The notes below the pieces were generated by a model. It ran no database searches. It was not told where the DNA came from and worked only from the letters and a program-made list of their open reading frames with translations. Positions 1 through 44,172 of a stretch of 44,172 bases of DNA are shown in pieces (positions within the stretch are counted from its first letter, which is position 1; the number at the start of each line of letters is the position of its first letter). The DNA comes from Muribaculaceae bacterium (GTDB taxonomy: Bacteria; Bacteroidota; Bacteroidia; Bacteroidales; Muribaculaceae): NCBI GenBank assembly GCA_024400935.1, contig JAKSLZ010000015.1:1-44172 (forward strand), given 5' to 3'. A program made the position numbers and the translations under genes.

Positions 1-535
1 CCTGGTCGGCATAATGTTTTACCCAATAAGGATGTATCTCGCCCGAGGCATCACGAAATGTCATGGGAATGGTGCCGAACACTGGATTGCCTGCAGTGTC
101 TACACAGCACTTCTGCACCAGCTCGCTGCAATAGACGGCACTGTCGTCGGGCATGTAGTTGAAGTCGTAAGGGCGTCCAAGCAGCACCATCGCGTTGCAC
201 ACTGTCTTGATACTGTCTATGCCCTCTACCCTGCCGATGACGATATTTTCCTCTCCGCCATTTTCCTGTTCAAACTCGTCGATGGATGTGATGCACACGC
301 CCTTTTTAGGCACAGCTTCAACCACAACCAACTGGCCGCCAGCACTGTCCATGCGGTGAATTATTGCCACATGGTCGATGGGAAGCGAGTCGATTGCCTG
401 TGTGACGCTGGTGATGGCATTGCCCTTGGGATTGACCACAAACACCAGGTCGGCCTCGCGCACACGGCTATAGTCACCGGCACACAAGGTGGCGGCTATG
501 CCGGCTGCAAGTATTACCCCCATTAGTTTTTTCAT
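1..535 (-). CDS. Secreted YiiX/NlpC-P60-like permuted papain-fold hydrolase (3' end cut by window)
   Basis: Read on the minus strand, an ATG at 535 opens a frame that stays open to the window edge (178 codons seen, C-terminus missing). It starts with a signal peptide (MKKLMGVILAAGIAATLCAG). The mature part has the layout of the circularly permuted papain-like family (YiiX/YebB, NlpC/P60 superfamily): the His motif DHVAIIH (His55) comes first, then VVEAVPKKGV (Glu73), and the Cys motif YCSELV (Cys136) comes last, after RPYDFNYMPDD. Known members are periplasmic or secreted amidases, peptidases or lipid hydrolases; the substrate here cannot be told. It begins 25 bases after the lptD stop, so the two are probably cotranscribed. 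The plus-strand reading frame over the same bases has no recognisable features and is a shadow. Confidence 0.75.
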   Translation of the reverse strand, partial: MKKLMGVILAAGIAATLCAGDYSRVREADLVFVVNPKGNAITSVTQAIDSLPIDHVAIIHRMDSAGGQLVVVEAVPKKGVCITSIDEFEQENGGEENIVIGRVEGIDSIKTVCNAMVLLGRPYDFNYMPDDSAVYCSELVQKCCVDTAGNPVFGTIPMTFRDASGEIHPYWVKHYADQ

Positions 536-560
536 CTGGGAAATGCGTGCGGTTTTGAGT

Positions 561-3311
561 TTAGAACCAGGTGACACCGTTGCTATAGCTTGAGTGCTTG
601 TCATACTTAACATCCTGCAGGATAGAAGAGTTGACTGCGATGTGGAAGTTGTAACTCTTGTATGGGCCCACAGGCACGAAGCTTGCGCTCATGGTGAAGC
701 AGTGCATCTTGCGCGATATAGAGCAGTTCATATAGGCAAGCTTGCGGTGTTCCACATCAAAGCTGGCCGAGAACGATGCACTCCAGTTCTTAGTGGGACT
801 CACATTGCCGTTGAGGCTCAGCGAGTGAGTGAAGCGACCGTTATACTCCATCTTGTCATAGTTGAACGTACCGTAGCCGTAGCTCACTGAGTAGTTGAGG
901 CTCAGGCTCCACGGGAAGCTCCATTTGCCATACCCGTCCCCATCTAGCTCCACATCGGTCACACCGTTTTTCTTGCTGTCGTCGTTGTCATCGTCATCAC
1001 TGCTGCTCGTGCTGGTGTTGCGCCGCGTCGATGTGGTCGACGCCTTCTCCCCATCCTTCTTCTTGCGCTTGAAAGTGGCATTGTTGAAGGTATAGGAGAA
1101 TGATGTGCCGGTGCTCGACAGGCGTCCCCAGCCACCGCCGTGGAAGAGGCGCAGCTTATTGATGCGCACTGGCTGTCCGGCCTCGTTAAGACCATATTTA
1201 TACACATCCCACGTTGCGCTCAGGTTGAGGTTGAAACCTCGTGTGAGTCGCAGCAGGATGCTGGTGTTGAGATTGCTCCACTTGAGTGAGTCGGCAGCCA
1301 TGTTGTAGCTCTGGCTCAGGGTGAAGTTCTCGATCAGAGACACCTTCTTGTAGCCGGTGCTGTCAGTCTCGCTCTTAACCTTGGCCTCAAGATTATTGGC
1401 AAGAGAGAAGCTCAATGTTCCGCTCTTGCCCGACGGAGCCGAGCCAAACAGGCCATGCGAGAAGTAGCTGTATTTGCGGGTCTGCACCTTGCCCATCAGG
1501 TCAGTGTAGTCATACGAGCCATAGTAGCCCCAGAACTTGGAACTGAAGTCGGGAGCCGCCGAGAACGATACGGTGGGCGTCATGACGTGGCGTATGGTCT
1601 GGATCTTGTCGCCAAATATCTTGAGCGGTTTCCAGAATCCATATATCTTAGTATTGAGCGAGATACCAAAGTTGAAGTCAAATATATTGTAGAACCCATA
1701 AGTGGTGTCGCACACCTCGGCACTGGCATTGGGGTCCCATTGTCGCCTTATCTTGCTGGTGTACATGCGGTCGTTCATCGAGATATTGGGCGTCACATTT
1801 ATATACTTGAACAGGTTGAATGTGGCCGACACGGGCATTGAGTGTGACATGCCGTTGCGCCAGTCCTTGTAGAGGTTCTTGTGCAAGAACTCGTCCTGCT
1901 TGGCTGTGAGCGAGTTCTGGAAGCGACCCGAGTAAGAAATCTTGATTTTCTCATACCAGCGCTCCTCGCCCACCACGCGCTTGCGCTTGAACGGGGCCAT
2001 CTGCGACATGGTGATGGTGAAGTTGGGGAACGAGACGCTCAGCGTTGAGTCGGCCGTGCGCTGCGAAATGTTGGCAGTGGTCGACAGGCTCCACTTGGTT
2101 CCGGGGAACTTATAAGTGAGGTTGATGCTACTGCTCTTAGTATTCTCGGTGAAGTTATTGGTATAATAAGTGTCCAGGTTGTTGCGCGAATATCCGCTGG
2201 TGGCAAAGTTCACGCTGGCGCTGAATGTCATGTTGGGGTTAGCCTTGGGACTCTGCGAGTGGTTCCACAGCACCTGGAAGTTGTGCATCTTGCTGTAGTC
2301 AGGGTCGCCCTTGTCGCCAGTGATGGTAGTGAGGTAGTTGACGCTAAAGCTACCCGAGAATTTGTAACGCTTTGAGTAATTGGACTGTGCGGCAAGTCCC
2401 CACGATCCACGCGAATAAATCTCGCCAGTGAGAGCCAGATCCATGTGCTTGTTCAGGGCCAGGTAATAACCGCCGTTGCGCAGATAGAAGCCTCGGTTGT
2501 AGTCCTCGCCAAAGGTGGGCATGAGGATACCGCTCGAATACTTGTCGGTAAACGGGAAGTAACCAAACGGTAACGCCAGGGGCAAAGGCAGGTCTTCAAG
2601 CACCATATACAGGGGACCGGTCACTACGTTCTGCTTGGGCTTCACCTTTCCCTTGGTGAGCTGGAAGTAGAAGTGCGGATGGTCGTGGTTGTCGCAGGTG
2701 GTGTATTTGCCATCCTTCATGTAGAACTGGTCGTCCTCCATCTTCTTGGCAACACCGCCTGTGAGATAACCCTCGCCCTGCTCAGTAACCACATCGATGA
2801 TGTAGCCGCGCTTTGACTTGAAGTTGTAGCTCATCTCGCGCGACTCATAGTCACCGCTCGCATCCTTAAACACGGGTTTGTCCACCAGCACGCCCACGCT
2901 GTCAAGCACGCCACGGGCATGCACCTGGTTGCTGTCCATGTTCATCTCAATTTGCGATGCACTCAGGTCGATGTCGCCATACAGCAGCTTGCTGCCGCCA
3001 TACATGTGGGCCATCGTGCGGCCATAGAGCACAACCGAGTCCTTGGCTGTGAAATTCACCACATGGTCCAGATCAACCTTAGTGGTCACAAACTTGGTCT
3101 TCTCGGGCCGCGACACAGCCAGCGAGTCGCTATCAACCACCGTCATCGATGACAGCGAGTCGAGCGGCATCACTATAGCGTCACGCTTCACACGCTGCTG
3201 GGCATGTGCACCGAATGCGTCCATAATCCCTGACAGGACCACGAACGACACCATCATCGCGAGTATGTAATACCTACTTTTTTTCACTATTAAGGCTGCC
3301 CAAGGCAGCAT
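561..3311 (-). CDS. lptD: LptD-like outer-membrane LPS assembly protein
   Basis: The 916-residue product looks like the Bacteroidetes form of LptD, the outer-membrane barrel that inserts lipopolysaccharide into the outer leaflet. The N-terminal part (about 75-230) is an OstA/LptA-like beta-jellyroll, with the run ALYGDIDL-type strands and VLYGRTMAHMYGGSKLLYGD. The central motif LPFGYFPF plus SSGILMPTFGEDYNRGFYL (about 250-280) is typical of LptD. The remainder is a barrel of alternating aromatic and polar strands. A low-complexity Ser/Asp/Lys-rich stretch lies near 770-790. A good promoter (box at 3329-3336) leaves only about 12 bases before the ATG at 3311. A GTG at 3287 would give a cleaner signal peptide (VKKSRYYILAMMVSFVVL) and may be the true start. 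The papain-like gene follows after 25 bases. Confidence 0.85.
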   Translation of the reverse strand: MLPWAALIVKKSRYYILAMMVSFVVLSGIMDAFGAHAQQRVKRDAIVMPLDSLSSMTVVDSDSLAVSRPEKTKFVTTKVDLDHVVNFTAKDSVVLYGRTMAHMYGGSKLLYGDIDLSASQIEMNMDSNQVHARGVLDSVGVLVDKPVFKDASGDYESREMSYNFKSKRGYIIDVVTEQGEGYLTGGVAKKMEDDQFYMKDGKYTTCDNHDHPHFYFQLTKGKVKPKQNVVTGPLYMVLEDLPLPLALPFGYFPFTDKYSSGILMPTFGEDYNRGFYLRNGGYYLALNKHMDLALTGEIYSRGSWGLAAQSNYSKRYKFSGSFSVNYLTTITGDKGDPDYSKMHNFQVLWNHSQSPKANPNMTFSASVNFATSGYSRNNLDTYYTNNFTENTKSSSINLTYKFPGTKWSLSTTANISQRTADSTLSVSFPNFTITMSQMAPFKRKRVVGEERWYEKIKISYSGRFQNSLTAKQDEFLHKNLYKDWRNGMSHSMPVSATFNLFKYINVTPNISMNDRMYTSKIRRQWDPNASAEVCDTTYGFYNIFDFNFGISLNTKIYGFWKPLKIFGDKIQTIRHVMTPTVSFSAAPDFSSKFWGYYGSYDYTDLMGKVQTRKYSYFSHGLFGSAPSGKSGTLSFSLANNLEAKVKSETDSTGYKKVSLIENFTLSQSYNMAADSLKWSNLNTSILLRLTRGFNLNLSATWDVYKYGLNEAGQPVRINKLRLFHGGGWGRLSSTGTSFSYTFNNATFKRKKKDGEKASTTSTRRNTSTSSSDDDDNDDSKKNGVTDVELDGDGYGKWSFPWSLSLNYSVSYGYGTFNYDKMEYNGRFTHSLSLNGNVSPTKNWSASFSASFDVEHRKLAYMNCSISRKMHCFTMSASFVPVGPYKSYNFHIAVNSSILQDVKYDKHSSYSNGVTWF

Positions 3312-3328
3312 TGTCGCATTTTAACATG

Positions 3329-3359
3329 CAAAGTTACTGCAAACTCCACTTTGACGCAA
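3329..3359 (-). promoter_or_regulatory. Bacteroidetes-type promoter of lptD
   Basis: On the minus strand TAACTTTG (3336-3329) matches the -7 consensus TAnnTTTG. TTG at 3359-3357 lies 20 bases upstream and fits the -33 box. The expected start of transcription is near 3323, giving a very short leader. Confidence 0.6.
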
Positions 3360-3461
3360 GTTTATAGCAACAATAATGCGCGCGCACGCGTGAATTTATT
3401 CTTTTTTAAGATTGCCCCACCTCCCAGGCAACTATACACCAATGCTCCTATTTTGCATAAT

Positions 3462-4040
3462 CCCCGCACAGACCTAAAGGATCACGCAGATTTTTTTACC
3501 CAAAAGAACAAAAAGACCTAAAAAATTAATTTTAATTTCTGTCAGTTCATTCTCCCCGCGCGGATCTCACGGATCACGCAGATTTTTTTTACCCAAAAGA
3601 ACAAAAAATTTATTTTAATTTCTTTTAATTTCTGTCAGTTTATTCTCCCCGCGCGGATCTCACGGATCACGCAGATTTTTTTTACCCAAAAGAACAAAAG
3701 AACCTAAAAAATTTATTTTAATTTCTTTTAATTTCTGTCAGTCCTTTTACTCCCCGCACAGACCTAACGGATCACGCAGATTTTTTTGACTAAAAGAACA
3801 AAAGAACCTAAAAAATTTATTTTAATTTCTGTCAGTTCTTTTACTCCCCGCCCGAATCTCACGGACCACGCAGATTTTTTTGCCCAAAAGAACAAAAAGA
3901 CCTAAAAAATTTATTTTAATTTCTTTTAATTTCTGTCAGTCCTTTTACTCCCCGCACAGACCTAACGTTTTTTGACTAAAAGAACAAAAGAACCTAAAAA
4001 ATTTATTTTAATTTCTTTTAATTTCTGTCAGTCCTTTTAC
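3462..4040. repeat. Six-unit tandem repeat array, units of 91-105 bp
   Basis: Six head-to-tail units start with CCCCGC at 3462, 3554, 3647, 3752, 3846 and 3950. Each contains, in order, a CGGATCTCACGGATCACGCA-like phrase, a T-run, CCCAAAAGAACAAAA, an A/T-rich stretch and TTTAATTTCTGTCAGT. Length differences come mainly from one or two copies of TTTTAATTTC and, in unit 6, loss of the GGATCACGCAGA phrase. The last element is the same arm that forms the dispersed fold-back repeats elsewhere in this window. No reading frame crosses the array. It separates lptD from the HD-domain gene; 3337-3461 shows nothing else apart from the lptD promoter and a GC-alternating stretch GCGCGCGCACGCG. Confidence 0.9.
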
Positions 4041-4086
4041 ACCCGGTTACAAACCGAAGATTCGTTTCAGTCCATTCTCCCCTCGG

Positions 4087-4662
4087 TTACAAGCCGAAGG
4101 TATCTACATCGCCCAGCAAACGGGCCATCTCGTCAAAGCGTGCCAACGAATCGTCGCCAAAGCGCGCCATCTTCACACGCACCCTCTCAAGCTCACGGGC
4201 AGGCTCGCCCAGGTGAGTCTTGCTATAGAACTTGTCGGCATAGCACACGATTTTCTCCTCAAGACTCAGCGGCGTGAAGTCACGGCGGGGCAACGGCAGC
4301 TGCTGTGCCTCGACCTCGGCAGCCGTGAGTCCCGACCCCGTGTGTCGCTCGCACACCAGCGCATGCCGGTAAAGCCCCAGCTGGTCCAGCATCTCACGAC
4401 CCAGCACCCCGTGGCGTATGTAGGGCTCGGTGCCATGACAGTGGATGCCGGCAGCGTCAGTCTTCACGATGCCTATGTCGTGCAGCATCGCAGCCTCACG
4501 CACAAACTCGGCATCTACAGGCGTGCCGGCGGCAATGAGCCTGTCGCACAATGCGGCGGCCAGCTCGGCCACCTGGCGGCTGTGCACCGTGAGCACATTG
4601 TGCAGCGGTGTGCCGGGAGTATAGAATCGTTCTATTATGTCATTGTAGTCAATCATAATCAT
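4087..4662 (-). CDS. HD-domain metal-dependent phosphohydrolase
   Basis: The product starting MIMIDYNDIIERFY (191 residues) is an HD-superfamily phosphohydrolase. The conserved H...HD...D pattern is visible: VHSRQVAELA near 28, then MLHDIG (HD, followed by IVKTDAAG), HGVLGREML and later YADKFYSKTHLG. Members cleave phosphate monoesters or diesters of nucleotides; small stand-alone ones like this are often annotated only as HDIG proteins, and the substrate is unknown. A longer frame reaches an ATG at 4698, but that codon lies inside the hairpin after ilvE, so I chose 4662 (4656 is also possible). It follows ilvE by 68 bases with a hairpin between. Its stop codon sits in a small partial duplication that joins the tandem repeat array. 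Confidence 0.8.
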   Translation of the reverse strand: MIMIDYNDIIERFYTPGTPLHNVLTVHSRQVAELAAALCDRLIAAGTPVDAEFVREAAMLHDIGIVKTDAAGIHCHGTEPYIRHGVLGREMLDQLGLYRHALVCERHTGSGLTAAEVEAQQLPLPRRDFTPLSLEEKIVCYADKFYSKTHLGEPARELERVRVKMARFGDDSLARFDEMARLLGDVDTFGL

Positions 4663-4672
4663 TTTCCAAAGC

Positions 4673-4703
4673 GAGGGATGCTGCACGTCATGCAACATCC
4701 CTC
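4673..4703 (-). terminator. Hairpin after ilvE
   Basis: GAGGGATG and CATCCCTC form an 8-bp outer stem with TGCA/TGCA inside. The stem lies between the ilvE stop and the HD gene. No long U-tract follows, so it may be an attenuator or RNA-stability element rather than a strong terminator. Confidence 0.5.
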
Positions 4704-4730
4704 ACACTATCTTTTACCTAAAACTTATTA

Positions 4731-5759
4731 TCATTCTACTATCATCGTCCATCCATGCTCGTCGGCAATGTCACCGCACTGTATGCCACGCAAGCGGCGG
4801 TAGAGCTCAGTAGTCACAGGACCCGGCTTGCCGTCAGGAGCAAAGTAGTAGGTCTTGTCATTTGCCTCGTCATAGATCTCTTGAATGGGCGATGCCACAG
4901 CAGCAGTGCCGCACTCGGCAGCCTCCTCAAATGTGGCAAGCTCCTCCACAGGAATGGGACGGCACTCCACCTTCAATCCCATGTCGGCAGCAATCTGCTG
5001 CAAGCTCATGTTAGTGATTGAGGGCAATATCGAGCCACTCTTGGGAGTAATGTATGTATTGTCCTTGATTGCAAAGAAATTAGCAGGACCGCACTCGTCC
5101 AGATACTTCTTCTCCTTGGGGTCAAGGAACAGCGCAGCCGAGTAGCCGTTGGCCTTAGCCTTGGCAGTAGCCGCCATACCGGCAGCATAGTTGCCGCCCA
5201 CCTTCCAGCAGCCTGTGCCCAGAGGCGCCGCGCGGTCATACTCGCGGTAGATTGCCACCTTGGTGGGCTGGAAACCGCCCTTGAAATATGGTCCCACAGG
5301 CATAGCAAAGATGATGAACATATACTCGTCGGCCGGACGCACACCCACACGGGGGGTGATGCCTATCTCAAGCGGACGCAGATAGAACGACGCTCCGCAG
5401 CCATATGGCGGAATGAAACGCTTGTTAAGTTGCACAACCTTAGTGCACATCTCCACAAAGAGTTCCTCGGGAATGGGTTCCATGAGGATGCCACGCGCAC
5501 TGTTGGCAATGCGTTTCGCATTCTCCCTGATGCGGAACAGGCGCACCTTGCCATCCTGGCCCACAAAGGCCTTTTGGCCCTCAAAGGCTTCCTGACCATA
5601 GTGCAGGCATGTAGCCGCCATGTGAAGATTGATAGTCTCGTCCTGAGACACCTCAATCTCGCCCCACTTTCCGTCCTTGAAAGTGCAACGCACATTGTAA
5701 TCGGTTTTCATATATGAAAACGACAAATTACCCCAATCAATATTCTCTGCGTTACTCAT
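4731..5759 (-). CDS. ilvE: Branched-chain-amino-acid aminotransferase
   Basis: This 342-residue fold-type IV PLP enzyme catalyses the last, reversible step of leucine, isoleucine and valine synthesis with glutamate as amino donor. It is the longer class that resembles eukaryotic BCAT. Visible marks are LHYGQEAFEGQKAF (about 53-65), FYLRPLEIG, the PLP-lysine motif GCWKVGGNYAAG with Lys186, YLDECGPANFFAI (cofactor-phosphate region) and SGSILPSITNMSL. The length fits the family. The ATG at 5759 gives the expected start (MSNAENIDWGNLSF). I see no clear TAnnTTTG box directly upstream, and the small CTD protein ends only 52 bases before it, so it may be read from that gene's promoter. The HD-domain gene follows. 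Confidence 0.93.
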   Translation of the reverse strand: MSNAENIDWGNLSFSYMKTDYNVRCTFKDGKWGEIEVSQDETINLHMAATCLHYGQEAFEGQKAFVGQDGKVRLFRIRENAKRIANSARGILMEPIPEELFVEMCTKVVQLNKRFIPPYGCGASFYLRPLEIGITPRVGVRPADEYMFIIFAMPVGPYFKGGFQPTKVAIYREYDRAAPLGTGCWKVGGNYAAGMAATAKAKANGYSAALFLDPKEKKYLDECGPANFFAIKDNTYITPKSGSILPSITNMSLQQIAADMGLKVECRPIPVEELATFEEAAECGTAAVASPIQEIYDEANDKTYYFAPDGKPGPVTTELYRRLRGIQCGDIADEHGWTMIVE

Positions 5760-5811
5760 ACTATTCGTGATTTAGCTTGTTAATGAACTTGGTTAATTCT
5801 CATACTCTATA

Positions 5812-6144
5812 CTATAACGCAACCTTCTGCGTCAAGTTTCCTATCTTAACAATATAGATGCCGCGAGAGCCCACTTTGAGCTCCGACTTGCCGGGACTCA
5901 GCGTTGCCACCGAGACCGTCTGTCCCAAGATTGTGAACACCCTGACCTGCACCTTGCGTGTAGTGCGTATGGTTATAACTCCGTTAGAACCAAATATTTC
6001 CACACCGTCGGTAGCACGTGCATCCACCAGGCTGCGCCCCTGCACCTCACGTGTTGATTCTCGCCATTGCAACTGCTGTGCAAAGGCGGGAGTACCGGCC
6101 ATCAATGCCAGAACAACTGTCATCAGTGCAAGAATTCTTCTCAT
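5812..6144 (-). CDS. Tiny secreted protein consisting mostly of a T9SS sorting domain
   Basis: From the ATG at 6144 the product has 110 residues; an upstream ATG at 6168 adds MDQREYRA before the signal peptide and is less likely. Residues 1-22 (MRRILALMTVVLALMAGTPA) form a signal peptide ending FAQ. Residues about 48-110 match a type A T9SS C-terminal sorting domain: VQVRVFTILGQTV, the Pro-Gly-Lys turn, then GIYIVKIGNLTQKVAL. Only about 25 residues separate the two signals, so there is almost no passenger. It could be a small surface peptide, a remnant of a larger T9SS cargo, or a decoy. Context: a -7 box lies upstream at 6197-6204, and ilvE follows after 52 bases. Confidence 0.7.
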   Translation of the reverse strand: MRRILALMTVVLALMAGTPAFAQQLQWRESTREVQGRSLVDARATDGVEIFGSNGVITIRTTRKVQVRVFTILGQTVSVATLSPGKSELKVGSRGIYIVKIGNLTQKVAL

Positions 6145-6196
6145 TGCTCTATATTCTCGTTGATCCACTACCCTACAAATGGTAGTTTTCCAATTG

Positions 6197-6204
6197 CAAA
6201 GTTA
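6197..6204 (-). promoter_or_regulatory. -7 box upstream of the small CTD protein
   Basis: TAACTTTG on the minus strand matches TAnnTTTG. No convincing -33 box is seen at the right distance. Confidence 0.45.
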
Positions 6205-6350
6205 CAAATTATAATTAAGAATTAAAAGTTAAACAATCCTTTTTTTTATGCAACTTTCCATTAAGACCTTCCATTAAGTTGGCAAGCGGCACGTATCGTG
6301 GGCCTCCCTACCGACTTCCCTCGCGAGGTTTTTCCTTTTGTTCTCAGTCT

Positions 6351-6507
6351 AAACCACAAATTAAGCAGAAAAAAACTATTTCTTTAGGGAATTCTTGACG
6401 AGATTAAACAGATTTTTAGTGCTAAGCCTAATGTACCCCAAAAAGTTACAAAAGCAATCTGATTAATCTGAAATAAAATTCCCTTATTTCTGTTTAATCT
6501 GTGGTTT
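6351..6507. repeat. 157-bp fold-back element
   Basis: Nested inverted repeats: 6351-6371 pairs with 6487-6507 (19 of 21 positions, phrase TTTAATCTGTGGTTT), AGGGAATT at 6386-6393 with AATTCCCT at 6477-6484, and 6401-6414 with 6456-6469 (13 of 14). No reading frame of note. 6205-6350 shows nothing recognisable. Confidence 0.75.
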
Positions 6508-6638
6508 GTTTTATATTATTGCTGTCCGGTAAAAACGTCGGAGACGTTAGAGGCAAGGAAGAGACTCACTATGCGAACCGAGCCTCTGGCGAGCTCGATG
6601 AAATCAAACCCCATGCAAGCAGCCTCGAAGAGGTGCGC

Positions 6639-7009
6639 AACGTCTTCGACGTTGAGATATGAGTAGCCCCAGGTTGGGGACGCGAAGCAGAACCTACCTG
6701 GGGTAAAACGACGTCAGCAAATGGTGAGGTTGTCGCAAAATGCCCTTTGCCCGGTCACGGGCAATGATGTAGGGACGACACCCCCGTGTCGTCCGTATGC
6801 TCGGAACGAGCATAATTTAGGGCAAGCCGTTGTGTTACAGCGCCCTGCGGTCGCTACGGACGACACAGGGGTGTCGTCCCTACATGCTGCCCGTAACCGG
6901 GCAAAACGTTGCTTTAGGCATTTTGCGACAACCTCAGTGTTGGGATCTATCCCCAGGTAGTCGCTGCGCTCCAACCTGGGGCTACTCACATCAAAACGTC
7001 TTCGACGTT
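6639..7009. repeat. Large nested palindrome (about 370 bp) with identical 15-bp ends
   Basis: AACGTCTTCGACGTT occurs at 6639-6653 and again at 6995-7009. Between them are inverted arms in strict order: 6661-6677 with 6971-6987 (17/17), 6694-6703 with 6951-6960 (10/10), 6725-6744 with 6917-6936 (20/20), 6746-6763 with 6888-6905 (17/18), and 6769-6797 with 6855-6883 (28/29). The innermost arms are themselves hairpins (GACGACAC with GTGTCGTC), and TATGCTCG/CGAGCATA forms another in the centre. Short frames over this region are by-products of the symmetry. It looks like a non-autonomous mobile or structural element; no transposase is present. Confidence 0.85.
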
Positions 7010-7061
7010 CCTCATGCGCAAAGCGATCCTTTTGGCATACGAGGCGCAAGGTACGGAAGGG

Positions 7062-7155
7062 GTCCTGCCGTTCGTGGCCACTGCGCCGTTGTGGGCGCGA
7101 GCACTCCGTGCCCGTCGTGTGCCCACAACCGCTCCGCACCCACGAACGGCAGGAC
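7062..7155. repeat. 94-bp inverted repeat beyond the kinase gene
   Basis: GTCCTGCCGTTCGTGG at 7062-7077 pairs perfectly with 7140-7155. GTTGTGGGC at 7088-7096 pairs with 7121-7129, and GCAC/GTGC forms a small central hairpin. It lies just past the 3' end of the kinase gene and may help end its transcript, although no T-run follows on the minus strand. Confidence 0.75.
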
Positions 7156-7195
7156 TATAGGGATTGTTTTTGTTCATTTTTCGTGTAAGGATGCC

Positions 7196-8956
7196 TTATT
7201 CTGAGGCAACGCGCACAGCCCGGACGCTTTGCCCGATGTAACGGTAGCTGTAGCTCCTAGCAATGGAACTCGAACTGAAGTACAGGTCGTAGGCGCCGTA
7301 GCTGTAGTCAGCGTCGAGCGAACATGACCAATAGTAGCCGCTGGAACCCTCGAAGCCGAGGCTCGCGCCGTAGCGGCAGCCAGCGGCAGGAAGGAAAATG
7401 CTGTTGCCGTTGCTCTTGCTTGTAATCTTGCGACCCTCTACTCCGTTCTCTGTCACCCACTCTGTTGTGGTGTACCTGCTGTCTACTAGGTCTTCTATCT
7501 CCTGAAAAGTGGGCATGCGCCAACCACTGCCCCAGTTGGCGGTAGCTGCGTCATGTGACGCATCAAGGTCTCTATCCTCTTTGTAGCTTAAATTATACAC
7601 GTCGAAACTGTGGCTCTTGCCCTTAGCGTAACCCTTAGTCTCGCCCCAGGCGAAATACTTACCGTAGTCCTCGGGCTTGTCAGCACCCACATTACAAGTT
7701 GCCCACAACACACCACCGGGCAAGCCGAGGTCAACATACTCGCGGCCAACCGAGTCCTTGCCTGACTTGTCAGGGGTGTTCTCAACAGTCACTTCGCTGC
7801 TGTCGCTATTTCCCAACGAACCATCAGTACCTCTGCCTGCAACTCCAATAATCACTGCAACAATGGCTAACGCTGCAGCTCCTACGGTCCACCATAGCAA
7901 TTTCTTTCGATACTTTTTTGAAACATAAAGTCCACGTTTGTTTCTTCTTGTCGGCTTTCGTGTTGTGGTCTTTTTAGGAACTGATTTTTTCGGCTCTTCT
8001 GCTTTTACATTTACAGTTGGTTCTTCATCAACCACTATGGCTTCTACCAAGGTGTCATCGATCACATTACTCACTGTAGTATCGCCACTAAGCGCTGCGA
8101 CGAATGCCGTCGCGCCCTTGAGGCGGTCACGCTTGCGGCTCTTCATCGCCTGGCAGATGGCAGCGATAGCCTGCTGGCTCACACCACGGGACACCAGTTG
8201 GTCAACGGGCAAACCTTCCTCATTGACGTCGCTAGCACTGGGTGGACGCTGGCCAGTGAGCAGGTAAAAGAAGGTTGCGCCCAGTGCATATACATCTGTC
8301 TCGGGAGAAAAGGAGCCCACACCACCCTGCTTGTACTGCTCCATGGGAGCATAGCCCTCGCTTATGCCCACAGGAGTGGTACTTGTCTGGCTACCAGTCT
8401 TAGCATCATACTGCTTGGCGAGACCGAAGTCGATGAGCACGGTCTCGTCCTTGGCATTGAGCATGACGTTGCCGGGCTTCACGTCCAGGTGGTTCATGTT
8501 CTGCCTGTGGATATAGTCGAGCGCCGAGGCTATCTGCTTGATGTAGCGAGTGGCTTGCGGCTCAGATATCGGGCCTTCACGCTTCACCTTGTCGCTGAGC
8601 GATCCACACTCGGCATACTCCATCACATAGTAGGCTGTGCCGTTCTCCTCAAAGATGTCGTAGATGCGCACAATGTTGGGATGTTTGAAGCGGGCAATGT
8701 TGCGGGCTTCCTTGAGGAACTTCTCGCGGAAGCGCTCCACAGTGTCACGCGCCCCCTCGGTGCCCAGCGTGACGTGGCTGGTGCTCTCGTCACGACTGCA
8801 CATCTCCTTCATGAAGAATTCCTTTATGGCGACAGTGCGGTCTAAACCACTCTGCACGGCTAAGTAAGTGATGCCGAAGCCTCCCTGCCCCAGCAAGCCG
8901 AGTATCTTGTAACGTCCTCCCTGCAACAGGGAACCGTTCTTCAAAGTTTGTCCCAT
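7196..8956 (-). CDS. Membrane Hanks-type Ser/Thr kinase with C-terminal FISUMP-type domain
   Basis: The 586-residue product starts with a full kinase domain (about 15-285): glycine loop GQGGFG (23-28), AIKEF with Lys45, catalytic loop HLDVKPGN with Asp158, DFG at 176-178 and GYAPMEQY as the activation-segment end. All key residues are present, so it should be active. A basic, threonine-rich linker (about 310-350) precedes one membrane segment (about 353-373, LLWWTVGAAALAIVAVIIG). Residues about 405-584 form a domain like the Fibrobacter succinogenes major paralogous (FISUMP) family: EYVDLGLPGGVLWATCNVGA, YFAWGET, WRMPTFQEIEDL and YYWSCSL. Topology predicts kinase inside and FISUMP domain outside the inner membrane, a possible sensor arrangement. 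A good promoter lies at 8988-9019. Confidence 0.85.
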   Translation of the reverse strand: MGQTLKNGSLLQGGRYKILGLLGQGGFGITYLAVQSGLDRTVAIKEFFMKEMCSRDESTSHVTLGTEGARDTVERFREKFLKEARNIARFKHPNIVRIYDIFEENGTAYYVMEYAECGSLSDKVKREGPISEPQATRYIKQIASALDYIHRQNMNHLDVKPGNVMLNAKDETVLIDFGLAKQYDAKTGSQTSTTPVGISEGYAPMEQYKQGGVGSFSPETDVYALGATFFYLLTGQRPPSASDVNEEGLPVDQLVSRGVSQQAIAAICQAMKSRKRDRLKGATAFVAALSGDTTVSNVIDDTLVEAIVVDEEPTVNVKAEEPKKSVPKKTTTRKPTRRNKRGLYVSKKYRKKLLWWTVGAAALAIVAVIIGVAGRGTDGSLGNSDSSEVTVENTPDKSGKDSVGREYVDLGLPGGVLWATCNVGADKPEDYGKYFAWGETKGYAKGKSHSFDVYNLSYKEDRDLDASHDAATANWGSGWRMPTFQEIEDLVDSRYTTTEWVTENGVEGRKITSKSNGNSIFLPAAGCRYGASLGFEGSSGYYWSCSLDADYSYGAYDLYFSSSSIARSYSYRYIGQSVRAVRVASE

Positions 8957-8987
8957 AGTGATTTTTCCTAAAGTTTCATTAATCTCA

Positions 8988-9019
8988 CAAAGGTAATATT
9001 TTTATCTTAAAAACACAAA
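8988..9019 (-). promoter_or_regulatory. Promoter of the kinase gene
   Basis: TACCTTTG (8995-8988) fits the -7 box and TTTG (9019-9016) the -33 box with a 20-base spacer, both on the minus strand. The leader would be about 25 bases. Confidence 0.6.
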
Positions 9020-9070
9020 TCAAAATACACCTCTTCAATCGGCTTAATCAGCGTGAAACTCTTGTACACT

Positions 9071-9103
9071 GAGAGGCTGCGCCATTAAATGACACAGCCT
9101 CTC
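9071..9103 (-). terminator. Hairpin after bipA
   Basis: GAGAGGCTG at 9071-9079 pairs with CAGCCTCTC at 9095-9103, with further pairing CATT/AATG inside. It lies 35 bases past the bipA stop. The U-tract is poor. Confidence 0.55.
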
Positions 9104-9137
9104 TATTTGGTATCGTGATATGTTATCTACAGGGGGA

Positions 9138-10952
9138 TTAGTCGTCCTGGCCGTTGGCCTTGTTGATGCGCTTGCGCTCGAGCTCGTCGAGGACAATCTT
9201 GCGCATGCGTATGTGGTTAGGAGTAATCTCTACATACTCGTCGGCCTTGATGTACTCAAGAGCCTCCTCAAGGCTGAAGACGATGGGCGGGATGATGCGC
9301 ACCTTGTCGTCGGCACCGCTTGCACGCATGTTAGTGAGTTTTTTAGACTTGGTCACGTTGATGACAAGGTCTTTCTCCTTGCTGTGCTCACCCACTACCT
9401 GGCCGCCATAAACATCCTCCTGCGGGAAGATGAAGAACTTGCCGCGGTCCTGCAGCTTGTCGATGGCATAGGCAAAGGCTGTGCCGCCTTCCATAGCGAT
9501 GAGCGAACCGTTAGTGCGGCGGGTGATCTCACCCTTCCAGGGCTCATAGCACAGGAAACGATGGGCCATGATTGCCTCACCGGCACTGGCAGTAAGCACA
9601 TTAGTGCGCAGACCTATGATGCCTCGTGCGGGAATCTTGAACTCGAGCAGGATGCGGTCGTTCTGCGTCTCCATCGCGGTCATCTCACCCTTGCGGCGAG
9701 TAACCATATCAATCATCTTGCTGGAATATTCTTCAGGGACATTGATGCTCAAGGCCTCGATGGGCTCGCACTTCACACCATCAATCTCCTTGATGATAAC
9801 CTGGGGCTGACCCACCTGCAGCTCATAACCCTCACGGCGCATCTCCTCGATGAGCACACTCAGGTGGAGCACACCGCGGCCAAACACGAGCCAAGCGTCC
9901 TCGTTGGGCGAGGGCTCAACGCGCAGAGCCAGGTTCTTGTCAAGCTCCTTCATCAGGCGGTCATAGATGTGGCGTGATGTCACATACTTGCCGTCCTTGC
10001 CAAAGAAGGGAGAGTCATTGATAGTGAAGAGCATCGACATGGTGGGCTCGTCGATGGCGATGCGAGGCAGGGGCTCGGGATTAGCAAAGCATGCGATAGT
10101 GTCGCCAATCTCAAAGCCGTCAATACCAATGATTGCACAGATGTCGCCACTCGACACGCTCTCAACGTGCTTCTGGCCCATACCTTCAAATGTGCGCAGT
10201 TCTTTGATCTTCTGCTTAGACACTGAGCCATCCTTCTTGCACAGAGCCACCTCCATGCCGTCAGTGAGAGTGCCGCGGTGAACGCGACCCACTGCGATGC
10301 GGCCCACATAGCTGCTATAGTCAAGCGATGTGATGAGCATCTGTGCATCACCCTCGATGATTTCGGGAGCAGGGATATACTTGATGATGGCATCAAGCAC
10401 TGCAGTGATGTTGTCGGTGGGCTGTGTCCAGTCGTCGCTCATCCAGCCTTCCTTGGCCGAGCCATACACTGTGGGGAAGTCGAGCTGGTCCTCAGTGGCG
10501 TCGAGATTGCACATCAGGTCAAACACGGCCTCCTGCACCTCGTCGGGGCGGCAGTTGGGCTTGTCAACCTTATTGATCACCACGATGGGCTTGAGACCCA
10601 GCTGGATAGCCTTCTGGAGCACGAAACGGGTCTGGGGCATGGGGCCCTCAAAGGCGTCGACCAGCAGCAGGCAGCCGTCGGCCATGTTGAGCACGCGCTC
10701 CACCTCACCGCCAAAGTCGCTATGGCCCGGGGTGTCAATGATGTTAATCTTGTGTCCGTTATAGTTTATCGAAACGTTTTTAGAAAGGATTGTAATGCCA
10801 CGCTCTCTCTCCAGGTCGTTGCTGTCGAGAATCTGATTACCCATGTTTTGATTGTCGCGGAACAGGTTACCTGCAGCGAGCATCTTGTCTACCAAAGTTG
10901 TTTTGCCATGGTCAACGTGAGCGATGATGGCAATGTTTCTAATGTTCTGCAT
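9138..10952 (-). CDS. typA: Ribosome-associated GTPase BipA/TypA
   Basis: This translational GTPase of the EF-G/LepA group acts in 50S subunit assembly and in stress or cold adaptation. From the ATG at 10952 it has 604 residues, the usual length. The start MQNIRNIAIIAHVDHGKTTL places the P-loop AHVDHGKT near 10-17, as in the family. RERGITI, DTPGHSDFGGEV and NKVD give the other G motifs, followed by EF-G domain II, RVEPSPNEDAWLVFGRGVLHLSVLIEEMRREGYEL (domain III) and the TypA-specific C-terminus (TNVLTASAGEAIMAHRF; SLEEALEYIKADEYVEITP). A longer frame to 11009 is unlikely because the -7 box TAAATTTG (10984-10977) falls inside it. A hairpin follows the gene. Confidence 0.95.
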   Translation of the reverse strand: MQNIRNIAIIAHVDHGKTTLVDKMLAAGNLFRDNQNMGNQILDSNDLERERGITILSKNVSINYNGHKINIIDTPGHSDFGGEVERVLNMADGCLLLVDAFEGPMPQTRFVLQKAIQLGLKPIVVINKVDKPNCRPDEVQEAVFDLMCNLDATEDQLDFPTVYGSAKEGWMSDDWTQPTDNITAVLDAIIKYIPAPEIIEGDAQMLITSLDYSSYVGRIAVGRVHRGTLTDGMEVALCKKDGSVSKQKIKELRTFEGMGQKHVESVSSGDICAIIGIDGFEIGDTIACFANPEPLPRIAIDEPTMSMLFTINDSPFFGKDGKYVTSRHIYDRLMKELDKNLALRVEPSPNEDAWLVFGRGVLHLSVLIEEMRREGYELQVGQPQVIIKEIDGVKCEPIEALSINVPEEYSSKMIDMVTRRKGEMTAMETQNDRILLEFKIPARGIIGLRTNVLTASAGEAIMAHRFLCYEPWKGEITRRTNGSLIAMEGGTAFAYAIDKLQDRGKFFIFPQEDVYGGQVVGEHSKEKDLVINVTKSKKLTNMRASGADDKVRIIPPIVFSLEEALEYIKADEYVEITPNHIRMRKIVLDELERKRINKANGQDD

Positions 10953-10976
10953 TGTACTATTTTTATTTTGCGGCTG

Positions 10977-10984
10977 CAAATTTA
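10977..10984 (-). promoter_or_regulatory. -7 box of bipA
   Basis: TAAATTTG on the minus strand lies 24 bases before the chosen ATG and supports it against the longer frame. The -33 candidate is TTG about 22 bases upstream, a loose spacing. Confidence 0.5.
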
Positions 10985-11151
10985 GTGATTTTTTCGCAAT
11001 TATGCACAAGATTAATGCGTTAAGTAATGGTAAAATAAAAACTTGGGGTGTTTTTTTTGTTTTTCACTATGCTTTGCTCCATCTTGCCGCCTCATTTTGC
11101 GTTGTTTCTTGGAAGTTATTATTGCACCCTTACTAAACCGCACACTATAAT

Positions 11152-11198
11152 AAAAAAGGAGCGGGAGATGCTTTTCAAGACCGTGCCTCTCCCGCTCC
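11152..11198 (-). terminator. Rho-independent terminator of the amidase gene
   Basis: GGAGCGGGAGA at 11158-11168 pairs with TCTCCCGCTCC at 11188-11198, with GC/GC inside. On the minus strand it is followed by six T (11157-11152). A textbook terminator 31 bases past the stop at 11230. 10985-11151 shows nothing else. Confidence 0.85.
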
Positions 11199-11229
11199 TA
11201 TAGAGTGTGTTGCTATTTAATTATCCAGT

Positions 11230-14200
11230 TCATTTAGACATGATTGCAAACAACAGGAAATTGACATCAGCAATATCGATGTCGCCGTCGTTATTCACAT
11301 CGGCGCGTGCCCTATACTGCTCTACATTGTCATACCCCATCATGAGGCCTACAACGATGTTCACGTCAGCAACATCCACATCGCCATCCTGATTAATGTC
11401 GGCGGGATTGCCAGTCGAGCCTTTAACCACGGTGAGGGCCTTGCGGGCCGGTGTGGTATTCTCGTTGACATCGGTGGGAACAGAGTAGATACCCACCTTG
11501 CTGCCACCGGCAATGAGGTTGCCACCATAGTCAAATGCCATCTGGTAGATGTACTTGCTACCATCAATTGCGTCGCAGTCAAATTCTGTGTTATAGGCAA
11601 GTGACGGAGTGTTTCCATTCCAAGTGATGTCAAAGAACTTGAGCGTACCAGCTGCATCGTTGATAACGAGAGTCTTGCCGTCGTTAGAGATTGCAAATCC
11701 CGAACCGCCCGAGCTTGTAAGGTAACTGCTTATACTGCTATCAGAACCCGAGTTGTAGAGCACATTGCCGTTCTTGTCGACATAGACAAGTGAGGGCACG
11801 GTAGCTGTGTTCTGTCCTGCAGAACGTGTCTGCGCCACCCAGATATTGCCTTCATCATCGGCAATGACATTGCCGTTGCCATTGGCCTGCAGGCTACTGA
11901 TGTTGTAGTTGAACGACGGTGCCTGGTTCCAGTATTCCTTTATAGAACCGTCGGCATTGCCTATGTCGTAGCGACTGACGATATTGCCCATATCCTCGTT
12001 GTAGACATACATCTTGGTGCTCGCACCTGTGCCCTGAATCCAAACCGAAGGAGTTGAACTTGCCACGCTTGTACCGCTTGCGTTAGTGAGCAGACCGCTG
12101 CTTGCGCGGGTAAGGAATGTGCCGTCGGCATTGCGGAAGAACGACTTGAAGCCTGCACTGAAGTCAGCAGGATTGGCAACAAAAACGCCCGAAGTGGGAT
12201 CACCCCAGTCAGGAACATAAACTTTGCCCTCGCCATCAATACCGATGCGGTAGTTGCTGCGGAAGACATTGCCGTCATCACGCTTCTTTATCACTGTTGA
12301 ATTGATTCTTATTCCATCGGGATCATAAGCATAAAGACCATTGCTTGCCGATGCTGTTCCGGCACGGTCGGCTACATAGAAGCTTCCGAAGTACATGCTC
12401 TCGGGATTCTTGTCAATGGCAACGAAAGCACGAGTAAACGAGAAATTAGAGAAGTCATTGAGGCGCTTGAACTCAGTCACTTTATATCCCTTGAGTTTCA
12501 CTGCCCAGTTAAGGGTCTGTCCGGCATCACCGGGCAAGTCAGTGGCCTTGAATGTAGCACTGTTAGTTCCCTCAACAATGTCGTTGAGAGGCAGTGTACC
12601 CACCTCAGTGCCGCTCTGCGCGTCATAGAATACAAGGCTAGCTTGAGTTGCGTCGTTGTTGGCAGTGAACGAGAACGTGTAGTTGCCGCCATCGGCCTCG
12701 ACATCAAGGTCATAAGCATAGATGCCCTTGACTACAGTGCCGGCGGGAGGCTCAGGATTGTCGTTAACCTTAGTTGCAAACTTGATGATGCTGTTGTCAC
12801 CTGTGAGGTAAGCATAGAGGTCGTCGCCGTCGGCCCACGCGCCAGCTGCGCTATAGGCAGCCGAAGCCACTGGCGAAGCAGCGTCGATATCGGTATTAAC
12901 CGTATTGACAAGCGATGCCCTGTTGAAACCATCGGTGATGTCAATAAACTTAATGCCCTGCACGGTACTTGTGCCATAAGGAGCTACCATGAGTTTGTGG
13001 TCCTTGTAATCCAAGAAACTGAAGTCAGTACCACGTGCGCCATGCGATGTTGCCAGGTAAGTATAAGCCGTGGGAACACCTGCAGCTGCAGTGGGCATGG
13101 GGAACTCGACAATAGTACCGTTAGAACCTCCCATAACATAATTAGTGCCGCTGAGGGGTGACACCGCAAGGAAGAGTTTTCCGCCCTGAGCAGGATCGCC
13201 CAGTGTAACGGCATTGAGCGTGGCATTAGTGTTGACATGCCAAGTCTTGGTCACTGCACCGTTAGCGATAGCCACATTGGTCACGCGCATAGCACGACTG
13301 TCGCCCGAGGTAACGCCCACAATGGCCACAGTGCAGTTAGAGGCTGTGCCGTTGACTGCCATGGCATATCCCATGTCGGCATTATAGTAGTTACATGAAT
13401 TCTGTGTTGTAAAGAACTGTGCAGGGGCAGCATCTAGGCTATTCCAGATGTAACCATAAAGCGTGCCCTGCTGATTGCCGCTCTCGACAAACGATGCGTC
13501 AAACGAGTTGCGAACGCTTGAAACGCTCACCAGTTTCCCATCCTCAGTAAGGGCGATAGAACCAATCTGGTTGTAGAAACCAGGATTGCTCTCGTTGACA
13601 TAAATGCCTGCGGTGCTGATGTTCTTAAGAACTTGCTTGGTAGTGTTGTCCACCAGATAGAGGTTAGCATTCTTGCCGCTGTGCGTGAGCACGATGGTGT
13701 TGTCGCCCTGCTGCAGTGTCTGCGCAACGGTTCCTGTAATTTCGCCGTAAGTGGTAACAGGTTCCTGGATAAAGGCGAACTCTCCGAGCGGTTCTACAGT
13801 GCCGGCATTGAGATGCAACTTGGGATAGGTGGTTGCATTGGCAGTCACTGTGATTTCGGTTGATTTGAGCGTGCGGTATCCAGTGCAGCTTGCCTGGAGC
13901 TCATAGGTTCCGGGCTCCACATCAAAGAATGCAAATACACCGTTCCACTCCTGGTCAGTGGTATAGGTCTTGACCACAGTGCCGTTCTTGAGCAGCTTCA
14001 CGGTAGCGCCATTGAGGGGCTTGAACTGGTCATCGGTTCCCTCTCGATAGCCATAGAGGCTGTGAGTCATCACCTCCTCGGCATCTTTCACGGTACCCAG
14101 CACAGCACCTGTGGTGAGCTGCGGGAAGCCAAAGTAAGCGCCGATGCCGCGTGCCTCGCGCAATCCCTCCTCGCGGTCGTAATCGAAGTTGAGGGCACGG

Positions 14201-14901
14201 TGGCGTGCGGGAGCGTAGGTGTGGAAGAATCCCTCGAGCAGATAGCCCGGTGTACCATGCTTGAGCACGCCCAGATAGCCGTCATACTGCTTGCCATTGT
14301 TGCGTGTGGTAACCGTGTGGCTGCCATAGTAGTCCCAGTCTCCCTTTACATAGGCAGCAGTACGCGAGTAGTTCTCGAGTTCGGATGCAATATGGTAAGG
14401 ATGATTGGCAAGCGCCATCTCGCGACTACCTGCCACCTGGGCCTTGGAGTCCTGTCCGCGATACAAGTAGGTGGGATAATTGACCATATTGTTATCGTTG
14501 GCATCGCTGTGCGAGGCAACGAACATGTCGAAGTTACCGGCTTCAACCTCCTCGCATATCTCACTGAGGTTGCGGTTATACTTGGTACTCGACTCCGAGT
14601 CCTTGGGCCAAGGACCGTTCTTAGTGCGCGAGAACACGATGTTTTCCTTCTTCACACCCATCTGCTGCAGGGTGTGCCCTATGTAGAGCGAACGGGGCAA
14701 TGTGCCGCGTCCCTCATAGAAGCCAAGCGTGTCGGTCAGATTAGTGTTATTGGGGTGAGCTATGGTGTTCATCGGGCGGTCATTGCTCGTAAACGAGCCG
14801 TGGCCGGGATTGAGATAGATGCGGAACTCGCTGGCATCCTGCGCCTGCATGGTTCCTGCTGCAACCAGTGCAGCCGCTGCAAGTGATAGTATTTTCTTCA
14901 T
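11230..14901 (-). CDS. Secreted N-acetylmuramoyl-L-alanine amidase-like protein with dockerin tail
   Basis: A 1223-residue protein with a signal peptide (1-20). Residues about 25-258 are an Amidase_3-type zinc domain, which cuts the bond between muramic acid and the stem peptide. The ligand and catalytic pattern is complete: LNPGHG (His34), GFYEGRG (Glu63), VASHSDAN (His131) and LLEGFFH (Glu223). Residues about 262-366 form a carboxypeptidase-regulatory-like beta-sandwich (GATVKLLKNG, NGVFAFFDVEPGTYEL). Residues about 370-1150 are beta-rich, propeller-like and not recognised. Residues 1163-1223 are a dockerin: DINQDGDVDVADVN and DVNNDGDIDIADVN, both calcium loops intact. The plus-strand gene at 38608 is a paralogue of the first 365 residues only. 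It lies 12 bases after a TolB-like gene, so the two form an operon. The target may be its own or other bacteria's wall. Confidence 0.85.
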   Translation of the reverse strand: MKKILSLAAAALVAAGTMQAQDASEFRIYLNPGHGSFTSNDRPMNTIAHPNNTNLTDTLGFYEGRGTLPRSLYIGHTLQQMGVKKENIVFSRTKNGPWPKDSESSTKYNRNLSEICEEVEAGNFDMFVASHSDANDNNMVNYPTYLYRGQDSKAQVAGSREMALANHPYHIASELENYSRTAAYVKGDWDYYGSHTVTTRNNGKQYDGYLGVLKHGTPGYLLEGFFHTYAPARHRALNFDYDREEGLREARGIGAYFGFPQLTTGAVLGTVKDAEEVMTHSLYGYREGTDDQFKPLNGATVKLLKNGTVVKTYTTDQEWNGVFAFFDVEPGTYELQASCTGYRTLKSTEITVTANATTYPKLHLNAGTVEPLGEFAFIQEPVTTYGEITGTVAQTLQQGDNTIVLTHSGKNANLYLVDNTTKQVLKNISTAGIYVNESNPGFYNQIGSIALTEDGKLVSVSSVRNSFDASFVESGNQQGTLYGYIWNSLDAAPAQFFTTQNSCNYYNADMGYAMAVNGTASNCTVAIVGVTSGDSRAMRVTNVAIANGAVTKTWHVNTNATLNAVTLGDPAQGGKLFLAVSPLSGTNYVMGGSNGTIVEFPMPTAAAGVPTAYTYLATSHGARGTDFSFLDYKDHKLMVAPYGTSTVQGIKFIDITDGFNRASLVNTVNTDIDAASPVASAAYSAAGAWADGDDLYAYLTGDNSIIKFATKVNDNPEPPAGTVVKGIYAYDLDVEADGGNYTFSFTANNDATQASLVFYDAQSGTEVGTLPLNDIVEGTNSATFKATDLPGDAGQTLNWAVKLKGYKVTEFKRLNDFSNFSFTRAFVAIDKNPESMYFGSFYVADRAGTASASNGLYAYDPDGIRINSTVIKKRDDGNVFRSNYRIGIDGEGKVYVPDWGDPTSGVFVANPADFSAGFKSFFRNADGTFLTRASSGLLTNASGTSVASSTPSVWIQGTGASTKMYVYNEDMGNIVSRYDIGNADGSIKEYWNQAPSFNYNISSLQANGNGNVIADDEGNIWVAQTRSAGQNTATVPSLVYVDKNGNVLYNSGSDSSISSYLTSSGGSGFAISNDGKTLVINDAAGTLKFFDITWNGNTPSLAYNTEFDCDAIDGSKYIYQMAFDYGGNLIAGGSKVGIYSVPTDVNENTTPARKALTVVKGSTGNPADINQDGDVDVADVNIVVGLMMGYDNVEQYRARADVNNDGDIDIADVNFLLFAIMSK

Positions 14902-14913
14902 AGCTGCACGTGT

Positions 14914-15822
14914 TTATTTGTTAATACTGATAATATAAGCCTCTCCCGTAGGGGTTGAGAAGGCAATCTTGCGGCCATCGGCGGTGGGAAGCGGATACAT
15001 CGCTATCACGTCGTCGCTTGTGAGCGTCTGGCTCATGCCGTTAAGGTCTAGCGCAACGATGCTCGACGATGTGTACACCATGCCGTCGTCAGCGTCATTC
15101 ATGCCCACAATAATCTCATCATTGTACCAGCGAGGGGCACGCACCTGGCCAATGGCCTGGATGCCAGTGCCGTCTATGTTGCACACATAGGCACCGTCGC
15201 CGGTGACATAGAACAGTGCCTTGCTGCCGTCGGGCGACACGCTGGGCCATATATAACGCTTGTCGGCTCCTAACGGAGAGAACTCAGTGGTAACGCCATC
15301 AACGGTTTTCATCAAGTGCAGACGGTCAATCGAGAGAATGACATGACGCGAAGCCACAGCGGTCTTGTTAAGAGCCTTCACATTAGAGCGTCCTTCGTTG
15401 ACAGTAGTGGCAACACCGCCCTGCACATCCATTGCCTGGAGAGAGCGAGTTGCTTTCACCAACTCTGTCTTTTTGCCAGAGGTCATGTTTACCGACTTGA
15501 CGGCAGTCATCTTGAGGTGATTCTTGTTAAACGAGGTTTCACGATACACCACACTGTTGCCGTCGGCCGAGATTTTCACATCATATCCCGCACCGGGGGC
15601 ATCGGTAATTTTTGTAGTCTTTCCAGTAGTGAGGTCATAGCGGGTGAGCCCTGCGTTGTAATCTGTCGTGATAAGAAGATAACTGCCGTCGGGACTGATT
15701 GCCGCGACCTTGTTAGCTGCATCCTCGGGAATAGCCACCTGCTGCACACCACCCACATCAAGCAACTGCGCATAACCTCCCAAAGAAACAGCCAATGCAA
15801 TAGAAAAAATAAGTTTTCTCAT
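14914..15822 (-). CDS. Secreted TolB-like beta-propeller protein
   Basis: The 302-residue product has a signal peptide ending at GGYAQ (about residue 19), then repeats of the WD40-like/TolB (PD40) type: VAAISPDGSYLLITTDYNAG, DVKISADGNSVVYRE, YIWPSVSPDGSKALFYVTGDG and PLPTADGRKIAFSTPTGEAY. These form a propeller used for protein or ligand binding; no enzyme motif is visible. It is the first gene of a pair with the dockerin-tailed amidase (12-base gap) and may bind the same partner or substrate. No TAnnTTTG match was found upstream; the 5' region to about 15960 is AT-rich. Confidence 0.75.
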   Translation of the reverse strand: MRKLIFSIALAVSLGGYAQLLDVGGVQQVAIPEDAANKVAAISPDGSYLLITTDYNAGLTRYDLTTGKTTKITDAPGAGYDVKISADGNSVVYRETSFNKNHLKMTAVKSVNMTSGKKTELVKATRSLQAMDVQGGVATTVNEGRSNVKALNKTAVASRHVILSIDRLHLMKTVDGVTTEFSPLGADKRYIWPSVSPDGSKALFYVTGDGAYVCNIDGTGIQAIGQVRAPRWYNDEIIVGMNDADDGMVYTSSSIVALDLNGMSQTLTSDDVIAMYPLPTADGRKIAFSTPTGEAYIISINK

Positions 15823-15970
15823 TTTTTAAATTGTAGATTTTAAGAAATCATCCGTTTTGGTTTATAATATCATTTATTTTGAATGTGTAAAATTACAAAA
15901 TACAATTGGTATATACAAAATTTATACAATATTTTTCATTACAACACGTTCTAACACGCAAATAAACTAC

Positions 15971-16003
15971 AAAAAAAAGGCGGCCCCATAAGTGGAACCG
16001 CCT
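15971..16003 (-). terminator. Rho-independent terminator of the 613-residue dockerin protein gene
   Basis: AGGCGG at 15978-15983 pairs with CCGCCT at 15998-16003, continued by G-U and G-C pairs. On the minus strand eight T follow. It lies 34 bases past the stop. Confidence 0.85.
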
Positions 16004-16036
16004 CGACTTTGTATCATTAAGATTCTGCTTAATCAA

Positions 16037-17878
16037 TTAGCTGCCCAGCACGATGTTGAGCAATGCATTGACGTCTGAGATGTCGACTGTGCCGTCATTG
16101 TTGATGTCGCCACGGCCTGCATAAACATCCTCGCCACCGAGAACAACGTTGAGAACGGCGTTCACGTCTGAGATGTCGACGGTGCCGTCGTTGTTAACGT
16201 CGCCGGGAGTTACAACGGGATCATCCTTCTTCTCGCCCTGAGACAGCTTGTAGACGATATATGCTCCGGGGATGTGGATCTTCACGTTAGCCTCACGGTA
16301 GTTAACGCCTTCAGGGAGAGCGGCTGCTGTCAGTGTAACGTTGGTCACGCTAGTCCACTCGCCGTTTTCCATCTCGTCGGCAACTTCTAGGCCGAGCCAC
16401 TCGGGCAGGTCGCTGCCATCCTCAAGAGTTACTTCCATCTCCTCAGCAGGGCTGTAGGTGTACATGGGGATTTCAACAGTCTCGCCTTCGACTGCAACGT
16501 TCTTCTCGCCTGTCTCGGCAATCAGGTTCCATGTGAGATAGGGATGGGCAACCTCGGCATAGATTGAAATACCGGCCTTGCGCTCGCCTGAAGTGAAGAA
16601 GTTGTTGAGGCCCTGATACTTGATAGAACCATCGCTCTGTGTGCGGCCCATGTAGCAATGCTCACCGAAGCCTTCGTCATAGAGGTCAGTACCCTGTGTG
16701 AGGGTGAAGTCTGAGATTGTGCTGTTGTTGTAGCCGGTGAAAACTACCAGAATGGGGAAGTCGATTTCGGGCTCAACCATGAACTCAAGTCCGCTGCCAT
16801 CGTCGGGAGCAATCAGTTCAAAGGGAAGCATACCGCTTGTGATACCTGCACTGGTAAATTCGCTGGGAACAATAGTGAATGTACCCTCGGCCAACAACTC
16901 GCCAGGTTCAGCTACAACCGATGTTGTTTCGCTATACTGAGGCATCTCATCGAGCTTGTAAACCTTGACCTCGAGGTCACAAGGATCATTGTTAGCAAAC
17001 GCGAGGTTCTGGAATGCGACACCCACACGGCGCAGCAAGTAAGGATGCTGAGGTTTCTCAAATGCCATAGCCAGCGCATCGATGCCTGAATAGTTGCGGC
17101 CAAACCATTTACCTGTAGTGCCACCATCGGCATCCTTTGCACCCGATGAATAGGTACCGCCAGCAAGGTTGGTTGCGTCGCGGTTAGTGCTTGCTGCACG
17201 GAACTTGGGAGTGCACCACATGCTCTGGTCGGCAGTGTTAGTGAATGTGGTCTGATAGTCAACGCGGGCAATATAGCGTGAACGATATTCCTTATTCACA
17301 GCTTTACTGGTACCCGAACCGGTAACCGACCAACCATTAATAGTGTAGCTGTAGGTTCCTTCGCTACCTGTTGCAAACAGGCGGGGAACTGTATCGAGAG
17401 TCATCACGCCATAGTCCACATCAAGTGTGGGGCCTGAAGCCGAAAACTCCTCATGCGCTTTTGTATTACGGTTATACAGGAAATAAGTCCAGTCATAAGA
17501 GCTCACCTCGCCCATGTTGATGCAATTAGGCTCATAAGTCACTGTGCGGAAGGGCCAGCCCATGAGGTAAGGTGAATACTGTGAAGAATACTTGTAGTTA
17601 TTGTTTTCCTGGCTTGCACACAAACCATAGAAAGCTCCGGCAGGACGCTTGTAGAAAGCGCGTGGTGTTCCATCGCCAGCCTTGGGAGCGACCTTGCGTG
17701 CAGCCACCTGGCCCTGTGTGGCCATCTGGTCAAACTGTTCTACTGCAAGGGGCATCATTACAGAAGCATCTTGCTGTACTGCTTGTCTTGTTACACTCAT
17801 CTCTGAGCGAAGGCCACCGTTGGCCATCGCTGTTGCGGCGCATAACGCAGCCGTAGTTAAAAGTAGACTTTTCTTCAT
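16037..17878 (-). CDS. Secreted protein of unknown function with C-terminal dockerin
   Basis: A 613-residue product with a signal peptide (MKKSLLLTTAALCAATAMA). I do not recognise the body (about 70-545), which is rich in Tyr, Trp, Asn and Thr and predicted beta; the segment DLPEWLGLEV near 490-500 resembles Ig-like domains. Residues about 553-613 are a dockerin with two near-identical calcium loops, DVNNDGTVDISDVN and DINNDGTVDISDVN, each followed by a hydrophobic helix (AVLNVVLGG; ALLNIVLGS). There is no T9SS sorting tail, so export is by signal peptide and surface attachment, if any, would be through the dockerin. It has its own promoter (17943-17973) and terminator, so it is monocistronic. 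Confidence 0.8.
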   Translation of the reverse strand: MKKSLLLTTAALCAATAMANGGLRSEMSVTRQAVQQDASVMMPLAVEQFDQMATQGQVAARKVAPKAGDGTPRAFYKRPAGAFYGLCASQENNNYKYSSQYSPYLMGWPFRTVTYEPNCINMGEVSSYDWTYFLYNRNTKAHEEFSASGPTLDVDYGVMTLDTVPRLFATGSEGTYSYTINGWSVTGSGTSKAVNKEYRSRYIARVDYQTTFTNTADQSMWCTPKFRAASTNRDATNLAGGTYSSGAKDADGGTTGKWFGRNYSGIDALAMAFEKPQHPYLLRRVGVAFQNLAFANNDPCDLEVKVYKLDEMPQYSETTSVVAEPGELLAEGTFTIVPSEFTSAGITSGMLPFELIAPDDGSGLEFMVEPEIDFPILVVFTGYNNSTISDFTLTQGTDLYDEGFGEHCYMGRTQSDGSIKYQGLNNFFTSGERKAGISIYAEVAHPYLTWNLIAETGEKNVAVEGETVEIPMYTYSPAEEMEVTLEDGSDLPEWLGLEVADEMENGEWTSVTNVTLTAAALPEGVNYREANVKIHIPGAYIVYKLSQGEKKDDPVVTPGDVNNDGTVDISDVNAVLNVVLGGEDVYAGRGDINNDGTVDISDVNALLNIVLGS

Positions 17879-17942
17879 AATAACAAGTTTTATTTAAAAT
17901 ACATTTATTAACGCATTAAGGGCTATTTTTAGCAATTTCTTG

Positions 17943-17973
17943 CAAATTTAGACAAAATATTTTAAAACAACAA
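17943..17973 (-). promoter_or_regulatory. Promoter of the 613-residue dockerin protein gene
   Basis: Minus strand TAAATTTG (17950-17943) with TTG (17973-17971) and a 20-base spacer. The leader would be near 58 bases. Confidence 0.6.
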
Positions 17974-18032
17974 GCAATAAGGTGATTTTCTTTACACTTT
18001 TACTTTCAAACCACACCAAAACACTTAATAAG

Positions 18033-18062
18033 AAAAACGGCTACTGTATTTCTACAGTAACC
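18033..18062 (-). terminator. Terminator of the protease-ruvA-sprA-nudix operon
   Basis: GG.TACTGTA (18039-18048) pairs with TACAGTA.CC (18053-18062) around a 4-base loop. On the minus strand GTTTTT follows. It lies just past the Nudix gene stop. Confidence 0.8.
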
Positions 18063-18075
18063 GCAATTATCTTTG

Positions 18076-18486
18076 TTATTTTGACAATAATTCAATCACA
18101 GGATAGTCAGCGGGACACCATTCAAGCGTTGTCAGTTGTCCGGGACTGAGCCAGCAGTGGTCATTGTGTTCCTTGCGGGTGAATGAAGGCGGCAAGTCTC
18201 CACTTGCCCCACGAGGAGTACAGCGATAAAACATCAGCCTGATGTCAAAGTCGGGATAACTGTGGTCAACAGTTGCCACGTGCTCACCCACAATCACATC
18301 CATGTCAAGTTCCTCGAGCAGCTCGCGATGCACAGCTTCCTCGGGGGTCTCGCCCGCCTCGATTTTTCCGCCGGGAAACTCCCAACGAAACGACGTGTAG
18401 TCATACTTGGTAGCACCACGCTGCATGCACAAGATGCGGCCTCCCCACTCTACCACCGCTGCAACCACCTCTAAACGTTTTCTCAT
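18076..18486 (-). CDS. MutT-like Nudix pyrophosphohydrolase
   Basis: This 136-residue Nudix hydrolase resembles 8-oxo-dGTP diphosphatases (MutT), which clean the nucleotide pool of oxidised precursors. The Nudix box is complete: GGKIEAGETPEEAVHRELLEEL (roughly 40-61), with the REL and EE metal-binding glutamates. It opens with MRKRLEVVAAVVEWGGRILCMQRG, the usual first strand pair, and FRWEFPGG before the box supports a MutT-type substrate, but other nucleotides are possible. It starts 6 bases after the sprA stop and is the last gene before a strong terminator. Confidence 0.88.
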   Translation of the reverse strand: MRKRLEVVAAVVEWGGRILCMQRGATKYDYTSFRWEFPGGKIEAGETPEEAVHRELLEELDMDVIVGEHVATVDHSYPDFDIRLMFYRCTPRGASGDLPPSFTRKEHNDHCWLSPGQLTTLEWCPADYPVIELLSK

Positions 18487-18492
18487 TTCGTC

Positions 18493-21400
18493 TTATTTTG
18501 CAAGGCTCATGTTCAAACTGATGCCGTAGTTAGTGTTTGTGGTGGGATAAGCAGTTGTCGACACGAGCGGAGTATTGACCTGATGGTCAAAGTAAGCACC
18601 CATGGTGATGCGCTTGCTCACCTGGTAGTTTGCAGTGAACTTGACTGCAAACGTGCGTGTGCCGCTAGTGGGCTGTGCCATGTTGTCAGCAATCTTGCGT
18701 ATCAGGGCTGTGTTATTATTGAACTGCAGGTCAAAGTTGAGCGTGAGGTCGTTGCTCACACCTTGCTGCTTACCGCCCTTCATCTTGAGCACGCTGTTGA
18801 AGTTAGCAATCTTATAACCTGCACCTATCACAAATGATGTGGTGCTAGCTTCTACCACCTGACCGGCGGCACTGTTGAGGGTGAGTGTGCGCTGGTCGCG
18901 ATACTCACAGTTGAATGTCATGCTGTTATTAAGCGTAGCATTGATACCAATGAGCGGCGCAAACTTCTCAGTCACCGTTACCGACGAGATGTTGAATGGT
19001 GATGACGGGATAGCATTTCCTGTGAGTGCGTCCTGAGTAAATCCAAGGCCACCGCCTATGTCTAACCAGTCAGTAAATGAGTTGAACGAACCCACCTGAT
19101 AAGTACACTGGTAAGCATGGGTGAGAGTGAAGCTCTTGAAGTACTGCTTGAAGAACGGGAGTTTTGACAATCCGTCATAGGTGATGCGCCAGTTAGGAAG
19201 AATCTCCTTTAACGCCGGGAACGGATTAAGGGTTACCTTAGATGCCTTCTTGCCCGAGTAAGCAGCCATGAATGCAGGGATGAGGACATCGCTGCTCATC
19301 ATGTTCACGCCACCCAGTTCAGGATCATATTCCTTACCGGCAGCCATTGTGCCACGCAAGAATCCACGGTCAGGATAAGTTGTACCAATGTACTGGTTCT
19401 GCAGACGCTGGGCCACAATGGGAATATTAGCCAGGAACTCATCGAAGACGCCACTGTGATATCCGTTGCCGGCATTTCCTCTCGAAGCAAATGCCGTCGC
19501 TATGGCCATGTGGGTCTTAGTGTAGCTACCGGCATACAGTGTAGTCATGTCTTCATACATGAACTGCATCTGGCTGGTGCGGTTGTCGGTGCGATTTCCG
19601 GTCAAGGTCACCTTGAGACCCTTGATGGGCTCGAGCTGTACCTCGGCACTGAACTCCTGCGTCTTGGCAAACAGGGCCGGAGTGGTCATTGACTGGTCGC
19701 CCAGCAGCCAGCCGCGCTCTTTTGCCTTCTCAACATAGTGGTCACCAGCAAAACCAAACGCAAAGTCAAGGCCCGGAGCCATCACATCATAATGGGTGGT
19801 CTGGCCAAATATATCGCCAATCTCGGGTATGAACTGTGGCAACGACAAGCTGTTAGTGTTTCGCCATTTCACACTCACATTGCGCACACTCATGAGCATG
19901 CGTGTAGTGTACTGGCCCAGTTCACTCCAGAACGACTTGTCCTCAGTGAGGTCCTCGGTCACAGTGAACTTGATACTCTTGTCACCAGTTGTGAGGATCT
20001 CAACATTATTGTTGTCACGCACCTTATATTTAATAGTGAATGCCTTGTTGTCGGTCGTGGTGGCTGTCACCTTCACTTTCTTAACGTTCAGGTTATGCTT
20101 GATCACAAGCACCGAGTCGCTGTCGCTGTGCAACTTGAATGTCCTCTGGAACTTCTTGGCTTTCTTGTTCTTATTCTTGTCCATGGGGGTATTCTTGTTG
20201 GAATTGCTGGCAAACCTCTTGTTCACTGCCTGCAAATAAGGAATCTTATTGTACAGCGTCTCCATGTTGAGACGTGTGTCAATATTAAGCGACGACTGGC
20301 TGGCAATAGTATTGCCCGACGACACGTTGTCAATAACAGTTCCGCGGTCCCAGCGATAAGTGGCATTGTAGGTCGCTGACGCATTGATGAACGACAGAAT
20401 GGGTATTGCGCTGAACGGAGCTTTATAGCTTGCAGTGAATGTCTGGTTATAGGCCCACGGTGTACCCAGGTCCTTGATGCTCTGCCAAACAGAGTCACGC
20501 CAGTCGCGATAACGGTCGGGGAACAGTTGCTTGTTCACCTGGCCTATGGGCTCAAGGATGTGAGCCGTAGTATTGCTGTTGAACGACATTGACAACGACT
20601 TAGTGAAGTTCCAGCTCAATGAGAACTGGCGGTCCCACAAGAAATTCTTGCTCACTGCAACCGGCAGTTCAACGTCAATACCGGTCTCGTTGCGAGTTTG
20701 CTGCTCATAGTAGTAACGGGACATGTTAGTGTTGAACGCAAGATTTGTGGGCAACCAGCGGAATTCCCATTCGCGGAAGAACTTCATGTTCTTGTTCTTG
20801 GCGTCAATGAACTTCTTGAGCGGTGCAAACGGCTTGATATATGGCGACCAGTTATACTGGAAGCTACCACGATAGTCATTAGTGTTCTCATACACATTGT
20901 CAGGATCGTTGAGGTGCTGCTTGTTAGATGAGTAACTGAATGTAAAGTTAGCAGGATCCCAAGGCATTGAGTTCTTGCTCTTGACATCAAACTTGAGTCC
21001 CGACACGCTGAAACTCTTCACCGTGCGACGAGTCTCGGCAAAGGCGTTGATTGAGTCACGCTGGTGCTCATTGGCACAAGCATCCAGTGCATCTTCAAGC
21101 AGGATATCCTGGTCCAGAGGATTGTACTTGGGCACCGTTGTCTCATTGCTATATGAGTAGTAGACGGGGGCATGCAGCTTAGCCTTCTCGGGAAGGAATC
21201 GGCCCACATCACCCTGCACTGCCACATTGTACTGGTTGTAATTGTCCATGCGGCGCTGAGTCAGGCTCTCATTCACTCCACCAAATCCGTATGTCTCTTT
21301 ATGGAAGCCCACATTGACGGTCGCAATGTCACTCATGTTGAGTGTAGCGTTGGCCTTAGCAGCCCAACCGCCGTCATTGTCAAAGTCAGTGACGCGCATC

Positions 21401-24400
21401 TCATCCACCCACACGATACAGTCCTTAGATGTAGCAGAGTTGTTGCGCACACCAATGAGCATCACGCGCACATCACTCAGCGTGGGATTACCCATCACAA
21501 TTACTCGATGGTTGGGGTGTTCAGGATCCTGCTCCTGATAACGCTGGAAATAAGATACTCCTGATGTTCCGCTCATCTTCTCGGCATTGCGATGCTTTTT
21601 AACATCAGTAAATACATCCAGGTCGATGTCCATGGTGTTGTTCTCAGGCCATACCCTCAGGCGGTCCTGTGTGCTATTAGTGTTATAGCGACCATGAGGA
21701 GTGAGTTCGAGGGGAACCTCATACTCATAGTAGTTGTTCTTGATGTCGGTACCCAGGCGCAGGAACACTGAGATGTCACCGTTCTTGAGGTTGGTAACGT
21801 CGTCAATCAATGCCTCACCGTGGAGGAACATCTGCAGGCGCTGGTAAATGCGCAGGTCAAGGCTTGTGTTGCGGTAAACACCACGGGCGTCATCGGCCTG
21901 GAGACCCTGCACCTTCATCTGCATTGACTGCTCATTGAGCTGTGTGATTTGTGACTGGCCTGAGTCAACAATACGTGACACACCGGGAGGCAGCACATAG
22001 TTGACGGGCTCACGACTCGCATTCTCCTCAATATTTACTGAGTTGATATTGATAGAGCCTGATGCCGGGGTATCGCCACGCAGGTTCAGGTTATAGTCAT
22101 AGTTGCGCCACTCCCCTCTCACGAGTTCGAGAGTTGCAAAACGCAAGTGGGTGGTCTCACGGAAACCGGTCATGAACATGCGCATGAATCGGATGGTCGA
22201 GAAGTCATTGATAGTTCCTATCTTCTTCTCATAGTCGCGCAATGGAATGCTGAACTGATACCATGTTGCGGTCTGGTCCTTGCCGTCACGAGTGTGAACC
22301 TTTGCCACCTGCTTGTCAGTGATGTGGTTCATGCCCACCTGCAGTGAGTCAGGGTGAATCGCGATGCGATACTGGAAGTAACGCTCATACTCGTTGAGGG
22401 TGTTGTCCTGGTTGATATCCTCCACATCAGGCACACTGCGGGCACTCTGATACAGACGGTCGCCGGCATCTTCCTGCGACAGCGAGTTGCCCTCTGTTCC
22501 GTTGTAGTGCTTATAACGCTCCAGGATTGAGAGCTTCTGCTCGTCATAGTCATATCCGCGATAGAAGTGATAATTGTCGCCGGCGGGGTCATTGAGCGGA
22601 GAGAACGGGTCGTTCTCCATTGCAGCAATTGTGGCGGCAGGCAATGTCACACGCAGATTATCGGTATAAGCCTTATAAGTAGAGAATGTTTTCTCCTCGG
22701 CTGTAGTCAGTCCGTTAAGACCAACATCCTGTCGGGGACGCGAGCCACTGCCGTTGTCAAATGCATAGGTCATTGAGGTTTGGGTCGAAACCTTACCCCA
22801 TTTAGTGGTCTGGACATTGGCCGAGTCGCTGTCATTTACCGGTATACCATTTTCATAGCTCTTGAGTCCATCCTTGAGGATATCCTCGCTCACCTCACCC
22901 AGGTTGAGGTAGAGGTAACCACCGTCTCGGTTAGGATTGTTTTCGTCCATGAACGGGTCAAGGAGCCAGAACTGTATATACTCGATGTTTGATTGTTCAA
23001 AGTTGGTGTTGTCAAGCTTGCGCATGATACCACCCCAACGTTTCTCGGGATTGAGCAAGTTGCCCTCACTGTCGATGTTTGTGTCATCAAGGTTATAGGG
23101 ACCACGCTCCTTAGGATAGAACGAGAGGTTGAGGGTCTGCACAGTCGACGATTCGCCATAGTTGAGTTCACGTCCCGGGAACACCTCACTGTAGCTCACC
23201 TCACGCACATAGGGGTAAGACAACTGCTCCAGGTCATTCTTTATGTAACCGGGTGCATACGATGAGTTGCGCTGAGTGAACAGGCGGTCAATGTTGTACC
23301 AAGCCAGCAGCGATCGGTTCTTACCATAGTCAATGTTATTTGACAACGCTGCCTCAGGGAACAATGCCCCAGCCCCACCGTCATAAGGTGTTGATGCCAG
23401 GAACCACGCATAGGGCGAACGCAAGTCGATACCCGACTGTGTTGACTCAAAGTCGTCGATATAACTGCTACCGGCATTAGAGCCTGTCTTGGCCTGATGA
23501 GGCACAAGCTGTGCAAACTCTCCCTTGAAGGTGAGTGATGACGGTGCAGTAGCATTTACAGTGGGAATCTTATTAAGCAAGTTAGTGAGCCACATGAACT
23601 TAGTGCTGTAGTTCATGTTGACACCCCATATTGTGTTGTTCACGATTTCGTCACCTATCGCTACCTTCTCGGTCAGAGCCTTCTCGCCATAGTGCATCAC
23701 AGTACCACCTATGTGGAAGTTCTTGTTGAACGCATAGTCCAGGTCAAGGCCCATCAGTGTCTTGCGCTGCATCGAGAATGTCGACTGGTTCTCCAGTGAC
23801 ACGCTGATGTTGGTTCCTGCGTCAATGATGCTCTGGTTAGTAATGGTGACTGTACCCATATTATAATCTACGGTATAGTCGCTGTTCTCGGTCAAGGTAA
23901 CACCACCTGCCGTAACAACAACCGAACCACGGGGCACGTTCATCGCATTAAGCTTAATCACGTTGCCAGACGATGCCTGATACTCACCCGACAGCACAAA
24001 CTTGTTCTTGTCCTGCACCTGACGTGCAGCAGTGAGTGTGGTGTCATAAAGCTCGTCATATACATATATCTTGGCAAGCTCATCATTATTGAGTTTCTTG
24101 CGCAAGTGGTCACCGAAGGGCTCAACTACTGGGAAGATAATCTTACCGTTAGAGCTGTTGACGGTGTAATTCTCGATGTAGTCAAATCGGCCGTCAATAT
24201 TAAATTCATTATTGGCATCCAGGCGGTCCAGATTCATGACCTGCAACAGAGGCACGCCGTTAATCTCACCGGCAGGAATGTAAGGGAGTTCAGTACCCGT
24301 GGTGTCGCTCAAGTATTTGATATTGAGCTTGAAATTCTTTTTCTCAATCGAATAGGCACCCAGCGAATACACATTCTTCATCATCAGGTCCCACATGGGC

Positions 24401-26001
24401 TGATCAGTGGATGTGGTGGTTCCCTTGAGCATCTTCACATAGAGCGACTGCTCGCTATCAGTGATGTCACCCGAGAACTCACCCACCTGATAGGTATTGC
24501 CGTGGTAAGTATACTGATAAGCAACGGCGAGGACCTCGTCGCTGTTAAGGGCTGTCTTGAGCTGGATATAACCCAATGTAGAATTGAGCGTGTATTCTGA
24601 TGACGACAGCAAACGCGCGCTCTCGATCTTCTCATAGCCGTTACCGCCGTCAAAACCATAAGCTTTAAGAGGCTCGAGTGCTGCTGCCGTTTGGCTTATA
24701 TAACGGGCGTCGGGGTACTGGGTCTTAATTTCTTCCAACAGGTTGTTTGAACTGTTGGTGGGATTGTCGGCCGACGGATTAGGCACCCAGTGGTTATTGG
24801 CGATGCGGCGATTCTCACCCACATCCTGGAATGCAACAAGGTTGCGCGCCTCGCTGAAGTTGCTTCGCTTGTTGGTAATCCACACCTCTACACGGGTGAT
24901 GTTGATACCCGACGATACCAGCGGCAACTTTGAACACCACTTGTCATAGTTGTCACGGAAGAAGTGTGACAAGAAGTAGTTGCGGTTCTGGTCATACTTG
25001 TCGGCAGTAACATAGAACGATGTGGTCTGTGCGCCACCCTTGGTGTTTACAGTCTGTGACTCACTATTTTGCTGCGACACAAGCGCGGTGGCAGTGAGCT
25101 TGCCAAACTGCAGTTTGGTCTTTACACCAAACAGTGCCGAGCTACCGCGAATGAGCGACGACCCCGTGGTCATGCTCACGTTACCGGCCTCGATGTTCTT
25201 GATTATCTCATCCTCTTTGCCGTCATAGGCAAGCTTGAGGTTCTTGTTGTCAAAGTCAAATGTTGCATCGGTGTTGTAAGTCATGTTGAACTTCATCTTG
25301 TCACCCACCGATGCCGAGATTGTTGCCTGTACCTTTTGGTCAAAGTCAAAGTATGTCTTACGTCTTGAAGCGACACTCAACGCAGGGTTGTCGGTCTTGT
25401 TGCTCTTTACACCCATGTTGACCACAACTGAACCTTGTGTCTTAAGCTGCACGCCACCTGGGCCAAAGATTGACTCCAGGGGACCCAGTCCAAACTGCAT
25501 GTCCAGGAAGTTGAACGGATTCTTTGCCTTCTCCTCGGCACTCTCAGCATTCTTTTGACGGTAATACTCCTGCATCGACTGGCGCAATGCCACGTTTTCA
25601 TATTCGTCGGCCGAGAGTATAAACGGTGTCACGATGTCATTGTCGCCCAGCTTGGTGTGAATTACATAGCAACCGGTTTCGGGGTCATATTCGGCCTGGG
25701 TTGTGATGTTTGACGGATCCTTAAGGTCAATAGAATACTCTTTTTCACCTGTCACATCTTCATAACTGCCGGGTACTGTGGGGCGCACATTGAAAGATGT
25801 GGTCAACGTGTCGCGCACACTGCGGTTATTAGTGCTACCGCTTTTTTGTCCCTGGGGTGCTGCAGGAGCCACTGGAGCAGGGGGTGGAGGAGCAAGTTTT
25901 GACTGGACATATTGGGCAAAAGCATAGTCGTTGCCCACCGCAATGGCTATCATTGCAGCGACAAACAACAGGGTTATTATTTTGATCCTACGTCCTATCA
26001 T
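18493..26001 (-). CDS. sprA: SprA/Sov, outer-membrane translocon of the type IX secretion system
   Basis: The product of about 2500 residues matches SprA (Sov in Porphyromonas), the giant outer-membrane barrel through which T9SS cargo leaves the cell. Marks include the signal region, a Pro-rich stretch APPPPAPVAPAAPQGQ, NPFNFLDMQFGLGPLESIFGPGGVQLKTQG, SRRKTYFDFDQKVQ, the DDFESTQSGIDLRSPYAWFLAS segment, WVDEMRVTDFDNDGGWAAKANATLNMSDIATV and a long run of barrel strands ending SLNMSLAK. The length is typical. Another ATG at 26025 is possible, but MIGRRIKIITLLFVAAMIAIA from 26001 is the better signal start. It follows ruvA, an arrangement I recall from other Bacteroidetes. Its presence means the CTD-tailed proteins here have an export route; other T9SS genes are not in the window. 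Confidence 0.93.
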   Translation of the reverse strand: MIGRRIKIITLLFVAAMIAIAVGNDYAFAQYVQSKLAPPPPAPVAPAAPQGQKSGSTNNRSVRDTLTTSFNVRPTVPGSYEDVTGEKEYSIDLKDPSNITTQAEYDPETGCYVIHTKLGDNDIVTPFILSADEYENVALRQSMQEYYRQKNAESAEEKAKNPFNFLDMQFGLGPLESIFGPGGVQLKTQGSVVVNMGVKSNKTDNPALSVASRRKTYFDFDQKVQATISASVGDKMKFNMTYNTDATFDFDNKNLKLAYDGKEDEIIKNIEAGNVSMTTGSSLIRGSSALFGVKTKLQFGKLTATALVSQQNSESQTVNTKGGAQTTSFYVTADKYDQNRNYFLSHFFRDNYDKWCSKLPLVSSGINITRVEVWITNKRSNFSEARNLVAFQDVGENRRIANNHWVPNPSADNPTNSSNNLLEEIKTQYPDARYISQTAAALEPLKAYGFDGGNGYEKIESARLLSSSEYTLNSTLGYIQLKTALNSDEVLAVAYQYTYHGNTYQVGEFSGDITDSEQSLYVKMLKGTTTSTDQPMWDLMMKNVYSLGAYSIEKKNFKLNIKYLSDTTGTELPYIPAGEINGVPLLQVMNLDRLDANNEFNIDGRFDYIENYTVNSSNGKIIFPVVEPFGDHLRKKLNNDELAKIYVYDELYDTTLTAARQVQDKNKFVLSGEYQASSGNVIKLNAMNVPRGSVVVTAGGVTLTENSDYTVDYNMGTVTITNQSIIDAGTNISVSLENQSTFSMQRKTLMGLDLDYAFNKNFHIGGTVMHYGEKALTEKVAIGDEIVNNTIWGVNMNYSTKFMWLTNLLNKIPTVNATAPSSLTFKGEFAQLVPHQAKTGSNAGSSYIDDFESTQSGIDLRSPYAWFLASTPYDGGAGALFPEAALSNNIDYGKNRSLLAWYNIDRLFTQRNSSYAPGYIKNDLEQLSYPYVREVSYSEVFPGRELNYGESSTVQTLNLSFYPKERGPYNLDDTNIDSEGNLLNPEKRWGGIMRKLDNTNFEQSNIEYIQFWLLDPFMDENNPNRDGGYLYLNLGEVSEDILKDGLKSYENGIPVNDSDSANVQTTKWGKVSTQTSMTYAFDNGSGSRPRQDVGLNGLTTAEEKTFSTYKAYTDNLRVTLPAATIAAMENDPFSPLNDPAGDNYHFYRGYDYDEQKLSILERYKHYNGTEGNSLSQEDAGDRLYQSARSVPDVEDINQDNTLNEYERYFQYRIAIHPDSLQVGMNHITDKQVAKVHTRDGKDQTATWYQFSIPLRDYEKKIGTINDFSTIRFMRMFMTGFRETTHLRFATLELVRGEWRNYDYNLNLRGDTPASGSININSVNIEENASREPVNYVLPPGVSRIVDSGQSQITQLNEQSMQMKVQGLQADDARGVYRNTSLDLRIYQRLQMFLHGEALIDDVTNLKNGDISVFLRLGTDIKNNYYEYEVPLELTPHGRYNTNSTQDRLRVWPENNTMDIDLDVFTDVKKHRNAEKMSGTSGVSYFQRYQEQDPEHPNHRVIVMGNPTLSDVRVMLIGVRNNSATSKDCIVWVDEMRVTDFDNDGGWAAKANATLNMSDIATVNVGFHKETYGFGGVNESLTQRRMDNYNQYNVAVQGDVGRFLPEKAKLHAPVYYSYSNETTVPKYNPLDQDILLEDALDACANEHQRDSINAFAETRRTVKSFSVSGLKFDVKSKNSMPWDPANFTFSYSSNKQHLNDPDNVYENTNDYRGSFQYNWSPYIKPFAPLKKFIDAKNKNMKFFREWEFRWLPTNLAFNTNMSRYYYEQQTRNETGIDVELPVAVSKNFLWDRQFSLSWNFTKSLSMSFNSNTTAHILEPIGQVNKQLFPDRYRDWRDSVWQSIKDLGTPWAYNQTFTASYKAPFSAIPILSFINASATYNATYRWDRGTVIDNVSSGNTIASQSSLNIDTRLNMETLYNKIPYLQAVNKRFASNSNKNTPMDKNKNKKAKKFQRTFKLHSDSDSVLVIKHNLNVKKVKVTATTTDNKAFTIKYKVRDNNNVEILTTGDKSIKFTVTEDLTEDKSFWSELGQYTTRMLMSVRNVSVKWRNTNSLSLPQFIPEIGDIFGQTTHYDVMAPGLDFAFGFAGDHYVEKAKERGWLLGDQSMTTPALFAKTQEFSAEVQLEPIKGLKVTLTGNRTDNRTSQMQFMYEDMTTLYAGSYTKTHMAIATAFASRGNAGNGYHSGVFDEFLANIPIVAQRLQNQYIGTTYPDRGFLRGTMAAGKEYDPELGGVNMMSSDVLIPAFMAAYSGKKASKVTLNPFPALKEILPNWRITYDGLSKLPFFKQYFKSFTLTHAYQCTYQVGSFNSFTDWLDIGGGLGFTQDALTGNAIPSSPFNISSVTVTEKFAPLIGINATLNNSMTFNCEYRDQRTLTLNSAAGQVVEASTTSFVIGAGYKIANFNSVLKMKGGKQQGVSNDLTLNFDLQFNNNTALIRKIADNMAQPTSGTRTFAVKFTANYQVSKRITMGAYFDHQVNTPLVSTTAYPTTNTNYGISLNMSLAK

Positions 26002-26079
26002 TAATTTTGTGCCCAAAATGTGCACTAATCAAATGCTAAAAAAACTTAAAAAACACAATCCACCCCCTCACGATGATTT

Positions 26080-26673
26080 TTACATCATCTTAAGGGCTTT
26101 CTTGATGGCATCTTCCACTGAGATGCCAGGTTCTTGCTTAATTAGCTTTTTCAGAGCCTTTTGCGACATCTGTTGGGTAAATCCCAGCATGACAAGTGCC
26201 GCCATTGCCTCCTCAAAAACTTCGCTAGACGCATGGTCCGCTACCTCTATTAACGCATCACCTGCCACTTTTATTTTGTCCTTGAGGTCCACAATTATTC
26301 TCTGAGCAGTTTTTGCGCCCACGCCTTTCACGCTCTTTAGCACCGCAACGTTGCCCTGAGCAATGTTCATCTCCAGCTCGGCAACGGGCAGCGACGACAA
26401 GATCATGCGAGCGGTGTTCACTCCCACTCCACTCACACTGATGAGAAGCATGAAGAGCTCGCGCTCACGCTTTGAGGCAAATCCATAGAGCAGATGTGCA
26501 TCCTCGCGTATCGCTTCATGCACATACACCTTTGCCACCTCATCCTGCGGCATCTTGGCCAGCACGTCATAGGTGTTGAGCGATATGTTTATCATGTAAC
26601 CCAGTCCATGGTTGTCTATCACCACATAGGCGGGATTAAGTTCGCCAACTGTTCCTTTGATATAATCTAACAT
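26080..26673 (-). CDS. ruvA: Holliday junction helicase subunit RuvA
   Basis: The 197-residue product is RuvA, which binds four-way DNA junctions as a tetramer and guides the RuvB motor. It starts MLDYIKGTVGELNPAYVVID (OB-fold domain I). Two helix-hairpin-helix motifs follow in domain II: LLISVSGVGVNTARMIL (about 77-93) and SVKGVGAKTAQRIIVDLK (about 113-130). The C-terminal domain III (EEAMAALVMLGF, VEDAIKKALKMM) contacts RuvB. The length is as usual. It lies 11 bases after the CTD protease and 78 before the sprA start, inside an operon otherwise devoted to secretion; this is gene neighbourhood, not a functional link. Confidence 0.95.
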   Translation of the reverse strand: MLDYIKGTVGELNPAYVVIDNHGLGYMINISLNTYDVLAKMPQDEVAKVYVHEAIREDAHLLYGFASKRERELFMLLISVSGVGVNTARMILSSLPVAELEMNIAQGNVAVLKSVKGVGAKTAQRIIVDLKDKIKVAGDALIEVADHASSEVFEEAMAALVMLGFTQQMSQKALKKLIKQEPGISVEDAIKKALKMM

Positions 26674-26684
26674 ATAGTCAATTA

Positions 26685-28838
26685 TTAATGATTCACAATT
26701 ATTTTATTAGCATAAATGCCTTTACTGGTGGCGGTGCGCACCATGTAGATGCCATCGCCAAGGGTTCCGCTCAGGTGCACATGAGGATTGTCGCCTGACA
26801 CTATAGCTTGGGCATGCACCCTACCCTGCATGTCATAGACTGTTACGGTACCATCGCCTTCAATTCCCACGAGATCGAAATCACCGTCGCAGGGATTGGG
26901 CGTGATTTTCAATTTGTGCAAAGTTATCTCGTCAACACCAGCCTGCTGCAATAAGTATTCAACGCCGGCCGCTACATTGATTTTTCCGGCACCCCACATC
27001 GACGGTGCCTTGGCGGTGTAAGCGTCTTGCACTGATGTTGCCTTGATTACATCTCGCACTTGATCGGGACCCAGCCGGGGATTCTGCTCCAGCCACAATG
27101 CAATGGCTCCCGTCACAACCGGTGTCGACATGCTGGTGCCATACTGCGAGCCATAGACATAATACTCGCCGTCGACAGTTACACCAGGAGCACGACACGC
27201 AGTGACAGTGGCGCTCGTATGGTCGTATCGGCTAGCCGATGACACAAGCGAGAATCCGGGAGCAGTGACGTCGGGACGTGCAATACCGCGCACGTCAGGA
27301 CCGTAGCCCGAGAAATAAGCGATATCGTTGAGCACCGCACGGGAATTAACATGCAGCGTTCCGTCCTCAAGAGGCATATATTTGCGCGAGCAGTAGGCAC
27401 CCACCGAGATGGCACTGTCGCCGCACGCGAGTTCGTTAATCGACATTGACTTCATTCCTGATGTCATGTAACTGATGCCGTTGCGGGTGAAAACGAGCCC
27501 GTTACCTGCCCATGTGGTCACACGGTCGCCAGCTGGTGCCGTGAGTGCCATGCCCAGGGCTATGTCGTCGCTAACCGGCAGCACATTAAACTCTGCAATG
27601 GTGTGGTAGTGACCGTTGCAGTCTTCTACGGCAGCAGCAGCTTCCACTTTTCCGTCGGCAAAATAACGTGCAAACTCCGGGTCGGTATTTGCGTCAATCA
27701 CCACAGTCTCTTCAATGCTCTCACGCTGTGTAATTTCCTTGCTATACACTATCTTGCCGCTTGACTTAGACACCGCAGTAATCGCCAGCGTGTGAGGCTT
27801 AGCTGTTGACGACCACGATGACACATATCCGGGAATCCAACCGTCGTGGTTGCCATAAGGGGCAATGCATGTGTACAACGTGTCGTTGTTAGTCTTGAAA
27901 TTACGGTCGATGACATGCGAACGGTGAGCATTGTTGGCGGCTGAAACTACACAGATGCGCCCTGGTCCCGATACTTCGTCAAAGAGGCGGCACAGCATCG
28001 AGGTGCCGTCGTGCGGACCGTCCTCGCTGCCTATGCTCATATTGATAACCACCGGTTTGTTTTCGCGGCGTGCCACGTCCATGATATATTTCACAGAGTT
28101 TGCCACGTTGACGTCGGTGAGCATGCTGTCGGGCATTGCGCACACCACCAGCTCGGCCTCGGGGGCCACACCGTGCATGCCGTTAGCCTTATAACTGCCG
28201 GCGGCAGTGCCTGCAGTGTGGGTGCCGTGCGACATTGTGGTGTTGTCGGCAGTGAGGGCTGAGATCTGGGCTGCAGTATTGTAATGGCTGCCCGGCAAGG
28301 TATATCCATCAACCACAGGGGGCGTTCCCGTTGCGTCACAGGGCAAGTAAGCCGCTATGACACGGCTGCGTCCATGCTCGTCGCACAAGTTGATATGGTT
28401 AAAGTCTACGCCAGAGTCTATCAGTCCCACAATCACGCCCTTGCCGGTGTAAGGCAATCCACTAAGTGTGAGTCCCTCGTGCACAGGGTCTACGGCCGAG
28501 AGGATGCGGGCACTGTCGTTAGTAAGCGTTAGGCGCTGAGCCAGCGACACACATTTCACGCCGCTTGCCGCCACAACACTGCCCACCACGTTTTCAGGAA
28601 TCTGAACTGTGACAATATCACCGGTCACAGTGTTTACAATGGCTCCGGCAGCAAGCATATTGTCAATAGCATCATTGTCACTAACGGTCACCATCGCCTG
28701 CACCATGTCGTGCCCCGTTGATTGTACTCTATTGGCGCCACCATGCGACAGTGCCAAGCGTGAACGTGCAGTCAGCACCTGCGCAGCTACCACGCCCACA
28801 GCGGTGATTAACAGTATTATGCTAAGTAAGCGTCTCAT
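26685..28838 (-). CDS. Secreted subtilisin-like (S8) protease with T9SS sorting domain
   Basis: The 717-residue product has a signal peptide (1-20), a propeptide-like region to about 115 and an S8 peptidase domain with an intact triad: GLIDSGVDFNH (Asp141), SHGTHTAG (His204) and YGTSMSTP (Ser569); Asn302 in SAANNAH is the oxyanion residue. A beta-rich insert of about 150 residues lies between the Asn and Ser motifs, as in related Bacteroidales proteases. Residues about 640-717 (LKITPNPCDGDFDLV, VTVYDMQGRVHAQ, GDGIYMVRT, KIIVNH) are a type A T9SS sorting domain. Its ATG overlaps the upstream protease's stop (ATGA), so the two are translationally coupled. The pair precedes ruvA and sprA. Substrate unknown. 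Confidence 0.92.
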   Translation of the reverse strand: MRRLLSIILLITAVGVVAAQVLTARSRLALSHGGANRVQSTGHDMVQAMVTVSDNDAIDNMLAAGAIVNTVTGDIVTVQIPENVVGSVVAASGVKCVSLAQRLTLTNDSARILSAVDPVHEGLTLSGLPYTGKGVIVGLIDSGVDFNHINLCDEHGRSRVIAAYLPCDATGTPPVVDGYTLPGSHYNTAAQISALTADNTTMSHGTHTAGTAAGSYKANGMHGVAPEAELVVCAMPDSMLTDVNVANSVKYIMDVARRENKPVVINMSIGSEDGPHDGTSMLCRLFDEVSGPGRICVVSAANNAHRSHVIDRNFKTNNDTLYTCIAPYGNHDGWIPGYVSSWSSTAKPHTLAITAVSKSSGKIVYSKEITQRESIEETVVIDANTDPEFARYFADGKVEAAAAVEDCNGHYHTIAEFNVLPVSDDIALGMALTAPAGDRVTTWAGNGLVFTRNGISYMTSGMKSMSINELACGDSAISVGAYCSRKYMPLEDGTLHVNSRAVLNDIAYFSGYGPDVRGIARPDVTAPGFSLVSSASRYDHTSATVTACRAPGVTVDGEYYVYGSQYGTSMSTPVVTGAIALWLEQNPRLGPDQVRDVIKATSVQDAYTAKAPSMWGAGKINVAAGVEYLLQQAGVDEITLHKLKITPNPCDGDFDLVGIEGDGTVTVYDMQGRVHAQAIVSGDNPHVHLSGTLGDGIYMVRTATSKGIYANKIIVNH

Positions 28839-30844
28839 TTAGTCAACAATATGTTTAACAACGTATTGACATCAGTAATATCTACAGTAGTGCCACCGGC
28901 AACAAATGCCCTGCCGTCATAGCGATCGGCATTGTCGTTGCCCAGCATTATGTTTACAAGTATATTCAGGTCAGTGACATCCACACTCCCGTCTCCGTTC
29001 ACGTCACCCTGCGGTTTGCTGTAGCGCTGGAGTATCAGTTGGATTCCGGCATAGGCGTCAATCTCGCCATGAGGCCCACTCACAACAGTGGTGTAAGGCA
29101 TGGACATAGCAGTCTCGGCCATCACATCCTTGATTTGCTCAATAGTGAGCGAGGGGCATGCCTGCAGCCACAACGCTACGATACCGGCAACGCAAGGAGC
29201 CGACATTGAAGTGCCGTTCTTGGTATACCAATAATGTGCATTGTTGTCATTGTCATAGGTGCGCTGCGAGTAGGATGTCTTGCTGCAGTTGAAGCTGCTC
29301 ACGCTCGACACTACGTTCACGCCGGGGGCCACAATGAACGGATGCACCTGGCCGCGCAGGTCGGTTCCGTAGCTCGAGAAGCGGGCCATGCCGCCCATCG
29401 TGTAGCCGTTGGTATAGGTACGACCCACGACAGGATAACTTGTGCGCCCGGCACATGCACCCACCGAGATGCTGTAATCGCCTGTAGCCATATCGCTGAT
29501 TGAGAATATGTCATTGCCGTCGCTGAAGCCCGCCAGGCCGCAGCTGCTGAAGTTGGCATCACCGTTCACGTCCCACGCGTCGACCACGGTGCCGTCCTCA
29601 CCTCTCACGGTAAACGATAGATAGCAGTTCATCACGCTGATGTTGGCCGAGTGGTCCACATAGATGTGATAACGGCCATTAACGGGATCCACGCCCTGCT
29701 GTATCTTGATATTGCCGCTGGAATACTGCGCCCACTGGGCATCACGGGCAAGATACAGCGTGCTGTCGCTGCGCACAGGGCCCGATGAGCAAAGGACAGT
29801 ATTTGTGGCATAGTTATAAATGTTATATTCGATAGTGAGCGGTTTGCTGTCGCGCGACCAGATGTCTATTTCTGAGCGGTTGCCGTTTGATGTCATCATC
29901 ACGCTCGACAACTGCTTGTCGGCAGCAGTGAACGCCTTGTTGAGATAGAGGCTTGTCGCACCTTCGTTACCGGCCGAGACAACAAATATGGTTCCATATT
30001 TTTTGTTCAGCTCTTCCATGGCACGTGCCATGAATCCGGTGCCGTCGTGCGGACCGTCGTGGTTGCCCAGACTCATGTTTATCACACAAGGCTTGCCCAC
30101 GCTTGCTGCATAGGCAGCGATGTAGCGCATGCCCAGCACCACGTTATAATCCTCGAGATTGTCGTTGGGAATACCCACATACGCAATTTCGGTCCCCGGA
30201 GCCATGCCACCATACGCGCCCACCATAGTGCCAGCAGCAATGCCGGTGGTGTGGCATCCGTGCGACATAAACTTGTCATCGGTAGTAAGCGCTGCAATCT
30301 GGGTGGGTGTGGTATAGTCTTTTCCGGGCAACAAGTCACCGTCAACAAGAACTCCGTCGCCTTTCTCTACAGGATGGTAAACGCGGCTGATGCGGGTATT
30401 GCCCTGAGCGTCCTTAAATGCCATGTGGTTGTAGTCGATGCCACAGTCAATCATGCCCAACACCACCCCACTGCCGTCATAGGCGCAAGGAAGATTGGTT
30501 CCGGCGAGGATGGGATTGACATGGGTAACACTGCGCGACGAGTCGCACAGCAGCTTCAAGTGCGACGGTGCACTGACACCCTTAACGCCCTGCAGCTGTG
30601 CCACACGTTTTATCGACCGTGCGTCACCACTCACCAGCGCCATGCCGTTAAAGCGCGACTCAACCTTAACGCCACTTGCGCTAAGCGCGTCCATGCTAGC
30701 GTTGTCCATAGTCACCCACGCATGCAACGCCTCGCTGGCACTTGCCTCGCTAATCGCCCCGCGCATCACCGGCGACATCTTATTTTGACCATAGGCCACA
30801 ACACCCACAACAAGCGCCACAGCCAGTAAAACCACTTTCTTCAT
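28835..30844 (-). CDS. Secreted subtilisin-like (S8) protease with C-terminal dockerin
   Basis: From the ATG at 30844 the product has 669 residues (a longer frame to 30931 runs through the promoter and is rejected; 30850 is possible). The signal peptide is MKKVVLLAVALVVGVVAYGQ. The S8 triad is complete: GMIDCGIDYNH (Asp133), SHGCHTTG (His195) and NGTSMSAP (Ser546), with Asn293 in SAGNEG. Residues about 612-669 are a dockerin-type pair. Loop 1 (DVNGDGSVDVTDLN) is intact. Loop 2 (FVAGGTTVDITDVN) has lost the first acidic calcium ligands. The domain order parallels the next gene, but the sorting tail is replaced by a dockerin. It heads the operon protease-protease-ruvA-sprA-nudix. Confidence 0.9.
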   Translation of the reverse strand: MKKVVLLAVALVVGVVAYGQNKMSPVMRGAISEASASEALHAWVTMDNASMDALSASGVKVESRFNGMALVSGDARSIKRVAQLQGVKGVSAPSHLKLLCDSSRSVTHVNPILAGTNLPCAYDGSGVVLGMIDCGIDYNHMAFKDAQGNTRISRVYHPVEKGDGVLVDGDLLPGKDYTTPTQIAALTTDDKFMSHGCHTTGIAAGTMVGAYGGMAPGTEIAYVGIPNDNLEDYNVVLGMRYIAAYAASVGKPCVINMSLGNHDGPHDGTGFMARAMEELNKKYGTIFVVSAGNEGATSLYLNKAFTAADKQLSSVMMTSNGNRSEIDIWSRDSKPLTIEYNIYNYATNTVLCSSGPVRSDSTLYLARDAQWAQYSSGNIKIQQGVDPVNGRYHIYVDHSANISVMNCYLSFTVRGEDGTVVDAWDVNGDANFSSCGLAGFSDGNDIFSISDMATGDYSISVGACAGRTSYPVVGRTYTNGYTMGGMARFSSYGTDLRGQVHPFIVAPGVNVVSSVSSFNCSKTSYSQRTYDNDNNAHYWYTKNGTSMSAPCVAGIVALWLQACPSLTIEQIKDVMAETAMSMPYTTVVSGPHGEIDAYAGIQLILQRYSKPQGDVNGDGSVDVTDLNILVNIMLGNDNADRYDGRAFVAGGTTVDITDVNTLLNILLTK

Positions 30845-30863
30845 AAGCATCACTTTTAACTTA

Positions 30864-30871
30864 CAAAGGTA
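30864..30871 (-). promoter_or_regulatory. -7 box of the protease-ruvA-sprA operon
   Basis: TACCTTTG on the minus strand fits TAnnTTTG. Transcription would start near 30857, which excludes starts upstream of 30850. The -33 box is not clear. Confidence 0.5.
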
Positions 30872-30954
30872 CAACTTTTTAACGAAAAACGAAGAACAAA
30901 GAACGAAAAAACTGCACCCACGCTCCCACAACAGTCTCCCACAGAGGCACAGAG

Positions 30955-31062
30955 GGCACGGAGAAGGTCACGCTGATATACTGACAGAAATTAAAAATTA
31001 ATTATTTTGGGACACAAGAATTTATTTTATTTTGAATAATTTCTTTTAATTTCTGTTAGTTT
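30955..31062. repeat. Dispersed fold-back repeat, copy 1
   Basis: Starts GGCACGGAGAAGGTCACGCT, continues with CTGACAGAAATTAAAA and ends in the inverted arm TTTAATTTCTGTTAG. It is nearly identical to 38414-38532 apart from a 10-base shorter left arm. Both copies also share the middle phrase TTATTTTGGGACACA. The 30872-31136 interval has no gene. Confidence 0.85.
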
Positions 31063-31136
31063 AATTTTTTTCATTTTTACTGGAAACTGGTATTTCAAAA
31101 AAATCTGCTTAATCAGCGAGATTTCTGTGTGAAAAT

Positions 31137-31163
31137 AAAGAGCGAGAGATGTTCCCGCTCTTT
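31137..31163 (-). terminator. Terminator of the cohesin-dockerin gene
   Basis: AAAGAGCG (31137-31144) pairs with CGCTCTTT (31156-31163). On the minus strand TATTTTC follows. It lies 25 bases past the stop. Confidence 0.7.
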
Positions 31164-31188
31164 ATACTATAGAATTTATTGAAGTTCT

Positions 31189-31851
31189 TTACTTGCCCAA
31201 GATCAGGTTGATGACCGAGTTGAGGTCGCTCATGTCAACCACGCCGTCTCCGTTTACATCAGCCCCGGGATTATCGGCAAATTGTCCCTTGCCCAGGATA
31301 ACATTGATGGCAATGTTCATATCACTCATGTCAACCACACCGTCACCATTCACGTCGCCGGGCTTAGTGTCGGGCTGCTTGTTCACATTACAGGTCTCGT
31401 CGGCAGGATAGAACTGCTTGCCGTCGGCTGCTGCCAATTCGGTGTTTCGCACCTCGATGGTGTGGGTTCCAGCAAAGTCGGTCGACGCAACCAGTGTGAT
31501 GGTTGCCACTGCGCCAGTGTTAAGCTTAAACGGGTTGAGGTCGGTGGTATAGGCAATCACACGCACTGCGCCGTCAGACATAGCACTGCCGTCGATGGTG
31601 TGGCCTCGAGTAGCACGAGTAGTGAGGTCGATGTAATAGAAATCGTCCTCATCAATCTTGATTGACAGTCCCTCGGGCAGATAGATGTCGGTTTGAAAAC
31701 CCGTCACGGCCGTGGTATTGTCCATATTGAGCGACACCTCCATGGTCTCTCCTGCTTTTATCTCAAAGTCATCAATCCACATGCGGTAGTCGGCAGCATT
31801 AGCCGCCACAGCCACGAGTAGAGAAAGGATATATATAATGCTTCGTTTCAT
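31189..31851 (-). CDS. Small secreted cohesin-like plus dockerin protein
   Basis: The 220-residue product has a signal peptide (1-19), a cohesin-like beta-sandwich (about 25-148) and a dockerin (165-220). The sandwich has the cohesin pattern: AGETMEVSLNMDN, TGFQTDIYLPEGLSI, VRVIAYTTD, NTGAVATITLVAS and ADGKQF. Two modules in the neighbouring 1860-residue protein share FQTxIYLP, an RAxRxHT turn and VRVxxY. The dockerin loops DVNGDGVVDMSDMN and DVNGDGVVDMSDLN are intact and nearly the same. A protein made of one cohesin and one dockerin has the layout of an adaptor scaffoldin. It follows the large gene by 116 bases and ends in a terminator. That the sandwich binds dockerins is inference. Confidence 0.75.
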   Translation of the reverse strand: MKRSIIYILSLLVAVAANAADYRMWIDDFEIKAGETMEVSLNMDNTTAVTGFQTDIYLPEGLSIKIDEDDFYYIDLTTRATRGHTIDGSAMSDGAVRVIAYTTDLNPFKLNTGAVATITLVASTDFAGTHTIEVRNTELAAADGKQFYPADETCNVNKQPDTKPGDVNGDGVVDMSDMNIAINVILGKGQFADNPGADVNGDGVVDMSDLNSVINLILGK

Positions 31852-31860
31852 ATTGATTTT

Positions 31861-31899
31861 CAGAAATTAAAATAATTCATATTGTTGTTTCTGTCAGTT
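31861..31899. repeat. Degenerate short copy of the dispersed fold-back repeat
   Basis: CAGAAATTAAAA and its opposite arm TTTCTGTCAG lie close together just upstream of the cohesin-dockerin gene. The phrase ATCTGCGTAATCTGCGAGA follows, related to the one in the tandem array at 3462-4040. Confidence 0.5.
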
Positions 31900-31967
31900 T
31901 AATTACTTATCTGCGTAATCTGCGAGAGGCAATAAACAAAGAGTTAAACGATTAAACTTTTAAACCT

Positions 31968-34900
31968 TTATTTGACTACCACCTTCTTGTTGCCAACGAG
32001 GTAGAAGCCTGCGGGGAGACCCTGTGTTGCAGTCTCGGGGTTAACATTGGTGCGGATAAGTTGTCCAGCGGTGTTATAGACATTCACAGGAGCGTTGTCG
32101 CCCGTGGTGATGTCGTTGATACCGCTCAACTCAGTGCTAAAAGTCATCTCGTCAAACTCATGCTCGCAACCGTTAGGCTCGGCAAAGAGGGCGTTGGTCA
32201 TCTCAATGTTACCATGTCCCTTCACGTCAATGAGCAGCAGGTCGCCGCTGTTGCCAGCGAACACAGCATTGTCGCTTGCATAAGCAAGCACGCGCACTGT
32301 ATTGCCGCTTATCTGGTTCATCGCAACGCTGTGGCTGCGTCCTGCGCGGTCACTCAGGCGAGCCCCGGTAATCTCCATGCCAGCGGGCAGACCGAGGTCA
32401 GCCTGGAACGCAGTGTAGTCAGTGCTGCCATCCAGAGCAATAGCAATAGTGCGACTACCGTCACCACGGCTTTCAATGACATTTGCACAGAGTGCGTCAC
32501 CACCCATCACGCGCTGAACTTTGAACTTCTTGTCAGGAACTTGGGTTCGGCCAAGAATCACATTAGCAGTAAGTACGATGTCACCAATGGAGATTTCTCT
32601 ATCCTCGTTTAAATTAGCCGACTTGTAGTGGAACGGGTATGGATCCTGAAGCAGGATGTATCGAGCCTCAGCGATGATATCGGAGATACTTACTTTCTTG
32701 TCGTGGTTAGCATCACCAGGGACATAGTAGCAACGCAGTTTTATTGTAGTATCGTCAATATCAAGTTCCTCTCCATCGGGTTTAGCCAATTTGCTATTGT
32801 CCAATGTTACATAATATGTATCTATATCCGAATCCCAGTCACTCTTCAGGGTAAAGTAGAACAAATCACCATCATTACCGCTATAAGCCTTGCTTGTGTT
32901 AGAATAAGATAGTACACGAATAGCCTTGCTTGCTACCGCTGTAGAGGTTGAACCTATAGTATGGTTGCGGCTTGCACGACCGCTAAGGCTTAATTCGGGA
33001 ATTCTATCCTCATCTATTGCAAAGCTAAACTCATCGGGCAAATAGATTTCGGTCTGGAAACCAGAAATCTCCATTGAGTTCCTCATCTTGACCGGAACAG
33101 TCACATCTTCACCGCCGAAGAAGTCTATAGTTTCTGCGTAAAACTTCTTTACAATCACTGTAACAGCACACGAAGCCGACAAGTTTGTTCCATCGGTAGT
33201 CGTTGCTGTGATTGTGGTCTCACCAAATGTCACGCCAGTTACCCTACCGTAAGAGTCAACAGTAGCAATTGACGGATTCGCCGATTTCCATGTTACGTTT
33301 TTATTGGTAATATTATAGGGAGTGATGTTTGCATAAAGTGAAGTACTCTTTTCTTCTTCAACAGTAATATGGTCATTATTCAAGGTAATCCCCGTGGCCT
33401 TAACAATTACCGTTACCTGGCAATATGCCGAGAGGTATGTACCATCGGCAGTTGTGGCTGTGATAGTTGCAGTACCGCCGTCTACAGCGGTAACCTTACC
33501 ATATTCATCAACCCTGGCGACAGATGTGTTGCTCGAACGCCATGTCACACTCTTGTCAGATGTGTTGCTCGGGGTCACTGTCGCAACAAGAGTCTCACTT
33601 TGGCCCTTAAGAATAGACAATGTTGACTTGTTCAGGCTGATGCCCTTTGCCTTCATCAACACGGTCACCTTACAAGTCGCCGTAAGGTTAGTACCATCGG
33701 TTGTAGTTGCTGTGATATTCACAGTCCCCGGTCCAATCGCGATGACTTTACCATTATTATCAACCTTTGCGATAGTCGTGTCACTTGACAACCATGTCAC
33801 ACCTTTGTTAGAAGTGTTTTCAGGAGTCACTGTAGCTACAAGTGTCTCAGTTTGCCCATCATTAAGGGTTAATGAGGTCTTATTCAAACTGATGTTTTTA
33901 GCTCTCATCAACACTTTGACTTGACAACTTGCTGAGAGATATGTACCATCAGTTGTTGTTGCAGTGATGGTAGCAGTTTCGTTGGTCGGAATAGCAATCT
34001 TAATGTTGGGGCGGTAAGTGACTGTACTGTAGTTTGACGAATATGAAACCGATCCGTAGTCAGTGTTGCTGTCACTTCCCCTGCGCAAACAATAATTGCC
34101 ATCAGCAGGTGCAGAAGTATATTTATATTTCAACTCACTATTATAACTACTACTTTGCCTACATACTACAACCACCAAATTGTCTTTTCCATTATAATTA
34201 AATGGAGTATTCAGGGTAATTGTTTCCCAACCGGTGCTACGTCCTAATGTTGGTGAACCCGAATAAACAAGAGTCAAAGCGCTTGAAGAAACATAGTCAT
34301 CGGCATTGCTGAACAATCCCGACTTGTGTCCCATATAGATTTTAATGCTTGCACTATGATTTGAAGCAGCTCCAACCTCATAAGCGATAGACTTGATTTG
34401 ACCTGAACCACCTAACTCTGCAGCCTTGTATATCGTTTGGGTGGTAGAGTTTTTGTCGTAGTTTCCATATGGAACATAATAGTTTGACTCTATTCCCGAA
34501 CCGATAACGACATTGCTTACAGTTTCGCCAGGAGCAATGCCTGTTACATTTCCATAGCTGTCAACGGTAGCAATAGCCGAGTTGCTTGTAGTCCATGTAA
34601 CATTTTTATTTGTAGTATTTGAAGGAGTGAAGTTAACTGTTAATTTCTCTCTTTGACCATCATTGATTGTCATTGTGGTCTTATTCAGAGAAATTGCCTT
34701 GGCTTTCATGAATACAGTAACAATACATGATGCCGAGAGATTAGTGCCATCTGTTGTAGTAGCTGTAATAGAAGCCGTACCAGGTCCAATGGCAGTAACT
34801 ATTCCGTACTGGTCTACTGTGGCTATGGAACTATTGCTTGACAGCCATGCAACAGTTTGGTTGTAGGTACTGCTGGGGGTTACAGTAGCCTTAAGCGTCT

Positions 34901-37550
34901 CGCTTTGACCATCATTGAGGCTTAATGAAGTCTTATTCAGGCTAATGCCTTTGGCAGTCATACGAACTGTCACTTGACATGCTGCCGATAGGTTAGTACC
35001 ATCGGTTGTGGTCGCAATGATAGTTGCTGTACCTGGAGCAATGCCTGTTACCTTACCATAGTTATCAACAGTTGCAATATCACTATTACTAGATCTCCAT
35101 AATACATTTTTTTCTGTTGTGTTACTTGGAAATATTGTTGCTACAAGAGTTTCAGTCTTTCCGTCGTATAAAGACAGAACATTTTTGTTTAATGTAATTT
35201 CTTGTGCGACTATACCGACTGTAACTTGACATGATGCCGAGAGATTGGTGCCGTCGGTAGTAGTTGCAGTGATGGTTGCCGTGCCGAGAGCGACGCCTGT
35301 TACCTTGCCGTTGCTGTCAACTGTTGTGATGGCGGTGTTGCTTGACTTCCATATCACGTCTTTTTTGGTGGCATCACTGGGAGATACAATTGCTGTGAGT
35401 GTGCAAGTTGAACCCTTCTCAAGTGTGAGTGTCGTTTTGTCAAGGCTTATGCCAGATGATGTAACTCTAACGGTTACATTGCAGGTGGTAAAAAGATTGC
35501 TTCCATCGGCAGTTTTTGCCGTGATTATCGCACTGCCAGACCCTACTGCGGTTACAACGCCGGTGCTGCTCACTGTTGCAACAGAAGTGTTGCTTGAAGT
35601 CCAGGTGACATTCTTGTTTGTCGCGTCGGTTGGCGACACGGTTGCTGTGAGGGTACTTGTTGAGCCTTTTTCAAGGGTGAGCGAAGTCTTGCTAAGGCTG
35701 ATGCCTGTAGCTGTAATCTTTACCGTTACAGAGCAGCTTGCACTCTTGTTGGAGCCGTCGGTGGTAGTGGCAGTGATTGTCGCACTACCTGGCCTTATTG
35801 CGGTTACAACGCCGGTGCTGCTCACTGTTGCAACAGAAGTGTTGCTTGAAGTCCAGGTGACATTCTTGTTTGTCGCGTCGGTTGGCGACACGGTTGCTGT
35901 GAGGGTACTTGTTGAGCCTTTTTCAAGGGTGAGCGAAGTCTTGCTAAGGCTGATGCCTGTAGCGGAAATTTTAACTGTTACCGCACATGAAGCACTCTTG
36001 TTGGAGCCATCGGTGGTAGTGGTAGTGATTGTCGCACTACCTGGCCCTATTGCGGTTACAATGCCTGTGCTGCTCACTGTTGCAACAGAAGTGTTGCTTG
36101 AAGTCCAGGTGACATTCTTGTTTGTCGCGTCGGTTGGCGACACGGTTGCTGTGAGGGTACTTGTTGAGCCTTTTTCAAGGGTGAGCGAAGTCTTGCTAAG
36201 GCTGATGCCTGTAGCGGAAATTTTAACTGTTACCGCACATGAAGCACTTTTGTTGCTGCCGTCGGTTGTAGTTGCCGTGATGATCGCAGATCCTCCCCCC
36301 GCTGCTGTCACTACCCCCGTGCTACTAACTCTAGCCACCGATGTGTTACTCGAAGTCCAATTTAGAGTTTTGTCAAGTGCATCGACCGGTAATATAGTTG
36401 CTGTTAATGTCTTGCTAGTGCCTTTTTCCAATGTCAAAGAAGTTGGAGTAAGAATAAGGCTTGTTACCTTTCCTAAATCATCCGCGATTGTGTTGAAATA
36501 TTTTTTCCAGTCTGTATTTTCATATCTGCTTACAGCCCCAGATGGTACATGCAGTATAGCCCCCTGCTTAATGCCTCTAAAGCTATCATCAATAGTAGGA
36601 GGTGTTGTTGCGAAGGAATAAACATCCGCAAGACTAAAGCAATTTTCGAACGCCCACCACCCGATAGAAGTGACAGAATTGCCGATAGTCACTCTGGTGA
36701 GATCAGAGACACAGAACGCCTCTTTTCCGATAGAAGTGACGGAGTTGGGGATAATGACGTTGGTGAGATCTTTGCAGCCCATGAACGCCGAGTTTCCGAT
36801 AGAAGTGACGGAGTTGGGGATGGTGGTGTTCTTGCAGCCGTATAAGAGAGTATTTGTGGTAGTTTCAATAATGGCATTGCAATTGTTGCGAGAATCATAC
36901 TTATTGTTGCCCAGATCAACAGTAATGCAGTTGAGCCTGTTGCAGCCACCGAATGCATAGCTTCCGATAGAAGTGACGGAGTTGGGAATGGTTAGCGAAC
37001 CGTTAAATCCGCTGCAGCCCGAGAACGCAGATCCGCCGATAGAGGTGACGGAGTTGGGGATGTTGAGCGAGCCGGTGAATCCGCTGCAGTTATAGAACGC
37101 CGAGTTTCCGATAGAAGTGACGGAGTTGGGAATGTTGAGCGAGCCTGTGAGCCCATGGCAGTACATGAACGCATAGTCCTCGATAGAAGTGACAGAATTG
37201 CCAATAGTGACGCTGGTAAGACCAGAGCAGCGATTGAACGTATAGCGGCCGATGACAGTGACGGAGTTGGGGATGTTGAGCTCGCCTGTGAACCCGCTGC
37301 AGCCATCGAACGCCTCGTTTCCGATAGCAGTGACGGTATAGTATTTTCCGTTGTAGTAGACTCGTTCAGGTATTTTTAGATTTCCACTGCCCCCGTTGTA
37401 GTTAGAGGAAGATCGGTCTGTATATGTTACTGTCACAGACTTCCCATCGCTATTCTTGTTATAGGCGATGCCATCGACCATAAAGTGGTAGGCGCTAGCT
37501 GATAGCCACGCGGTTAACAGCAATATGGAGATAAAAAATAGTCGTTTCAT
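31968..37550 (-). CDS. Giant surface protein: BspA-type LRRs, 11 Ig-like repeats, two cohesin-like modules, dockerin-like pair, T9SS tail
   Basis: A 1860-residue protein. Order: signal peptide (1-20); BspA-type leucine-rich repeats (about 50-345) of the form IPNSVTSIGNSAFYNCSGFT; eleven Big_2 Ig-like repeats of about 84 residues (about 360-1465; motifs SLTLEKGSTSTLTATVSP, VTWTSSNTSVATV, GSATITATTTDGSN); cohesin-like module 1 (about 1468-1610); a degenerate dockerin-like pair (DANHDKKVSISD and NLNEDREISIGD, about 1610-1665); cohesin-like module 2 (about 1670-1807, AFQADLGLPAG, RAGRSHSV); and a type A T9SS sorting domain (about 1813-1860, VNVYNTAGQLI, GLPAGFYLVG). Ig repeat 8 is split by a 182-residue insert. 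LRR and Ig modules suggest adhesion. The cohesin-like modules and T9SS tail suggest a surface scaffold. It follows the lipoprotein by 22 bases. Confidence 0.88.
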   Translation of the reverse strand: MKRLFFISILLLTAWLSASAYHFMVDGIAYNKNSDGKSVTVTYTDRSSSNYNGGSGNLKIPERVYYNGKYYTVTAIGNEAFDGCSGFTGELNIPNSVTVIGRYTFNRCSGLTSVTIGNSVTSIEDYAFMYCHGLTGSLNIPNSVTSIGNSAFYNCSGFTGSLNIPNSVTSIGGSAFSGCSGFNGSLTIPNSVTSIGSYAFGGCNRLNCITVDLGNNKYDSRNNCNAIIETTTNTLLYGCKNTTIPNSVTSIGNSAFMGCKDLTNVIIPNSVTSIGKEAFCVSDLTRVTIGNSVTSIGWWAFENCFSLADVYSFATTPPTIDDSFRGIKQGAILHVPSGAVSRYENTDWKKYFNTIADDLGKVTSLILTPTSLTLEKGTSKTLTATILPVDALDKTLNWTSSNTSVARVSSTGVVTAAGGGSAIITATTTDGSNKSASCAVTVKISATGISLSKTSLTLEKGSTSTLTATVSPTDATNKNVTWTSSNTSVATVSSTGIVTAIGPGSATITTTTTDGSNKSASCAVTVKISATGISLSKTSLTLEKGSTSTLTATVSPTDATNKNVTWTSSNTSVATVSSTGVVTAIRPGSATITATTTDGSNKSASCSVTVKITATGISLSKTSLTLEKGSTSTLTATVSPTDATNKNVTWTSSNTSVATVSSTGVVTAVGSGSAIITAKTADGSNLFTTCNVTVRVTSSGISLDKTTLTLEKGSTCTLTAIVSPSDATKKDVIWKSSNTAITTVDSNGKVTGVALGTATITATTTDGTNLSASCQVTVGIVAQEITLNKNVLSLYDGKTETLVATIFPSNTTEKNVLWRSSNSDIATVDNYGKVTGIAPGTATIIATTTDGTNLSAACQVTVRMTAKGISLNKTSLSLNDGQSETLKATVTPSSTYNQTVAWLSSNSSIATVDQYGIVTAIGPGTASITATTTDGTNLSASCIVTVFMKAKAISLNKTTMTINDGQREKLTVNFTPSNTTNKNVTWTTSNSAIATVDSYGNVTGIAPGETVSNVVIGSGIESNYYVPYGNYDKNSTTQTIYKAAELGGSGQIKSIAYEVGAASNHSASIKIYMGHKSGLFSNADDYVSSSALTLVYSGSPTLGRSTGWETITLNTPFNYNGKDNLVVVVCRQSSSYNSELKYKYTSAPADGNYCLRRGSDSNTDYGSVSYSSNYSTVTYRPNIKIAIPTNETATITATTTDGTYLSASCQVKVLMRAKNISLNKTSLTLNDGQTETLVATVTPENTSNKGVTWLSSDTTIAKVDNNGKVIAIGPGTVNITATTTDGTNLTATCKVTVLMKAKGISLNKSTLSILKGQSETLVATVTPSNTSDKSVTWRSSNTSVARVDEYGKVTAVDGGTATITATTADGTYLSAYCQVTVIVKATGITLNNDHITVEEEKSTSLYANITPYNITNKNVTWKSANPSIATVDSYGRVTGVTFGETTITATTTDGTNLSASCAVTVIVKKFYAETIDFFGGEDVTVPVKMRNSMEISGFQTEIYLPDEFSFAIDEDRIPELSLSGRASRNHTIGSTSTAVASKAIRVLSYSNTSKAYSGNDGDLFYFTLKSDWDSDIDTYYVTLDNSKLAKPDGEELDIDDTTIKLRCYYVPGDANHDKKVSISDIIAEARYILLQDPYPFHYKSANLNEDREISIGDIVLTANVILGRTQVPDKKFKVQRVMGGDALCANVIESRGDGSRTIAIALDGSTDYTAFQADLGLPAGMEITGARLSDRAGRSHSVAMNQISGNTVRVLAYASDNAVFAGNSGDLLLIDVKGHGNIEMTNALFAEPNGCEHEFDEMTFSTELSGINDITTGDNAPVNVYNTAGQLIRTNVNPETATQGLPAGFYLVGNKKVVVK
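33974..34527. repeat. In-frame 546-bp insert bounded by an 8-bp direct repeat
   Basis: CAGTTTCG occurs at 33974-33981 and 34520-34527. The 546 bases from one copy to the next encode 182 residues (starting VSNVVIGSGIESNYYVPYGN) that interrupt Ig repeat 8 between GIAPG and TATITATTTDGT. The segment is AT-richer than the N-terminal half of the gene. Confidence 0.75.
35560..36330. repeat. Near-identical 252-bp tandem units encoding Ig-like repeats
   Basis: The phrase GGTGCTGCTCACTGTTGCAA (or a one-base variant) recurs with a 252-bp period at about 35562, 35814 and 36066, with a diverged fourth unit near 36318. About 150 bases per unit are almost unchanged. This encodes Ig repeats 1-4 of the giant protein. 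Confidence 0.85.
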
Positions 37551-37572
37551 ATCTATATAAATTTAGGTGTTG

Positions 37573-38007
37573 TTATAGGTCTCTTGTAAGAACGAGTTTG
37601 CTTGTTGACCTAATACCGAAAAGCATGGCGTCTTTTTCGCTGTTGGGGGTGAGTACGAGGGTTTGAGTCTTCCACGCGTCTCCCTTAATAGAATATGAAA
37701 ATGAGTAGGTCGAACCGTTTTCGGCTTTCAATATGATTTTACTCTTTGAAGCAGAGAAATGTCCTTTGAAATAGTCGTACTGACCTTCAAACCAGAACAT
37801 GTAGTCGTGGCCCTTGGGGTCATCCTCGTCGCCCTCGTCACGGAATGTGATAAAGTAATCGTTTGAACCGACTTCATAAACCCATTCGCCATAAAGGTCG
37901 CTTGAGAAACTGCCTCCACCACCGGGCTCATCGTCGCCACACGAATTGAATGAAATGGCAGCAAAAATAGCTGCGAAAATTACAAGAAGGAAATTAAGCT
38001 TTTTCAT
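37573..38007 (-). CDS. Small surface-type lipoprotein
   Basis: The 144-residue product has a lipoprotein signal peptide ending in the lipobox FNSC (Cys23). The next residues, GDDEPGGGG, are acidic and fit the Bacteroidetes surface-export signal seen after the lipidated Cys in this phylum. The body is a small beta-rich domain (YGEWVYEVGSNDYFITF, FWFEGQYDYFKGHF, IILKAENGSTYSFSYSI) of lipocalin or beta-sandwich appearance; I do not recognise a family. It ends 22 bases before the giant LRR/Ig/cohesin protein, so the two are very likely cotranscribed and may work at the surface together. Its promoter is uncertain: the strong box upstream belongs to the structured RNA. Confidence 0.75.
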   Translation of the reverse strand: MKKLNFLLVIFAAIFAAISFNSCGDDEPGGGGSFSSDLYGEWVYEVGSNDYFITFRDEGDEDDPKGHDYMFWFEGQYDYFKGHFSASKSKIILKAENGSTYSFSYSIKGDAWKTQTLVLTPNSEKDAMLFGIRSTSKLVLTRDL

Positions 38008-38061
38008 AATACAACTTTGTGTTTCTCACGTCCCCATTGAAACCAGTTTAAGTTATGGCAC

Positions 38062-38329
38062 AAAAAGAAAGCGTGGGACGATGTCACTGATAGTTGATTC
38101 AGAGGCATCGCCAAACGCCCAAGTCTAAACTATGCAGTCCACCCCCACGCGATGCTTATAAGGACCGCCCCGCTTGTGGGGTGGATACAAGCAAACACGA
38201 AGGCGTTTCATGACTGCTTCAAAGCCTTAGACTATAAGAAAAATTGGCGATTTTACTGAATCAGACTCGAAGCGAAACGCTTTCAACCAAATGTCCTTCA
38301 AGCGGCGGCCTCTGCCGCACGTTCTTGAA
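38062..38329 (-). ncRNA. Rod-shaped structured RNA, candidate 6S RNA / Bacteroidales-1 motif
   Basis: The minus-strand RNA can fold into one long interrupted hairpin with nested stems: 38284-38277 with 38074-38067 (8 of 8), 38263-38256 with 38102-38095 (8/8), 38251-38244 with 38114-38107 (8/8), 38233-38226 with 38129-38122 (8, one G-U), 38217-38212 with 38139-38134 (6/6), 38192-38186 with 38160-38154 (7, one G-U) and 38184-38178 with 38171-38165 (6/7), capped by a 6-base loop. A separate 5' hairpin covers 38328-38298. TTTTT follows the closing stem. A -7 box TAACTTTG lies at 38343-38336. Promoter, rod shape with internal bubbles and terminator-like end are those of 6S RNA. From memory, Bacteroidales-1 RNAs have this layout and were proposed as 6S counterparts. 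Sequence identity to that family was not tested. Confidence 0.6.
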
Positions 38330-38335
38330 TTGTTG

Positions 38336-38343
38336 CAAAGTTA
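38336..38343 (-). promoter_or_regulatory. -7 box of the structured RNA
   Basis: TAACTTTG on the minus strand fits TAnnTTTG and places the RNA start near 38329. The region upstream is T-rich without a clear TTG at -33. Confidence 0.55.
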
Positions 38344-38413
38344 GTGATTTTTTTGAAAAAAACTGAAGAAATTATCCGAATTTAGAAGAATTTATCTTCG
38401 CGTCTCCTACAGG

Positions 38414-38532
38414 GGCACGGAGAAGGTCACGCTGATATACTGACAGAAATTAAAAGAAATTAAAAATTAATTATTTTGGGACACAGGAATATAATTTTAT
38501 TTTGAATAATTTCTTTTAATTTCTGTCAGTTT
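38414..38532. repeat. Dispersed fold-back repeat, copy 2
   Basis: Arms at 38440-38461 (CTGACAGAAATTAAAAGAAA plus TT) and 38508-38529 are perfect 22-bp inverted repeats. They enclose TTATTTTGGGACACA and TTTTATTTTGAATAA. The left flank GGCACGGAGAAGGTCACGCT is shared with copy 1 at 30955. Confidence 0.88.
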
Positions 38533-38559
38533 CGTTACTCATCTGCGTGAGATATTTGT

Positions 38560-38567
38560 TAACTTTG
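38560..38567 (+). promoter_or_regulatory. -7 box of the amidase/hydrolase pair
   Basis: TAACTTTG fits TAnnTTTG. It implies a start of transcription near 38574, so the ATG at 38572 cannot be used and the start is 38608 or 38587. Confidence 0.5.
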
Positions 38568-38607
38568 CAATGTGAAATGGAAATTTATGAACCTCAAATA
38601 CTTTAAA

Positions 38608-39801
38608 ATGAAGAAATCTATCGTCCTGCTTCTTGCACTTGCTTGCATTGCCGGTGCTGAAGCTAAGGGTCTTAAAGGAAAGACTATCTATCTGAATCCC
38701 GGACACGGCGGCTACACTACCGGCGACCGCCCCACTGCAACCATCAACCACGAGTATATGGACACGCTCAGTTTCTATGAGACTCGCTCAAACCTGTGGA
38801 AAGCCCAAGAGGTGGCCAAGCACCTGCGCCAGGACGGCGCCAAGGTGATAATGAGCCGCACACGCAGCGGATATGTCACCCTGGCACAGATGGAGGACGG
38901 TATCCTCAACGAGAACCAGGAGAGCCACGCAATCCCCTCAGAACAAGCAGTGGACACTCGCTTCAACCAAGTGGAGACAACAGTCGATGAGAACGGACAG
39001 CAGCAAATCGTGGGTCTGGAGCGCATCGCCTGCCAGGTGGATTCTATCAAGCCCGACTACTTCCTGTCGATGCACAGCAATGCCCATGTGAACGGCTCTA
39101 CAATCAACTACCTGCTCATGCTCTATCGTGGCGAAACTGACAAGCCATATTATAAACACAGCGACGAGATGGCTCGAGCTATGTGGCCCTACGCATTTGA
39201 CAACCCTCTGTCCACTTGGAGCCATTACTCGCCCGAGAAGATGGCCGTTGTGGGCGACATCTCGTGGATGGGCGGCACACCTCCGGGTACGCCCAACCGC
39301 ACCGGAGCTACTGGCTACTATGCAGTGCTTAAGTTCAACGCTCCCGGCTTCCTCGTCGAGGGATCATTCCACACTTATGACCCCGAGCGTCAGCGCCTGC
39401 TCAACCGCGACTACTGCCGCCTGGAGGGCTTGCGCTACTATCGTGGCATACGTGCCTACTTCAAGGGGAAACCCGAGAAGGTGGGCTATCTCGCAGGAAC
39501 CGTTAAGAGTGCAACCGAGGTGATGGATCACCCTCGATACAAATATCGTGAGGGTAGCGACGATCAGTGGAAACCCATCAACTATGCTATGGTGTATTTG
39601 ATGGACTCACACGGTGTCACCATCAGGACCTATCGCACTGACGGTGAGTGGAACGGTGTGTTCGCATTCTTCGGCCTCAAGCCCGGCAAGTACACCCTGC
39701 GCTACGAGGCCAATGGCTATGTGACTAAAACCGAAAAAGTTGAAGTCAAAGCCGACAAGACAACATATGTTCTTCCTAAACTTGAACTCAAAAATGAATA
39801 A
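38608..39801 (+). CDS. Secreted N-acetylmuramoyl-L-alanine amidase-like protein (short paralogue)
   Basis: From the ATG at 38608 the product has 397 residues: signal peptide (MKKSIVLLLALACIAGAEA), Amidase_3-type domain (about 24-275) and a carboxypeptidase-regulatory-like domain (about 285-395; NGVFAFFGLKPGKYTLRYEA). Metal and catalytic residues are all present: LNPGHGG (His33), SFYETRS (Glu58), LSMHSNAH (His156) and LVEGSFHTYDPE (Glu251). It is clearly paralogous to the first 365 residues of the amidase at 11230-14901 (shared NPGHG, DRP, TLxFYE, LYRG, EGxFHTY, GVFAFF) but lacks the propeller-like part and the dockerin. It therefore should be free in the periplasm or medium. The last 8 bases overlap the following hydrolase. 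Confidence 0.87.
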   Translation: MKKSIVLLLALACIAGAEAKGLKGKTIYLNPGHGGYTTGDRPTATINHEYMDTLSFYETRSNLWKAQEVAKHLRQDGAKVIMSRTRSGYVTLAQMEDGILNENQESHAIPSEQAVDTRFNQVETTVDENGQQQIVGLERIACQVDSIKPDYFLSMHSNAHVNGSTINYLLMLYRGETDKPYYKHSDEMARAMWPYAFDNPLSTWSHYSPEKMAVVGDISWMGGTPPGTPNRTGATGYYAVLKFNAPGFLVEGSFHTYDPERQRLLNRDYCRLEGLRYYRGIRAYFKGKPEKVGYLAGTVKSATEVMDHPRYKYREGSDDQWKPINYAMVYLMDSHGVTIRTYRTDGEWNGVFAFFGLKPGKYTLRYEANGYVTKTEKVEVKADKTTYVLPKLELKNE

Positions 39802-40591
39802 CGTTATAATAGACAGCGTCACAACCCCTGAGTTTGTGATGGACTATGCCTCATTTGGCAACGGTGAGCAGGCATTCGTTCTTCTCCCGGGGCTCAGCCT
39901 TCTCCCCGTCACCCCCATGGCAAAGGCTGTGGCAATGCAGTACAGAAAATTTCACAAGGATTACAAGGTATATCTCTTTGACCGCAAACGCGATGTCAAG
40001 ATGGGATATACCATTGCCCAGATGGCCCAGGACACAGCTACGGCTATGCGTAGCCTCGGCATTAAGAATGCCCACATCATGGGATGCTCGCAAGGCGGAA
40101 TGATTGCCCAGATTATAGCGGCCAACCATCCTGAGCTGGTGTCTAAACTGGTGCTGTGCTGCACTGCGGCTGCTCCCAGCAAGATGGCCGAGAAAGTGCT
40201 GGGCAACTGGATAAAGCTGGCTCAAGAGGGCGATGTTGCGAAACTCAACCGTGACGTCTTTGCACACATTTACTCTGCTGCTTTCTATGAGAAAAACGCC
40301 CAGTCGTTTGCCTTGGCCGAGAACTTGGGTAGCGAGCAAGACCTGAAACGATTCGTCGCCCTGGGCAGCGCATGCCAGGACTATGACTCACGCGAGCTGC
40401 TGGCACACATCCAGTGCCCCACCCTTGTCGTGGGCTCTAACATAGACAATGTGCTATCGGGCGAAAGCTCAATAGAACTCGCCCAGGCGTTGCAGTGCAA
40501 GCTCATCATGTATGATGAATATGGCCATGCAGCCTTTGACGAGGCTCCCGACCTACACGATCACCTTCTTGAATTCTTTCAGGAACGATAA
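39794..40591 (+). CDS. Alpha/beta hydrolase
   Basis: The 265-residue product (start MNNVIIDSVTTPEF at 39794) is an alpha/beta-hydrolase-fold enzyme. The nucleophile elbow is GCSQGG with Ser99; Asp218 (GSNIDNV) and His245 (YGHAAFDE) complete the triad; FVLLPGLSLLP gives the oxyanion loop. It has no signal peptide, so it is cytoplasmic. Members include esterases, lactonases and peptidases; the substrate cannot be told. An upstream ATG at 39740 lies inside the amidase gene and is not needed. The ATG overlaps the amidase stop by 8 bases (translational coupling). Its 3' end overlaps the convergent msrC gene by 13 bases. Confidence 0.85.
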   Translation: MNNVIIDSVTTPEFVMDYASFGNGEQAFVLLPGLSLLPVTPMAKAVAMQYRKFHKDYKVYLFDRKRDVKMGYTIAQMAQDTATAMRSLGIKNAHIMGCSQGGMIAQIIAANHPELVSKLVLCCTAAAPSKMAEKVLGNWIKLAQEGDVAKLNRDVFAHIYSAAFYEKNAQSFALAENLGSEQDLKRFVALGSACQDYDSRELLAHIQCPTLVVGSNIDNVLSGESSIELAQALQCKLIMYDEYGHAAFDEAPDLHDHLLEFFQER

Positions 40592-41049
40592 ATGACCTTT
40601 GCAATGATTGCAGCAGCCTCATTGAGGTAACGAGCATCAACGTCGTCAAATGCGCCCAGTTCGCGGCTATCTACATCAATGACACTCTGCACAGTGCCGG
40701 TGGCATCAGTCATCGGCACTACAATCTCGCTGCGCGACAAGCTGCTGCACGCAATGTGCCCGGGGAACTCTTCTACATCGGGCACCACAAGCGTCTCGTT
40801 ACGGGCCCATGCAGTGCCGCACACTCCGCGGCCGTGCTTTATGCGATAGCAAGCCGATGTGCCCTGAAACGGACCCAGTTCCAGACGGTCCCCATTCACG
40901 GTATAGAAGCCCGTCCAGAAGAATCTTTCGCCCATCACCTCGCGCATCAGCGCGCTGGCATTAGCCATGACACTCACAGCATTTGTTTCACAAGATATCA
41001 TTGGCTCCAGACGCGACAGCAGCTCCTTGTATAATGTTTCTTTATCCAT
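40579..41049 (-). CDS. msrC: Free methionine-(R)-sulfoxide reductase (GAF domain)
   Basis: The 156-residue GAF-domain protein matches fRMsr, which reduces free methionine-R-sulfoxide in the cytoplasm. The signature LGPFQGTSACYRIKHGRGVCG and FPGHIACSSLSRSEIVVPM is complete. The three cysteines of the reaction cycle are Cys67, Cys77 and Cys101, with the same spacing as Cys84, Cys94 and Cys118 of the E. coli enzyme. It starts 7 bases after the ung stop, so the two share a transcript, both dealing with damage repair. Confidence 0.92.
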   Translation of the reverse strand: MDKETLYKELLSRLEPMISCETNAVSVMANASALMREVMGERFFWTGFYTVNGDRLELGPFQGTSACYRIKHGRGVCGTAWARNETLVVPDVEEFPGHIACSSLSRSEIVVPMTDATGTVQSVIDVDSRELGAFDDVDARYLNEAAAIIAKVIYRS

Positions 41050-41056
41050 ACGTTAG

Positions 41057-41719
41057 TTACCACTTAATAGGTTCTATGCCATGCTGCACCATGTAAGCAT
41101 TGGCTTGTGAGAAATGATGATTGCCAAAGAAGCCTCGATAGGCCGACAGAGGCGACGGATGAGGCGAAGTGAGTACCAGATGCTTCATGCGGTTGATGAA
41201 CGCGCCCTTCTTGATGGCATAGCTACCCCACAAGATGAATACCAGGTGCTCACGGGCAGCGGCAAGGCGTGCTATGGCTGCATCGGTAAACTCCTCCCAG
41301 CCTCGGTTTTGATGTGACCCCGCACGATGAGCCTCCACAGTGAGTGTGGCATTGAGCAGCAACACACCCTGCTTGGCCCAACGCTCCAGGTTGCCGCTTG
41401 CGGGAATGGGAGCTCCCGTGTCATCGTGCACCTCCTTGAAGATATTGTTGAGCGACGGTGGGAACGGAATGCCGTCATTGACGCTGAAACACAAGCCATG
41501 GGCCTGCCCCACATCATGATAAGGATCCTGCCCCAGGATAACCACCTTCACGTCATTGAAAGGGGTTGTATCAAATGCCGCAAATATCTGCTTGCCTGGA
41601 GGGAATATCTGCTTGGTGCGGTATTCCTCGTGCAGCCAACGGGTCAGGTTTACAAAGTAATCCTTATCCCACTCGGCAGCCAGAGCCTCTTTCCACGATT
41701 CTTCTATTTTGACATTCAT
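41057..41719 (-). CDS. ung: Uracil-DNA glycosylase, family 1
   Basis: The 220-residue enzyme removes uracil from DNA as the first step of base excision repair. The water-activating motif GQDPYHD (Asp65), the LLLNATLTVE segment, FILWGSYA and the HPSPLSAYRGFFG loop with its conserved His are all present. Length and start (MNVKIEESWKEAL) are usual. The -7 box TAGATTTG at 41752-41745 lies in a promoter region shared back-to-back with tRNA-Arg. msrC follows after 7 bases. Confidence 0.96.
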   Translation of the reverse strand: MNVKIEESWKEALAAEWDKDYFVNLTRWLHEEYRTKQIFPPGKQIFAAFDTTPFNDVKVVILGQDPYHDVGQAHGLCFSVNDGIPFPPSLNNIFKEVHDDTGAPIPASGNLERWAKQGVLLLNATLTVEAHRAGSHQNRGWEEFTDAAIARLAAAREHLVFILWGSYAIKKGAFINRMKHLVLTSPHPSPLSAYRGFFGNHHFSQANAYMVQHGIEPIKW

Positions 41720-41738
41720 ATTTTTGCAATTTAAATTA

Positions 41739-41775
41739 GATTTGCAAATCTACAAAAATAATCGTAAATTTGCAA
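41739..41775. promoter_or_regulatory. Overlapping divergent promoters for ung (-) and tRNA-Arg (+)
   Basis: Plus strand: TTTG at 41741-41744 and TAAATTTG at 41765-41772 with a 20-base spacer, serving the tRNA. Minus strand: TTG at 41775-41773 and TAGATTTG at 41752-41745 with a 20-base spacer, serving ung. The -33 box of one and the -7 box of the other share the 12-bp palindrome GATTTGCAAATC (41739-41750). Confidence 0.65.
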
Positions 41776-41789
41776 CGCAAAAACAACAT

Positions 41790-41861
41790 GGACCCGTAGT
41801 TCAATGGATAGAATAAAGGATTCCGGTTCCTTCGATTGGGGTTCGACTCCCCACGGGTTCA
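41790..41861 (+). tRNA. tRNA-Arg (anticodon CCG)
   Basis: Full cloverleaf of 72 bases: acceptor GGACCCG with CGGGTTC, T8, D-arm GTTC/GAAT, anticodon stem AAGGA/TCCTT with loop TTCCGGT (anticodon CCG, reads CGG), variable loop CGAT, T-arm TGGGG/CCCCA with loop TTCGACT, discriminator A. CCA is not encoded. Confidence 0.95.
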
Positions 41862-41869
41862 CTCACAAC

Positions 41870-41899
41870 AAAGGCGCTGCCACATTGGGCAACGCCTTT
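41870..41899 (+). terminator. Terminator after tRNA-Arg
   Basis: AAAGGCG (41870-41876) pairs with CGCCTTT (41893-41899), and TGCC with GGCA inside. TCATTTTTATTTTA follows on the plus strand. It also lies at the 3' end of the convergent beta-helix gene. Confidence 0.8.
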
Positions 41900-41906
41900 G
41901 TCATTT

Positions 41907-43850
41907 TTATTTTACAGTATTGCTGCGGCTCAGCGCCGGTAACTTGTTCTGCGCCGCACGGCTCATGATCTGTATCGAGCGGTTGCCGCTGAAGGTGTTA
42001 CCGCTAATCTTGTAAGTGTTAGCGTTGACCTGCGATGCATTCACACCTGTTATAGCTTCGGTGCCCGAAATATTCAAGCTATTGCCGCTCACTGTGAGTG
42101 CACGCGGTGTTGTGCGGCAATTTACCAGACTCTGTGCCTTGATGTTGCAATTGTTCACGTTGACCGTTGCACCGTCCTTGGTGTTATTGACAAAGTAAGT
42201 TGTACCGGCCACAGCAGTACAGCGTGTAGCGGTGAAACTGTTCAGCGACGAAGCTATGCTCTTAGACGCAATGTTGAAACTGCAATCCTGAGCTACCACA
42301 CTGGTAGCATTCTCAAAGTAACTGTCAACAGTGCCCGAACCGTTTACTGTAAGGCCCTTTGCTGTCACATTAAAGCCAGGACCTCCGTGAGGAGAAACCA
42401 CGGCATAAACCTTAGTGCCTGACGCAATGTTGACCTTCACATTATTGAGTTCAAGCTGTGGTTGGAACGCAGGAGACCCAAAGACCGAGAACATCTCAAT
42501 CATCGAATACTTGCTCTCGCTGCGACGGTCAAGCTTCACATCCACATTGATTGTCACATTCTCAAGCACTGTGCGGTAAGCACGAGCCATGACCGATGTG
42601 GCCAGGCGATTTTTCTTCACATTAAATGTAGTGTTGCGCACAGTGAAAGTATCGCCCGCAGGCCCCTCACTCACATTGAGGATATATTGTGCGGCATCCA
42701 GTATCATGTAGTGGTCAGTGATAGTGAATGTACAGCCGTCGATCACGTTGTGATGGCTCATAGAGCGGAATTGCTCATTACTCTCCTGCTTAGGACCGAA
42801 ACAGCAGTCGTCAAACGAGCAGTTGGTTGCGGTCACATTGTTACTCGTGGCCGAGATGTCAAGGCCCTGCAAGCAATAGCTGCCTCGCACATTGTTAATC
42901 TTGGCACCTGTAACGTGTAAACCCACTGGCTGGAAATAGATGTGATCAAACGTGATGTCGTCTACCACAACATCTCTTACGATAAACTTGTCACTGCGGG
43001 TGCCCACAGCAATACCATCTTGGCGCATCTCAAAGTGGCAACGCGACACACGATGGTTGCGATTGATTTTACTGTCGGTCTTTGTTGCAAGAAACTTCAC
43101 GCCGTCATCGCTCAATCCACAAGCCGCAAGACCGTCTGTTCCGCAATTATAAGAATTATTCCTAGTATAGAGCGTGCCGTTAACCGAAATGGGATCCTTA
43201 TAATAAATGGGCGGAAAATCGTGGACCGTGTGGAAACCCACAAATTTCAAGTCATGCACATTACAGTTTGTGCAGTCAACAAGCCTAAGCCCCATAATGA
43301 GCGTACCAGGTCCACAAAGCTCAAGATTGGTAGCATCATTGATGTTCAAGAACAGCGTGCCCGTAGCAGTATAGAAATCGCCGTTGAACGTCATCTTCAT
43401 GTTATTGCTCTTACTCAAAAACTGACACAACATTACCATGGCACGAGTATTGTCGGTACCATAACGTTCATTTGTCTTAATCTTGAGACCCTTGAAAGTG
43501 TAGTTCAAAGGACGAGACTTCATATCACTGCGCAACCCAAAGTTAGTAGCCATGAGTGCACTGTTGGCAAACGTAGCATTGCTGAAATTACAATTGTCAA
43601 AAATCTGCTTATCGGTTTGAGCAACAATCTTGATATTGCGACCCGAGAAACTAACATTCTTGAACACACCATTACCACTAACAACTAAAGTTGAGTTATC
43701 ACCCACCTTGACCTGTCCCTTAACCGGAGTAGTCACATTATATGTAGAGTTACTCTTAGAGTAAGAAACAGCATTAGCCTGCTGAGCAGTATTGCAACAC
43801 ACAAACAGACAAGCCACAAACGCTAATATAAACTTAGATAATGTCTTCAT
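41907..43850 (-). CDS. Secreted right-handed beta-helix protein
   Basis: The 647-residue product has a signal peptide (1-27, ending QQANA). The rest is a parallel beta-helix of the pectate-lyase-like fold. Short strands recur with Asn ladders (FKNVSFSGRNIKIVAQ, DNCNFSNATF, CTNCNVHDLKFVG, NNVTATNCSFDDCCF, VRNTTFNVKKN, LENVTINVDVKL). About a dozen coils cover residues 35-640. Such helices are used by polysaccharide lyases, phage-like tail fibres and adhesins; no catalytic site can be named. There is no dockerin or T9SS tail, the last residues being LPALSRSNTVK. It has its own promoter (43876-43883) and converges on the tRNA-Arg gene. The double Cys in the signal region does not form a proper lipobox. 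Confidence 0.75.
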   Translation of the reverse strand: MKTLSKFILAFVACLFVCCNTAQQANAVSYSKSNSTYNVTTPVKGQVKVGDNSTLVVSGNGVFKNVSFSGRNIKIVAQTDKQIFDNCNFSNATFANSALMATNFGLRSDMKSRPLNYTFKGLKIKTNERYGTDNTRAMVMLCQFLSKSNNMKMTFNGDFYTATGTLFLNINDATNLELCGPGTLIMGLRLVDCTNCNVHDLKFVGFHTVHDFPPIYYKDPISVNGTLYTRNNSYNCGTDGLAACGLSDDGVKFLATKTDSKINRNHRVSRCHFEMRQDGIAVGTRSDKFIVRDVVVDDITFDHIYFQPVGLHVTGAKINNVRGSYCLQGLDISATSNNVTATNCSFDDCCFGPKQESNEQFRSMSHHNVIDGCTFTITDHYMILDAAQYILNVSEGPAGDTFTVRNTTFNVKKNRLATSVMARAYRTVLENVTINVDVKLDRRSESKYSMIEMFSVFGSPAFQPQLELNNVKVNIASGTKVYAVVSPHGGPGFNVTAKGLTVNGSGTVDSYFENATSVVAQDCSFNIASKSIASSLNSFTATRCTAVAGTTYFVNNTKDGATVNVNNCNIKAQSLVNCRTTPRALTVSGNSLNISGTEAITGVNASQVNANTYKISGNTFSGNRSIQIMSRAAQNKLPALSRSNTVK

Positions 43851-43875
43851 ATCAATTTAGACTTACGATATAGTG

Positions 43876-43883
43876 CAAAGTTA
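43876..43883 (-). promoter_or_regulatory. -7 box of the beta-helix gene
   Basis: TAACTTTG on the minus strand fits TAnnTTTG. A TTG in the T-rich upstream stretch stands at about the right distance (20 bases). The leader would be near 20 bases. Confidence 0.55.
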
Positions 43884-44172
43884 AACAATAATCACAAAAA
43901 AAACAACTCAAACCCCAAAATAACACCTCTCCCATCCCCTCAACTACTCTTCCATCCCCTCAATCCCTCTTGCACACTCTCATGAGTCCCCTTACTTCTC
44001 AAATCAGCCCCTGTGCCCCGTGCGTCAGCGCGGGGTGTTGACTCTTGCACCTCTCGCTCTTCCAGTTTCTCACCTGAGCCACCTCTCTGTCCTCTAGCTG
44101 TCCTCTTGATTCCTCTGGCTGTCTTTCCCTGAAAAAAGTTGACTCATAAAACGTAGATTTATGAGATTAAAG
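43884..44172. other. Gene-free window end
   Basis: C/T-rich on the plus strand with CCATCCCCTCAA twice (about 43932 and 43952). No frame, RNA or clear promoter is seen. Confidence 0.5.

What the first reader, a model, noticed from the sequence alone, without database searches (positions are those of the whole stretch)
11230..37550. Possible non-cellulosomal cohesin/dockerin surface assembly next to the T9SS translocon gene
Seen: four secreted proteins end in two-loop dockerin domains (1223-residue amidase, 613-residue unknown, 669-residue protease, 220-residue protein). Two proteins contain three related cohesin-like modules, one of which also has a T9SS sorting tail. sprA lies between them. 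Known: cohesin-dockerin pairs build cellulosomes, and non-cellulosomal forms exist in other bacteria. Inference: the T9SS-anchored giant protein is a scaffold that holds dockerin-tailed protease and amidase on the surface. No glycoside hydrolase is present, so the function would not be polysaccharide breakdown of the usual kind.
Basis: partly seen in the sequence, partly recalled or inferred. Interest (0 to 1): 0.85.

Follow-up and report, generated by a model that had tools for sequence, protein, structure and literature searches.

The report
Dockerins in place of export tags
A gut bacterium's genome encodes about ninety secreted proteins ending in a 'plug' (dockerin) and a handful of proteins with an export tag and the likely matching 'sockets' (cohesins), and in two protease families the plug sits where relatives in other genera carry an export tag, which hints at a plug-and-socket way of displaying enzymes.

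The parts
31968..37550 (-). P0004, 'gene A': carrier, signal peptide - BspA-type LRR - Big_2 repeats - cohesin - dockerin - cohesin - T9SS-type tail
32724..33155 (-). cohesin module A1 of P0004 (aa 1466-1609)
   Evidence: PF00963 E 0.0147, 16.5 bits, under the 24.1 cut-off; own profile, of which it is a training row; tree
   Evidence: 13.7 bits, under cut-off; class test
32124..32504 (-). cohesin module A2 of P0004 (aa 1683-1809)
   Evidence: own profile, of which it is a training row; tree
31971..32141 (-). T9SS type A-like sorting tail of P0004 (about aa 1804-1860)
   Evidence: TIGR04183 E 0.0077, under cut-off; tail profile E 6.5e-9
31189..31851 (-). P0003, 'gene B': signal peptide - cohesin (31372-31794) - client-class dockerin (31192-31362)
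28835..30931 (-). P0002: S8 protease with C-terminal dockerin (28838-29014)
26685..28838 (-). P0001: neighbouring S8 protease with T9SS tail (26691-26906) and no dockerin
   Evidence: TIGR04183 E 9.1e-10, 38.4 bits, cut-off 23
16037..17878 (-). P0006: 613-aa secreted protein of unknown function with C-terminal dockerin (16040-16207)
11230..14901 (-). P0005: amidase-like 1223-aa protein with C-terminal dockerin (11236-11403)
   Evidence: Amidase_3 only E 0.12; Dockerin_1 22.5 bits, just under cut-off, 29.2 bits in the genome search
18493..26025 (-). sprA, T9SS translocon gene (adjacency probably incidental)
   Evidence: SprA_N E 1.8e-206; 57 of 61 same-genus genomes

Best explanation
P0004 and P0003 are the carrier (A) and adaptor (B) of a cohesin-dockerin display system that is genome-wide in this genus of Muribaculaceae. 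A-type proteins are exported and surface-anchored by the T9SS through their sorting tail and offer cohesins. About a hundred proteins, nearly all with Sec signals, carry client-class dockerins, usually at the C-terminus, and plug into cohesins instead of carrying their own sorting tail. B proteins carry a cohesin plus a client-class dockerin and so can act as adaptors that add sockets. Carriers hold a second dockerin class beside their cohesins, probably for another partner. SHOWN here by computation: domain anatomy, cohesin fold of P0003, recurring A-B order, two dockerin classes, three positional cohesin classes, sorting tails on carriers but not on clients, and dockerin versus sorting-tail replacement between genera in two enzyme families. 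INFERRED: calcium-dependent binding, which cohesin binds which dockerin, surface location, and where the client meets its carrier. The first two rivals below are the two sub-cases of this reading.
Against: PF00963 does not recognise the window modules in the protein scan. Cohesins are few in some genomes (G109 and G122: 4 matches each against 93 and 211 first-look dockerin candidates). Sister-genus genome G001 has 31 dockerins but no cohesin match at E<=1 (85% complete), and its three sampled C-terminal dockerins score as client class. Class exceptions: G122's three internal hits score as B, one G040 cohesin-dockerin protein scores as A, one own carrier-internal dockerin scores as B. The tail profile is not reached at E<=0.01 by 8 of the 20 A proteins of the A-B loci. 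13 of 102 clients have the dockerin further than 6 aa from the end (several are cut by the fetched stretch). Few PF18962 tails is not special to this genus: many other genera also have under 10 per genome without many dockerins.
Confidence: 0.72

Rival explanations
1. Proxy export (a sub-case of the best reading): the dockerin is a substitute T9SS signal. Clients dock in the periplasm on a cohesin carrier, and the folded complex passes through SprA using the carrier's sorting tail.
For: Clients have Sec-type signals (75 of 86 by a rough rule; 6 more matched a loose lipobox pattern but look like Sec signals by eye; 5 none), no sorting tail (0 of 94), and stand where other genera have sorting-tailed homologues; SprA is kept.
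Against: No precedent was found, but only one search listing was made for it; a carrier-client complex may be too large for the pore; cohesins are few in some genomes.
Confidence: 0.28
2. Anchoring only (the other sub-case): clients cross the outer membrane by another route, for example because the T9SS reads the dockerin directly or through vesicles, and are captured outside by cohesins, as in Gram-positive cellulosomes.
For: Known cohesin-dockerin systems assemble outside the cell (established knowledge); Ca. Stygibacter has a CTD-bearing scaffoldin with dockerin-tailed enzymes (PMC8542988, passages).
Against: No other export route for about a hundred proteins was seen, though none was searched for systematically.
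Confidence: 0.4
3. Non-cognate: client dockerins do not bind these cohesins; they act as calcium-stabilised C-terminal caps or bind something else.
For: G001 has many dockerins without a detectable cohesin; the excess of dockerins over cohesins is large in some genomes.
Against: Clients and gene B share a dockerin class; across 139 other-genus genomes the modules co-occur (22 both, 9 cohesin only, 13 dockerin only, 95 neither, counted by hand; Fisher p 4.8e-10), though this is not independent, since both are often in one gene.
Confidence: 0.15

Closest known systems
Ca. Stygibacter (Cloacimonadota) cellulosome-like complex, PMC8542988 (passages)
   Same: Scaffoldin-like protein with cohesins and a CTD for surface attachment; S8, C25, GH18 and GH57 enzymes with C-terminal dockerins; inferred from genomes only.
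   Different: One 3755-aa scaffoldin with CBM2/CBM3 in another phylum; no A-B gene pair, two dockerin classes or tail replacement in the passages read.
Clostridial and ruminococcal cellulosomes (type I/II/III cohesin-dockerin; general features from knowledge)
   Same: Cohesin fold, two-loop dockerins, many clients, more than one dockerin class.
   Different: Here an outer membrane and a T9SS-type tail on the carrier; clients include many LRR proteins and peptidases; no GH5, GH9 or GH48 among the families shown.
Ruminococcus albus and R. bromii: many dockerins, few cohesins (PMC6118326, passages)
   Same: A large excess of dockerins over cohesins.
   Different: Clostridiales, no outer membrane to cross.
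Limousia mucinolysome (PMC12997984, search listing with title and start of abstract)
   Same: A cellulosome-like complex not aimed at cellulose.
   Different: Nothing beyond the listing was seen; no comparison of parts was made.
Dockerins in rumen Bacteroidetes (PMC7480376, PMC6071333, passages)
   Same: Dockerins, and in certain Bacteroidetes species cohesins, reported in rumen metagenomes; the role of the dockerins is called not yet defined.
   Different: No T9SS-tailed carrier, tail replacement or gene pair in the passages read.
T9SS type A sorting domain (TIGR04183 / PF18962)
   Same: Present, if weakly scored, on carriers and on C10/M6 homologues of clients in other genera.
   Different: Not found on clients in this genus, where a dockerin stands in its place.

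Membership tests
Cohesin (PF00963) | Cohesin jelly-roll fold | tested here: met
Cohesin (PF00963) | Score over Pfam's curated cut-off | tested here: not met
   No hit in P0003/P0004 at E<=1; A1 of P0004 16.5 bits versus 24.1 in the genome search; another module of the same genome (C22) 35.2 bits
Cohesin (PF00963) | Binds a dockerin in a calcium-dependent way | not testable with these tools
   No binding assay or complex prediction available
Dockerin type I (PF00404) | Duplicated calcium-loop/helix segments | tested here: met
   Two loop motifs in P0003, P0005 and P0006; one each in P0002 and in the internal dockerin of P0004 (loose pattern)
Dockerin type I (PF00404) | Score over Pfam's curated cut-off (22.9) | tested here: inconclusive
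   P0003 46.5, P0002 23.7, P0006 23.3 over; P0005 22.5 and P0004 13.7 under
Cellulosome | Dockerin-bearing cellulases of GH5/GH9/GH48 | tested here: inconclusive
   None among families shown for 102 dockerin-only ORFs at E<=1e-5; 2 of 27 families of the last list were not shown; the genome is 77% complete
Cellulosome | Scaffoldin with several cohesins plus an anchoring device | tested here: met
   P0004 has two cohesins and a tail that matches the tail profile; a G060 protein has six cohesins and ends in a dockerin
T9SS cargo (TIGR04183 tail) | C-terminal sorting domain on the carrier | tested here: inconclusive
   P0004 under the TIGR04183 cut-off (16.2 versus 23 bits) but E 6.5e-9 with a tail profile from other genera
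T9SS cargo (TIGR04183 tail) | C-terminal sorting domain on dockerin clients | tested here: not met
   0 of 94 clients with a complete 3' end at E<=0.01, 3 of 94 at E<=1

The most novel reading that the evidence does not exclude
In this genus the dockerin is a substitute secretion signal: proteins that related genera export one by one through the T9SS with their own sorting tail instead dock, in the periplasm, on a few cohesin carriers that keep the tail, and cross the outer membrane as carried cargo through SprA. This would be export in trans by the T9SS.
Probability: 0.28. Interest if true: 0.92.

Novelty: new variant of a known kind. Interest (0 to 1): 0.76.

Why it matters
Cellulosome-type assembly is mostly studied in Gram-positive bacteria, and T9SS cargo is usually described as one sorting tail per protein (both from general knowledge). 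Here dockerins occupy the place of the sorting tail in two unrelated protease families of a gut genus, while the translocon and a few tailed cohesin carriers are kept. That makes a direct question testable: can the T9SS export a protein that merely holds on to a tailed carrier? It also gives a candidate display system for about a hundred enzymes and adhesins of gut bacteria whose cultured relative was found in 99% of 295 pig metagenomes (PMC7738495, passage), and two dockerin classes with three cohesin classes that might serve as new pairs for protein engineering.

Tried and rejected
PF00963 as a test of the window modules: no hit at E<=1; replaced by own profiles and structure. The fold listing effectively tests only the cohesin part (rows span residues 18-162), so the dockerin fold was not tested there. 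Link with sprA as a functional cluster: not supported, no sprA, ruvA or P0001 match in the held stretches of 33 related loci (the tblastn also gave an empty list, and one search repeated it with P0003 as positive control). Lipoprotein anchoring of clients: a loose lipobox pattern hit 6 of 86, which by eye look like Sec signals with an inner cysteine. Concerted evolution of B and client dockerins: striking in G040 only (76% within the genome versus 36-53% to clients of other genomes), not general (few clients sampled outside G000). A hidden cohesin in G001: no match with a 40-member profile at E<=1. The second amidase-like gene (38572-39801) as a broken dockerin protein: intact, no dockerin or sorting tail seen by eye. 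The 13-member profile could not seed the collection scan, so a three-member one was used, which biases those 33 loci to close relatives. On re-checking I found that L056, in the training set, is the same contig as G146:C56 of the own genus; one search repeats the class test without it (100 of 103 instead of 102 of 103). The genus of the other 31 loci is not known, so that test is not strictly between genera; the tail tests use the tool's kinship labels and are.

Literature limits: claims about what is in print rest on the listings and on passages, not whole texts, of PMC10266427, PMC8810776, PMC5831590, PMC6118326, PMC12082470, PMC7738495, PMC6071333, PMC7480376, PMC8542988 and PMC6247017. The review of Peer et al. 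2009 on non-cellulosomal cohesins and dockerins was not held and was seen only as a citation.

Full report
WHAT IS IN THE WINDOW. The window is contig C48 of a 2.84-Mb, 140-contig, 77%-complete genome. The closest named match to the 220-aa protein's cohesin is in Candidatus Sodaliphilus limicaballi, 89% identical, so the host is very probably of that Muribaculaceae genus (inference). P0004 reads: signal peptide, LRR_5, eleven Big_2 stretches, cohesin A1, dockerin, cohesin A2, sorting tail.

GENOME-WIDE SCALE. Dockerin_1 has 117 matches at E<=1, 103 over the cut-off by my count. In the stretches fetched round the hits there are 115 ORFs with either module: 102 with dockerin only and 13 with a cohesin (two of the 13, L025 and L032, run off contig ends and may be one gene); 89 of the 102 have the dockerin within 6 aa of the C-terminus. 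The cohesin profile finds 22 modules at E<=0.01, its own 13 rows included. Of 86 dockerin-only ORFs with a complete start, 75 have a Sec-type signal by a rough rule, 6 more matched a loose lipobox pattern and 5 none. Pfam on all 102 at E<=1e-5: LRR_5 33, Peptidase_M6 6, CotH 6, C10 4, GHL10 4, NAGPA 3, alpha-amylase 2, and one each of GH53, GH30, GH18, S8, Endonuclease_1, GDPD, Metallophos and Amidase_3. GH5, GH9 and GH48 were not among the families shown (2 of 27 in the last list were cut).

A RECURRING GENE PAIR. In 33 loci found with the cohesin modules, 20 hold a short signal peptide-cohesin-dockerin protein (B) directly after, and on the same strand as, a large protein whose C-terminal part is cohesin-dockerin-cohesin plus a further tail (A). 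The loci were chosen by cohesins but not by this order. In 12 of these 20 A proteins the tail matches the sorting-tail profile at E<=0.01. The titles label the MAGs Muribaculaceae, Prevotellaceae, Porphyromonadaceae, Bacteroidales or Ca. Sodaliphilus; several name ruminant hosts. A tree of 121 cohesin modules keeps A1, A2 and B apart: for 94 of 98 labelled modules the nearest neighbour from another locus has the same label; the count is 94, 92 and 86 of 98 when neighbours of at least 80, 60 and 50% identity are barred.

TWO DOCKERIN CLASSES. Profiles of carrier-internal (A) and B dockerins were trained on the related loci. Leaving out L045 and L056, which are of the own genus, 100 of 103 own client dockerins score better with B, 5 of 6 own carrier-internal ones with A, 3 of 3 own B-type with B, and 21 of 22 clients of the related loci with B (with L056 still in, gave 102 of 103). 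The genus of the other loci is unknown. So P0003's dockerin is of the client kind, and carriers hold something different. Exceptions: the three internal hits of G122's carriers score as B, and one cohesin-dockerin protein of G040 scores as A.

SORTING TAILS AND DOCKERINS DIVIDE THE WORK. A tail profile from 43 other-genus C10 and M6 proteases hits, at E<=0.01, 8 of the 9 own cohesin proteins that do not end in a dockerin (the ninth at 0.021; P0004 best, 6.5e-9), 0 of the 3 that do, 32 of 41 cohesin-ending and 0 of 23 B-like proteins of the related loci, 0 of 94 clients, and 1 of 147 shuffled tails.

DOCKERIN IN PLACE OF THE SORTING TAIL. With one client C10 protease as query over 149 family genomes I read the tails of the 30 best loci, one per genome: 7 of 7 same-genus proteins (7 of the 10 genus genomes) end in Dockerin_1, 0 of 23 from other genera do; of those 23, 14 match Por_Secre_tail at E<=0.01 and the other 9 look like such tails by eye. 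With an M6 protease: 6 of 6 complete same-genus proteins end in a dockerin (one more truncated), 0 of 20 complete ones from other genera do (three truncated); their tails look like sorting tails by eye and were not run through Pfam. Other paralogues in these genomes were not read. In the window two neighbouring S8 proteases show the same choice: P0001 has the sorting tail (38.4 bits, cut-off 23), P0002 the dockerin. SprA is present in 57 of 61 genus genomes and in 30 of 30 good ones. PF18962 tails number 2-8 in each of the 10 genus genomes, against 12-35 (35 being the number scored) in genera g5, g6, g23, g25 and g27; but many other genera also have under 10 without many dockerins, so a low count is not special, and PF18962 misses weak tails such as P0004's. 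Dockerin expansion is genus-wide in the sample: all 10 genus genomes reach the scoring cap of about 40, with 93-229 first-look candidates.

RESULTS AGAINST. G001, from a sister genus, has 31 dockerins but no cohesin at E<=1 with a 40-member profile, its three sampled dockerins are C-terminal and score as client class, and its C10 protease has a sorting-like tail. It is 85% complete, so a cohesin may be missing or divergent, or dockerins may do something else there. Cohesins are few in G109 and G122 (4 matches each). No binding was tested. Across 139 other-genus genomes cohesin and dockerin co-occur (22 both, 9 cohesin only, 13 dockerin only, 95 neither; p 4.8e-10; counted by hand), but they are often in one gene, so this is weak.

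HOW IT PROBABLY WORKS. Carriers go through the T9SS with their own tail and present cohesins; clients, with only a Sec signal, attach by their dockerin. B adds sockets and is itself a client. Whether docking happens before or after the outer membrane is open. If after, clients need an export route that was not seen here. If before, the dockerin is a substitute T9SS signal and clients are carried through SprA. I put 0.28 on that.

WHAT IS KNOWN. A CTD-bearing scaffoldin with dockerin-tailed peptidases and GHs was proposed for Ca. Stygibacter of Cloacimonadota (PMC8542988, passages), so the basic architecture has a precedent in another phylum. Dockerins in rumen Bacteroidetes are reported with undefined role (PMC7480376, passage), and cohesins in certain Bacteroidetes of camel rumen (PMC6071333, passage), while PMC5831590 reports no cohesins or dockerins in its genome, consistent with other Bacteroidetes (passage), and PMC10266427 names dockerins in Bacteroidota single-cell genomes but a PF00963 cohesin only in a Christensenellales one (passage). 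None of the titles and abstract starts listed speaks of dockerins in place of T9SS tails; most listed papers were not opened. Hence: new variant of a known kind, with a bold export reading that is open to test.

RE-CHECK. On checking this report against the calls I corrected the class-test count and its training set, limited the tail statement for A proteins to 12 of 20, and added the caveats on PF18962 counts and on unread paralogues.

Noticed in passing
G060:C11 (L195:3479-6223) and G135:C10: B-like scaffolds: in G060 a 914-aa protein with six cohesins and a C-terminal client-class dockerin; G135 has a 919-aa frame with six cohesin matches.
   Followed up: partly
L027:6023-7294, L030:7770-10025, L194:3899-5185: Multi-cohesin proteins ending in what looks like a single dockerin segment (one calcium loop) instead of two.
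   Followed up: no
L034:2354-3982, L043:624-1553, L107:4211-4864, L116:2-643, L120:2-622: Some clients carry the dockerin soon after the signal peptide instead of at the C-terminus (the last three are cut by the fetched stretch).
   Followed up: no
window 38572-39801 (+): Amidase_3 plus CarboxypepD_reg protein resembling the start of P0005, intact, ending without a dockerin.
   Followed up: partly
window about 33981-34526 (-), P0004 about aa 1009-1190: A stretch that does not read like Big_2 interrupts the Big_2 repeats of P0004.
   Followed up: no
window 7196-8956 (-): Serine/threonine kinase domain with a sub-threshold Lcl_C-like C-terminal part.
   Followed up: no
G166, G170, G177, G180, G181, G194, G197: Short extra SprA_N-like frames of about 480 aa, four of the seven with one in-frame TGA, beside a longer sprA in the same genome.
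   Followed up: no
G001 (genus g2; L190, L191): Dockerin-rich genome with no detectable cohesin; its three sampled dockerins are C-terminal and mostly carry a DVSIL-type motif after the loops.
   Followed up: partly
   Followed up: yes
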